Of a stretch of DNA of 64,000 nucleotides, positions 1 through 64,000 are shown one piece after another. A model generated the notes under the pieces. That model saw nothing but the letters and a program-made list of their open reading frames with translations. It was not told where the DNA came from and did not search any database. The stretch spans positions 13,541,229 through 13,605,228 of the forward strand of contig OX387188.1 of the NCBI GenBank assembly GCA_947561395.2, given 5' to 3'. Every line of letters starts with the position of its first letter. The first letter of the stretch is position 1. This stretch comes from Buxus sempervirens (taxonomy: Eukaryota; Streptophyta; Magnoliopsida; Buxales; Buxaceae). The translations under genes and the position numbers were made by a program.

Positions 1-1693
1 ATTTGTGAACAGTATAAAGTATATCAAGATCATGATTCAGAAATCAATAATAGAATCCAATATAAAATCCGGGATGTACTAAACAGTCACATCCAACCAT
101 AGCATCCAATACATGCATCCAGCATGTGAACAATATCAGAAGTAAGCATTTGTGATCTCAGTATCATTGTAGGACTCACAAAGAAAGATACACATTTGAT
201 ATGACTCTCAACCATATGCTATACCACCGTGCGGCTTATGGGCGACACTACTAATGATACTCAAACCCGTGAAGATCACCTTAGATAACAGCCGTAGTCA
301 TCGACTTATTGCACACGAACTCAACCGAGTTGGCAAGTACCACCAGCATGCAGCACCGAAATCAATACATGGAGATGGTCGCTTATCCACATGTACAGGG
401 AATCACCAACGGAGCACCGGGGTGTCCCTCCAAACATAAGATCCTCCAGAGCAAACCAACTTGCAAAGGAAGCGCGTTCACAATATGGAGTAACCCAACC
501 CAAATGAAATATCCCTTAGCTATCTAGCCAAAACTATGGATCCATAACCAGCTATGCCCACTAGACACCAACAATCCCTAAGGACTAATATTTCTGTATG
601 TAATAGTGCCTAGCGGCATATAATGGTTATATATATAATTTCCTTCCTTATTGGGTTAACTGGTTTCAAAATCTGATCTGAAAATCCTGTATATCATATT
701 CTAGTTAACAGTATAAATTTACATGTTACTTAATTAATTAACTCAAGTTTACAAATTCAGTTATTCCAAAACTTGGATTTCTTGCTATTTACAAAGCTTT
801 GCCACTAATTACCATAAATACCTTCCTATTTTTATTCTTTTGTAAAACAGGGAATTGATAATTTATTTTGGTCTTAAAACATCTTATTTAAAGGTTAAAA
901 TTGATTAAAAATAGTTTAGAATTGAATCAGGGGTTAAAAATAAGAAAATCTGCATTTTCTGCACAGAGCGCTCAGGATCGCCTAGGATCGCTCAAGCGGT
1001 CTAGGGTAGGGGGTAGTTCAAAATCGATCGCCGACGATAAGTCAGTAGGTGGTCTCGGGCGGTCTACATATTTCAACGAGCGCCTGGGAGCGCCGAGGAT
1101 CGCTGAGCACAGTAAGCTCGGCGGTCTCCCAAAAATGAACATACAATGTTTCAAAATCCAAATTTTCACGTCCAAGATGATTCTAACATACATATAAGGT
1201 TGTTATCAAACTAAATACATGATTATACAACACAAAAACATGCAATGGAGATTAAACCAATCGTGAATACAAAACGAGCGTTAAAAACAGTGCTGCCTAC
1301 CTCTGTTCATGCGTTCTCCTCTTCCTTCTCTCAACAGCAGTGCTCACAGATGCAAGGCACTCTCTAGACAATGAAGAATACAAGACAAACGTCCTCCATT
1401 CTTCCTCCTTCTTCTTCTCTTCTTCTTCTTCAATCGTTATCGGTCTCTCTCTTTTGATCTCACGCATCTCACGCACAACAACTAAATATACATCACCCAA
1501 TCGGAATACATCCAAATTAAAATATCAATCATACCTCTATATCTCGCAATCAGACGGTCGGATTTGCGCCCAACTCTGGATCTCCACTAATTACGATATC
1601 ACCTACATTAATAAAATATTTCCATCAATAATAATCCTCAAGAATATTAATTATTATTTTATTTTAATATTTAGAGAAATTCGGGGTCTTACA
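1..1693 (-). mobile_element. T1: T-class LTR, 5' part (rest lies before the window)
   Basis: Minus-strand long LTR whose 5' end is at 1693 (on the minus strand it begins TGTAAGACCCCGAATTTC). A splice-donor-like site GAG|GTAGGCAGCAC reads on the minus strand with the intron starting at 1300. A GC-rich block of short self-complementary words (gcggtct, ctcgggcg) lies at about 962-1115, just inside that intron, as in other copies. The part at 130-480 is similar to 27300-27630 of T9. The 3' half, including the acceptor, is outside the window. The bases after the end (atata, 1694-1698) would be its target-site copy. It appears to sit inside R1. No coding domain is seen. Confidence 0.7.
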
Positions 1694-1995
1694 ATATATG
1701 TTGAACACAAAGCTGTGGGAAAGCTCACCTTGCTATTACTTTCCTGCTTTGAGGTGTGGAGGTTCTCCTGTTGACGTGGACAGCACTTCGGCTCCTCCTG
1801 GGATTCTCAAAAGTGACCTTCTTCTTGTTCTTGGGTTGAATGAAGAGAAGGAAGGAGAAAATGAGAGATTTGGAGGGCAAAATAGGTATTTTTAGGAACT
1901 TGGGTGAGAGAGGGGGTTTCAGCAAGGTAATGAACGTGGAGGACCAGTGGGGAAGACAAGGGGGACCAACCTTGAACAATGGGGGCTGGGGCCCC

Positions 1996-2242
1996 CTTTT
2001 ATAGACAATTTTTCCATGACCGCATTTTAAGTGCGATCATGCCTCGACCGCATTTGAAATGTGGTCATGCCTTGACTGCATTTGAAATGTGGTCATGCCT
2101 TGACTGCATTTGAAATGCGGTCGAGCCGCCCATGTGTGCAAATTCGAGCAAATCCGCCAGCTATCGCCAACTGTCCGTCGAAATGATTATGGAATCCGCA
2201 TTTGAAGTGCGGTCTAGGCCAAACCGCATTTCAAATGCGATC
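1996..2242 (-). promoter_or_regulatory. LTR promoter: TATA box with palindrome array
   Basis: Minus-strand TATAAAAG at 1996-2003. Directly upstream of it (higher coordinates) are palindromes of the type GACCGCATTTGAAATGCGGTC at 2018-2038, 2046-2066, 2074-2094, 2102-2122, 2196-2212 and 2223-2242. The first four are spaced exactly 28 bp. Related LTRs R2, R3 and R4 have palindromes of different sequence at the same place, so this is probably a promoter element. The factor is unknown. Confidence 0.6.
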
Positions 2243-2842
2243 ACGCACACTTTCAGTAATGCCTTTACTAAACTAGTTTTGGTTGATAGCATTGGATCCA
2301 GTGCAATGATGCGTGCCTACAGTGTGCCCACTGCCTACCCACTTAAAATCTGTTTCCAAAAACAAACTACAGTCAAGAAATAAGCTTAATAATCTAATCA
2401 GATTACGTAATAGCATGTGGAATGACTACACAGACAGTGAGAGAGATCTGATTGCATGGTATAAGCGATCCATGAAAGAATTAGCAGATCCTGCCAATAA
2501 TCTCGTCTACAAAAAACGAAGAAGGGATAATGAATATCTAAGATTGTTTGATCCAGCAGATACAGGTTTTTATACCGATGTCAAGCCCGCATATAAAAGT
2601 TACAAAATAAAGCGAGATGGTTACAAATTAGAGTCAAGAGTACTGAAGATATAAACAGAGACCACGAGCTATCACCTTCTCCTCTGCCGGTGTGTCTATT
2701 GTGCATCTAGTTCTGGATTCTCAGAGAACAGATAATGGTCTGCAATGATATGCCATGTCGATCTCTCAGGTTTCCACCGTCAATGTCCTTCCTCGGAATT
2801 GCAATAACAAATACAAGGTATGTGAATAATCAGAAACAGAAG

Positions 2843-3010
2843 AGAGAGAGAGAGAGAGAGAGAGAGTCTTGTATGGGAGGACCAAAAACGGAAGAGAGAG
2901 AGAGAGAGAGTCTTGTATGGGAGGACCAAAAACTGGTGTTTCTTCCTCGGAGCCATTGATGGGCGAGTTTTGTATGGGAGGACCAAAAACGGAAGAGAGA
3001 GAGAGAGTCT
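2843..3010. repeat. Short tandem repeat with GA-rich linkers
   Basis: The phrase GTATGGGAGGACCAAAAAC recurs at 2871, 2915 and 2972, each copy preceded or followed by runs of GA. Spacing is uneven (44 and 57 bp) because the GA runs differ in length. Confidence 0.8.
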
Positions 3011-3088
3011 CCATAACGATTTCAGTATCGCCTAAAAGTCACTGTATCAGGGGCGAGAGAGTGTAGGCGAGGAGAAGGAGAGGGGAAT

Positions 3089-3104
3089 AGAGAGAGAGAG
3101 AGAC

Positions 3105-3183
<79 letters not shown>
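3089..3183. repeat. (GA)n microsatellite
   Basis: About 95 bases of almost pure GA with a few interruptions (GACAG, GAAAG) at its left end. Open frames across it are repeat artefacts. Confidence 0.95.
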
Positions 3184-3186
<3 letters not shown>

Positions 3187-3296
3187 GCTTCACCTTCTTC
3201 GCAATGGCAACAATTAGAAACACTCAATAGCAGCAGCGCCCAACAGCAACAATCAATAACGCCCAGGAGAGAGAGAGGGGTTGCTGGAAACTGTCA

Positions 3297-3426
3297 CTGC
3301 CTGTGTTTGCCGTCGATCTCCCAAAAACCGAATAGGAAGGAGGAAGAGCGAAAAACGAAGAGCTGCCTCTGTTTGCCGTCGATCTCCCAAAAACCGAATA
3401 GGAAGGAGGAAGAGCGAAAAACGAAG
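3297..3426. repeat. Two-copy 66-bp tandem duplication
   Basis: CTGCCTGTGTTTGCCGTCG begins copy one (3297-3360) and an almost identical copy follows at 3363-3426. Both end AAAAACGAAG. The copies differ by about one base, so the duplication is recent. Confidence 0.9.
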
Positions 3427-4340
3427 ACACTATAGATGTTTATCGTGTTTCTAATTTTCAATCGCAAATCCCCGATTCTCCTCCGTTGGGTAGGGAATTA
3501 GGAAATTCTAAACATAACTAAAAAGCTAATTCAATGGAATTGAGATATGATTCCATTTATAATTTTAAAATGTCCAACCAATTAGAGGAATTGGAATTGT
3601 GTACCCACTTCCAATTCTTACCCCAAATTCCACCCCCAATTCCTTGAACCAATCGGGGCCTTATTCAATTTAGTTTTGAAGCAAGATTTGGTCCGATTTC
3701 TTTGATTATTTTAATGCAAAAAATCTAGATATTCTTTATACAATAATTGTTTAATTTCTGATATTTATTTATTCTCCCTTTTGCTGCTGTTTTGCCACAC
3801 GGGCAGTTTTTCTGAAGCTTTGACCAACCATAACTTTCTCGTCCGATGTCCGATTTTAGCAAACTTTGTGGCGTTGGAATCAGCCCAGAATTCCCTATCC
3901 ACTGAGCTAAAGTTTGGTGGCAAATTCAAGCTTTTTAGCAGAAGTGCAAAACTGCTCCCCGAAATGCAATTTTGCTCATATCTTGCTCTCCGGGACTCCG
4001 ATTCCAGCAAACTCAGTTGCGTTGGAATCATATCGAAACCCCCTATCCAATGGGATCATGTTGGACAACTGAATTGGGCTTGAGAAAAAAGTCAATTTCT
4101 GCTCCCCCAAAAGTTTGACCAGCTCATAACTTCCTCATCCGAACCCCAATCTATGCAAGCTCAGTTGCGTTGGAATCATGTCAAAATTCTTTTTTCAATG
4201 AGAAGAAGTTTGATGGTCAATTTTAATTGGATCAAAAAGTCAACTTTTTTACCCCTCCGGGTTTGACTTTTCAATTTGAATTTTTAGTTTCCTGCATTTA
4301 GTTTCCTGCATTTTGGGGGTGCAAAAATTAGGTGTCTACA

Positions 4341-6455
4341 CTCGCTAAGACACAGATAAAACCAAAACAGGTTATCATGGGTCCTCATGACCAAAATATA
4401 GTAAAATGCCCTCATGGCAAAGAAATCAAGACTCATAGACCTCATGGCCAAATATATATATATCAATACTGCCCTCTTAGCAAATCACTCCTTCATGTAG
4501 GTGAATTTATGCTTACCGCCCTCATGGCAAGATATACTCCATCATGAAGAAAATTAATAAGTAAAATCATCTCCTTCACAGAGAAAAACAATTGTTCATT
4601 AAAACTGTCAAATCCAAGAAATAGACTCAATCTACCCAAAACTGTAGGAAAGCATTTTCTTATTGTTCTAGAACTTAAAACATCTTTAAAACATACTTGT
4701 ACAAGTGTAGAAACCAACCAATTACAAACAAATCAAATTTAAGGTTATATTCCTTCTTGGAACCAAAACATGAATTATTTCATTTGAATGTACCCAAAAT
4801 CTTGTATAATTTTGATAAAATTATTTGGCCATTGAAAACAATTTCTATACACTCAAATCTTATTTTTACATGTGTTGGATTTGTCCAAAAACATTTTATA
4901 GTCAAAATCTAGGTATTTTCATCAAAAATCAGAAATTTTGGTTTGGGCGCTCAATAGATCACTCAACCCTTGGTGTCAAGCTGTCTCGCAAATTAACCTG
5001 TTCCCTAGCACTCGTGTAATTTCACAAAAATCTGGAATTTTGTCAATTTTCCGAATTTTCGACTTAATCTTCTATAACTTACTCCCATCATTTAGAATCA
5101 GTTCTAATACATCTTAAAATCATTGTATAGGCATGCTAAATCAATCAAAACACTTGTAACTTGAAATTCATCATTCTTAACACAAAAAATCGATCAAAAT
5201 ACTTCTTTAACATGAATTAAATCAAGAACATAGAACCATAGGCCTTTGATTCTTTTAAAACCATTATAGAATCAACAAGATCATAAACCAACACTCAAGA
5301 CAATCTGATAAAGCCAAAAACATTATTATTTCTCTACTAAACATAGAACCATGTAAGTGTTTGCCAAGGAAGGGTTGCTACTTACCTCTTTTTGCAAAAA
5401 TCCTACTTTTCCTTAATAACCTAATGCAACCACGTTTTGTGAATTTCGCACCACTCTAGAAACCTCCAAACCCCATCTCCACCGTTTAGATTAAAAATCT
5501 GTGTCAAGAACAACTCCACAAAATTTGAACGCAATTCAACAGTCCATCATCTCTGGATCACGTTTTGATGGCAGCTGGTAAGAGGATTCTGCAATAGCTT
5601 CTCTTCCTTAAAGTTTATCATGTTCTCTCCCTCTCTAGACTATATTTTCTCCCCCTTTTTTCTTTATCTTATCCATGTCCAAAACCTTCTTTTCTTCTTC
5701 TTCCAGCCATAGAGATCAATCGAAAACCCTAATTTATTTTATCATTTTCTTTTATACTTATTCCCAAATAAGACTCCTTGTTTTATTAGAAATCTTTCTA
5801 CTAATCCTACTTTCCTATATTACCTCAACTCTCCTTCTAATTTCTCTCTCCTAAATCCCCTATAATTTAAACTTCTATTTTAATCAATTTTCGTGCTAAT
5901 TTAAATCTTTATTTTTAAATATTACCAAATCACCCAAAAGTCCTTCTTACTTCCAAATTTAAAGCCCCTAATTAATTATAATTTCAAATATGTCCTTTTC
6001 TCACATATTAGGCCATAAATCATGTTATTTAAATCCAAATTAAACCCAAGTCATGTCTAATTAAAATTTTAAGTCGAATAATTATTTTATTACTCAATTT
6101 ATTAATTCACTCATTAGGAAATTACCAAAACACCCCTTTCTTTATTTAAAACCTATTTAATCATGGGATTTCTTTTAAATTCAAATTTAATCTTCTTATT
6201 GTTTATATCTTTAATATGAAGTTGAATTATTATCTTACTTCCCTAAGTACCCAAATTAACATTATTCTTCCAATTAATTAAAGTTACTATTTTAATTCCA
6301 ATTATTCAAAATCAATATTATTTATTTATTTAATTATCAATATAATTTTGGGCTATAATATTATTCCTCCAATATTTAGGATAAATCTTTATTTTAGAAT
6401 ATTTTCAAATTTATTTAATCATATATTATTATATTCAGAAGTTTAGGATATTACA
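4341..6455 (-). mobile_element. T2: T-class LTR, 5' part, cut by R1
   Basis: Minus-strand LTR with its 5' end at 6455 (TGTAATATCCTAAAC, a decayed form of the family end). Splice donor AAGAG|GTAAGTAGCAACCC, intron beginning at 5395. GC-rich patch near 4945-5010, inside the intron. The 3' part, with acceptor and 3' end, is missing because R1 adjoins at 4340/4341. Bases taggt after the 5' end (6456-6460) would be its target copy, which suggests it landed in T3. Confidence 0.65.
4367..4530. repeat. CCTCATGGC-type minisatellite in the T2 intron
   Basis: Four to five degenerate copies of a unit reading like GCCCTCATGGCAAA (about 4380, 4410, 4438, 4470, 4520). Like the repeats in T6, T7 and T11-T13, it lies in the 3' half of the intron. 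Confidence 0.6.
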
Positions 6456-7320
6456 TAGGTGGAATGTGTGGGCTTGGCCTAATTATAATTGGAATTAATG
6501 AATGAAACCTCATCTAATACATCATTATATACCTAAATTAACCTCTGGGAGGAATCAATAACAGTGTTAACAAGTTTTGAAGCTTTAGGTTATTAATGAG
6601 GAAATTTGGACATTAATGAATAAACTAATAAATAAGGTCTTGACCAAGGTATAAGATTTCAGTAAAACTTATAAAAATGAGTTTCTAACTTGTCTAAAAC
6701 TTAAAGAAGGATGACTTAAGGATGCCTATAGTGATAAATCACATTTTGAGTATTTGACTAAGGAATTGGACATGTCTTCCCATACTTATCTTGTTTTAAA
6801 GAACTGGAACTCTGTTTAAAACCTGATTTTGGTTATTTTATATATTTTTGAAATTTCAACCGAGATTTTGGTAGTGATTGTGGTTACATAATTCAACACG
6901 TAAGTGTCTCCTCATATGGGGGTTTGATCTTGACATGTATATTCTCCACGTATGTGGGTATTATTCTATCACGTATGTGATTTCACGTATGCAGTTATTT
7001 CATAGCGTATGCCTCTTGTTCTCGTGTATGCGGCTATCTCATAGTGTATGCTTTTTATTTAGTATTGATTGACTTTATGAATAAATTATTAAATGTTTTT
7101 TATTGTGAATTGTGTTTAGCAGGCTTAGCTCTTAAAGGATCCATAGAGTAGCTAGTAAATGGAATTGTTTTCTAAAGTTTTTATTTTATGTCATAGGCAT
7201 TCCATCATGAATAAGATGGTACTGCTCCAGTATCGGTCAGTTGCTATGTTATCCACTCCGGTATTGATTAGACCGTACGTGCTAACTCACTACGATATCG
7301 GTTGAGTACTTTCGTATTGC
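6456..7320 (+). mobile_element. T3: T-class LTR fragment
   Basis: Plus-strand fragment without recognisable ends. The part at 7120-7310 resembles 47940-48035 and 50420-50540 of T15 (gcttag, ggatccatagattagct, a run about taggt-ggaccgtac-tgctaactca). 6900-7060 carries CACGTATGTG-like words in tandem, the inverse of the array at 8700-8800 in T5. T2 adjoins on the left and T4 on the right, so only intron sequence of the original LTR seems to remain. Confidence 0.45.
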
Positions 7321-8621
7321 AAAACCAAAAATGCTTAGAAACATCTTCCAAAATAGCAATCCATCTCTAATACAAGCACACACAAATCTGAATACATGAA
7401 ACCTTGTTCAGCATACCAAACTAAAACCCAAATCTGAAATGTAAACAATGTAGGTCAAAATCCTTGTTAAATCATTAGCAAAACAAGCAACCAATGTTAT
7501 ACAACCAAAAACCTACAAAATCTAGAAGTTAAAATCAAGATGCAAGTGAATTCTTAGCTCAAATAAACCTAGAAGAGATAAATACAAAATTTAGTAAGCT
7601 CATTTTGGTTTGAAGAGCTGTTACTTACAAGTTAGTGGAGAAGCTCAATCCTCAAGATGAAATCCCCTTTCAATCTCCTTTCTTCTTCTTCTTCTAGCCT
7701 TAAGCAAACCTCACTGCTTCTCCTTGCTCTGCACGCCCAATAAAGAGTGTTTCCAAATTAACAAATTCATCTAAGGCATGGTTTTATATGCTCTTCTTTT
7801 GTTTTTCAAACTTTCCCTACAACAAAGCCTCTATTCCAACTAAACAATTGGGGTGTACCTAAGGCTTATTTAGGGGGTACCTTAGTGTTTTCTTGGGGAT
7901 GTACCTTAGTTATTCAAGGGCTGTACCTTAGGTTTACTTTGGGTTGTACCTTAATTATTCAAGGGGTGTAGCTTCGGTAATACAAGGGGGTACCTTAGGT
8001 AATACAAAGGGGGTACCTTAGACATACAAGGGCGGTACCTTAGGTATATAATTGGTGCACCTTAGGTATACTTGGGGTACCTTGGTTATGCTTGTGGGTA
8101 CCTTAGTTATTCTTGGGAGGTACCTTAGGTTTACATGGGATACCTTAGGTATATTTAGACCAAATTGGTGTTAATGAGAGTTTAAAAAGATCTATGGGTG
8201 TTGTAATTCGAATCTGGGTATAAAGTAGTAAATCTGGAAAATTTTTACTGAACGCGCGAACATTAAGGTTTGGACGTTCGGGCGTTGAACTTTTATCAAG
8301 TAGGTTCTACAGAATTATATCAATGCATGCACGTGATCTACGCGCGTCAGGGATTCTGTTCGAGCGTTTGCTCAACGCACTATAAATGCACAATTCAAGG
8401 TTCGCACATTAAGGCTTAATTTTTCACTTAACTCCAAATTTCTTTTTAGAATTTGATTCCTATTTCACTAAAACCTTCACAGACTTCACTTTGCTCCCTT
8501 AATTCTCAGGCATGATCCACTTCCAGCTCACCTTCATAGCACAAGTGCTTAATTAGTCAAATAAGCCCAATTAAATCAATAAACTTAATAATTAAGATAT
8601 AACTGAGTTCGGGGTTTTACA
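7321..8621 (-). mobile_element. T4: T-class LTR, 5' part
   Basis: Minus-strand 5' end at 8621 (TGTAAAACCCCGAAC), followed by gaaac (8622-8626) as the likely target copy. A donor-like GTAAGTAACAGC begins at 7628. A GC-rich stretch with ACGCGCGAAC-like words (8240-8400) and a GTACCTTAGGTA minisatellite lie between the 5' end and the donor. The same repeat is expanded in T16, so T4 and T16 belong to one subfamily. The 3' part is missing. Confidence 0.6.
7850..8160. repeat. GTACCTTAGGTATA minisatellite (short version)
   Basis: About a dozen degenerate units of 20-25 bp built on GGGGTACCTTAGGTAT. The far longer array at 53466-54905 uses the same unit. Confidence 0.85.
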
Positions 8622-10498
8622 GAAACACTTAATGGAAACTCTTCCTTTTCGTTAGGAGTTTAATTGTATTATGACACATACATATATATTGAAGATTACA
8701 ACATGGAGACACCTACGTGTCAAAAACACACCCACATACGTGGAATAAACAGAATAGGCATACGCCAAGTCACATATGTGATCATAAACCCACATATGTG
8801 GAGCCAAATACATGTCCAAATTCATGGTTTCAATAGGCAAATATGATCCGAGTGTGTATTAAATCATTTGATGCTCAAAACATGTTCAGATAATCCAAAT
8901 ATAAGTGTAGGAACTCTTAAAATCAAGTTTCATTTAAAAGAGAAGAGTTTGAAATGATAAACTCGGATAAAAGCTATTTCAGTAGAACGTACCCAAATTC
9001 TTTGTAAAAATTCATTTTAATTATCGGCCAGTGCAAACAACCTTTAAACACTCTAATCCTATTGGTACATGGGTTGGAAATAAATAAAAACATTGTTATA
9101 GTGAAAAACTAGGCAAGTTGGAAAATACTAGAAATTCTGTCATGGGCACTCGAGTAGTGTCAGGCACTCATGTGGGCGACTGTTAAAAACTCGTTTTAAA
9201 GAGATGGTTGCTCAAGTTAACCCTCGAGCGACAGATCGGGCGTTCAATTTATGAAATCTGTTAACATTCGGGTTCTAGAATTTAAAAAAAACACAGGCAA
9301 GGCGCCTTCGATGGCGCTCGAGCGCTGTCAAGCGCCCTAGGATTATCACTCGGCGCCTGCTTGGGAGCTCGAGCGGTAAACCAGGCGTCCGTTTAAACTT
9401 GAAACTTCTAAGTTTTCCGAAAAGTTGCGAAATTCATTGTAAAATCAAATCTCTTCAAACCATTTCGAAAACGTTTAAAATCATCCTTTAGACATGTTAG
9501 GTTAATTTAGAACAGATAAAACTTCCTTTACAATTCAAACTAGTCAAGATCAAACATGGATAACATGCATAAACAGAATCTAGAAAGAACTATAACCTAA
9601 CATTATACACCTCGAAAATCACTTCTAATCTTAGGATTTCATCTTCAAATCACTCTAAAACATTTCAGATGATCACATACACTGAAGCTACATGTTTACA
9701 CACCAGATCATTCACAAACAACCGGAAAATACACAATTCATATTCTACGACAAACCGACTAAAATCTGTTTTATGCAAGTTGAAGGGACTACTTACCTCT
9801 GTTCTGAGATCAAATCCTTCTCCTAACAATCCAGAGATCACTTTCTAATGAATCCCACGAACACAGCAATTCCTTTTAATCAGATGAATATACTTTTCAG
9901 AACTTAGTAAACTCGAAACCAAACTAGTTGGAGATGAAACCATAAGTTGATTAGTTTCTTACCTTAAATCTGAATTGGATCACTCTCTCCTTCTCTCTGA
10001 TCTGATGAAGAACAAAACACCAAGGTTTCAGGCTTTGGGAGGTCACGAATAGGGTGAGAAGTGGTGTGCGGCTGTTCCTTTGAACGTGAATAGCAACAGT
10101 CACAGCATAGCTTTATTTAATTTTTTTTATTTACACGTTTGCCGAAGTTAGCATACTAACCCTAATAACCTTCTTTTTCTTTAATGTCTTACCCTTCAAA
10201 CCAATATACTAACTCTCAATAAAAATTTGGTTTTGGTCGACCTCACCCTTCTCTAGTAGGATTTGACCACTTAAAATCTTTTCTCTTCCTTTTTTTTTTC
10301 CTTTCAATATTCAATTAGATCAACAACAATAATAATACTAATATTTAAATTCTAACTTAACATTAAATTATAAACTCACCTTAAATTAACTCTCCAAGTT
10401 CTCCGGGTTAACCCTGGTTCCCATTCTCTGCATAAATTAACAACACCTCAATTTATTTTATTTTATTATTTAATTTCCTAAAATTCTGGGGTTTTACA
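8622..10498 (-). mobile_element. T5: T-class LTR, 5' part
   Basis: Minus-strand 5' end at 10498 (TGTAAAACCCCAGAATTT); aggtc follows as a possible target copy. Splice donor GAG|GTAAGTAGTCCC, intron start 9796. A GC-rich block with GGCGCTCGAGCGC-like palindromes lies at 9130-9390, 400-670 bases into the intron. 8700-8800 carries CACATACGTGG-like repeats, inverse to those in T3. The acceptor and 3' end are absent, cut at T4. Sequence at 8870-9090 is similar to 24050-24260 in T8. Confidence 0.65.
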
Positions 10499-12257
10499 AG
10501 GTCAAAATAGGAAAAAAAATAAGCAGAAGAAGACAAAAAAAAGGGACGAAGTGTTTCTTTTATAATAGGTAATAGATATTATTTTTTTTTAAAATTAAAC
10601 TCCCCTTTTTGTTTGGAGTCAAAAGGATAACGAAGGTCGAGCACATATCTTTTTTTTTTAACTTCTTTTTTTTGGACGTGGCATGTTGCATGCCACGTCG
10701 CTAGACCCTTTGCATGTTGCGCGACCCTCATGGGGTCGTGCATCCCGTTTATTATCTTTTATTATTATTTTTTGGACGTGGTAAACAATTCCACGTCATC
10801 AAAGTTTTATGCAAACATTCTCTAAATATAAAATTTATATTTAAATATTGATAAGTAATTCTTTATCTTTTGAAGAATTACATAATTCTCTCACAGTGGT
10901 TGAAATATGAAAAACTTTACCCTCTCCATATCTATAAATAGGGTAGTCTTCTCTCCTCTACACAGAGATCTAAATAGATCCGAAGAAAAGACGTGACGAT
11001 TTGCCGCTTTGAAGACTTGAAGCTCAGAAGAACCGAAACTCTGGAGACTTGATGGCTAATCATACAAGGACACAAGTCAAGAGATCAAAGGAAAGACTTC
11101 TCACCAAATCATTTATAGATCTACATGTAAAATCCATTAGATCTACCACTTTCTTCATCTTCCATCAAGGAAGACTAATGCCTAATTTGAGATCAAAATA
11201 TTCTAACCCTCAAATCAAAAACATTAGAAAAAAGAATCAGTGGAATTATAGGGATCTGTACTCCATTTATTTTATCGATAAAATAGAATTTTATTTGCAT
11301 CTACACATCTAACACATTTATTTTCAAATGCAAAACTTTTAAATACCGACATGAATAGAATTTGCAAACTTTGAATGCTATTTCTTTGAAAGTTTCAATT
11401 AATGTGCTCAAGTAATTAATTCATCTTCTAAGCTATTTATGTGAATTAAGCTTGCTTTTAGTACAGCTATAGCAAGATGTTTGTTATTCACCACACAGCC
11501 TTGTGGCCTCAAATGTGTTACTTAAAAATATCATTTTGTAACGCTATCTGTTAATTTACAACGCAAAAGACAATTTACATCTTCATGGGTTCTTTATGAT
11601 GGCTCAATGGCTCCTGGGTATTCTTGTGCCTTTGTCGTCTGTAATTGTATTTTGTCGTAAATATAAGTTTAGATTCCCTTCCCTTGGATTTATTATCAGT
11701 TCTGCATTGGTTCTAATAAAAGAACAGTAAAGCACACACTATGCACGTGATGAAGTTAGAAAACCAAAATGTTAATTTTCTTTTAATTACCTTGAAATTG
11801 ATTATATTTTAAAAAATAATTTTGAAACCAAGTATATTAAGTATAAACAAAAAGAAAATTTATTATATAGAGATTAAGATAGCCAAAGCAATGATTGTTA
11901 TCCATTTATGAAAAAGTAAAATAGATGGCCAATATCTATTTAATAATTATCTATTCACCTAATTCCAATACGTAGAAATTTTATTTGATATAAGAAACTA
12001 ATAGGATTTAAAATGGATAGTTATAACTAATTAAGAGAACATGGTTCTTTGGGATAAAGACGTCATTAACAAACTTTCTTATTTACAATATAAAAGACAA
12101 TTTAGAAAAAGCCGAGGGGCACTTTGGGATTGCCAATTCATGAAGTTATTGATGGAAGGATAGTGGGTCACTCGTCTCCGATCTCAATCACAAAGGATTT
12201 GTATCATGTGGGTTGATATAATATGTTACAAAATACTAGCTTTTAAGTACGCTAAGA
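10499..12257. other. Unassigned AT-rich stretch with a TATA-like site
   Basis: No element or gene recognised. Visible: three hairpins at 10675-10797; TATAAATA at 10933-10940 followed by pyrimidine-rich sequence; and an 86-codon open frame on the + strand from the ATG at 11052 to 11312. The frame is lysine- and arginine-rich and low in complexity, and I do not recognise it. TATA, leader and small frame together could be an LTR or promoter remnant. The phrase ATTTACAACGCAAAAGAC (about 11556) recurs loosely near 12083. The rest shows nothing I can name. Confidence 0.3.
10675..10797. repeat. Cluster of hairpins with ACGTGG arms
   Basis: GACGTGGCATG (10675-10685) and CATGCCACGTC (10689-10699) are perfect inverse copies around a 3-base loop. 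Near 10720-10740 CGACCC and GGGTCG flank TCATG. A third hairpin pairs GACGTGG (10775-10781) with CCACGTC (10791-10797). The first and third are each preceded by a T-rich run ending TTTTTTGG. The arms contain the plant G-box core ACGT. Confidence 0.75.
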
Positions 12258-12262
12258 GAAAT

Positions 12263-13057
12263 TGTTGGGAAAATTTCTTTTCGCTTATGACAATTGGATG
12301 ACAAAGTGTCATTAGTTCTAATGAAATTCTTTAAAGTGTGGTGTAGCAAGTAAGTGAAGAAAAGATTCATGAATTGATTAAGTAAAATCTGAACATTGTG
12401 TTGTATTAAGGATGCTACAAACAGGTTTAGTGGTAACCTGTTGCAGCTACGCCTATAATAGAATCTGGGTTTGAAAATGACCTCTGTTACGATTCTGTTA
12501 GGTGGTTAAAACTTTTCTGTTAGTGGGTTATTGGTTAGTTATGGCTGCTGTTAATACTAAGATAAAAGGAGATCTGGAGAATGGAAGAGGGACTTTTTCG
12601 AACAAGAAAGTCTTGGGAGAAAGAGAAGAGCTCGATAGATCAGAGAGGTGATGCAAAGCTGATTGATTGCTTAAAGAACTAATTGAAGCTTTGGAGATTA
12701 GCTTATTCAGATCTGGAACTGATCTGAAATCACAATCTGAACCAATTCAAGGTGTGCTCGTGGATTCTTGAAGTTGTCAAGATGGTTGGAGAAATCAAAA
12801 GCTGTGGATTGATTTGTTGTAGAATCAACTAAGAGTGAGATTTATCTTAGATGTGATTTCTTGTAAATCTAACACTCTTGTATTCATCATTTCATAGTAT
12901 ATTGGTTTTTCAGGCTTGATCTTCCTAAAAGGGACCCAAGGTTTTACCTAGATGGAAGTCTAGGGTTTCCTCGTATAATTCTTATGTTGCTTTACTATTT
13001 TGTTAATTGTTTGTGTTCAAGATTCATAGAGAAAGGGCCTCAGATTTAGAAATCTCA
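12263..13057 (+). repeat. 5' LTR of the TR-GAG element
   Basis: 795 bp, TGTTGGGAAAAT to GAAATCTCA. It matches the two outer pieces of the 3' LTR (29998-30433 and 35255-35517) closely but with scattered differences, so the insertion is not very recent. GATAAAAGG near 12560 is a weak TATA candidate. Confidence 0.9.
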
Positions 13058-13058
13058 A

Positions 13059-13074
13059 TTGGTATCAGAGCCAC
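13059..13074 (+). promoter_or_regulatory. Primer binding site (initiator tRNA-Met type)
   Basis: TTGGTATCAGAGCCAC immediately follows the 5' LTR. TGGTATCAGAGC is the standard plant copia primer site, complementary to the 3' end of initiator tRNA-Met. Confidence 0.9.
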
Positions 13075-14147
13075 TCCACTCTAATATGTTTAAAGAGTGA
13101 GATCTTGGTTCTCTATGGCCTATAATAAAAAAGGGGCTTCTTCCACCAGGCTACCCCTCTTTGATGGGTCAAATTACGACTGTTGGAAGGCAAGAATGCG
13201 TGCTTATCCGAAGTCTTTAGATGAGAGAATCTGATAGTCTGTTGTGAATGGGTATGAAGCACCAACAGAAGATAATCAAGGTGTAGTTGTACCAAAGACT
13301 TATGATAAGTGGAGTAGAGGGGATTTTGACAACTGTAGCTTGAATTACAAGGCTATTGATGCCTTATTTAGTGCGGTCACTATTGAGGAATTAAGAAGAA
13401 TCTCAACCTATGAAATTGCAAAAGAGGCTTGGGACATTTTAGAGATTGCTCTTGAAGGTACAGCAGCTGTCAAATTGTCTCGTTTACAGTGTCTAACCAC
13501 TGCTTTTGAAACAATTCATATGGATGAAGAAGAGAGTTTTGATCAATTTTATTCTAGGTTGAATGATATTGTCAATACTAGCTTCAATTAGGAGAAAAGA
13601 TTTCTACCTCCAAAATTGAGAGAAAGATTCTAAGATTTCTACCTGAGAGATTTCAACCTAAAGTAACTGCCATTGAAGAAACAAAAGATGTTGATGCCAT
13701 GAAGGTAGAAGAATTAGTTGGGTCTTTACAAACTTTTGAAGCAAATCTGAAAATTTCCAAGAAACAAAAAGGAATTGCTTTTAATAGTACAAAAGAGGAT
13801 ATTGGAGATGATTCAGATGATGATCTTGAGGAATTGTTCTTACTTGCAAAAAGGTTCAAAAGATTCTTCAAGAAAAAGCAACCATCTACTTTATCCATGA
13901 AGCCCCAGAAGTTCAGATCTGAGAAGAAGAATAGTGAAACAAGAACAGAAAATAAGAGAAGGAATCTGAAGGGAATACAATGTTATAAATGCCAAGGTTT
14001 TGGACATGTAGCTGCTGATTGTCCTAATAAAATGTCCAAAAAGAGTAATATACTGAAAGCTACATGGGATGACAGTAATGACAATGAAACCTCTGACTCT
14101 GAAAATGAAGAAATTCAAGAAAAATTCATTGCTTTTATAGTCATAGT

Positions 14148-17100
14148 TGTAACGCCCCGAATCCGGGTCTCTTTTTTTCTTCATTTTGACTCGGATCAAG
14201 GCATTAACTTGTGGTACATTACAATCAGTTCAAATATAAGGAAATAAAGAACTAAGATTTATCAGAGTACTAGGAAGCTTAAATCATTTATTAGAAGCTA
14301 AATCATCCGATTACATTCACTAATTAAATGAAAGGCAACTACAAATTTAACTAATTCTTAATATCCTACACAATCATCTATTACGATTCCAATAAAATAA
14401 ATACAGCTATATAAAATCATCCTACTCTTTTCATATGAAATTTCTAGACTTCAACCCACTATCTGTCTAACCCGTGGCGTCCTCTCCAAGATGACCTGAA
14501 AAGTAGAATATGAAGTGGGGGTGAGATACAACTATCTCAGTAGGTAACACATGCATGAGGAAAACAGTATATATATAGAAAATAACAGTGGTTTCATGCA
14601 CGGTAAAATAGGCGATTAATTACAGTCAATAAGATAAACGAATAATCACGATACAAACAAACATTTAATCAGTGCCGGAATTAAAAGAAGTTAATCATGC
14701 GTGTTTCATTTCAATTTAAAGGACAATGTATTATATTTCACGTTCCCATGGTTTCTGGTTTATTTTCTGTAGTGTCTTCTTAAGAGCAGTTCCACATTTT
14801 ATTCATGATTCCATAATATTCCATTTTAACAGTTCACATAAATCATAGCAGTTCTGTTCAATTACGACATTTCAATATTTCCTTTTAAATAATAATCCAT
14901 CAACCTGAGAATTAATCATTATATCAGTAATAAAAACCAACCTTCAGGTAGTAGCCTATCTCTACCATAGAACGCAAACACGTAGTATCCACACAAGCTC
15001 CGCAGGAGAATGCACATCTCTAAGACTACAGGTACCCCCTGCAGGAGACAGCATAACTCTACCGCAGGATGTGAACACCTAGCATCTACCTCTACCGTAA
15101 GAGATAGCTTCCTCACCTTCCAGTGGTAACTCACACACCCATCCTCCATGTGGGATGCAATCACGCATAATCACATCTCCCCCACATGAGGTATCTCTCC
15201 TGTAGGATGCAATCCATCGGAAATACATCTGCCCCACAGGAGGTAATGAATCTCTCCCGCAGGAGGTAATGTCTCCGCCACCAAGCGGGTTGGGTCTCCG
15301 CCACCAAGCGGGTTAGGGTCTCTGCCACCAAGCGGGTATCTCTGCCACCAAGCAGGTTAGGGTCTCCGCCACCAAGCGGGTTAGGGTCTCCGCCACCAAG
15401 CGGGTATCTCTGCCACCAAGCAGGTTAGGGTCTCCGCCACCAAGCGGGTATCTCTGCCACCAAGCAGGTTAGGGTCTCCGCCACCAAGCGGGTATCTCTG
15501 CCACCAAGCAGGTTATTTATAAAACTGGCCACCAAGCCATCACAGATAATTCTCAATTCCATTATTATTTATAACATATTAGGTTCATGCTCAAAGTCCA
15601 GTTCTAAATAGTTTCCCCAGTTTATTAATCATAATATTTTGTTTAGTATATATAAAAATATCTTCAGCATGATAACCCAATTTAGTGTCAGGTAGATATT
15701 TACTTAAGTAAGAAATTTGATGCATAACACGTACGCTAGAGTGCGGTTCTAATCATGTATTAATTACATTAATACTCAATTGTTTAATAGTATAGGTGAG
15801 TGGTTTTTAAGGTAATAGAATTTAATTAAGATTCGGTTATAATATAAAAATTATTCAAGTTTGGATACAGTGGGAGGAATTCACGTACATAGCATGATTT
15901 TAATTTGGTTTGTGTTTTTCAAGTTATTAAGGTTTAGTCATGGTCAAAAGAGACAAATAGAAGTATTTAGGTTTTAGTTTAAGTCAAATAAAGTAAAAAG
16001 GGAGTTATTACAAATGAGTGTTATTGACTAAATTTTAATAAAAATTATTAACAATTAGGCTTGTAATGATTACAAGCCCTTTTTGTGTATTTGGACGATT
16101 TGGTCGCCTAGGCGAAGTTAGGCGACCTAGGTGAGCGGTTCTTTTATTTTAATTGTGATTTTCTTCTAACACGAGCGCCGATCGTCCGTCACTCGGCGGT
16201 CTCGGGCGCTCCAAATTTTTAACTAACGCCGAACATCGCCTAGGAGCGCTGAGTGCAGGCGAGCTCGGCGCTCTAACCAAAACGACGAACGGAGTTTCGA
16301 AAACTAATTTTTTGTATTCAAATTGCTTCTAACATTCATATAAACATACAATCAATCTATCTACATACTTATATAACCATAAATCATGCAATCGAATCGA
16401 ATAAACTGTAGGAAATCAAAACGAACGAGAAAACGGTGCTACCTACCTCCGTCCGCTCAAATCCTTTCTTCTTCCAACCAGAGACTTCCTCTCCTCTTCG
16501 CAGGCAAGAGACGTTCCAGGAATGGTGAGGAACCAGAGATATGCCCTCTTCCTCCTTCTTCTCGGTCTCCCTTTCTCTCTCTCGTTCTTCTTCTCTTCCG
16601 CCGCAGCCTCCAACTTCAACGCATAAGGCATCCTACGAATACAACTAAAACTATTCAACCCTATTTTATTCTTCCTTGATCCCACGTATCTCCCTAGGAT
16701 CAGGTTCCATACTCATCCACCCATTAGACTTAATAAGGACCGTTAATCCATACTTAACTCGATATCTCGCGATCCAACGGTCAGATCTGCGTCAAACTCC
16801 AGATCTCCCCTATCAGTGTGATCATCTATAATTATAATTAATATCCTTCAATAAAATTCTCATTTCCTCGACTTCAGGCTTCAAATCAAACATAATTACC
16901 AATATGCCATTATTCCAATTACTAAGCTTTAAATATCATTGTTAATAGACAATCTAAACCCCAATTTAAATCTATTAGTATTTCTCAAGTCTAATAACAA
17001 ATTTTAATTAATGTATTTAATTATTTTACCGTTAATTAATGTGAATTGACCGAAATACCCTTCTCTCAATATTTTCACATCTACCCATTCAATTTTTTCC

Positions 17101-17281
17101 GAAATTTCCAAGTTTATTCTCTTTGTCATTATTAGTCCGTTATAAATCCCGAATGAATTATAAGTACCGCAAATCATTCCTTTATATTAAATCCCCAATT
17201 TATTTTGACAAATTCATTGACACTCCAAATATTCGTATTAAATTTTTATTTATTTATTTAGTGAAAATTCGGGGTTTTACA
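14148..17281 (-). mobile_element. T6: complete T-class solo LTR inside gag
   Basis: 3134 bp with TSD atagt (14143-14147 and 17282-17286). Minus-strand ends TGTAAAACCCCGAATTTT (from 17281) and CCGGATTCGGGGCGTTACA (to 14148). Intron-like segment 14496-16446 (1951 bp) with donor GGAG|GTAGGTAGCACC and acceptor CTTTTCAG|GTCATC. The donor arm (16436-16446) pairs with 14540-14550 (GTGTTACCTAC in sense), with one wobble. This copy has GTAGGT instead of GTAAGT, and the partner changes with it. GC-rich palindromic block at 16095-16275. No primer site, polypurine tract or coding domain, hence solo LTR. Confidence 0.9.
15271..15515. repeat. CCACCAAGCGGGT minisatellite in the T6 intron
   Basis: About eleven units of alternating length (about 21-24 bp) on the theme TCTCCGCCACCAAGCGGGTTA, arranged partly as higher-order pairs (GCGGG and GCAGG versions alternate). 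It lies in the 3' half of the intron. Confidence 0.95.
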
Positions 17282-17926
17282 ATAGTAAATTTAGATACCG
17301 AATCCCCTAGTGAGTACAGTGAAGATGATGAATCTAAAGAGAATTGTGATCTTCAAGAAGCCTATAATCTTCCCTACAAGGAATTTCACAAACTTCAAAA
17401 AAAGAGTAAGAGAATTTCACTTCAACTAAAGGGTTTTGAAAAAGAAAAAGAAGCATGCATTGTAAAATCCTGAAATTTTAATAACATTAAAATTTTGAAC
17501 ATTAAAATTTTGGAGTTTATGTTTGATAATTTATTTAATTGATGGAAATTTCAGATATGGAGAAAAGAAGGTTCTTTAAAAGAAGAGTTTTAAAAAATAA
17601 TAATAGTAAATAATAATAATTAAGATATAATGGATTATTAAAATGGTAAAATTAATATTAATTTTATTGGCTGGGTTTTGATGGCTGAGATTTACTGAGA
17701 AAAAAAAATGTTATCTAAGGAAGTAGTTGTTACATTTTACAGCTAGGTAATTAATAATATTTTAATGGAATGTAGGTGTTTTATTTAAAGTTATAGTGTA
17801 GATGGCATGGTGGCATGGCAAAGCACGTGATCGCATGTTTAAAAGAGTTGAATAGGTAGGGATCCCTGGGTAGGCGAGCATACAGCAGATTGTGAGTTAA
17901 AAATTGGGTGAGCTCCAATTGCAGTT

Positions 17927-17934
17927 TATAAAAG
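17927..17934 (+). promoter_or_regulatory. TATA box of T7
   Basis: TATAAAAG in GTTTATAAAAGGGTCG. Its position and strand orient the whole T class, because T12 (41881-41888, minus) and T13 (45093-45100, minus) have one 300-455 bp from the same end. Confidence 0.7.
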
Positions 17935-19768
17935 GGTCGAAATGCATTTGAGCAAGGTTAGTCGAATTGTTTCTGGAGAATTCAGAAGAACTGAAGCTGA
18001 ACCAAATTATTTGGAGGAAGAAGAAAGTCTAATTGAAGGAGAAATTACATCTGGTCGGTGGAGGTAATTGGGAGTAATCTGAGAATCTAATGGTTGAGTT
18101 GCTGCAGAAGATCGTTCAGTTCATTGGTTGATCTCATGGAGATCTGGTAAGTGTATTTTAGATCTGATTGGTGTGAGAAAATAGAGAGAAATTAGGATCT
18201 GGATTTGATTTGAGCAGATCTGATCTTGTTGATGAAACAGGGAGTGATCGGCAATCAAATTGGGAAATGCTAAATTGTTGAGATCGGAGGTGGATTCAGA
18301 GAACTCAAGCTGTGAAAGGAAGCTAGATTCCGGAGGGTTTGTCTGCATTGGAAATGGTAGGAGCTAAGCGGCGGACACTTTGCTGTTGGAGAATTCAGCA
18401 TCTGAAATTCGGTGGAGATTCAATCATTTTAGGTGCTGATCTCAGAGAGATTAGAGACCAATTAGTCTCTGGTTTGATCTTCCGGAGGTGTTATGATCAG
18501 AAGATTGTGAGATCTTAAGAGTTGTTCATCAGCACAAGTAATTAGCACCTTCTAAAACTCATGCTTTTGTGTGGATTTTGGTCTCTCTGAAAAAAATTAG
18601 AATTGTTTTGAACGAATCTGAAATTCTGTTCACAATTATTGATTTCTTTGAGCAGATTTTATATTCAAGTTTAGTTAATCTATTCACCTATATTTATTAG
18701 AATTGTAGGGAAGTTAAAAATAGCACCAAGTATTCATAGAATTGTTGGGAGGCAACATACTAAGGTTGGGTTATAATTTTTCTGCAGCAAGTGATTTGGG
18801 TCTCCTTTGAACTTGTTGTTGGTGACAAAACCTATGTTATTACCCCACCTAAATTCTTAAAGTTTAAATTGAGATTTCAGATCTATAGTAATTTATGGGA
18901 ATTAGAATAACAACAAATAATGAGTATGAATTGATAATGGGATCTATTAGTAGAGGTTAGACAAATCTGATTTTTCTAGCTATAAGAAATTTTTCTAATT
19001 AGAGAATTTTTTTTAGAAGAATTGAGATGAATAAGTAGTTGCTGGTCAAATTTATCTAGGAATCACTTTAGAAGAATGAAATAAAGACAATCAACGGAAT
19101 TGGGGAAATAACCAAAGCCGAAATTAGAATTATAAAATGAGATGATTCTTCTAGGAGAATATACTGTTTAAGATTCAAAATAAGCAACACCAAACTGATT
19201 TTATTGACAAGGTTGAATTCTGAATTTTCTAAGGACTATAATTAGATGCTAGTCTAAGGAATTTAAGTAGGTACTAGTGATGTTACATGAAGATTATTAA
19301 TTGATAATTTGAGTAAGCTAAATGTGTAGTTAGATCAATGGAAATATTAGGCATTATTCCTAGAGCTTAACTAAAGATTAATTATATTCTGAAATTGTTT
19401 AAAACTTAGAAACTCTACAGCAACTTCAAGTAAGTGAACCATGAAACTTTAGAAATAAATACTAAGGAAAGAACTTATAAAATTTTATCTGAACTAATAG
19501 AAATAATTGAACAAAAACTTTACTGATTTAAAGTACTTTTGTGATCCATATCTTATTACTGAACTTCAGATCGTGATTTTGTTGAACTGAATTTTATCGA
19601 AGGTTAGTTTGCTGAACAGAATTTATAAAAGAGGTTTCTTTGAGTTGTTTGTTTACACCGATTGTTTTGAATATTGTTCTTTGGTTTTGAATATACATTT
19701 GGAGTTCCATGGAGTATTGTTCTGATCCTAAGGGACCCATGATAAAGATGTTTTGTTTTTAGTATATA

Positions 19769-19856
19769 TTTGCTACCAGAGGTTGGTCTATTTGTTACCA
19801 GAGGTTGGTATATTTGCGACCAGAGGTTGGTCTATTTGCTACCAGAGGTTGGTTTA
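19769..19856. repeat. CTACCAGAGGTTGGT minisatellite in the T7 intron
   Basis: Four units of 22 bp (TTGCTACCAGAGGTTGGTCT type). The sequence is unrelated to the repeat in T6 but it lies at the matching place in the intron. Confidence 0.9.
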
Positions 19857-21614
19857 ATTGTTGAGTTTATTGTGTTGAAAGTCTAGCTTGTCCTGGATCC
19901 AGAGTCTAAGCTTAGTAATGTGATATGTTGACTTTATTGCTGTAATTGCATGGCCATGAGTGTTGCCATGACTAGAGTAGAGCAACCTGTGATCCTTGGT
20001 AGGCCGGGTTGTCAATGCTGAAACCCGGAATATGCCGGCATTGGATGACAAAGTTCCTTAGTAGGCAGTCATTTCAGAGTACCGAGTCTATATTGACCGG
20101 ACTATGTTCCAAGAGGCTTGGATGTCACTCAGGCATGTAAATTACCCAATATAAGTAAACTACATGATATTGGCCTCGATGTTTTGGTTTTATCGGTATT
20201 TGTAACTCCAATTGGTTCTGAGTGGCCCATGATAAACATTCAGCTTTCCGAAGATTATTATTTCATCAAAGTGTTGTTACCTGGTTATAAATGACTTTAA
20301 GGTTATATTTGTGATTTGATACTGACATTAATTGCTTGGCATACATGTTGAATTAAACTAGCTATATCATTTTTATCTGTTATATTATTGTGGGATTAGT
20401 CGGATTAATCATGTTATCATCATCGTTACCGGTGTATTATTCAATCCATGTTTCATAACTTTGAAAAAGGTATTTGTGCATGCATGTGCTACTTACTGGG
20501 ATATTCATATCTCATTCCGTATTGTTTTGTTTTGTTTTCAGCTGCTCTTGGAGAGGACGATACCTGCGGGTAGTTGCTCGGTTATATGAGTGTAGAGTTG
20601 TATTCTATTTTTACTATTTTAGTTTGGGATTATTTTAGTGCACTCTATTATATAGTTATTGTTGTATTCATGTTTTTTTCTTCACTCTGATATTGCGATC
20701 CTGTGTTATATATTAACCTCCAGAGATGAGTTATGGTTTCTCTACGTAACTCGGATCCGGGGCGTTACATGCATGAAGCAAAGAGAAGAGCTGGAAAGAA
20801 CGGTTTTGGAAGTACAAGTTAGAGAAGCTTACTTGATCTCTAAAGTCGATGAAGCTAAACTCAAGTGCAAGGAAGAATCTACTGTGATAGCTGACTTGAA
20901 AGGTAAATTTCCTTCTTGGAAAATGAAATCAGACTATCTAAATTGTCTTTCTCTAAATTTCCTGCAGGATCAAAGGCACTAGATGAAATGTTGGAGAGTC
21001 AAAGAAGAGATAAAGATCATAGTAGACTAGGACTTGTTGCTGAAAATTCACTGAACAAAGCATTCAAAGGAAAGGAAAAGATAATAGAGAAGGCACCTTC
21101 AAAAGAAACAAACTCTTCACAAGTCCAACCAAGCTCTAAGGCTCCATTGGGTAAAAGATTCTCACCTTTTTCTCGGATTAAAGTTCAATTTTCTGAAAAT
21201 AGGCATGACACTAGAAGGAAATCTGAGTTCAATTCCATCACATTCATACCTATATGCCATCATTGTGGAAGAAAAGGACACATTAGACCTAGATGCCATA
21301 TACTACATGGATTACACAAAGAGTATGTTGATAAGAAAAAATTTCAGACTTATCTAAAGTCAAATTTCTCCTTATATAACAGATTTCAAGCTCTCATGAA
21401 AGAAACTGAACTCTTGGGACATGAAATTCAGAATTTAAATAAGACCAAAAACCCTTCATTTTTTTCATCTAAATCTCAAGAGAGTGCACCTAAACCTAAG
21501 AATTCTGCAGGTAACACATATCTTAAAGGTTTGGTACCTAATGTAAGAGAAGTTTGGGTAAGAAAATCTAAACCTATGTGTCATGTTGGTGATGATATTT
21601 TCACAAAACTTTAG

Positions 21615-22936
21615 ATCAACAAAAATTTGAAACACTCAGGAAATCACTAGGAATATGCTCCATGGAAAATTAGGTATGTAAAAGTTTTGATACTCATTCC
21701 TTTTAACAATCAATGAACCATATATAAATCATAAGAATTGTTCTGTTTTGTACACTAAATTATTTCCTAAAGTTCATTAATAAATGAGAAAGGTCATAGA
21801 AATTGGAGTGTTTATATTATCATATCCTTGAGTCCAAGTTTTTCTACTATTATTTTTTAATAATAAACATATAAAATACTTGTAGTCTCAAGAATTTCTT
21901 GGACATAAATTCTATTTAGCCTTTTGTGCTTATTGGAGAAGTGAATTTCTGAAAAGGCAATCTCATAAGGTAGATTGAAAGTCACCTGAGCCACACAAAA
22001 AAATTTTGAGTGAGAACGAGGGATGAGCTGTAAACCCCAAACATCCTGAATTCATTAAAAAAGAAAGAGGCAAAAATGGGAAGGCTACCTATCTTTAATG
22101 AGTATAAGCCTTGAAGAATACCACAACTCCTTTGATTCAAAAGGTAGAAAAATTAAAAACAAGTATTCACTATTTCTGTACCTCATTAATAATAGCCCAT
22201 ATTGAAAAGACTCACATGGATATTACATATCTCACTCACACTAAACCATTTCTATGAAATTTAAGCTCATACATGATGAATGGTATGTGTTTTGATCAAG
22301 TGTGTTTGAAAGAACAATCTTATATATTTCTCATTAGTAATTGATTGTTAAAGTGAATCAGTAGATGATTTTTTATATACTTAATCAATTTTATATGAGC
22401 AATAATGTCAATGATTTATTGATTTGTTTTAATTTTTGATCATCTAAATGTGTTGTGGTAATATTACTTTTAAAGTATTTGGATTTGACATCATTTTAAG
22501 AGTTTAATAATGTCAATATGTGGCCAAAATCTGGATTTCTTTAAATTTGCACAAAGATTGCACTGTATGTGTGTCATGTAACCTCAATAGGTTATAGGGT
22601 CTTTTCTGGGTACCTTTGAATAGGCTACACCCTGCTGTCTAAGAAAAATTGATTTGGGTTACTCAATCTAAGTACCATGTAACCTGTCTTAGGTTACATC
22701 TAATAATCTTGGTAGCTTCTTGTAGCTACACAAGGGTGAGGTATATAAGGGCATTAAACTCACTTTCTCCTCTACTCGACTAAACGTGAGAGAAGAAACA
22801 AAAAGGGGAAATCAAGCTTGGGTACGACTCTCCTTGGGGTTCTTCTTGAAATCAATCGAGTGTTCCTTGCAGCCTTATTCTTGATCATTCATCTTTGAAG
22901 ACTCTTCATTAAAGAACAAATTGAAGGTATGCTGAA
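21615..22936 (+). other. TR-GAG non-coding spacer with an internal promoter-like stretch
   Basis: No open frame of note. At 22560-22700 two inverted words of the type TAACCT...AGGTTA occur (about 22579-22596 and 22679-22698). TATATAAG at 22742-22749 is followed by a pyrimidine-rich, leader-like sequence, then GAAG|GTATGC at 22926, then (beyond T8) a T-rich intron-like stretch. This resembles a plant promoter with a 5'-UTR intron. It could be a captured host promoter or a normal part of this element family. Confidence 0.4.
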
Positions 22937-25509
22937 TGTAACGGCCCGGATCCAGGTTTATTTAAACACATAAACGCAAATCTGGTTCGTTAGGGAAAAT
23001 GGCCCAAAACAACAATTCCAGACTTAAACAATTTCATTTATTATATCAGAGTGCGAAAATAAAAACATCTTTCAGAAAACATGGAATTAAACCACCAAAA
23101 TAATCCATTAGTATTTCATCTATAAAGTCTGGAAAGGTTCAACTAAATAAAATAAATAACATCCACCAAGGGTGTGGAGTAAAGATACTAATAATCCTTC
23201 AAATGTCATCAAAATCCTCAAATAAAAATACTAAAGTTAATTCCTAAGAAAATAAATCTAAATATCTCTCCATGTCCTCCTAGACCTACACAGGAATGAA
23301 ATAGTCGTCTTCCTGGTAATCACAGTAATCCCCCGGAGTCTCTACCCCAGTAACGTCCTCTCCGGGAATATCTGAAAACAAAACCGATAAAACAATAATA
23401 TGATAAACAACATCTCAGTAAGCAGTCATGCAAATAGTCGACCACAATAAAATATGCAACGCTTAATCAGAATAATCACAATAAGATTCAAGACAACAAT
23501 AAAATACAATTTATCCACCTCATGGGACTCATGAAATAGTATACCAGAAAAAGAGAGTAGACATGTGCCAATATGCTACCTATCCGAATTACAATGGACC
23601 AGCCGCCCTGCAGTATGACTATTCAACACCAACGGAAGAACCCAACCATGAGTTAGCATGTACTGTCCAACCAATCCAGGAGTGGGTAACGTAGCGACCG
23701 ACCAATCCTGGAGCAGTACCATCCTCGAGATGATAGAATGCCTCAAACATAGAATTCAAACCTTTCTAATACACATTTCACTTACTAGCTATTCTATGAA
23801 TCCATATAACTGCTAAGCCCACTCAACGATGAGAAAACCAACTAGGGTAATGGACATACTTCTCAATAACACCCACCAAATACAGAACCTTATCTATATA
23901 ACCAAATCCGCCCATGCGGGAAACAATAAAACAGGCACCAGCCTTGTCACACCAATGATCCAAAACCAAAACAGAATGTACCAAGTCATATGTCCAAAAC
24001 TCCAGGTTTCAATGGGCCAATATGTCTTGAATGTGTATCGACTCCATCGACGCACAAAATACCTTCATATCACCCAAATACAGCTGTATGAACTCACAAA
24101 ACCAACCTTGGTTTAAAGTAAAATCTTTTGGAACAATGGAATCAAGTAAAAGTGCCTCTTTAGAAAACATCTAACCAAAATCTTTATAAAATTGAATTTT
24201 AAACATCCGCCAGTGCAAACGATTCCCAAATACCCCAATCTTGATGGTACATAGGTTAAAATTGGATAAAAACACTTCCGTAATGAAAACTAGGTTGAAA
24301 AGCCAACTTCCAAAAATCTGACAGACTGGTCGCTCGAGCGGCCAAGGGCTCTCGATTGGCCTTACACAATAAGTTGTTTCAGGGGAGATCACTCGAGCGA
24401 CTGTTCTAGCAACAGTTCAATCTGGGTAAAATTGCTCTTGGATTTTGAAATAAATACATAGGGCGCTCGAGCGACTGTTCTAGCGACAGTTCAATCTGGG
24501 TAAAATTGCTCTCGGGTTTTGAATATATACATAAGGCGCTAGAGCGACTGCTTAGGCGGCCCGATACGTGAAAAATCTGCAACTTTGCGAAATTCAACAA
24601 AAATTCCACAACTCAATATTCAATGCATCAAAACCATTCTAAAACACTTTATAAACATGCTAGAACAATTCCCAACAATTAAAACATCATAAATAACAAA
24701 AACAACGCATCCAATCACCAATTAACCACGTATATTGTCTAAACACGAATTTGTATTTTATGCAAGCGTCAAGGGACTACTTACCTAGTTTTAAGAACTT
24801 AAATCTTCTCTAAAAGCAACGAAATATCACCAAAATTATGCTCCAACAATCTCACAAGTTTTGATCTCGTCTTGGTTAAGAAAAATCATGTTTTTAGAAT
24901 CTAGCAACACATCTATCTCTCCAAAAACAGAACTTTCTCTTGACTTGCTCTTACCTGAGTTTTACTGCACGAAAATCTCCTTCTTCCTTCTCTAAAACTG
25001 CTCCAGCAAGTGCTTGAATATTAGGGTTTGATCACAAAGAAGCAACGAGATGAATAGAGGGAAAGAGATGGAACGTGCGGCTGTTGGTTTCTATGTTGGA
25101 CGTGAATTGCCTATTTTCATGCACATTAGGTTATTTTATTAGTTTTAGAGGTTTTTACCATATTGCCCTTCTTCATTAAATCAAACCATTCAACCCAACT
25201 AATCCTTGAACCAACTAAAATCAAGCCATTAAACCAACTAAACCTTTGGGTCAACCCACTCTCCTTGGGTTCGACCAACTCCCTTTATTTATTCTTATAC
25301 TTTAGTTAACTTTTCACTATAATAATTTGAATAATTATAATTAAACTTCTGCCTGGATTAAATAAAAAATTCTCACCTTATATTAGCTTTCCATGTTATC
25401 CTCCGGTGCATCTTGAACTCCTCCGGGTTGAACCAAAATTTCATCTCCTACATATTTATTAACCAATTAGTCTATTGATTTATTTATTACTAAAATCTGG
25501 GATTTTACA
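22937..25509 (-). mobile_element. T8: complete T-class solo LTR
   Basis: 2573 bp, TSD ctgaa (22932-22936 and 25510-25514). Minus-strand start TGTAAAATCCCAGATTTT, end CCGGGCCGTTACA. Intron-like segment 23372-24784 (1413 bp): donor CTAG|GTAAGTAGTCCC, acceptor GGTTTTGTTTTCAG|ATATTCC. The donor arm ends AGTC rather than the common AGCAC, and the partner at 23418-23427 reads GACTGCTTAC in sense, so the change is matched. GC-rich block with CTCGAGCG palindromes at 24320-24560. After the acceptor a frame ending EDDYFIPV-stop is open, as in T15. Confidence 0.9.
24393..24541. repeat. Two-copy 75-bp tandem duplication in T8
   Basis: Two copies of about 72-76 bp running from CGAGCGACTGTTCTAGC to a TACATA tail (24393-24467 and 24469-24541). 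They contain the GCGCTCGAGCG palindrome and so lie in the GC-rich block of the intron. Confidence 0.85.
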
Positions 25510-26753
25510 CTGAATTTTTGCTTTAGTTTTTTAGGTTTTGCATGATTTCTACTGATTTCGTCTTAGAATCTCATTGCTCTTTCAAATTTTTTTTTTTTTT
25601 TTGATTTCATCATCCCATTCAATTTGTATTTCAATAAATCTAGCATTTGTTAATCTTTTTGATAATCTGTTTTGGTTCTAGGGTTCTGGTTCGTTGATTT
25701 GCATTTTTTTTTGGTTCTATTTGGTTCGTTATTTCTAGGTTATCAAATTCTACTTTGGTTCTTTGGGTGACTAAGCGATCTCTTAGCATCAAAGAAGCTT
25801 ACATCTCATCCTAAGTTGGTCGATTTGGAGATTTCTTTGCTAAATCCCTCTTGGAGAATCGGTAAACATCATCTTCTACCTTCTTGGAGTTTTCATCCTA
25901 GGATTTACTGTGCATTTCTCTAATATGTGATGTTTTGGGTTTCAATCTTGAGTTTGGAGCCTTGTTTTAGGTTGGATTTCATCTCTAAAGTGTTTATCTT
26001 CTCCCTATTTCCCGCATTAGAAATCGGCAAGAGTCAATGAGTGCTCATGTTTTCATTCTAGGGTTTCATGAATGTTATTTTCTTGATTTCGGCCATTGTA
26101 CAAAACCCTCTCAAAAGAGTCTTTCATTGAGCATGTTAAAGGGATTTTTGTTTTCAGATTTCACTGCTATTTGCACATGGCTAAATTTCTTTAGATTTTC
26201 ATCTTAATCTTTAGAATAGGATGAGTTTTCTATTTTCTCTAGCTCTCAAAGAATGTATGACTCTTTGAGTTTCATTTTCCCATTTTGTGTACTGCATTTG
26301 CTGATTTTTCTAATTTGGAGTGTTTCTTTGATTTCTCACCTGGACATTTGATGAGTGGAATTTTTCCTTATAGTCTTGATTCTTTTTAATATAAGAATAT
26401 TTTACTTATATCCTTCTTTAAACTTGACATGAGTTCTCTTGTTAAACACTTGTATCCCTTGAGTCATTGCATGACAAAAAGGGGGAGAATAGTACTTTTC
26501 TTGAGGGGGAGCTATCTTGAGGGAGAATTGATGAAGTGGTATTGCTGGAGCTGATGGAGAGGTGGACTTGACTTGAAGGGGAGATGATCTGATAAACAAT
26601 CTTTACAATAAACAATCTTGGTGCACTGATCTTTTCTGATATTTTTACAAGCCTTGACTGATTCCTTGGACTTGTGTACTAATTTCTTTTACTTTACTTG
26701 TCTTAAATGCTACTGTTGTGATATGAACCGTTACTGAGGTAATATGGTTGTGA
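25510..26753 (+). other. TR-GAG 3' spacer
   Basis: T-rich, intron-like sequence from 25515 to about 26330, without a usable frame. 26475-26590 contains repeated purine runs (AAAAAGGGGGAGAA, TTGAGGGGGAGC, GAAGGGGAGA) and ATTGATGAAG, the kind of sequence that lies between pol and the 3' LTR in copia elements of the SIRE branch. It supports loss of pol by internal deletion. Confidence 0.55.
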
Positions 26754-29700
26754 ATGCTTGTAACGCTCCAAACCCGGGTCAGTGCAAACCGGCACCCAAC
26801 CCAAACCCGGTTCGCTACTGTAACAACCCAAGTCCGGTTCAACAACCAAACTCGAGGTGTTACCACGAAGCTGGGGTCAAATACAAACCAAGATTCACAA
26901 TAATTTTAAACTTTACTAATTCATTACATCAGAGTTATGGTGGCCAATAAAACAATTCTTATTTCAATAATATCAATTCAGTTTACAATAAAGTTTATCA
27001 AATCAACATGTGCCATTAATACCAATTACAATTCTACCCATCAAATTAAAACCCCATCTTCGCGATCTCTCCAAGCAACCTGAAAAATAGGGGAAAACGG
27101 AGTGAGATTTACATCTCAGCAAGTAGCAGGTGCATGCAATTAGAAACAGTCCAATGTAAGCAAATAGTCATGAGGTATGCGATTAATCAACAATAAGACG
27201 AGAAATTCAAGTTATTCATGGCAATTACAAATAAAGTGATAAAACAGATGATCATGAATAATATCAGTAACTTGATGTTAACGGGGTAAAACCGACAAAA
27301 GCGATAAAACAAGTGCCATTGCAGGACTCACAAAGATGATAAGTATTTGAGATGACACTCAACTAACTGCTATACCACAGTGCGGCTTAGGGGTAGTGCT
27401 ACTAATGATACTCAAGCCCCATGCAGCGCAGCTTAGACAAGAGCCGTAGTTACCGACTTATTGTGCACGAACTCAATAGAGTTGGCATGTATCACCAACA
27501 TGCAGCACCAGAATCAATACATGGAGGTGACCGCTTATTCACATGTACAGGGAATCACCAGTGGTTCACCGAGGTGTCCTCCAGACATAGGACCTTCCCA
27601 AAGCAAACTAACCTGCAAGGGAAGCGCGCTCACATATAGGAGTAACTCAACCCAAACTAAATACCACTTAGCTAACCAGCCAAAACTATGGATCCATATA
27701 CAGCTAAGCCCACTGACACAAAACACGATAAAACCACATACGGGAGGACACGCTACTATAGGAGGCATACACACTTTTACCTGTAAAGGATTACACATCT
27801 CTACACAAAGGATTACCCATCTCTGCCGTAAAAGCTAGTATCAACTCAACCACAGAAGCCGTACCACTCAACCGTAAAAGAAAAGCAAATAACATTATAC
27901 CACATACCAATCCATACCAAAATATTCAATTCCAAGAGAAAACCATGATTCAATCCTTAAAAATCCAAATAAAACCTTTTTCGGAATAACATATGCAATT
28001 TCCCAATTATATTCAAAATAAAACTCATGTATCATAATTTCGATAAAAATCAGACTTTATGCAATTCCAGAAACCAATATTCATATTTAAAGTATGAACT
28101 AGAAGTAATTCAAGTCTTGCTTAGAATTTTCCCTATTAATTCCCTTTATTGTAATCCCAGTTCTCATATTGTTGCCTAAGATAGTATTTATTCCAATTTT
28201 CTGTATTTACAATTTCCAGCATACTCTACAGATCTAAAATCAAGTTTAGAAGATGCTTTTAATCCATAAATACAAGCTGGTATCATTCCCATTGTTTACC
28301 TTCAAATTTGTCCCTTTCATATTCTATCCTACCCTTAGGACCTCCAATTTCTTGGTTATTTCAAAAATATAATTTTATAAATTTTTATACTTTAATTAGG
28401 TCTTTATAAACATGCTAGTATGCTTCACTTATTAGTAAAATTATTGGATATTTATTCGTGTTACAAAAATCACCAAAATCTACAAATTCTGCATAGAGCT
28501 CCTACCTCTACAGGGCTAGGCGGTCATGGGCGATCCTAGGTGCTTGTGCAAATTTTAACAGAAATTTCCAGATTTACAAAGTTCGGATTTTTAGGCTTTT
28601 GCCATATGTTTCTTTGGTCTAAATTAATCTACTAACATTCTAAAACATACCTAAAGCCTTCTAGATTAATTCTTGTTAATTAAATACCATCCTATAATTA
28701 ATTTCATGATCAAACCAAGTTTTCTTCTTTATTTCAACAAATCCTTCAAAAATACCAATCACTAACATATAAACAATTTAATTCCATGTAAATACTGTTC
28801 TGACTAATCCATTCAATCCATATGAAATCACAGAAAACGAAATCATGCAGTTCCTCACGTTTTCCAAGGGTTACTACTTGCCTTATACGCTAAAATCCTT
28901 CTTCCATTGAAGCTCTTAATTCTGGACCTGACTTTTGCTCCCAAACACACCAACCTAGAGTTATCCAATTCAAATCTCCACCGTTCATATTGTAGATCCA
29001 TCAGTCATAAACAAAACCTCCAAATGTGAAGGCGATCCACCATAATGAATTTCCCCGATCGCGATTTGATGATGGCTGGTGAAACATCTCCATTAACAAC
29101 CTTCTTCCTTTCTCTCCCTCTTTTCTCTCAATAATAAACTCACGAAAATTCTCTCTTGTCTAATCTTAATCTCCTATTTATTCTAAGCCTTAGAAGTCCT
29201 AAACCAACCTTAATACACTACGTTAATTTGGGCTAACCCAACCATGGTCTAATTAAAGTCTAACCCATTCTAATTAATTCCTACTTTTTCTCCACCTTTT
29301 ATTTTTCTACCTAAACATTAATAATTTAATCTCTTATCATCTAAACTCCTATTTATAACCTATTTTCGTGCCTAATAATTACTTAAACACTAAATATCAC
29401 CTAAAACCCAAATTAATTACTTTTTCTCCCAATTAAGACTTGAAATCTCCTAATTACCCTTTTCCACATTTGGGCTTTTATTAATTCCTTTTAATTTATA
29501 ACTTGTCTAAATAAATTATTTTCTTCTATTTTATAATCCTAGTTATTATTTAATGATCTATTTATTAATTACCCTTTTCTGAAAATTACCAAAATACCCT
29601 TTTAGGCTAATTTCCTTAAAATTCTTTCTTTATTTACAACTTCTTACCTATTTGAATTACTTATCCTCTAAATCTTTACTTTTTATTTCAACTAGGACTT

Positions 29701-29835
29701 AGACTCATATTTTCCTTTATTTATTATTTATTTATTTATTATGTGAAAATTCGGGGTTTTACAATGCTTCCATTTTGTTGATATGAAAAGCTTGTTACTG
29801 AGGTAATGTGGTTGTGAATGCTTCCATTTTTGTTG
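26713..29835 (+). repeat. About 62-bp tandem duplication, split by T9
   Basis: The phrase TTACTGAGGTAATATGGTTG plus TGAATGCT before T9 (26730-26758) recurs after it at 29790-29822, with TTGTTGATATG flanking both. T9 landed in the first copy. Confidence 0.75.
26759..29763 (-). mobile_element. T9: complete T-class solo LTR with a GC splice donor
   Basis: 3005 bp, TSD atgct (26754-26758 and 29764-29768). Minus-strand start TGTAAAACCCCGAATTTTC, end CCGGGTTTGGAGCGTTACA. Intron-like segment 27080-28881 (1802 bp) with donor AAG|GCAAGTAGT, a GC donor, and acceptor CTATTTTTCAG|GTTGCTT. The partner site 27119-27126 reads CTACTTGC in sense, which pairs fully with GCAAGTAG; every other copy has GT and the matching AC. 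GC-rich patch about 28490-28545. The part at 27300-27660 resembles T1. Confidence 0.9.
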
Positions 29836-29983
29836 ATATGGAAGTTGTAGATTCCAGCTTGATGCTAATGCTAAAGTGAATATGATTTTTTTATGAGTTG
29901 GATCTCCATGCATACAACTGAATACATTTGTTTATTAGATTCTTTCATATATTCTCTTGTGAGGTTTTGTCATGCAATTATCA

Positions 29984-29997
29984 AGGCCAGGGGAGAT
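29984..29997 (+). promoter_or_regulatory. Polypurine tract of the TR-GAG element
   Basis: AAGGCCAGGGGAGAT directly before the 3' LTR start (29998), the expected plus-strand primer position. Confidence 0.75.
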
Positions 29998-31534
29998 TGT
30001 TGTGAAAATTTCTTTTCCCTTATGACAATTGGATGAAAAAGTGTCATTAGTTCTAATGAAATTTTTTTAAGTATGGTGTAGCAAGTAAGTGAAGAAAAGA
30101 TTCATGAATTGATTAAGAAAAATCTAAACATTGTGTTGTATTAAGGATGCTACAAACAGGTTTAGTGGTAACCTGTTGTAGATACACCTGTAACAAAATC
30201 TGGGTTTGAAAACGACCTCTGTTACGATTATGTTGGGTGGTCAAAACTTTTCTGTTAGTGGGTTATTGGATAGTTACAACTACTATTAATACTGAGATAA
30301 AAGGAGATCTGGAGAATGGAAGAGGGACTTTTTCGAACAAGAGAGTCTTGGGAGAAAGAGAGGAGCTTGATAGATCGAAGAGGTGATGCAAAGCTGATTG
30401 ATTGCTTCAAGAACTAATTGAAGCTTTGGAGATGCCCCATTCGTATACCCCATTCGCACAAACCCAAAATGCCCAACCCTCCTTCTCTTCTTCATTTTCC
30501 TCTTCCACCTTCCATTCATCATCTTCTCCTTCTTGATTTATTCCTTTAATCTTTCCCATCACATTGCCATTCACCTTGAATCCATTTGAAAAAAAAACCC
30601 AAGCTATAGTGATTTTCGTTTGGAGCTTTTCTTGGAGATTTGTGGAGCACCAACTAAAGAGCAACGAGGAGTGCTGTTCGTAGCTTGCAAAAGGAAGCAA
30701 GAAGACTTGCTTAAGTGATTGCAAGAGATAAGTAACACCACCCCTCCCACATTTCAAATTTTCGGCCATTCTCGTGCATGAGATGCGAATGCTAAGGTTT
30801 GACATATGAAATGTTTATTTGTGTAAATAGAGAGGATTTCTTTTAAGGGTTTTGTAGAGGATAGATAAATACACATGCTAGGCACAATTTATAGCCCAGA
30901 AACACCCAAAACGAGTGAGGTTTGAGAAAAACCACAAATCCCCAAAATCTGGATTTCGCGAGTTGCTGAGAAATCCCAGCCGCTCGAGCGCAGCATCGGG
31001 CGACAGTTTTAGGAAGAGACTTAAGGCATGGCCGCTTGAGTGACTGCTCTAGTGACCTGCCTAAACAGAAGAACCCGAGAGCTAATTCTTGGCTGCTCGA
31101 AGCAGGCTCGAGCGACCTATCGAGCGCCCTAACCAAAATTTTCCATTTTTGGATTTTTAGCCCAGATTGAACTACCATTTGTTTTCATTCAAATCCAACC
31201 CATGTGTAAGTGAGAGTTAGGTGTTTAGGAGGTGTTCCAACTGGAGTTGTCACCAAATTCCAAATAGTAAAGATTTTGGGTAAGTTTTGCTAGAATAGGT
31301 CTTATAGAGAGTTTATGTTCCAGATTTTTATAGAAGTGGGATAAATTGATTCCGTCCCTCCAAACACCTTCCAAATAGCCCTTCGAAGTAGAAATCAAGA
31401 ACCAAAACCAAGTTGTACAAGTATCGAAAGAGTTGGGGCATAGGTTGCCCAAATGGGTCATGAAGTGTAGGAATTTCTGGAAAGCCTATCCTTCATCATA
31501 GACCTTCAGTATAAGTACACAATACATGATAAGA

Positions 31535-31940
31535 AGGGCTTCGACCCGGTATTTGGCAAATGATATGAAGGGTATTGGCCCGTATTGAATTGCACGATGT
31601 TAAGGGCGTTGGCCCATTACTTGATAGCATGAAAGGAAGGGCAGTGGCCCAGGGTTATTGATGTAATATACGGAAGGCGATAGCCCCAATTCCATGAGAC
31701 ATGTAAGGGGGTAGTGGCCCCAATTAGTCATCACTGTGGATAAAGAGTATTGGTGGGTAGTGTGTGCAATTCACTTCCGTCGAGGGTAATGAACTAGCAT
31801 CCTCCACAAAAGAGTATTGGTGGGTAGTGTGTGCGGTCCACTTCCGTCGAGGGTAGTGAACTAGCATCCTCCACAAGAGCTTGGGATTGTGAGATATCTG
31901 GTACGATGAACAAATGTATATTTAGGGCATTGGCCTACCT
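31535..31940. repeat. AAGGGCATTGGCCC minisatellite in the T10 intron
   Basis: Ten or so degenerate units (gggcgttggcccat, gggcagtggccca, gggtagtggcccc), plus a 69-bp phrase about GTATTGGTGGGTAGTGTGTG duplicated at 31746 and 31808. Confidence 0.8.
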
Positions 31941-32693
31941 GGTTAGCTTGCTATGGATGTAGACACATTAAATAAAGAGGGTTTGGCCCAAGATTGACTC
32001 GGGTAAGGCCATGGGCTACCCTGGAGCACTTCCCATACAAGGGTGCATGTTGTATTGTCATTGTTTCTGTTCTCTATTGTTTTATCATCCCGGCACTGTG
32101 TATAATCGATGGCTGATGCCCATTCACTATGTGTAATCAGCAATGGATGCCTAAACGTCATGTGTAGACGGCGTGTTAGTTTCCTATGTCGTGTGTAATC
32201 GACGTAGATGCCTAGCCACCATGTGTAGACGGTGAAGCTAGATGGATATGTGTTAATGTTGTTGTTTTGAGGAGCATAATATTAAACCTCTTACATAACA
32301 ATTGGTGAGATTGAATGAAAGTTTGTACTGAATTGATTAACTGTACACTAACACATAAGCATGCACCAACTTGTATGGCACTGAACTGTGTTATTTGGTT
32401 TATGATTTCAACTAACCGCATGTCATGATTTAACCGATTGATATATGCCTAAACTGTGTTTTCTCGCGTATGCATGTGTTGCTTACTGAGGCACTCGTCT
32501 AACAGTTGCTTTACTTCTTATTTTTCAGATCCATCGACGTCCAGTGTGAAGGACTGGTCTGGGGATAGAGGAAAAGAGAAAGACTTTGGGTATAGAGAAG
32601 CAGATTCCTATAGGCCGTAGGTTTATTTCTTATTTGTACATGTATAGTTATTTTGGACTTATAAACCCTCCAAACTGAGAAGTGTGATATAGT

Positions 32694-35037
32694 TGTTAGC
32701 ACCTGATTTTTGCACCCCCAAAATAAAGAAAAGTGAAAAGTCAAACTAAAAGTCAAACCCTGAGGGGGTCAAAAATTGACTTTTTGATTCAAGTAAACTT
32801 GGCCATCAAACTTCATATCATTGGAAAGAGCATTTCGACACGGTTCCAACGCAACTGAATTTGCTGGAATCAGAGTCCATGTGAGAAAAATATGGCCCGG
32901 TCAAACTTCCAGAAAGCAAAAAGTTGACTTTTTGCTCGACCCCAATTCAGCTGCCAAACTTAATCCCAATGGATAGGTGGTTCCGAGCTGATTCCAACGA
33001 CACTAAGTTTGTTGAAATCGGACACCGGATGAAGAAGTTATGAGCAGTTGAAGTTTCAGAAAAACTGCCCATGTGGCAAAAAAGCAGCAAAAGTGGACTA
33101 AACCAATAAAATAAATAAGATAAGAGTGTTTAGTAATATTTTAATAAAAGGAATCTCGTTTATATAATAAAATAATCATAAAATCGAATATAAATCTTGC
33201 AAAAAACCAAATTGAATAAAGGTTTGAAATCCACACATTTTTAAAACGTGCGGGACCGTATTTGCATTACGGGCAAGGCATGCCCGTATTTAAAGTACGG
33301 GCACGCTTCTAGAAGGAAACACGCGTCGCTGTACGGCGGAACACGCGTCCCGTACGGCCGAATCTGCGATAATTGCAAATATTCGTTTTTCGCCCGTACT
33401 TGAATTACGGGCACGAAAATTTTGCCTATAAATAGAGAGGCCACCCCCCTCATTTGAGCAAGCCTCTTTCCCTGGCCATGACCCTCTCCCTCCTGGAGCT
33501 CCCCACGACTGAATGCTGTCCAACCACCACCACCTTTAACCCAAACTTATTTTAATCCCCAAACTACCCTTGCACTTCTAGACTACCCCAAATCCATGCC
33601 CAAGTCCTCTTCAAATTGATCTTGAACCCATCCACCCTAACCAAGCTCTTCTCAATTCATCCCAACAAATCTTGAAGGACGCGGAAGCGCTGCTGGATTT
33701 CTCCGAGACTCCAGACATCACAAATCTAGGCTTATAAGTGTGGTAATAATCTTAGTAACTCTTCCCTTTCAATGTACATATGAATTCCTTTATTTAAGTG
33801 ATTTTGAATTCCTTTTTTAGTACATGATTACTAATCAACTCGTTTGGTTTTGATGGAATCCTCTACACAAATGAGCCATATTCCGTGAAATAAAGGATGG
33901 ATTCAAAGAACGCTAAAAATCTAATATTTTGATTAATGGTGTTTGAGAATACAAAAAGGAGTTTGTTCTCCTTAAACTTTCCCCTGTAAACTCCCTCTTT
34001 CATGCTGGAATCTGGTTACTAATAACCAAGAGGAGGATTAGTTGATTTAAGAAGAACAGAAGACGGAAGAAAGTGGTTTTATAAGCCAAATGAAGGAGAT
34101 GTGGAGTTTGGAAGGAAGGCAAAAGCTCGGTGGAGGTTACCAGAAGACCCAGAAAGGCCACGGAACAGATCCAGATTGAAATCGACAGCAAAAATGCAAT
34201 CTGAGTGGCGTCCGTAAACTCAGGCCGGTCCAGCCTGGACCGTGTCTGATTCACGGACGAGGGGGATCGGAATCCATTCACGGGCGATGCTGGACCGTAT
34301 GGAAAATACGGGCGATTATAATGTAGCCTAAAAAATGTAATTTCTTGGCCTGGTTGGACCAATTCCGGCCTGAACCGACCTCTGTTACCATTTGGGCTAT
34401 TTTGAGCCCATTTTTGGACTTTGGGCCTAGATAGGCCCACCAAGATTCCCTTGGGCCCACTTGAGGGCCCACATTTAGACTGGTCTATACCAAGCTTGTT
34501 TTGAATAAACATGCCCAAGACCACTTGACTCTTGGCTAATGGGCCAAATCCAAGCCCATTAAGCCCATGAAATATGTAAATAAATAAAATAACCAAATGG
34601 GTTACCCAATAACCCAACTGAGCCCAAGGCCCAACCATGGCAACCCACGGGTCTTCCAACAGGACCCTAATCCGACCCACTCCACTTAAATCAATAAAAG
34701 ATAAAATCAAATAAAAAAGGGACCCACACTTCCAGCGGGCCCCCACCAGACTTAACAAGGCAGTATGCTGGTCTAAGAAGGGTGAAATTGACTCAAGAAC
34801 CAGGGAGACCCGAGGGACCCGTCAGACCGACGGGGCGAACCGGGGTGCCTTTGGGACTTCCCCGGATCGTAACCGAGGACTTAGCTAGAACTCTGAAAAG
34901 CCGCAGACTAGACTTAGACCTGATTAGGGCAAAACCGTGTCTGCCTGCACTCTCAGGCAGTGGCGACTCCAAAAATCCCGAGGCACGCACCAAAGGTGCG
35001 CCCGGTGTGCGATCTAGGTCAAATTTAGGTGCGCACA
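32694..35037 (+). mobile_element. R2: complete R-class solo LTR
   Basis: 2344 bp, perfect TSD atagt (32689-32693 and 35038-35042). Starts TGTTAGCACCTGATTTTTGC and ends AGGTGCGCACA. Palindromes and TATAAATA at 33253-33434 mark the promoter; further GC-rich palindromic words lie at 34205-34316. GTGGCGACTCC near 34963 resembles the tRNA-Arg-type primer motif of Tat/Ogre elements but lies inside the LTR. Close relative of R3 over the whole length. A 252-codon minus-strand frame at 34000-34758 is not supported as a gene. Confidence 0.9.
33253..33434 (+). promoter_or_regulatory. R2 promoter: palindromes upstream of TATA
   Basis: Palindromes of the GCCCGTATTTGAATTACGGGC type at about 33253-33273, 33282-33302 and 33392-33412, then TATAAATA at 33427-33434, 14 bp after the last one. 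The pair in front is joined by AAGGCAT. Confidence 0.7.
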
Positions 35038-35517
35038 ATAGTCACCCGTCATTTTGTAAATAATTCTCGTGTCTTATTACATTTCTTTTATATAGAACAC
35101 ACTCTTGATATGCACAACATGAATTGTCTTATCACTTGCACTTGTTAGGAAAAAGTTTTAAATTCTCCGCGTTTTTATCAAGTAGTTGGCCCACTTGCCA
35201 CGGTCTGGGACGAGTCGTGCCTTAGAGGGGTAGACTTGGTTCCGGGTCGTGACATCAAAAGCTGTGGATTGATTGGTCATGGAATCGACTAAGAGTGAGA
35301 TTTATCTTAGATGTGATTTCTTGTAAATCTAACACTCTTGTATTCATCATTTCATAGTATATTGGTTTTTCAAGCATGGTCTTCCTAAAAGGGACCCGAG
35401 GTTTTACCTAGATGGAAGTCTAGGGTTTCCTCGTATAATTCTTGTGTTGCTTTACTATTTTGTTAATTGTTTGTGTTTAAGATTCATAGAGAAAGGGCCT
35501 GAGATTTAGAAATCTCA

Positions 35518-36345
35518 GAAACGCACACAATATGGGCGTATCAAAAGAATAAAGGAATTAGATAAGTGTAGGCAATTAATTGAGAGTCACAAGCAAAATA
35601 ATGTAAAAATGAAAGGTATTTTGGGCCACACTAGGTTATAATATGTGTAAGGAGACAAAAGTAAATAGAAGGAAAATCTAAGGACATTTTGGATAATAAA
35701 AAGTAGTTGTACACGTGTAAGTAATAAGTGGAGGTAATTTGGGTAGCAAATCTTTTTAAATAATCTTAAAGGCTCTCTTTATAATAGTATAAATTACAAA
35801 AATTAACCCTCATGACTTAATTTAAATGGTCCTAGTTTTAATTGAGTAAATGAGATGGCCAATGCCAAGAATAAAATGACTATAATAACGTACTATAGGT
35901 TGAAGAACTAAATTTGTTAGTCGGGCTCTTAGAATCATACTATATCCAGGTGAAAGAAAAGGTAAGGCTTCAACCTTTCATATATTAGGTATGTATTTTA
36001 TGGTCATATCTAGTCCAAAACATATAGCCTATAACTATTAACAACTATCATAAAGACCCATTTGAGACACTCAAGATCATGCAAAATCATTGCTTCAACC
36101 AACCCATTAACAAAATTTCAGTTGTAACTAACTTACAAGTGGTTATATAATTGTGACTCACAAAAGCTTCATTCTTTTGACATACTTCATTAAGATTTGT
36201 TTTTTTCTTTCCCCTCATGAAAATGGATCTTCACATACCCAACATGTACATATTTAAAATGAATAGAGCATGCAACTGATTTAACTAATTTATATATTAA
36301 ATTCTAAGAAGCAAAAGATAGAGAGACACCTTGAATTAGTAAAAG
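35518..36345. other. AT-rich flank upstream of the ubiquitin-like pseudogene
   Basis: No repeat end, long frame or known motif found. It lies between the TR-GAG insertion and the pseudogene start and may be the remains of its promoter; I see no convincing TATA box. Confidence 0.4.
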
Positions 36346-36577
36346 ATGGTAGCCGTTACAATCACTAGAAGTATGATTAGGCCTGTAATTGATTTGCCAT
36401 TTTCATCAAATATTTTGAATTTGAAGGAGAGAATTCAAGAGTATACAGGGGTTTGAGTAGCTAGACAGACCATATGGAAGGGTAGAGAGGAATTAATGGA
36501 TGATATTACCTTTGAGCAATTTCCAATACCTAATGCACCAATCTCTGTCCATCTAGTTGTTAAACCATTAGAAGGCA

Positions 36578-38962
36578 TGTAAGACCCTGATTTTTGGTGA
36601 GTTTTATTTTTTTTATTATTATTTTATTATTATTATTATTATTACTAAAATATAGCTTGGGAGCTTGTTAACCTAAGTGGCCGGAACATGTAGGGTTTCC
36701 AGTGGGCGAGCGCGCATAGGATCAAGGAATTGAAAAGTTATCAAGCGGCGTATGTCTCGCAAGGTAAAGATACCAAAAAGGGAAAGTAGGGTTTTTGGTT
36801 TGTAGGAATACTCGTATCATACTTACAGAAATAATTTTCGTTAGTCTCGTTATCGGGAGAGCTGGGCGATTTGGCGATTGCGGCTGTAATGGCGATTAGG
36901 GTTATTCCCGTGAAGAACAAGAATCGGAAGGACTACTAGGAGTTTATTTGAGTCGGATTTCTGCGGGTTATGTCTCTCGCGAGCAGAGGATTTGTTCGGC
37001 TACCATTTCATCTTCGCGCGCAGCCAGAGTCGTGCTCGGCCGATTGTGGAAGAGGCTGTTGTTCTGGGATTAAGCGCATACTGGTGAGTAGCACTGATTT
37101 AAAACCGAGGTTTTAGTTTATTCGTGAGGTATTTTGAACTGCATGATTCGTATTGTGAGTTCTGGGTTTTTCTGGAATACCGTAAGTTCGAACGGCAGAT
37201 TGAAAATTTATTTGAAACTAAAAATGTTTAGATTAAATCCAAAATGGGTTGGGAAGTCTTCTGGGAGCATTAGGAGTGAAATGGAGCAATAACAGACCTA
37301 AACAAACCAGCAAGAATTGGAGATCTCGAAATAACAGAGACTTGAAAATCGCAGTGGGTATCCGCCCACTTGGCGCCCACTTGCGCCCACTTCGGGAAGT
37401 AGGCGCTTAGGAATATTGATCTGGCGCCGAGCTCGCGCTTACTTGGCGCTCAGCTCGCGCCTACTCAAATTTGATGCGCCTTTCTCGCGCCTATCCCGCG
37501 CTCTTCTCGCGCCTTTCTCCCGCTCAGCTCGCGCTCACTTAGCGTCGAGTGAGCGCATAGTCCATTTTCGCCTGATTTCTATCCGCCGATTGGCGCCCAC
37601 TTGCGCCCACTTCAGGAAGTGAGCGCATACCCAATTATACTTGCCGAATTTGATTTCCGACTGAACCAAGGGGGATTTTGATGTCTTGGGGTTTATATCA
37701 CTTCACCAATCACTTGTTGGTAACCTTGGAACCTACGTTTCTTATTTAATTCCTAGGAGAATTCTAGTGGCAAATTCTTAAAGGTTTCTAAGGATGATTG
37801 TAAGTTATTTTATACATGTTGTGCTAGATACCAAAACTCTAGGAGTTCTTAGTTGTTTTCTCCTCGAATTTATACACTGTTCTAATTGAGAAATTATTGA
37901 CTTCGGGTTTCATTTGTTTTGGAAAAATGCTGAAATGTATTGTCTTGTTATAAATAACTGTGTTTTGTATTCAAATGGCATGGTTTTGTGGAATGAGAAA
38001 TACTGAAAGTATTGAGATACTGTTTGGCCCAGAGGGACAGGTGATGAACTGTGATGAGATATACATGATATGGAATGAATGGTTTTACTTTAAATGTTGG
38101 AATTGAGATTATACGATGTTTTACTGTTTTGGTCTAGCTTGTCCTGGATCCAGAGTCTAAGCTTAGTAATGTAATGTTATTTGTTGGTTGTTGGAATTGC
38201 ATGGCCTTGTGTGTTGCCACGACCGGTGTAGAGCAGCCAGAAACCCTGAGTAGGCCTGGTTGTCAATGCAGAAACCCGGGGAGTAGGCCTGCATTGGATG
38301 ACGAAACCCTGAGTAGGCCGTCATTTCAGAGTTTCCGAAACCCTGAGTAGGCCGGAACTGTGTACATGGAGGTGTGGAGTGTCTACTTGGCATGTTTAAT
38401 TTATCAACTAAACGATAGTCATGACATTGACCGATCGATGTGTTGCCGTACTTAACTGAGATGTGATTTGACTGATGAAATGGGTTTTGGTTTGAACTGG
38501 AAATTGATATTAGTTGTTTAATCGTACGGAATGTTTATCGACGCATAGCTTTGAACTGTGATTAACTATTTCTGCATGCATGTGCTACTCACTGAGATAT
38601 TCGTATCTCACTCTGTTGTTTTGTTTTGGTTTTTCAGATACTCGTGGTGAGGCGACTACTGGGGTAGATCCTGCTGAGGCTTATAGGGAGGAAGATTACT
38701 ATTACCTTCCTTAGACTGTAGGCTATCTTGTTCCGAATTTGAGTACTTTGAATATTTGAGGTGTATTAAAGTCTAATTGGGGGCTAAACCATATGATTCT
38801 AGTTAGGTTCTAAATGTTACATTTCTTGGATAAATCAAATTGTGCACTCTGACAGGTTATAGTAGATGATTATCCAGCGATCATAATTGTTTTACGATCC
38901 TTGCCTAACCTCCGTGAGACGTGTTATATCTTTATTGAACAACACGGATCCGGGGCGTTACA
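36578..38962 (+). mobile_element. T11: complete T-class solo LTR in the ubiquitin-like gene
   Basis: 2385 bp, TSD aggca (36573-36577 and 38963-38967). Starts TGTAAGACCCTGATTTTTGG, ends ACGGATCCGGGGCGTTACA. Intron-like segment 37084-38637 (1554 bp): donor CTG|GTGAGTAGCAC, acceptor GGTTTTTCAG|ATACTC. Donor arm 37084-37094 and partner 38582-38592 (GTGCTACTCAC) are perfect complements over 11 bases; both carry the GTGAGT/ACTCAC variant. GC-rich block of GGCGCCCACTTGCGCCC words at 37360-37630. After the acceptor a frame ends EEDYYYLP-stop, comparable to T8 and T15. Confidence 0.9.
38210..38360. repeat. GAAACCCTGAGTAGGCC repeat in the T11 intron
   Basis: Four degenerate units of about 25-35 bp containing AACCCTGAGTAGGCC. 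Equivalent repeats in inverse orientation occur in T12 (about 40370-40500) and T13 (43145-43270, 43390-43520), so T11-T13 form a subfamily. Confidence 0.85.
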
Positions 38963-39619
38963 AGGCAGTCCAAAATTCACAAATAAAGTTGAGATCCCAG
39001 CAACACAAGTTAATTTGAGTGAACTTCATTTGAGAGTGAGGGAAACAATGACTTTGGCTGAATTGAGAAGGTCGCAAAAAAATGCTCTATTGATATTACA
39101 CAAATGAAAGGGTCCGCTTAGGTGAAGAAATGAGAGGCAATCGTCATTTATCTACGTACTATATTAATGAAGGTGCAGAAGTGGAACTGCGTCACTATTT
39201 GTGTAGAAGGACCCATGATTGATAATAGATGCTAAATAGTATATATTAGTTTTGAGTGAACTTAGATTGGTGGGTAAATAAATGTTTTTTTTTTTTGTGA
39301 GAGGGTAATTATATATTAATTCCGAATAAAATTACAGCCCCTCAAGTCATCCAGGAGGGGGATAGAGATACATATAGGACTAGAACGAAACCAAACACAG
39401 GAGTATTGATTAAGGGCAAAGTTTGCAATAAAGTCTGATACCCTATTACCTTCCCGATAAGTGTGGGAGAAAAGGACGACTGAAAATTTTGACATGAGAG
39501 CATGGATCTAAGATATTACCCCCAGTAATCTCCAAGGAACTTCCACATGTGGATGTAAAAAGAAAATGAATGATCATTTGTGAGTCCCCCTCCAGAATGA
39601 TGGATGAACAGTGGCAGGT

Positions 39620-42343
39620 TGTAATGCCCCGAATCCGAGTTAAGTAGCGAAACCATAACTCATCTCCGGAGGTTAATATATAACATAGGATCGCAATATC
39701 AAAGTGAAGGAAAGACATGAATACCACAATAATGATATAATCAGAGTGTGCTACAATCCCAAACTAAAATAATAAATAGAAATACAATTCTAAACTCACA
39801 TAACCAAGCAATTACCCGCGATATCGTCCTCTCCAGGAGTAGCTGAAAACAAAACAAAACAATACGGGATGAGATACGAATATCCCAGTGAGCAGCACAT
39901 GCATGCACAAAACCATTTAGTTCAGTTCTAAAACATGCCACGGTAAAAGCATACACCGTGTTGATAACACATATAATTCGAGTAATCCGATAACATTCCA
40001 ACAATCCAATCGATATAAACACAAAAATCCATCATATAGCCCCAATTAATAACATCGGTATCAAATCTTGAATATAGTCATGAGATCACGAATAACCAGG
40101 TAACCGAACATCGATGAAATCATAATTTCAAATAACTCAGGGTTTCGAAATACTAGAGTGTTTATCATGGGCCACTCCGCGCCACTAGAGTATTTTATCA
40201 TGGACTACTCCACACCAATAGAGTATTTTTATCATGGGCTACTCTACACCAATAAACCAGCAAATAAAACATATCATGTCAAATAAAGTCAAATACCCAC
40301 ATTGGTTAATGTCATGTAGTTGCTTAGATTGGGTAATCGACATGCCAAGGCGACATCCACACCTCCATGTACACAGTTCCGGCCTACTCAGGGTTTCGGA
40401 ACTCTGAAATGACGGCCTACTCAGGGTTTCGTCTTCCAATGCCGGTCTACTCCTCAGGTTTCAGCATGGACAACCAAGCCTACTCAGGGTTTCTGGCTGC
40501 TTTACACCGATCATGGCAACACTCAAGGCCATGCAATTACACCAATGAAGCAATAACATTACATTACTAAGCTTAGACTCTGGATCTAGGACAAACTAAA
40601 CCAAAACAGAATACTCAATGCATAAACTCACCTCTAGTAACAAAATACACCAAACTCTGGTATCACCATTAAATAAACAAACCAAAATTATCACGGGTCA
40701 CTCAGAACCAGAACAGTAGCTCATGGAACTTCACATGATATTCTAAAACAAAGAACACTAGTCAAAACCTTTTGTATAATCATTTACTCATTGCAAAGCT
40801 ATTGTCTATAAATTCTGCCCAACACATTACAATCCGATAAAACTCCGGTTAAACAGTATCACAAATTGGAAATTAACAGTAAAACATGAGCTAAACAAAA
40901 CCAAGCACACCTGGTACCAAACCAGCAACTAAACTACCAACAAGCCCTTAAAATCTTACTTTAAATCCTCATAAATCCTCCCAATAATTAACGGAAAAAT
41001 CTCATTAGGTTTTGACCACTTTATAATACTTCCAACATCTTAATCCAGCTTCTAGACAAGTGTTTGAAGCATTAGAGTGGAGAATATCAGCTCAAAATGG
41101 TCAGCCGCACTTCACCTGGGAATGTGGTGGGTGCGCTGACCTTCAGACAGTAGGCGCTAGGTCAGCGCATCCAATTTTTACTCATTCCCTGAGTTGCTGC
41201 CGAGTGAAGTCAATGGGCGGCACCCAGTGGATACCCCCTGTATTTCCCGATACCAGATTTCGCTCACTGTTAGCTCAATCTGGCCACGACTGACCTAAAA
41301 TCAAGCCTCCACAATAGCTTATCTATACTTCTACCACCTCTAACAGACATTTAAAACCAAATCAAAATAATTCTAACAAAGTACATGCTCCGACTCGCAA
41401 AGTACATGCTCCGACTCGCAAATCTCTTCAAAAACTCAATACAGTCTCTAATAAATCACACAATAGATAGTCTCGACTAATCTCAAGTATTCGGCTTCAA
41501 CACACAGAGTAAAACTAATGCTACTCACCTGATTTGACGAGCAATTCTTCTAGCTTCCAAATTGATAATCTCAATAGCCGATTGCTACTGTTCCACATGA
41601 ACAACTAGATCTAAGCTTTATCTTCCTTTAGTAACCCAATTTCATCCTAATTCCAACGAAAATCACTTACCTGATCTTCTCTTGATATCTGCAACCAGGA
41701 TTTGATTACACTTCACAAATTTACAGCTGCTGAGATCTCCAATCAGCCAAGGATTCTCCTCCGGTGATCTCCAAACATTTTCATTCAAAATAGCCTTCTG
41801 AAACTCAATCGAACTCTCCACTGCTCAGCTCTCCAAATTGGCTCCGATCAACAAAAGAACCAAAGTTGGAATGAGCAACCTATTTATAGGCTCCATTGTT
41901 GCCCTAAACTACTTCATCATCCACCGCTTCGCCAGACCACCAAGCTTCCTACCTACTCAGCCTCTTAGCCTTTTCATTTACACTTTATCACTCCACCAAC
42001 TCCTACAGTAGCACCTCATTAACTTATAATAAATTTTAATACATATTACCATTAATTATTTAAATTATTTTCATAATCACCACTTATCTTAATTTACGAC
42101 CTTCTTCACCTAATTTAGTAAATTCTCCAAATACCCCTTTCTCGCTATACCATCAAACCACTAAAAATCCAACCTATGAAACTTAAATATCTAATTTATC
42201 AATTTAGAAATTCCTCATGTCTAATTTTGAAATTTTACTCTAAATAATTTCCTTTTTCCATTTTCTGAAAATTTCAACTAATTAAATAAATCAATGAACA
42301 AAAATCAAAATTTTAATTTTATTAAAAATTCAGGATTTTACAT
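39620..42343 (-). mobile_element. T12: complete T-class solo LTR inside the LINE
   Basis: 2724 bp. Flanks caggt (39615-39619) and taggc (42344-42348) differ at both ends but are both one C-to-T step from caggc, so this is a decayed TSD. Minus-strand start TGTAAAATCCTGAATTTTT, end CTCGGATTCGGGGCATTACA. Minus TATAAATA at 41881-41888. Intron-like segment 39843-41528 (1686 bp): donor TCAG|GTGAGTAGCAT, acceptor GTTTTGTTTTCAG|CTACTC. Donor arm 41518-41528 pairs with 39898-39908 (GTGCTGCTCAC in sense) with two wobbles. GC-rich block 41098-41290; an 18-bp phrase is doubled at 41388-41420. Confidence 0.85.
40370..40500. repeat. GGCCTACTCAGGGTTTCG repeat in the T12 intron
   Basis: Four units matching T11 in inverse orientation. 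Near it, a shorter repeat about TATCATGGGCTACTC occurs three times at 40160-40250. Confidence 0.85.
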
Positions 42344-42390
42344 AGGCCACCTCCATTTTCAAGCTTTCCAAGGATATAAATAAATGTTTT

Positions 42391-42575
42391 ACTATCCTGA
42401 ATGTTATGAAAGATATAATTATGTTATCCTTTAGATATATGGTTGTCCAAATAAAAATATAATGAATTTTTTTGTTAATAAGATGGTGTTTAGTTTATAA
42501 TTATTGTACTTGATGTACACAACTTGTTTGAATAATGGAATAGACAAATCATTTGAGGTTGCAATTGCTCGGGTA
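42391..42575. other. 3' flank of the ubiquitin-like pseudogene
   Basis: 185 bp of AT-rich sequence that, without the LINE, would continue directly from 39274. No feature seen. Confidence 0.5.
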
Positions 42576-43144
42576 TGTAACGCCCCAGACCCGAGTTACG
42601 TAATAAAACTGTAACTCGTTTCCGAAGGGTTAATTTTTCACACAGGATCGTTATATCAGAATGAAGGAAAACACGAACTAAACATATACCATAAAACCAG
42701 AATCAACTAAAACCCAACTCAATATAGAATAGCATATCTCTAATCTGAAACTCACATGATCCAAGTATCTACCCTTCTGTATCGTCCTCTCATGGAGCAG
42801 CTGAAACCAAAACAAAGCAAAACGGAATGAGATACGAATATCCCAACAAGTAGCACATGCATGCACCAATACATTTTTCATAGTTATAAAACATGGATCG
42901 GATATAAAGCATGTAACAATGGCAATAACATGATTAATCCAAATAATCCCACAATAATCCAACAATCAAATATAATATAACTCATGTAATCCAGCATATA
43001 AGTCAAATCCGTAGCATCGATGACAAATCTAACGATGTAATAAAGTGTCGATGAAACCAATTATTCAAAACAACTCAAAAGATATAACTCAAATCAAAAC
43101 AAGTGTCAACGTCGATAAAGCCATATCATGATCAAGTCTACACC

Positions 43145-43520
43145 TCCATGTGTATATCCCGCCTACTCAGGGTTCGGATACTGAAATGACGGCTACTCGA
43201 GGTTTCATCATCTAATGCCGGCCTACTCCAGGTTTCGGCATTGACAACACTAGACTACTCATAGTGTCGGTGCTGCTCTACACCGATGGTGGAGATACAA
43301 ATACCAATAAAACATGTAGGCTAATGTCATATAGTTCACATTAATTGGGTAATTCAGCATGCTAGAGCGACATCTACACCTCCATGTACACAGTCCGGTC
43401 TAATACATAGTCCCGACACTCTGAAATAACGGCCTACTCAGGGTTTCGTCACCCAATGCCGGCCTACTCTGGGTTTTGGCATTGACAACCCTGCTTACTC
43501 TGGGTTTTTGGGTTGCTCTA
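43145..43520. repeat. GGCCTACTCAGGGTTTCG repeats in the T13 intron, two blocks
   Basis: Two blocks, 43145-43280 and 43375-43520, each with four units and each followed by CTCTACACCG. The blocks are a segmental duplication of about 230 bp, each including a CATCTACACCTCCATGT or similar phrase. Confidence 0.85.
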
Positions 43521-44185
43521 CACCGGTCATAACAACACTCATGGCCATGCAATTACAGCAATAAAGTCAACACATCATATTACTAAGCTTAGTCATGGAT
43601 CCAAGGCAAGTTAGACCAAGTTATGTAAAATAAAGCTATCAACTAAGCCAACATGTAAACCAAAGTGCTCAAGTACATAAACATGGGTCACTCATGACCA
43701 AATCCACCATGAGTCAATCATGACCAAATCCACTCCATCATGGAGGATCTCAAATACATGCCTCCAAGGCAACTTTTCCATATCAGAAACAACATATAAA
43801 TCAATTAAATCATGATTTAGAATAAGTAATCCAAATATGTCCGGAAATCTCAAATTAGGCTAAATCTGCCCAAAGCAATAGAAAACCGCAATTGTGCAAT
43901 TCCAGAGGTTAAAACATGTTATGAGCAACTAATAATAGCGTATGAAACTTCATATTTAATTAAAATCAGAAAATGGAACATAACTCATTAAATCCGTATA
44001 TCAAAACCTATTTTAGAAGAACAAGCCTAAACTCTTCATTATTTTGTATTTCAAGTTAATTCTAGTGTAAACATCTTTTGTACATCTGTATTTTATCTTT
44101 TCATAAGTTGGATTTGGTTAAAAATCAATTTCCAATTGAATTCCTATCAATTTAATCAAAAAATACCATTAATATGTTAATTTTA

Positions 44186-44360
44186 CAATGGGTGCTCAGC
44201 ACATTGCCTAGGCGGTGTGCTGGGCGCCCCCTTTAATATTCCACAAATGAGGTCGCTCAGCACATTGCCTAGGCTATGTGCTAGGTGCCCCTTTAATATT
44301 CCACAAATGAGGACACTCAGCACATTGCCTAGGCGATGTGCTGGGCGCCCACTTTATTTA
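44186..44360. repeat. Three-copy 62-bp repeat, GC-rich block of T13
   Basis: Three copies of a unit starting CTCAGCACATTGCCTAGGC and including GTGCTGGGCGCCC, then TTTAATATTCCACAAATGAG. The unit is self-complementary in its GC-rich half (GCTCAGCAC near GTGCTGGGC). Confidence 0.9.
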
Positions 44361-45400
44361 TTTCACTAAAATTGGTCGCTGACTCAACCGCCTTAGCGAT
44401 GAGGTGAGTGACCCCTGATAGAACTCAGATTGGACGCAAATCACTCTCTGTAAACTCGAAATCCTCACCTCTGTCTCAATTCCGATCGATCAAAACACAT
44501 CAATTAACCTATCTAACCCCTCGAAAACCTTAATTCATGATCATTGATTTAATTTAACAACAATTCAATCGGTATCGGCAAACATCCAATTCGACGCACG
44601 ATATAGAATTCTTCTTCAAACACGAGCAAAATTCTTATTCAAACAAAGATAAAACTGTAAATCACGGTATGGAAAGTGCTACTTACTTGCTAGAGCTCAA
44701 TTACAAATCCAGATACTAGAATTCCTCAGATTCGACACCTCCTGATTCCAATTTCTTAGTCGATGGCTTCCTCCACAGATCTAAGATCTGAATTCCAATC
44801 AATCTTATCATATCTAAAGGAATCCAATTTATTCCTTTTATCTTCTGTTTATATGATAAAGATTGTTAGTTTCAGATCACTCTTACCAAATTCCTCCTAT
44901 GGTGGCCCAATCCTCTTCCTTGAGAGCTGATCTCCCCAATTTTTCCAACGAACTACTCTTCTCAATTGTTCTCCACAGCAATACTCTCTCACACGCCCAA
45001 TAGTAGCCTTTCCCCCTTTCTCTTCAGATCTCCTTTTGATTTCCAGAAGTCTCTCGACTAACCAACCGAAACAACAACCAACTAACAACCTCCTTTTATA
45101 CTCCCATGTTTTGCCGCCCAACTCTTTTAAACACCCGGTGATTTGCTGATTGCCACTCTACCATGCTAACCTACACTAACACTATAATTAATTCATTTAA
45201 TTTAATTTAATATCTCTTGAATACTCATACTATAAAATATATAACAATCACTTACCATAAATAATAGTTTTTCTCTTCAATCACTCTCTAAAATTCCCAA
45301 AATACCCTTGCTCTTCATTTTCCTAAAATATCCACTAATAATAATCATTTTATTACTAAAACCAATTCTAAATTATTAATAAAAAATTTGGGGTTTCACA

Positions 45401-46280
45401 AGTGGGTTGGCTTAGGTTGGACACGTATATTAGTAAGTAGCAACTTGACCTGAACTCAACCATTTACTAAAGGAGTTGAAGATGGTTAACCTATACCCAG
45501 CCTATCTAAGTTTTGGCACTCGAGCTTGGCTCAGACGCCAAGGCCAAAAATGCTTATTTTTCTTGGTTTTTGGATGCTCTAAGTTTCCATAATTATCTAC
45601 AAACTTTCCTCATAAACACTCATTTGAATTTCTTCCAAAACATATATAAATTCCTTTCAAATCAATTTTTCTCAAAAGAATTAAAATATAAGGATCATAG
45701 CATGTAACAACCCAACCCAGCAAAGTATTGTCCGCTTTGGGCCTCAGCCCACACGGTTTTGTCCCTAAAAGGCGCCTTGCTAGTTAGAGTGTTCTCTTTG
45801 ACTCTTATACCTTACCGGGCATTCATTCGTTTCCAATGTGGGATCGGGATGTGACATAGCACCCAATAACATATGAAAATCCATAATTAAATTCATGTAA
45901 ACATGCTTAAATGACAAAACTTCAAACAAATCAATTCCATATCATACCAAATACATCAAGGCATTACCACCAAATCCAAACCAAACTAGAAATCATTCGA
46001 TTTAACGGTGCAAATTTTAATCACAGAATTCATAGAAAACATGCAAATTTTAAGTTTTAAGGATCACTACTAACTTGCTTATGCAAAACCCAGGCAAAAA
46101 ATTATTCTAATCTATCTCCACAACTACCTAGAAAGTTTCAACAATCAAGGACAAACCCATGAGCACCTCTTCCTTTCTCCTTTCTTTATTTTTCTTCTTC
46201 TCCCAGCCTTGAGCATCCAAAAAAGAAGATTCCAACTCTCAAAAACTTATTTTAAACCACTCTTCTAAAAGGATTAGAAA
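45401..46280 (-). mobile_element. T14: T-class LTR fragment
   Basis: 45857-46275 resembles the donor region of other minus-strand copies: donor-like CAA|GTTAGTAGTG with the intron at 46074, then on the 5' side the phrase around cccagccttgagcatcc, similar to 7690-7720 of T4. 45401-45712 shows no clear match and may be more of the same intron. No ends are seen; T15 is inserted at 46281, and 55574-55637 may be its continuation. Confidence 0.45.
45713..45856 (+). mobile_element. TRIM-like solo LTR
   Basis: 144 bp, TGTAACAACCCAACCCAGC to ATCGGGATGTGACA, perfect TSD tagca (45708-45712 and 45857-45861). The interior (ATTGTCCGCTTTGGGCC, AATGTGGGAT near the end) is typical of a small LTR widespread in eudicot genomes as TRIM elements. 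Assignment by recollection of that pattern. Confidence 0.75.
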
Positions 46281-48035
46281 TATAAAATCCAAGATTTTAT
46301 TAATAAAATAATTGTAATATTTAAATAGACTGATCAAGTTATAAATACTGCAGGAGATGAGGCATTGGTTCAACCCAGAGAAGTCCAAGTTGACCCGGAG
46401 GAAATTGGGGAACCTATCTAAGGTGAGATATGAATTTAGGATTTAGTAAGTTAAATATAATCAATTTTGTTATTGCTGAGATTTGTTTTAAGTAAGTGAA
46501 AAAATATATATAAATAATAAGAACAAATAAAGGAGGTGGTCAAAGCCCAGAGAGTGGGGGTTGACCCAGATTGGTTTGGTTTGAGGTTTAATGGGTGTGA
46601 TTGTGTTTGGTTTAATGAAGAGGGCGTTTTAGTAAAAGGAAGGGAAATAATATAATAATCTAAAAAATAAACAAGTGACTGTTCATGTTCAAACAAGTGA
46701 ACAGCCGGCAACTTCAAGTCCTTCTTCTTCTATTCTTATCTTTTCTTCCTTGTGATCAAACCCTAACATTCAAGCAACCATTGGAGCAGATTTTTAGAGG
46801 AGGAAGAGGAATTTCGTTTGGAAAATTTGCATGTAAGAAACAAACTCGAAAAATCTGTTTTGGGACTCTTAATGTGAATGAGTGTTGATAAAAGTATGAT
46901 TGTTTAATCCAGAAGAGATAAAGGCTTGATGTGATTGATTGGATCATCTTTGGGGTGATATTTTAGAGCTATTAGAGGAGTTGTTTGTCCCAAACGAGGT
47001 AAGTAGTCCCTTTAAAGATTTCATAAACGAATTTTGTATTTATTCGATGATCGTGTTTATTCGCATGTTTGATGATTCGTTTGCATATTATATTGTGTTT
47101 TAATTGTTCTAACATGTTTATGAAGTATTCTTGAATAATTTAGTATGGTTTTGATGCTATAGCTTTCTAGTTTTAGATTTTAGAATGATTTATGCAAGTT
47201 TTCGGAAGTTGCTGAAATTTGTATTTCGCGACAGGCCGCTCGAACTGCTACTCAAGCGCCCATATGGGTCTCGAGAGCAGTTCGCAGGTGCTCGATACCG
47301 CTCGAGCGATATCGAGGGCGCCCCACCTGTTCTTTTTAATTTCCAGAAAACCTAAAAGTGATCAAAACCCAGAAGGCGAACGCCCGAAGCATCGCTCAAG
47401 TGACTTCTCGAGCGACCAACCCTGAATTCACCTGGATTTCATGTTGCCTATTCGAGCACCCGTTGCCGCTCGAGCGCCCTTTGACAGATTTTTAAATTTC
47501 TCCAACTAGCCTAGTTTTCCACTATGAAATTGTTTTTATTCAATTTCAACCAATGTACCATCAAGTTTAGAGTGTTTAGAGATAGTTTGCACTAGCGGAT
47601 CATTAAAATATTTTTTATAAAGATTTTGAGTACGTTTTGCTAAAAAGACTTTTTAACTTAGACCCATTGTTCCAAACAATTCCCTTTTGAACAAAACTTG
47701 ATTTTAAGAGTTCTTACACCTGTATTTGGGTTATTTGAGTGTATTTTGTGCATCGAAGGATTCGATACACATCCGGGACATAGTTGCCCTTGTGTGGGTT
47801 TTTGGGTCACAGTTGTGACAAGGCAGTTGCCTGGTTCGTTTATTCTGCAGTTGCGAGTTTGGTTATTGACATAGTTGTATCTCTGCGTATGCGGGTGTTA
47901 TTGGAGAATATGTCCATCACTTGGTTTGTTTTCCACTGTTTGAGTGGGCTTAGCAATTGCATGGATCCATAGATTAGCTAACAAGTGAAATGTTTTCTAG
48001 AGGATGATAGCTTTCCTGGATAGGTCGATCGCTAC

Positions 48036-50418
48036 TGTTAGCACCTGATTTTTGCACCCCAAAAAATGAAGAAAATAAAAATTTCAAATTAAAAAGTCAA
48101 ACCCTGAGGGGGCCAAAAAATTGACTTTTTGATTCAAGTGAATCTGGCCATCAAACTTCATCTCATTGAAAAGAGCATTTCGACACGGTTCCAACGCAAC
48201 TGAGTTTGCTGGAATCGGGGTCCGGATGAGAAAGTTATGAGCTGGTCAAACTTTTGCGGAGCGAAAAGTTGACTTTTTTCTCGACCCCAATTCAGCTACC
48301 CGAATTGATTCCAATGGATAGGTGGTTCCAAGCCGATTCCAACGACACTAAGTTTGCTGAAATCAGACACCGAATGAAGAAGTTATGGGCAGTTGGAGTT
48401 TCAAGAAAACTACCCATGTGGCAAAACAGCAGCAAAAAAGCAGAATAAATGAATACAAAAATAAAATAAAATAAAATAATTGTTTATAAAAAATATCTGA
48501 AGATATTTTAATATAATAATCATTAAAATCGAATAAAATCAGTTTAAAAATCAAATTTAATAAAGTGTTTCAAATCCAGCATTTAAAAAACGTGCGCGCC
48601 CGTATTTGAAGTACGGGCAGAGCATGCCCGTATTTCAAATACGAGCGAGTTTCTAGAAGGGGACGCGTGTCGCTGTACGGCGGGACACACGTCCCGTACA
48701 GCCGATTTTGCGATATTTGGAAATGTGCGTTTTTCGCCCGTATTTGAATTACGGGCAAGGCATGCCCGTACTTCAAATACGGGCACGACCCTTTTTTCCT
48801 ATAAATAGAGGGGCCACCCCCCTCATTTGAACAAGCCTTCCTCTTGGCCTCTCCCCTCTCCGTCTGTGTGTTTTACAGAGCCGAAACCCTGCCCAAGTTC
48901 TGCCACCTCCAATTCCTAATTCCAAAAATCCCCGAAATGCCCCTGCATTGCCCAAACTCTGTCTAAACCCTGTTTGATTATCATTTGAACATAGGAAACC
49001 CAACCAGGCCCTTTCAAAACCCAATTTGGAAACCCAAGGGGACGCGGAAGCGCTGTCGAATTCACTCGGACTTGGAGGAATCATCAAAATCAATTAGAAA
49101 TTACATTGTAAGTATGCTCACTGAATTAAGTAAGTTTTAGTTACTTTTTCTTTCTTCTTCACTTACTTTCTTTTTATTTTATTTTCATTATGTCGTTTCT
49201 AACATGTTTTGGCTACTGTATGCGATGAGCAACTTGATCCAAAGTGGTCATTTCCATGAAAAGGAGGAGAGAATAATCAAGGGTTATCAAAAGAATAATA
49301 CCCTACCTAATTTGGTTACAATCCTGGAACTTCTTTAAATATCTGATATTCCCTGTAATCTCCCTCTTATTCCCTTCTTAGCAATGATCACAAATGGTTA
49401 AAAGGAAGCTATACTTGCTTGGAAAATGCATAAGAGGAGAAAGATGGCTTTTTTAAGCCAAATGGAGGGAATGGAGAATCACAGGGATGCTGGAAGTCTG
49501 ACGGAGGTTGTTGAAAGCCCCAGAAAACTAATCAAATTGATCCCAAGCTGAATCGGCACCAAATATGCAAAGTTGGTTGAGCCCGTAAACTCAGAACGGT
49601 TCAAGCATGCCCGTATTTGCTTCACGGGCAAGCTTGATCCGGATTTCACTTACGGGCAATGGCAGCCCGTATAACAAACACGGGCCCGTGTAAATATAAC
49701 TTAAAAAATGTAATTTTTGGCCCGGTTGGATTTAACCCAGCCTGAACCGACCTTTTAGACATTTCGGGCCATTTTAAGCCCATTTGCGGATTGTGGACCT
49801 AAATAGGCCCACCAAGGCACCTTGAGCCCATTTGAGGGGCCCACTTTTGACCGGCCTATACCAGGCTTGTTTTCAATAAACAGGCCCAGGCCCCTTGACC
49901 CTTGGCTAATGGGCCAAATCCAAGCCCATCAATCCCAAATAAAAGTGTAAATAAATAAAATTTAAATAACCAAAAAGGGTTACCCAATAACCCTACTGGG
50001 CCTAAGGCCCAACCATGGCAGCCCACGGGTCTTCCAATGGGACCCGGGTCCGACCCATTTCACTTAGATAAATAAAAAAGATAAAATCCAAATAAAAGGG
50101 ACCCACACCTTCAGAGGGTCCCACCAGACTAAATAAAGTAGCATGCTAGCCTAGGAAGGGTGAACTTGACTCAAAAACCAGGGAGACCCGAGGGACCCGT
50201 CAAACCGATGGGGCGGGCCGGGGTGTCTTAGGGCTTCCCCAGACGTAACCGAGGACTTAGCTAGAACTCTGAAAAGCCACAGACCAGACTTAGACCCAGA
50301 TAGGGCAAACACCGTGTCTGCCTGCACCTCTCAGGTAGTGGCGACTCCGAAAGTCCCGAGGCACGCACGAACCAACGTGCACCCCGTGTGCGATCTAGGC
50401 CATTTTTAGGTGCACACA
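48036..50418 (+). mobile_element. R3: complete R-class solo LTR in the T15 intron
   Basis: 2383 bp; flanks gctac and actac (one difference). Starts TGTTAGCACCTGATTTTTGC, ends AGGTGCACACA. Same order as R2: conserved 5' 500 bp, palindromes, TATAAATA, then GGGCC-rich middle, then the GTGGCGACTCC-containing end. A GT donor-like CATT|GTAAGTATGC occurs near 49109. Confidence 0.85.
48596..48807 (+). promoter_or_regulatory. R3 promoter: four palindromes upstream of TATA
   Basis: GCCCGTATTTGAAGTACGGGC-type palindromes at about 48598-48618, 48626-48646, 48736-48756 and 48764-48784. The members of each pair are 28 bp apart. TATAAATA at 48800-48807 lies 15 bp after the last. Confidence 0.7.
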
Positions 50419-51899
50419 ACTACGTTCACCCACTCCTGGATAGGTTGGACCGTACATGCTAACTCATTCCAATTGTCGGTTGGGTTCTTCCGTTGGTGTC
50501 GAATAGCCAGTCTGCAGTTGCGTCTGGTCCACCCATAATTCGGTTAGGTAGCATATTGGCACATGTCTACTGTCTTTCTCTTGTTTTCTATTTCATGAGT
50601 CCCATGAGGTTTAATGGTTTGTGGTTGTTTTACTTTTATTAAAGTATCGCTATTCTGTATTTTTAATTGTGATTAGCCTGATTATACGTTGCATATTTTA
50701 TTGTTACAAACTATTTGTATGACTACTTACTGGGATGTTGTTTCTTATATATTTGTTTTATCGGTTTTGTTTTCAGATATTGTAGCGCCCCAGATCCGGG
50801 TCTGTCCTATCACAGCACCAACCCGTACCCGAGACCTACTTATGGGCCCAATAGAACCTGATAAACACAATTTCCTGGGCAATTACAATGTAATTATCAG
50901 AGTGCATAACTAAAGAAGCATGGAATAAAAACTTTCCATCCAACAAAAGATTTCCTGTATTACAATCTCCAAAACATGATATACATGTGAACAAAATACA
51001 ACTAAGGCAACTAACCATTCACAATGATCTCCCCAAAATATACGGACATGTACAAAAGATTCTCCCAAAAGTATAGGTCCAAAAATGATATTTACATCCC
51101 ATTTACAATCCCCAAGACAAAATACATCATCATAAAAAGAACCCTACTATGGGTGGTAGAAATCCTCTGGCCTGAACTAAAGCTCACCCTCAATGTTTGC
51201 CCCGGTACGCGGCTCACCAAGCGGATCTGAAAACAAATCCGGTAAAACAAAACATACATGAGACATAAAGTCCTAGTGAGCAGCAAACATGCATTGATAG
51301 AAACAATTTATGTAATTTTATAACATCGTGATAATATTCACAATATAAAATACCAAATGTAAACCAAAACATCTCAATACAATATAAAGTGTAATTTTAA
51401 GTCAAATATCTCAATCGGGTAGCACATGAAATCAAATCGACAAATACATTCAAATACTACAAACATGTCTTGTTAGGACTCGTGGTTAGCATGTCTGTAA
51501 ATTAGATTAATGACCAGTATCCATTGCCACCTACGAGACTTACAGAGAGAAGCCTAGCTAGGGACATCTCAGCAAGCAGAGTACCCACGTATGGGCTGGC
51601 AAGTAGTCAACCTAACCAAGGATCCAGACTAAGTGGGATTCCCCACCCACTATTCGATGAATCGCAAGGACTCCCGCCGGTTCCCCGCGACATGGGGTTG
51701 CCGCAGCCCTCTGTTCCCCGAGAAGGCCTCACTGATTCCCCACAGTGGAATGCTATATGGATAAGGCAATTAAAGCTAACAAGCCAATACCAACACACTA
51801 ATTAGACTCACTGTAGATCCACACTAAGAACAATGTCCAATTAGACGACTCATAAATCAAAACAAACCATTCAATTCCAAGAGTAAAACCAGTGCTTAA

Positions 51900-52012
51900 A
51901 CCAAAGCCAAATGGAATTCCCCATCCACTACCAGTTCATGCCAAGGGCAAGTGGAATTCCCCATCCACTGCCAATTCATGCCAAGGGCAAGTGGAATTCC
52001 CCATCCACTGCA
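51900..52012. repeat. Three-copy 41-bp repeat in the T16 intron
   Basis: Unit with GTGGAATTCCCCATCCACTG and CATGCCAAGGGCAA. A further degenerate copy lies near 51632-51650 (GTGGGATTCCCCACCCACTA). The first half is itself an imperfect palindrome. Confidence 0.85.
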
Positions 52013-53465
52013 AATAAAACCATAGGTCAAAGCCAATCAAACCATATAAGAGTTTTTCAACACCACTTTCATAAATCCAAGCCAATCAAAACAAAGGTCA
52101 TAAAATCCTCAAAACACATTTTCGATGAGTGGGTTGATCTTAAAAATCCCAAATAAGTCACCATACCAAAAATCAATAGATTCCGAGACAAAAAGTTTTG
52201 GACCTGAAAAATATTCTAAGTCTGGTGAAAAAAGTTGACTTTTCGATGTGGAATTTTTCTAGACAAATTTACAAGGAGTTTGGGGCTCAAATTCTGGTTG
52301 AAGTCTATTGGAGGGTATACAAATCATCTAGAATTTTCTGGGCTTCTGAATCACTCGTTTGGATATCAAACTCAAAAAGTGACCATTTTTGAAAATCGAG
52401 AAAACTGGAAATTTAGGCACAAACTGAAAATTTTACTTTTTATTAGTTGGGAATTGGGCCTTTGGAGTATTTTTATTGGTTCCAAATGGGGGGTAAAACC
52501 TTATTTACATGTAAAGACTTAAGTAAATTGAGCAATAAATACACAGGACATTTACTTAAATGTCTTTCATGTAATAAGGGTGCTATGCGAGAGGCTTTGG
52601 TTGTTTAGGAAAGGGTGAAGAACAGTCAAAAACAGGTCCACGATTAGCCCCTGGATTAATCGCCCAGGGGCGATTACCTTTAGCGCGCGGACGTTGAGGT
52701 TCAAGGTTCGGGCGTTGAGGTTAAAACAAAGGCAGCGCACGCGTGCCCAGTCAATGTTCGCGCGCTGGAGCTCACGATTAACCCCACGATTAATCGTGGA
52801 GTTAATCCTGACTTAACAGAAACTCATTTTTTTTTAGGTTTTCACTCAGGATTAATCGCCAATCTTCAGGATTAATCGCCAGGTCGAGGTTTGAAATATT
52901 TTTGACTATTTTCAACATGAAAACTCCTACAATTCATCCATAACCTTTCCAACACCAAATTTGATGATCATACATCATCCCAAATCCACAAGAACACAAA
53001 TTAACACATGAAACCTCATTCCAAACACAAAACTCATACCAAAATCTGGAGTATGATTAATCTAGGTTGCAAACACATAATAATCAATGGAAAACAACCC
53101 AAGAGTGTTATAAATCAAAACCTACAAGTTTTAGAAGCAAATACCAACATGCAAGATCATTTCTTCAAAATCAATCAAACCCTAGAGAGAGAATACGAAT
53201 TTTGTAATTCATTTTGTTTTGTAGGGTTTGCTACTTACTTGTTAATGGAGAAGCTTACTTCTCTTCAAGCTTTTCTCTCCTTCTTCTTCTTCCTCTTGAA
53301 GATTTCAAGCAAGCTCCCACACTTTCCCTCTTGTTCTATATGTCCAAGACAAGAGAAATGGGTTTTCAAACACTTAATTAGAAATTATGGCATCCTTTTA
53401 CATGCCCAAGTTTTGGGTCTTTCAAATCTGCCCCTAAACAAAGCTTTTATTCGACTAAAACCCTA

Positions 53466-54905
53466 GGGTGTACCTAAGGCATACCAGGGGGTATCTTACT
53501 GTTATTTGAAAGGGTACCTTGGTATTAAATGAGGGTACTTTGGTGGTTCAAGGGTTTTCTTTAACTATTTCAAGGGGTATACTATAGGGATGCTTATGGG
53601 GTACTTTAGTGTTATTCGAGGGGGATACCTTGGTATTAAGTGGGAGTACCTTAGTGTTAAGTGGGGGTACCTTGGTGTTTCAAGGGATTTTGTCTTAGCC
53701 ACTTCAAGAGGTATGTTTTAGGGATGCTTGGGAGGTGTACCTCAGTTAACACAAGGGATACTTTAGTTATACGAGGGGTACTTCAGTTATTTGAGGAGGT
53801 ACCTTGATGTTTCAAGGGATTTACCTTATTCATTCTAAGGGGTAAACTTTAGATGAGCTTAAGGGGTGTACCTTAGTTATATTGAGGAGGGGTACTTAGC
53901 TATAGGAGGGGTGTACCTTAGTTATATGAAGAGGTACATCTAAGTAATACGAGGAGGATGTACCCTAGGTAATATAAGTGATGTACCTTAGGTATATTGG
54001 AGGTACTTTAGTGATATAAAGGGGGTACCTTAGCTGTATAAGGGGTTATACCTTAGGCAAAACAATGGGGGGTTACCTTACTTATATAGGGGTTACTTTA
54101 GTTAGACAAAGGGGGTACTTTGGCTATATAGGGGGTGTACCCTAGGTAAAACAGTGGGGGTACCTTACTTATATGAGAGGAGTACCTCTAGGAAATATAA
54201 GGGGTGTACCCTAGGTAATGTAAGAGATGTACCTTAGTAATACAAGAGGGTACTTTAGCTATACAAAGGGGGTACCCTAGCTATATAAGGGAATGTACCT
54301 TAGGTAAACAAGGGGGTACTTTAAGTAAAACAGTGGGGTACCTTAGTCAAAATAAAAGGATACCTTAGGCAATACAAGTAAGGTGCCTTAGGTATAATTA
54401 GGGGGTACTTTTGGTATTCGAATGGGGTACCTTGGGCAAAACAGTGGGGTACCTTAGCCAATATGAGTGAGGTGCCTTAGGTAATATAAGGGGGTACTTT
54501 AGGTATACATGTGGGGTACCTTAGGCAAACACAAGATGATACCTTAGGTAAACACAGGGGTACCTTAGGCAATTAAAGTAGGGTACCTTAAGGATACAAG
54601 TGGGGTACCTTAGGTATAATTGGGGGATACTTTAAGTAACACTTGGGTGGTACCTTGGGTAATACTTGGGCATACCTTGGGTATAGAAGTGGGGTACCTG
54701 GGGTATACTTGAGAGGTTATTTGGGTATTCTTGGGAGATACTTAAGGTACACTTAAGAGGTACCTTGGGCATTCTTAAGAGTTACTTTGAGTATTCTTGA
54801 GAGTATTTTGGGGTATACATGGGTATACACTAGTGTTATCCGGGAGGGTACCTGGGGTAAACTTTGGGGTACCGTGGGTATACTTCGGAATTACTCTAGG
54901 TACAC
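53466..54905. repeat. 1.4-kb GTACCTTAGGTATA minisatellite in T16
   Basis: About sixty degenerate units of 20-28 bp, core GGGGTACCTTAGGTAT, with the GGTACC palindrome in most. Not in the intron but upstream of it. Units differ so much that no long exact copies remain; local blocks (around 54000-54300) suggest several rounds of duplication. Other frames through it are artefacts. Confidence 0.9.
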
Positions 54906-55637
54906 ATAAGTCTAATTTTTCAGAATTTGATTTCCAATTCATTTAAGCTAATTGGAGAGTATCTTAGACAATTGGAATTGAGAAATAACATTAATTAAAC
55001 TTACCTTAATAACCTTCATAAAGTTCAATTGATTTCTCTAAATCCTCAAGAATAATCCACATTTACCTCATCTTCATAACACAAATACTTAATTAGTCTA
55101 ATGATCACACTTTAGATAATTAATCTTAATAATAAAGATATAATCCAGGTCGGGGTTTTACAGATATTCCTAGGGAGGACGTTGCTGGGATAGAAACTTC
55201 GGGGGATTATGCTGAGTACCAGGAAGAAGATTATTTTATTCCTATGTAGGTTTAGGGATTTATTCTATTATCAAAGTGACTTGGTATTTGGAGGGATTGT
55301 CTTAGATTATTTTTATTTAGATGAATTTGGTGGATGATGATACATTTTATTTTAGTTGACCTATCCAGACTTATTTTTGATGGATTTGGTATTGGATGAC
55401 TTATTTTTTTATTCCGCGCTTCTTGGAAGATTTTATCTTTTATTTCCGCACTCTGATTCCATTTATTGGAATTGTTTAAGTCTGGAATTAGTTGTTTTGG
55501 GCCATTATTCTAACGTACTAGGTTCAGGTTATTGTTTTTTTAAATAAACCTGGATCTGGGGCGTTACAAGAAACCTAAACTTACTAGGAATGTCTCTCCT
55601 TCATTCAACTTCCTAATCCAACCCAACCAACCCCACC

Positions 55638-56320
55638 CCCATATTTTTTTTGGTGTAAAACGTAGCATGTATTGATTAAGATGATCTTATAAAAACTCTC
55701 TCACTTGCATCCACCAACAAGGAGAGAGATAGGAACACAAGAGCCTTTTTGACCCACAAACAAGAAAAATATTCCAAACCAAAGTTTGCTAAAGCGTCAG
55801 CCACACAATTGGCTTCTCTAAATACATGGCAAAAGGAAACACTTAGGAACTGCGCACTTAACGATTTGATCTCCTTCAAGATATCCTTTATTCTCCACGG
55901 AAAGTCATCAGTTTCCTTGGATAACAGAGATATAATGCGTTTAGAATCTCCTTCGAGTATGAGTTTTAATACCCCTAATGCTTTGGCAAGCTTCATACTC
56001 TCCCAAGCAGCCATTGCTTTAGCAAGAATGGCAGATATATTTCCCAGCTTAAGTGCAAAACATGCTAATGTTCTACCTCTATAGTCTCTGCATATACCAC
56101 CTGCAACCGTTTCTCCCCTTAAACCTCTTGAAGCTCAATCAAAATTAATCTTGAAGAAAGATTGATTTGGGGCAATCCAATGAACCTCCACTTGATTTTT
56201 AGTGGTTGAGTCTCACAGTTCTTCATTCATTAGAAATAATGAATCCTCTTGCTTAGCCAAAAGTTGTTCAATAAAAATATTTCTCTCCTTTATGATTAGT
56301 CCAAAATCGTGCTATTCTGG
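55638..56320 (-). pseudogene. LINE fragment: RNase H domain
   Basis: Minus-strand RNase H-like domain of a LINE ORF2. From about 56150 downward it reads FKINFD, a stop where Gly or similar is expected, GETVAGGICRDYRGRTLACF, AAWESMKLAKALGVLKLILEGDS, then FPWRIKDILKEI and SFCHVFREANCVADALANFG, ending at a frame stop near 55676 and a short T run at 55642-55650 (poly(A)). The acidic residue in EGDS and the HxxREAN-ADALA block are the conserved marks of this family. 5'-truncated; no reverse transcriptase domain. No target duplication found. Distinct copy from the one at 39275-42390. Confidence 0.8.
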
Positions 56321-56330
56321 GGTGTCTACA

Positions 56331-56822
56331 AAATCTCAACGGCAGGAGATGATTAATCTCAAACTTATATAGTAATCAATTCTAATTTTGCAATTAATCA
56401 AAGATAAAGTTCGATTGATCGTGAACCCATGACTCCAAAGAGTATGTTTTGGACTACGAATCATCAAAAGCACGATTACTCAATTTATTAATCCTGCATA
56501 AACTCAAGATGCAATGGTCTTTGGTTTTTGAATCAAGATTCTTTGATTAATTGTCAATCCATCTCGATTAATTGTAGCTAAATTTTGATTAATCATCAAG
56601 ATTGAATAATTTGGTAATGGATTAGCTACATGCTTTGTGACTTAACTAACAATCCTTAAGTACTATTAAAAACCTTAATTTTTGTGGTTCATATATACTC
56701 AACATAGTTATATACCAAACTCAAATCTACATGTTTAATAGCTTACAAAATGGGAACTTGAAACCCTACTTAACCAATTCAATCTTGCAAAAAATATTTT
56801 AAATTCTACTACTTCTAAAAGT
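56331..56822 (-). mobile_element. T17: probable T-class LTR fragment
   Basis: Contains GATTAATTG/GATTAATC palindromic words (56350, 56550-56600) like the block of T16 at 52640-52880, in the same orientation, and general similarity to 52900-53150. No ends or splice-like sites. Just left of it, 56311-56330 reads like the first 20 bases of an R-class LTR on the minus strand. Confidence 0.35.
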
Positions 56823-58140
56823 AAAAACCATCTTTTTTGGTTGTACTGGTACACTTTTTTCCCCCTATTCTCTTGATTAAAACTAACATGCTATATATCC
56901 AATAGTTATAGAATAAGCTATTACTTGCTAATGGATTTTATGTTAAACAAAAAGTTTTTGGAAGGTGAAGTAGTCAATTATTATATAAATGATAATGATA
57001 TAATTTACAAATATTTTTTCTTGTTTTACATTTAATTTATATTAGATAATGGTTGGGACTTCAAGTGAAATTAACATGATTTAAGTAATCAAGAGTCCAT
57101 AACCACTAAAACTAACCATTCCCAATAAATAATAGTATAAAATATACAACCACTAAAACTCTACACATTCCCACTTTCCTATTAATTAATAGTATATAGT
57201 CCATAACTACTAGAACTCTACACATCCCTATCCCACTAATTAATATTCTATTTCAAATGATAACTCTTGAAATCTTTTTAAACTCTACATATTGCTCCTA
57301 TTATTACATTTCATTGCTGAACAAAATTTAAATTTTGTTTAAAAGATTTAAAATTTTCTATTAGCACTATCTAATAAAGTTTATGTTGAGTAGTAAAAGC
57401 ATTTAGAGAGTGCAAAGTAGTCAAATACGACACAATGGATGATGATAGAATTCATAAAGATGTTTCCACGATAATGCTTTCTCCTAGAAGCCAAAAACCA
57501 TCTTTTTTGGTTGTCAATCTTTTTTCTTCCTAGTCTCTTCAGTAAAATGACAATGCTATCCAAACTTTATTAGATAAGCTATCACTCTCTTATGGATTTT
57601 ATGATGAACAAAAATGTTTTTGATGTGTGAAGTGGTCAATTAACAAATAAAGGATATATAATTATGTAATTCGTAAAGATTTTTTTTCCTATTTTGCATT
57701 TAGTTTGTACTAGATAATTGTTGGGATTTCAAGTGAAATCAACATTATTCAAATAATTTAGAGGCCATAACTATAAAAACAAAGGAAATTCTTACTAATT
57801 AATAGTGTAGAGTCCATAACCATCAAAACTCTACGCATTGCCACTAATTTGTAGCATTGAGTCCATAACCACTAAAACTCTACAAATTCTCACTAATTAA
57901 TAGTATATCTCAACTGATAACTTTTGAAATCTCTTTAGACTCTATATATGCTTACTACTAGTATATTTCACTACTAATTAAAATAACAATATTATCCAAA
58001 ATATATTAAGTTATCTATCACCTCTTTCAAATAAAGTTTGTGCTGAATAAAAACATTTTGAGAGAGGGCAAAGTAGTCAAATAAGATGTAAACAATGATG
58101 AAAAATTTTCCAAAGATGCTTCCACAATAATGATATGAGT
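56823..58140. repeat. Diverged 670-bp tandem duplication
   Basis: Copy one 56823-57492, copy two 57493 to about 58140. Both start AAAAACCATCTTTTTTGGTTG and share, in order, a phrase near gataagctat-act, ATGGATTTTATG, gtgaagt-gtcaatta, ttgggacttcaagtgaaat, the short repeat CATAACCACTAAAACTCTAC, and a tail with gcaaagtagtcaaata. Divergence is clearly higher than in the LTR pairs. No coding content. Confidence 0.85.
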
Positions 58141-58214
58141 GTGTAGTTAAGTCCGTTTACAAAAGTATATAAATAATAAAATATAAATATTTTTATTAAT
58201 TACAACTTTCAATC

Positions 58215-58217
<3 letters not shown>

Positions 58218-58298
<81 letters not shown>
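58218..58298. repeat. (CT)n microsatellite
   Basis: About 80 bases of pure CT, 50 bp upstream of the copia LTR. Confidence 0.95.
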
Positions 58299-58302
<4 letters not shown>

Positions 58303-58345
58303 GTAATCTATTGTGAAATTGATTATAATATGTGTTGGCGTGAGC

Positions 58346-58534
58346 TGTTAGAATAGAGAAATTATAGGAATCTGTTTTAATTTAGAATCCCATAATTCAA
58401 GGGACAAACACAATTTCAGCCATAAATGTTGTATAGCCTAGAATAACTCCCTAAAATTTCTCTCTGTATCTATATATCACTGTACTCAATTCTAAAGGAA
58501 ATATAGAAGAAAAGAAGTTCCCTCCCATTCAACA
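58346..58534 (+). repeat. 5' LTR of a small-LTR copia element
   Basis: 189 bp, TGTTAGAATAGAG to CCCATTCAACA, followed at once by the primer site. TATATATC near 58472 may be the TATA box. The right LTR is not in the window, so the left end is inferred from TG...CA and the usual length. Confidence 0.75.
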
Positions 58535-58549
58535 TGGTATCAAAGCAGG
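58535..58549 (+). promoter_or_regulatory. Primer binding site of the copia element
   Basis: TGGTATCAAAGCAGG, one base off the usual plant TGGTATCAGAGC tRNA-Met site. Confidence 0.85.
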
Positions 58550-59343
58550 TTCTTAGGACCTCTGCTCAACCCACTTCGTGACCACGAAAAAAACCTCAAA
58601 CGGCATGGAAGCCATGGCGAAACCCACTGATCTGAGGGAACAACTCAACCCCCAGACCGAATCAATTCTTACCAACCTGACGACCAAGATGACAGAAGTC
58701 TTGACCAGATCCCAGACCTCATCACACCCACCGGCGGCTGATTCTTCGATTGCTCCAATCGGCATCAAGTTGGATGGTTCCAATTATGCCTTATGGTCCC
58801 AAGTTGTTGAGATGTATATCTCTGGCAAAGACAAGTTGGGATATATCAATGGAGACTCTCCCCAGCCTCCAGAAACCGATCCATCTTTCAGGAGATGGCG
58901 AACTGAAAATGCCATTGTAAAGGGATGGTTGATCAATTCAATGGACTCTTCCTTAATCGCTAATTTCATTCGCTTCCCAACTGCAAAACAGGTTTGGGAT
59001 TCTGCTGCTACAACCTATTTTGATGGGACAGATACTTCTCAAGTGTATGATCTCCAACGTCGTGTGACTCGAATGAAACAAGTTGGTGGATCCATTGAAA
59101 AATACTACAATGATCTTCAAGGCTTGTGGTGAGAAATCGATTTTCGTCATCCTAACCCAATGGAATGCACTGGTGACATTCAGAAATACAATTCAATTCT
59201 ACAGGAAGATCGAGTGTATATCTTCCTCGATGGATTGGATGAACGGCTAGATAAGACTCTGAGTGAGGTGCTCCAATTAAAACCATTCCCTACGGTTGAA
59301 CAGGCCTACGCTCATGTCCGATGGGAAGATGTCAAGCAGATGG

Positions 59344-61134
59344 TGTAGACACCCCAAATTGCACTACAAAATGAGAAAATAATGAAAACATTAATTGGGA
59401 TTTGAAACAGGCCAAAAATGCATGAAAATCAATAATTCAAGCCTGGACCGTATTATATCTACGGGCTAAGCGCACCCGAAATTTGAATACGGATATACGG
59501 ACATCGTGGGACCGTAAATCATTTACGGGCACATTAGATTCGTGCGAGTTTTATTCTTCTCTCGATTTCTGAGCCTTATCTTTAGTCCAATATCCCTTTA
59601 AATGAGCAAACTATTTATTTTATTCGTGCGAAATATCTTTGTGGATAAAGGATGGGCATGATCTTGTGTTTAACTCAAACTAAAACTCTATCTTGCCAAA
59701 CCTTGGACCAACCATGCCCCTGGGTTTGCCTATAAATAGAGGGCCTTTCCTCAAGCAAAAGGCCACGAAATTTTGAAGAATCAAGAGCTCCAAGAGAAGA
59801 AGAGGAACCCCTGCTACTTTGCTTGCTCAATCCAGGTAAGTCCCTTTTCCCTTTTATTTTCTGTCTTCAATTCTAGATGTAATAGGATCATCTCTATTGC
59901 TGTAGAATAAGGCCATCTTTTGTATCTAGTATTCCTAAACTTGCCTCTAAGTACCTCAAGAGTCTCTCTAGCCGTAAAACGTGAAGAGAGAGCTAGGGGA
60001 AAAGAGAACAGGTGGATCCCTAGAATAGAACCCCATATCTGTTTTTCTCCTTTTTTTAGAATAAAGCCTGTGATTTTGTTTGTATAACCAAACCTATCTC
60101 CAAGTACCTCAAGAATCCTCTCTAGCCGTAAAACGTGAAGAGAGAGCTAGGGGAAAAGAGAACAGGTGGATCCGTAGGGTAGACCCCCATATGCTCTAAT
60201 TTGTGAGATGTGGCTGCTTTGAATATCATGATCATGTTTTAATTGTTTTTATGATGAATCTGAATGAATAACATGAATCCATGATGTTTATAGCATGAGA
60301 TCCCCACTTTTTTATAAAATTTGGATTTTTGCCACTTTTGCACCTACAGCACTGTTTTCGTGATTTTTGTGATATTAGGCTATGATCTTGGATTTATCAT
60401 GATCAATATGATAGATCTAAATCCAGAAGCCTGAAAATAAATTCTAGGGTTTCATGATGTGTTTTTTTGAGTCATTTTTCATTATTGAGAGAAGACCCTA
60501 CGGTCTAAGTTCTCCCCTTTTGATGTTTTTCATCAACGTGGGTATTTTTGGTTTTGATTTTTAGATTTAATGTGAAATATGGGCTTTATCTATGTCCTGG
60601 ACCATTCAAGTTCAATTTTGAAATATTTTATAAAAATCATATTTTTCTAGATTTCTAGAATTTAACTTGAAGCCAGATTTTTGGATTTTTCACTTTAAAT
60701 TGATTTTATTTGATTTTATCCCAATTTTATGTTGATCATGAAACCCTAGGAATGGTATGATCATATTTGAAAGTTCTGGATCAATCAGACTATTCATATG
60801 AAAAAACCATATAATTTTGTCTTTTTTGTGATTTTTCCTGATTTTTATAGCAAGCTTTTTCCTTTAATTTAACATGAACAATGCCTGGCAACCACCTTGT
60901 GTGGATGAATAGGGGTGCCTAACACCTTCCCTTGTTCATAACCTAATCCCCTTACCCATCTCTGGTTGTTTTTTTAGGAGGGTTATTTTTACCCTAAAAT
61001 TGCCTTTTGTGCTTATTTGATATTTTGGTGTCCATTCACACCTAAATTGAATGGTGGCGACTCTTTGTTTAATTCAATCCCGTGTGATGATTGAGGAAGT
61101 CATTGGATTTGATGATGATTTTCCATGTCTCACA
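59344..61134 (+). mobile_element. R4: complete R-class solo LTR inside copia gag
   Basis: 1791 bp, perfect TSD gatgg (59339-59343 and 61135-61139); removing it with one copy restores the gag frame. Starts TGTAGACACCCCAAATTGC, ends CATGTCTCACA. Palindromic words at 59449-59535 (accgtattatatctacggg, accgtaaatcatttacgggc), then TATAAATA at 59731-59738, then a donor-like CCAG|GTAAGTCCC near 59835. GGGTGCCTAACACCTTCCC at about 60913 and GTGGCGACTC near 61054 are phrases I associate with Tat/Ogre LTRs. Confidence 0.85.
59950..60192. repeat. Two-copy 148-bp-spaced duplication in R4
   Basis: A block of about 85 bp with CTAGCCGTAAAACGTGAAG and GAACAGGTGGATCC occurs at 59950-60035 and 60099-60185 with few differences, just downstream of the donor-like site. 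Confidence 0.85.
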
Positions 61135-62845
61135 GATGGTAATGACATCAGGTGCAGATACTGCTCCTGGAGTGGTTATGGCATCCAAAGGAATCAAGGC
61201 AGGCTACTATCATACCCCACCGAAAACCGGGGTTCTTTCTCTGAGCAGTGGAAAGTCAAATCCATCCTCCAATTCTAAGGCTTCATCTAATGGCAAGAAA
61301 TGCACTCACTGTGGTAACACCAAACATACCCGTGAAACTTGCTTCAAGTTACATGGATATCCAGATTGGTGGCATGATATTCAGGCACGGAAAAAAGGTG
61401 AAGCTTCCATTATTGATGACAGAACAGGGAGAGCTAATGTGGTCACCGGTGAACCTTCGCTATCCCTCACCTCCCAAGTAGAATCTTCACATAATCCAGG
61501 TAACTGCAGTAACGCACTTCATAGCTCTACTCACAATGAAGATGACAACTGGATTCTCGACTCAGGGGCTACAGACCACATGACATTTGATTCCAATGAT
61601 TTCTCTCATACAACTCCGCCGAGACGAAGTCATGTTGCTAATGCTAATGGGGCCACTTATCCAGTTACAGGGGCTGGAACTGTGACTCTATCTCCTTCTC
61701 TTTCATTATCTCATACTTTACTGGTCCCATCTCTTTCCAATAAACTGATGTTTGTAAGCCAAGTTACTGCTGATCTCAATTGTGTGGTATTAATGTATTC
61801 TACCTTTTGTCTCCTTCAGGATATTCTCACCAAGGAGATAATTGGACGTGGTACTAAGAGGGGGGGATTATACTACATGGATGACTTCAGTCTGAGCAGA
61901 GCCAATCACATGCACCATACTGTTAACCACAAGGAAAGGCAGATTTGGCTATGGCACCATCGCTTGGGACATCCATCATTTGGTTATTTAAAGCACTTAT
62001 TTCCAGATTTATTTTCCAATATAATGCACTCAAACTTGAAATGTGATACTTGCATTTTAGCCAAGAGTCATAGGGTCTCTTATCCTGTGAGCATGAATCA
62101 AAGTGCGATTCCTTTTGCTTTAATACATTTTGATGTGTGGGGACCTTCCCCTGTAACTACGTCCTCTGGTCATCATTGGTTTGTGATTTTTGTCGATGAT
62201 TGCACTCGAATGACCTGGCTTTACCTACTGAAACACAAAGATGAAGTATTTGGTGTTTTCAAATCCTTTCATATCATGGTTCAGACACAATTTTCTGCTA
62301 AGATTCAGATCCTTCGTTCTGACAATGGAGTGGAATATGTTAATTAGCAATTTGAGGTATACTATCAGAGTCATGGTCTTCTCCATGAGACCTCGTGTTC
62401 TCAGACCCCACAACAAAATGGTATTGCCGAAAGAAAGAACCGGCATATCTTAGAAACTGCACGTGCTTTATTGATCGGGGCACATGTGCCTAGTTGCTAC
62501 TAGAATGACGCTGTGTCTACGGCTGTGCATTTACTGAACTGTATGCCTACAAAAGTCTTAACATTCCAGACTCCATTAAAGGTCCTTTCTAATCATGTCC
62601 CATTACCTGCTGTTTTGATGATTCCTCCCCGAATTTTTGGATGTGTTGCTTTTGTTCACCTTCATAAGAATCAACGAACAAAGTTGGATCCATGTGCTGT
62701 CCGGTGCCTATTCTTGGGATATGGCTTAAATAAAAAAGGGTATCGGTGCTTTGATCCCACCACCAAACGTACCTGCATCACCATGGATGTTACTTTTCTA
62801 GAGTCCGACACCTTCTTTCCAGCACCGACATCCAATTCCACTTAA

Positions 62846-63304
62846 ACCCATTAGAAGCCAAATAGAGTTAAGGGGTAGTGTACCTACATGGGGGATAAAG
62901 AACTTCAAACTTAAAAAACAAAAAAACAAAAAAAAACTTAAAAAAGAAAAAGTGAAAAGATCAAAGAAGAAGTCAAAAGACAATGGAACAAACAAGAAGA
63001 AAAGAGCATTGTTGAAGCACTTTTGCATCAACGCCAAAACAAGTCAGTGAGTCTAAGTCCAACCCATCATTTGCAACTTAAACTAAAAAATGGAACAATT
63101 CCAAACGCCCAATGGCAAGGAAATTCCCCAGAACTTGGAAGTGAGCTAAAGCAACGCAGAGCTTGCACTGGCGCTTCTGCATCTTTGAAAACATTAAAGG
63201 ACTTGACTCATCGGTTATGTCGACAGAAATGCAAAGTGCAAAAATAGGGTTCTTTTTATTCTTTGTCATTCATCACTTTGGTGACTCTGACAAAGAGGGG
63301 CAGC
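62846..63304 (+). mobile_element. R5: 3' internal end of an R-class element
   Basis: Sequence joined to the broken copia gene, lysine-rich in one frame (no recognisable domain), running into the polypurine tract CAAAGAGGGGCAGC (63291-63304) that precedes the LTR. With the following LTR it looks like the 3' end of a Tat/Ogre-type element whose body is missing or was deleted at 62846. Confidence 0.55.
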
Positions 63305-64000
63305 TGTCAGCACCTCATTTTTTCACTATAAAATTGCCCAAGAAGCATATCTTAAACCGGCATATATGTGGGCACGTAAATCGAGGTTTTATAATAGACC
63401 CATCTTTTTGAAATAACAAGCCCATAATAAAGAGAATTCTGAGCCGATTCCGATGCACCAAACCGTGCTCAAATCGGATTTCAAACGGCTAAGTTATGAA
63501 TAAAAGAAATAAAGGGTAGTTTAGGGATTTTTACAAAACTGAAATTGGATGCCACATGACAGCCATGTGTACGCCATGGTGGCTGCCATGTAACCAATGA
63601 TAAATTAAAATTTTGTGGGGTTGTTTTAGTAAATAAGTAAGTTTCCTAATAGGGTTTCTTATGCAAATAAATAACAAAGTTAATAAAAGTTTAAGATTAA
63701 AAAAATAATAATAATAAAAATAAACAAAGAAAAATGAGTTGGACGAATTGGTCCAACTCATATTCTCTTGAGATATTGAGACAAAGCTTAAAAAAATATA
63801 TAAGCCTAATAAAAATGTGGGACAAAATAGACTTTGACCAAACGTAATTGAATGAGGGTGTTTAAGAGAGGAAGAGGAAGAGTTAAGGGTTTAAGAGAGG
63901 AAGATGAAGAGTTAGTTGTTTAAGAGAAGAAGAGGAAGAGTTAAGGGTTTAAGAGAGGAAGAGGAAATGTTAGGGGTTAAGAAGTTGAAGGGGTGGGAAT
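63305..64000 (+). repeat. R5 LTR, start only
   Basis: Starts TGTCAGCACCTCATTTTTTC right after the polypurine tract and leaves the window. A sentence similar to R1-R3 (ccgattccgatgcac, ctaagttatga) lies at 63435-63500. Palindromic words about GCCATGTG/GCCATGGTGGC occur at 63550-63595, the place where R2 and R3 have theirs. Confidence 0.7.
63860..63976. repeat. 29-bp minisatellite, four copies
   Basis: Units GTTTAAGAGAGGAAGAGG plus AAGAGTTAAGG at 63860, 63889, 63918 and 63947, with a few substitutions. Confidence 0.9.

What the first reader, a model, noticed from the sequence alone, without database searches (positions are those of the whole stretch)
14148..55568. Intron-like segment in T-class LTRs whose 5' splice site and branch region are complementary and co-vary
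In ten T-class LTRs the first 8-13 bases of the intron-like segment are complementary to a site 39-55 bases before a CAG acceptor; that site contains CTTAC or CTCAC, a branch-point-like word. Pairs (donor arm / partner in sense): T6 GTAGGTAGCAC / GTGTTACCTAC; T7 GTAATTAGCAC / GTGCTACTTAC; T8 GTAAGTAGTC / GACTGCTTAC; T9 GCAAGTAG / CTACTTGC; T10 ATAAGTAACAC / GTGTTGCTTAC; T11 GTGAGTAGCAC / GTGCTACTCAC; T12 GTGAGTAGCAT / GTGCTGCTCAC; T13 GTAAGTAGCAC / GTGCTACTTGT; T15 GTAAGTAGTC / GACTACTTAC; T16 GTAAGTAGCAAAC / GTTTGCTGCTCAC. At least five positions change together, and most other differences are G-U wobbles. This is what selection for a stem of about 11 bp closing a 1.4-2.0 kb loop would leave. 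Inference: the stem brings the two splice sites together, or hides them, and so sets how much LTR transcript is spliced. The alternative is that the arms are inverted ends of an old insertion kept similar by conversion.
Basis: partly seen in the sequence, partly recalled or inferred. Interest (0 to 1): 0.92.

Follow-up and report, generated by a model that had tools for sequence, protein, structure and literature searches.

The report
LTR splice donor locked by stem
In a very abundant plant-type jumping-gene family, the repeated ends carry a splice donor whose first 11 letters pair with a matching stretch well over 1 kb downstream, and the two stretches change together over evolution, which suggests a built-in RNA lock that keeps the element's RNA from being spliced.

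Summary
The window lies in a 676.5 Mb, plant-like (inferred) genome; the T-class elements are LTRs, apparently mostly solo, of a Ty3/gypsy chromovirus. All ten window pairs exist (96 Watson-Crick, 8 G-U, 2 A-C, 1 other). The partner-plus-hairpin motif has 8,157 exact matches genome-wide, 0 in the reversed control. Of 60 copies from contig 1, 46 have a near-perfect upstream complement of their own partner, against 2 of 60 for the reversed partner. In 33 copies whose donor was mapped by homology with the arm masked, 362 of 363 pairs are Watson-Crick or G-U. On a tree: 8 double compensatory changes, and 27 single changes to G-U against 2 to A-C. That points to sense-strand RNA pairing, not inverted-repeat conversion. 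The stem covers intron bases +1 to +11, so it masks the donor. ATG depletion before the donor, an acceptor just before gag, and no intron-less LTR among 1,180 copies suggest that it suppresses splicing within the LTR. No RNA data were available.

The parts
36578..38962 (+). T11: complete solo LTR, TG...CA, flanked by 5-bp target duplication AGGCA (36573-36577 and 38963-38967)
   Evidence: read directly
37084..37094 (+). T11 splice-donor arm GTGAGTAGCAC
   Evidence: 11 of 11 Watson-Crick with 38582-38592
38582..38592 (+). T11 partner arm GTGCTACTCAC
38593..38610 (+). T11 small hairpin TGAGATA-TTCG-TATCTCA; candidate branch A at 38610 (CTCAC), 27 nt before the AG
   Evidence: branch assignment is inference
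38611..38637 (+). T11 pyrimidine-rich tract and acceptor CAG
16436..16446 (-). T6 donor arm GTAGGTAGCAC
   Evidence: 10 WC, 1 G-U
14540..14550 (-). T6 partner arm; acceptor ends at 14496
18538..18548 (+). T7 donor arm GTAATTAGCAC
   Evidence: 10 WC, 1 mismatch (position 5)
20486..20496 (+). T7 partner arm; acceptor ends at 20541
24775..24784 (-). T8 donor arm GTAAGTAGTC
   Evidence: 9 WC, 1 G-U over 10
23418..23427 (-). T8 partner arm; acceptor ends at 23372
28874..28881 (-). T9 donor arm GCAAGTAG (GC donor), minus strand
   Evidence: 8 of 8 WC
27119..27126 (-). T9 partner arm; acceptor ends at 27080
30728..30738 (+). T10 donor arm ATAAGTAACAC (A at +1)
   Evidence: 9 WC, 1 G-U, 1 A-C
32476..32486 (+). 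T10 partner arm; acceptor ends at 32528; CTAAC branch-like word
41518..41528 (-). T12 donor arm GTGAGTAGCAT
   Evidence: 9 WC, 2 G-U
39888..39898 (-). T12 partner arm; acceptor ends at 39843
44676..44686 (-). T13 donor arm GTAAGTAGCAC
   Evidence: 9 WC, 2 G-U
42846..42856 (-). T13 partner arm; acceptor ends at 42801
46999..47008 (+). T15 donor arm GTAAGTAGTC
   Evidence: 10 of 10 WC
50721..50730 (+). T15 partner arm; acceptor ends at 50776; another repeat copy (about 48001-50420) lies inside the loop
53226..53238 (-). T16 donor arm GTAAGTAGCAAAC
   Evidence: 11 WC, 1 G-U, 1 A-C over 13
51276..51288 (-). T16 partner arm; acceptor ends at 51227

Best explanation
Each T-class LTR carries a leader exon ending in a consensus-type splice donor (SD1), an intron-like stretch (arms about 1.3-2.3 kb apart in 48 of 50 loci, 2.6 and 3.0 kb in two), and a consensus-type acceptor (SA1). 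In the sense transcript the first 11 intron bases pair with a site about 39-50 nt upstream of SA1, and a hairpin that probably holds the branch point follows at once. SHOWN: the arms are complementary, covary, keep G-U but hardly A-C, and own arms fold better than swapped ones in silico. INFERRED: the stem masks the donor bases from U1 just as SA1 is transcribed, so SD1-to-SA1 splicing inside one LTR is suppressed. That protects the genomic RNA, which must keep the whole LTR, while the fraction of transcripts whose donor escapes the lock is spliced, most likely to a second acceptor directly before gag ATG, giving a short ATG-poor gag leader without the primer-binding site. The distance between the arms would act as a delay before the lock closes.
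For: Arms and chance. Homology-mapped donors, arm masked: 313 WC, 49 G-U, 1 A-C, 0 other in 33 loci; permuting partners never gave fewer than 7 unpaired in 5,000. Tree tests: 57 pairs, 7 unpaired vs null mean 67.3, minimum 13 of 500; 27 WC-to-GU vs 2 WC-to-AC single changes; 8 double WC-to-WC changes (first run with 1,000 simulations, minimum 14). Leaving out positions 1, 2, 5 and 6, where a fixed G or U donor base makes G-U automatic, the list still gives 17 to 1. A second tree (intron 5' part, 50 loci): 4 unpaired vs mean 38.9, minimum 9; 26 to 1; 4 double changes. Stem probability in the whole intron above 0.5 in 35 of 40 loci; 9 of 12 own vs 2 of 12 with another copy's arm. Exon side of the donor: A at -2 in 40 of 50, G at -1 in 38 of 50, outside the stem. 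ATG: 22 vs 66.6 expected in the last 110 nt before the donor, 1858 vs 1829.8 in the intron, 205 vs 229.5 after SA1 (47 loci). Acceptor before gag ATG intact in 12 of 20 PBS loci, decayed in 2, homologous segment not seen in 6. No intron-less LTR among 1,180 copies with one exon-2 start.
Against: No RNA evidence at all. Transcription start and poly(A) site unknown; a TATA-like word at -130 to -220 was found in only 18 of 50 loci. The stem would also mask SD1 for the gag acceptor, so the kinetic escape step is a guess. 5 of 40 loci give stem probability below 0.5. Position by position the tree test is weak: only positions 2 and 3 reach P below 0.05 (0.028, 0.033). In the 33 homology-mapped loci the tree null also reached the observed value (minimum 1, observed 1; 3 double changes). 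Some changes break pairs: 2 single and 1 double change from WC to another mismatch, 1 double from WC to A-C. Donors of 17 of the 50 loci rest on pairing alone. Ten of 60 loci were left out. No intron-less LTR is also expected if spliced RNA is simply not packaged.
Confidence: 0.55

Rival explanations
1. The stem helps splicing: it brings SD1 next to the branch region of a long intron (zipper-stem logic), so that the leader intron is removed efficiently.
For: The stem links the donor to a site 39-49 nt before SA1 in all ten window copies; donor and acceptor consensus are kept.
Against: The stem includes +1 to +11, where U1 must bind; [quoted passage not shown] Efficient SD1-to-SA1 splicing leaves the PBS in place and should yield intron-less LTRs; none among 1,180 copies of one type. 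Exon 2 is not clearly ATG-depleted.
Confidence: 0.2
2. The arms are the inverted ends of an old insertion (or a TIR-type intron) kept similar by gene conversion; the RNA stem is incidental.
For: Arms are inverted repeats at the two ends of a segment; homology between some copies starts at or near the donor.
Against: 27 single changes to G-U vs 2 to A-C, 17 vs 1 without positions 1, 2, 5, 6 (list), is strand-specific; conversion would restore identity and treat both alike. The segment runs 39-49 nt past the second arm to the AG.
Confidence: 0.05
3. The stem serves something other than splicing in the genomic RNA: packaging, dimerisation, long-range leader folding for reverse transcription, or antisense/dsRNA effects; the overlap with the donor is a by-product.
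For: No copy without the segment was found among 1,180; retroviral leaders combine such signals (recalled; PMC4588261 seen in a listing only).
Against: The arm is registered exactly to the first intron base and the partner lies at a near-constant distance (39-50 nt in 55 of 60 loci) from an acceptor.
Confidence: 0.2

Closest known systems
HIV-1 splice-donor (SD) hairpin (PMC4974535; abstract and section 1.1 read)
   Same: RNA structure masks 11 nt of the major 5' splice site in the leader; suppresses splicing in part; a base-pair covariation supports it
   Different: Local hairpin; here the partner lies well over 1 kb downstream beside an acceptor, inside an LTR of a chromovirus, and several pairs covary
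Zipper and downstream stems in yeast introns (PMC12350175; 12 passages read)
   Same: Long-range stem connecting the 5' splice site region with the branch region; second stem near the 3' splice site
   Different: Zipper stems leave the 5' splice site free; this one covers it. The small hairpin here precedes or holds the likely branch point
Spliced plant LTR retrotransposons: Ogre, EVADE (named in review PMC12786077, passages read), BARE (PMC3735527, abstract read), sunflower elements (PMC7730604, passages read)
   Same: Splicing makes subgenomic RNA for Gag or other proteins beside unspliced RNA; in BARE the RNA pools for translation and replication are distinct
   Different: Here donor and acceptor both lie inside the LTR and are joined by a stem; in the sunflower paper Tekay elements were absent from the expressed set
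Tekay/Del-type chromoviruses (name recalled)
   Same: Long LTRs, PBS TGGTATCAGAG, gag and protease in one frame in L087 and L090 as far as fetched, gag PF03732, integrase zinc-binding and Tf2-1-like SH3 domain
   Different: No LTR intron or splice-donor stem of this kind appeared in the listings

Membership tests
HIV-1-like splice-donor masking structure (works like) | Stem covers the 5' splice site bases that U1 reads | tested here: met
   +1 to +11: 362 of 363 pairs WC or G-U in 33 homology-mapped loci
HIV-1-like splice-donor masking structure (works like) | Local hairpin | tested here: not met
   loop 1.35-1.94 kb in nine window copies, 3.7 kb in T15
HIV-1-like splice-donor masking structure (works like) | Destabilising the stem raises splicing | not testable with these tools
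   needs a reporter
[quoted passage not shown]
   stem starts at +1
Zipper stem | Stem ends at least 20 nt before the branch point | tested here: inconclusive
   T11: 18 nt to the candidate A at 38610; branch point not mapped
Spliceosomal intron | Donor and acceptor consensus including exon bases | tested here: met
   -2 A 40/50, -1 G 38/50; pyrimidine-rich tract and YAG 39-50 nt after the arm in 55 of 60 loci, CAG changed to CAA in the other 5
Spliceosomal intron | Junction reads or intron-less retrocopies | tested here: not met
   no RNA data; no intron-less LTR among 1,180 copies of one exon-2 type
Ty3/gypsy chromovirus (Tekay/Del type) | iMet-type PBS after the LTR, Retrotrans_gag, integrase and SH3 domain | tested here: met
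   388 exact LTR-PBS junctions; PF03732; PF17921 and PF24626 above cut-off, rve PF00665 below its cut-off
Ty3/gypsy chromovirus (Tekay/Del type) | Chromodomain at the end of pol | tested here: inconclusive
   no Pfam chromodomain reported in L066:1085-1639; resemblance by eye only
Ty3/gypsy chromovirus (Tekay/Del type) | Reverse transcriptase phylogeny within Tekay | not tested
   RT region not analysed
TIR insertion / introner-like element | Arms as inverted ends kept by DNA-level identity | tested here: not met
   G-U vs A-C single changes 27:2

The most novel reading that the evidence does not exclude
A retrotransposon LTR that must carry both a donor and an acceptor in each of its two copies has evolved an RNA interlock: the donor is tied to the approach of the acceptor of the same LTR, so that the short-circuit splice is blocked exactly when that acceptor emerges from the polymerase, while a donor caught earlier can reach the gag acceptor. 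Loop length would then work as a transcription timer that sets the ratio of genomic to messenger RNA, and thousands of copies record its coevolution.
Probability: 0.33. Interest if true: 0.87.

Novelty: new variant of a known kind. Interest (0 to 1): 0.74.

Why it matters
A 2025 review says that plant LTR retrotransposons generally lack introns, with Ogre and EVADE as exceptions (PMC12786077, passages), although spliced RNAs are also reported for BARE and sunflower elements. Here a family with more than 8,000 motif copies carries splice sites inside the LTR under a clear RNA-structure constraint. How one transcript serves both as mRNA and as genome is an open question for these elements, and this gives a concrete testable switch. 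The copies also form a large natural data set for covariation between a 5' splice site and a distant partner.

Tried and rejected
Branch point in the partner: rejected as a general rule, 30 of 60 copies have no A there.

Exon 2 as coding tail: in frame +2 many copies encode ..GE..TGVD....Y.EEDYYYxP* (29 copies selected by length and that motif, some near-identical; pN/pS 0.59 over 376 of 406 pairs; differences by codon position 3057/3511/4156 of 9,740); other subfamilies lack it. I thought a pol-end donor AAG|GTAAAT could splice into the 3' LTR; 12 of 20 pol ends have an in-frame TGA just before that donor, so this fails for that group. In gag-protease of four elements no donor matched my consensus. 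The block is purine-rich and may be a splicing enhancer. Unresolved.

Intron-less copies: my first pattern was blind, because it forbade G at -17 and 8 of 9 known exon-1 ends have G there. The corrected pattern gave 4 hits, none an exon-1 junction by eye, against 1,176 with T at -6 (only the first 100 listed). It assumes exon 1 has no T at -6, true of 9 of 9 known ends. The same test for another subfamily and for exon-1-to-gag junctions did not complete.

Donor HMM from the window copies found few donors in other copies. The covariance model R1 could not be used on this genome. A longer folding control timed out and was repeated smaller. Folding the acceptor region alone showed nothing unusual (z 0.12). 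Rfam found nothing.
Full report
What is there. The window is G000:C10:13541229-13605228 of a 676.5 Mb genome in 247 contigs, rich in repeats; that it is a plant is my inference from the element types. T11 is a complete solo LTR, 36578-38962, TGTAAGACCC...GGGGCGTTACA, with target duplication AGGCA. Full-length relatives have the PBS TGGTATCAGAG right after the LTR, a gag with Pfam Retrotrans_gag, integrase zinc-binding and Tf2-1-like SH3 domains and a purine tract before the 3' LTR. This is a Ty3/gypsy element of chromovirus type; 'Tekay/Del' is my recalled label, and no Pfam chromodomain was reported. Only 388 exact LTR-PBS junctions against 8,157 partner-hairpin matches, and an exact PBS in 3 of 60 loci, suggest that most copies are solo LTRs.

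Is the observation right? Yes. One search lists all ten pairs, loops and acceptors. Loops are 1,347-1,937 nt in nine copies and 3,712 in T15, where another repeat copy sits inside. After the arm come a small hairpin-like segment (TGRGATA-loop-TATCTCA in most, altered in T8, T9, T10, T15, T16), a pyrimidine-rich tract and TTTCAG. The pattern ATGCATG-N10-TGRGAT-N6-ATCTCA, which leaves the arm free, has 8,157 matches, and 0 when read backwards.

Is it more than chance? I fetched 60 copies from contig 1: the first 59 of the 100 listed and one later one chosen for its rare arm, L060. The best complement of the 11-base partner in the upstream 2.7 kb scores 18-22 of 22 in 46 of 60, against 2 of 60 for the reversed partner and 46 of 1,200 shuffles. 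With scoring that treats G-U and A-C alike, 56 loci pass, with 527 WC, 75 G-U, 7 A-C and 7 other cells; several of the A-C and other cells come from sites I later judged not to be donors. To avoid choosing donors by their pairing, I mapped donors from other copies with the arm masked: 33 loci, 313 WC, 49 G-U, 1 A-C (four positions set by hand). Pairing each donor with partners of another sequence gives 6.4% A-C.

Is it covariation beyond kinship? A tree was built from the 3' LTR region without the arms (50 loci and 7 window copies; T8, T15 and T16 left out because their arms differ in length, and ten loci left out for lack of a reliable donor). Simulating both arms independently on this tree with the observed number of changes gives 67.3 unpaired cells on average, minimum 13 of 500; observed 7. 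Events: 27 one-sided WC to G-U, 2 WC to A-C, 2 WC to other, 13 G-U to WC, 8 two-sided WC to WC (positions 2, 3, 4, 7 and 8), 2 two-sided breaks. Where the donor base is a fixed G or U, a partner transition gives G-U automatically; without positions 1, 2, 5 and 6 the ratio is 17 to 1 (list). A tree from the other end of the intron gives 4 against 38.9 (minimum 9). For the 33 homology-mapped loci alone: 1 against 25.7, but the null also reached 1. Single positions are weak on their own: only 2 and 3 have P below 0.05. The G-U bias fixes the strand: the sense transcript pairs.

Does it fold? Partition functions of whole introns give the stem a probability above 0.5 in 35 of 40 loci (the first 40 with arms under 2.1 kb apart). 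In 12 loci with a swap control it is 9 of 12 with the own arm and 2 of 12 with an arm from another class. Duplex energy is -15.8 own against -11.0 swapped.

What it probably does. Both splice sites look functional: AG before the donor outside the stem, and a pyrimidine-rich tract with YAG in 55 of 60. ATG is depleted threefold in the last 110 nt before the donor, not in the intron, and little if at all after SA1 (205 against 229.5, sd 15.3). So ribosomes probably scan exon 1 but not exon 2. Just before gag ATG there is another acceptor: TTCTAAC...TTTTGCAG|ATG in one group and TTCTTAACTAAT...GCTTACAG|GTATACATG in another (12 of 20 intact, 2 decayed, 6 without the homologous segment in the 190 nt shown). 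The simplest reading is that gag mRNA is SD1 to the gag acceptor. That RNA lacks the PBS and cannot replicate. SD1 to SA1, by contrast, keeps the PBS and would found intron-less LTRs; among 1,180 copies with one exon-2 start I found none. Hence I favour the stem as a lock against splicing within the LTR. The HIV-1 donor hairpin, which masks 11 nt of the donor and tunes splicing (PMC4974535), is the closest functional parallel. Yeast zipper stems (PMC12350175) differ because they leave the donor free.

What is not shown: any transcript, the start site, the branch point, the spliced fraction, or the order of events during transcription. The listings of eight literature searches (one search returned nothing) showed no title or abstract start on such an LTR intron; the library holds open-licence papers only, and I read passages or abstracts of five papers.

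Noticed in passing
L015, L016, L017 (G000:C1:8881579, 8942606, 9003634): The same LTR with near-identical flanks repeats every 61,027-61,028 bases three times, as in a 61 kb tandem segmental duplication.
   Followed up: no
L049 versus L009, L013 and relatives: Promoter and exon 1 look unrelated while the sequence is shared from the donor onward: exon-1 module swap with the breakpoint at the donor. L023 has the same exon-1 end as L049.
   Followed up: partly
exon 2 of many copies, e.g. window 38638-38715 +: Frame +2 encodes a conserved acidic, tyrosine-rich tail across diverged subfamilies; the upstream coding exon is unknown and a splicing-enhancer reading is possible.
   Followed up: partly
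L011, L024, L027, L054, L060: Acceptor TTTTCAG reads TTTTCAA in 5 of 60 copies, the change expected from decay of a methylated CHG site.
   Followed up: no
L061:295-1050: What looks by eye like a LINE 3' end (RNase H-like frame, poly-A) is inserted in exon 2 of an LTR.
   Followed up: no
window 7850-8153 and 53621-54818: Minisatellite of about 20-23 bp GGGGTACCTTAG-type units near T-class LTRs.
   Followed up: no
leader after the PBS in L015, L061, L065 and many of L067-L086: GTGNGTACGYTAGATAG-like segment soon after the PBS, about 64-72 nt before the gag acceptor in the two main groups; could be a second donor or a packaging signal.
   Followed up: partly
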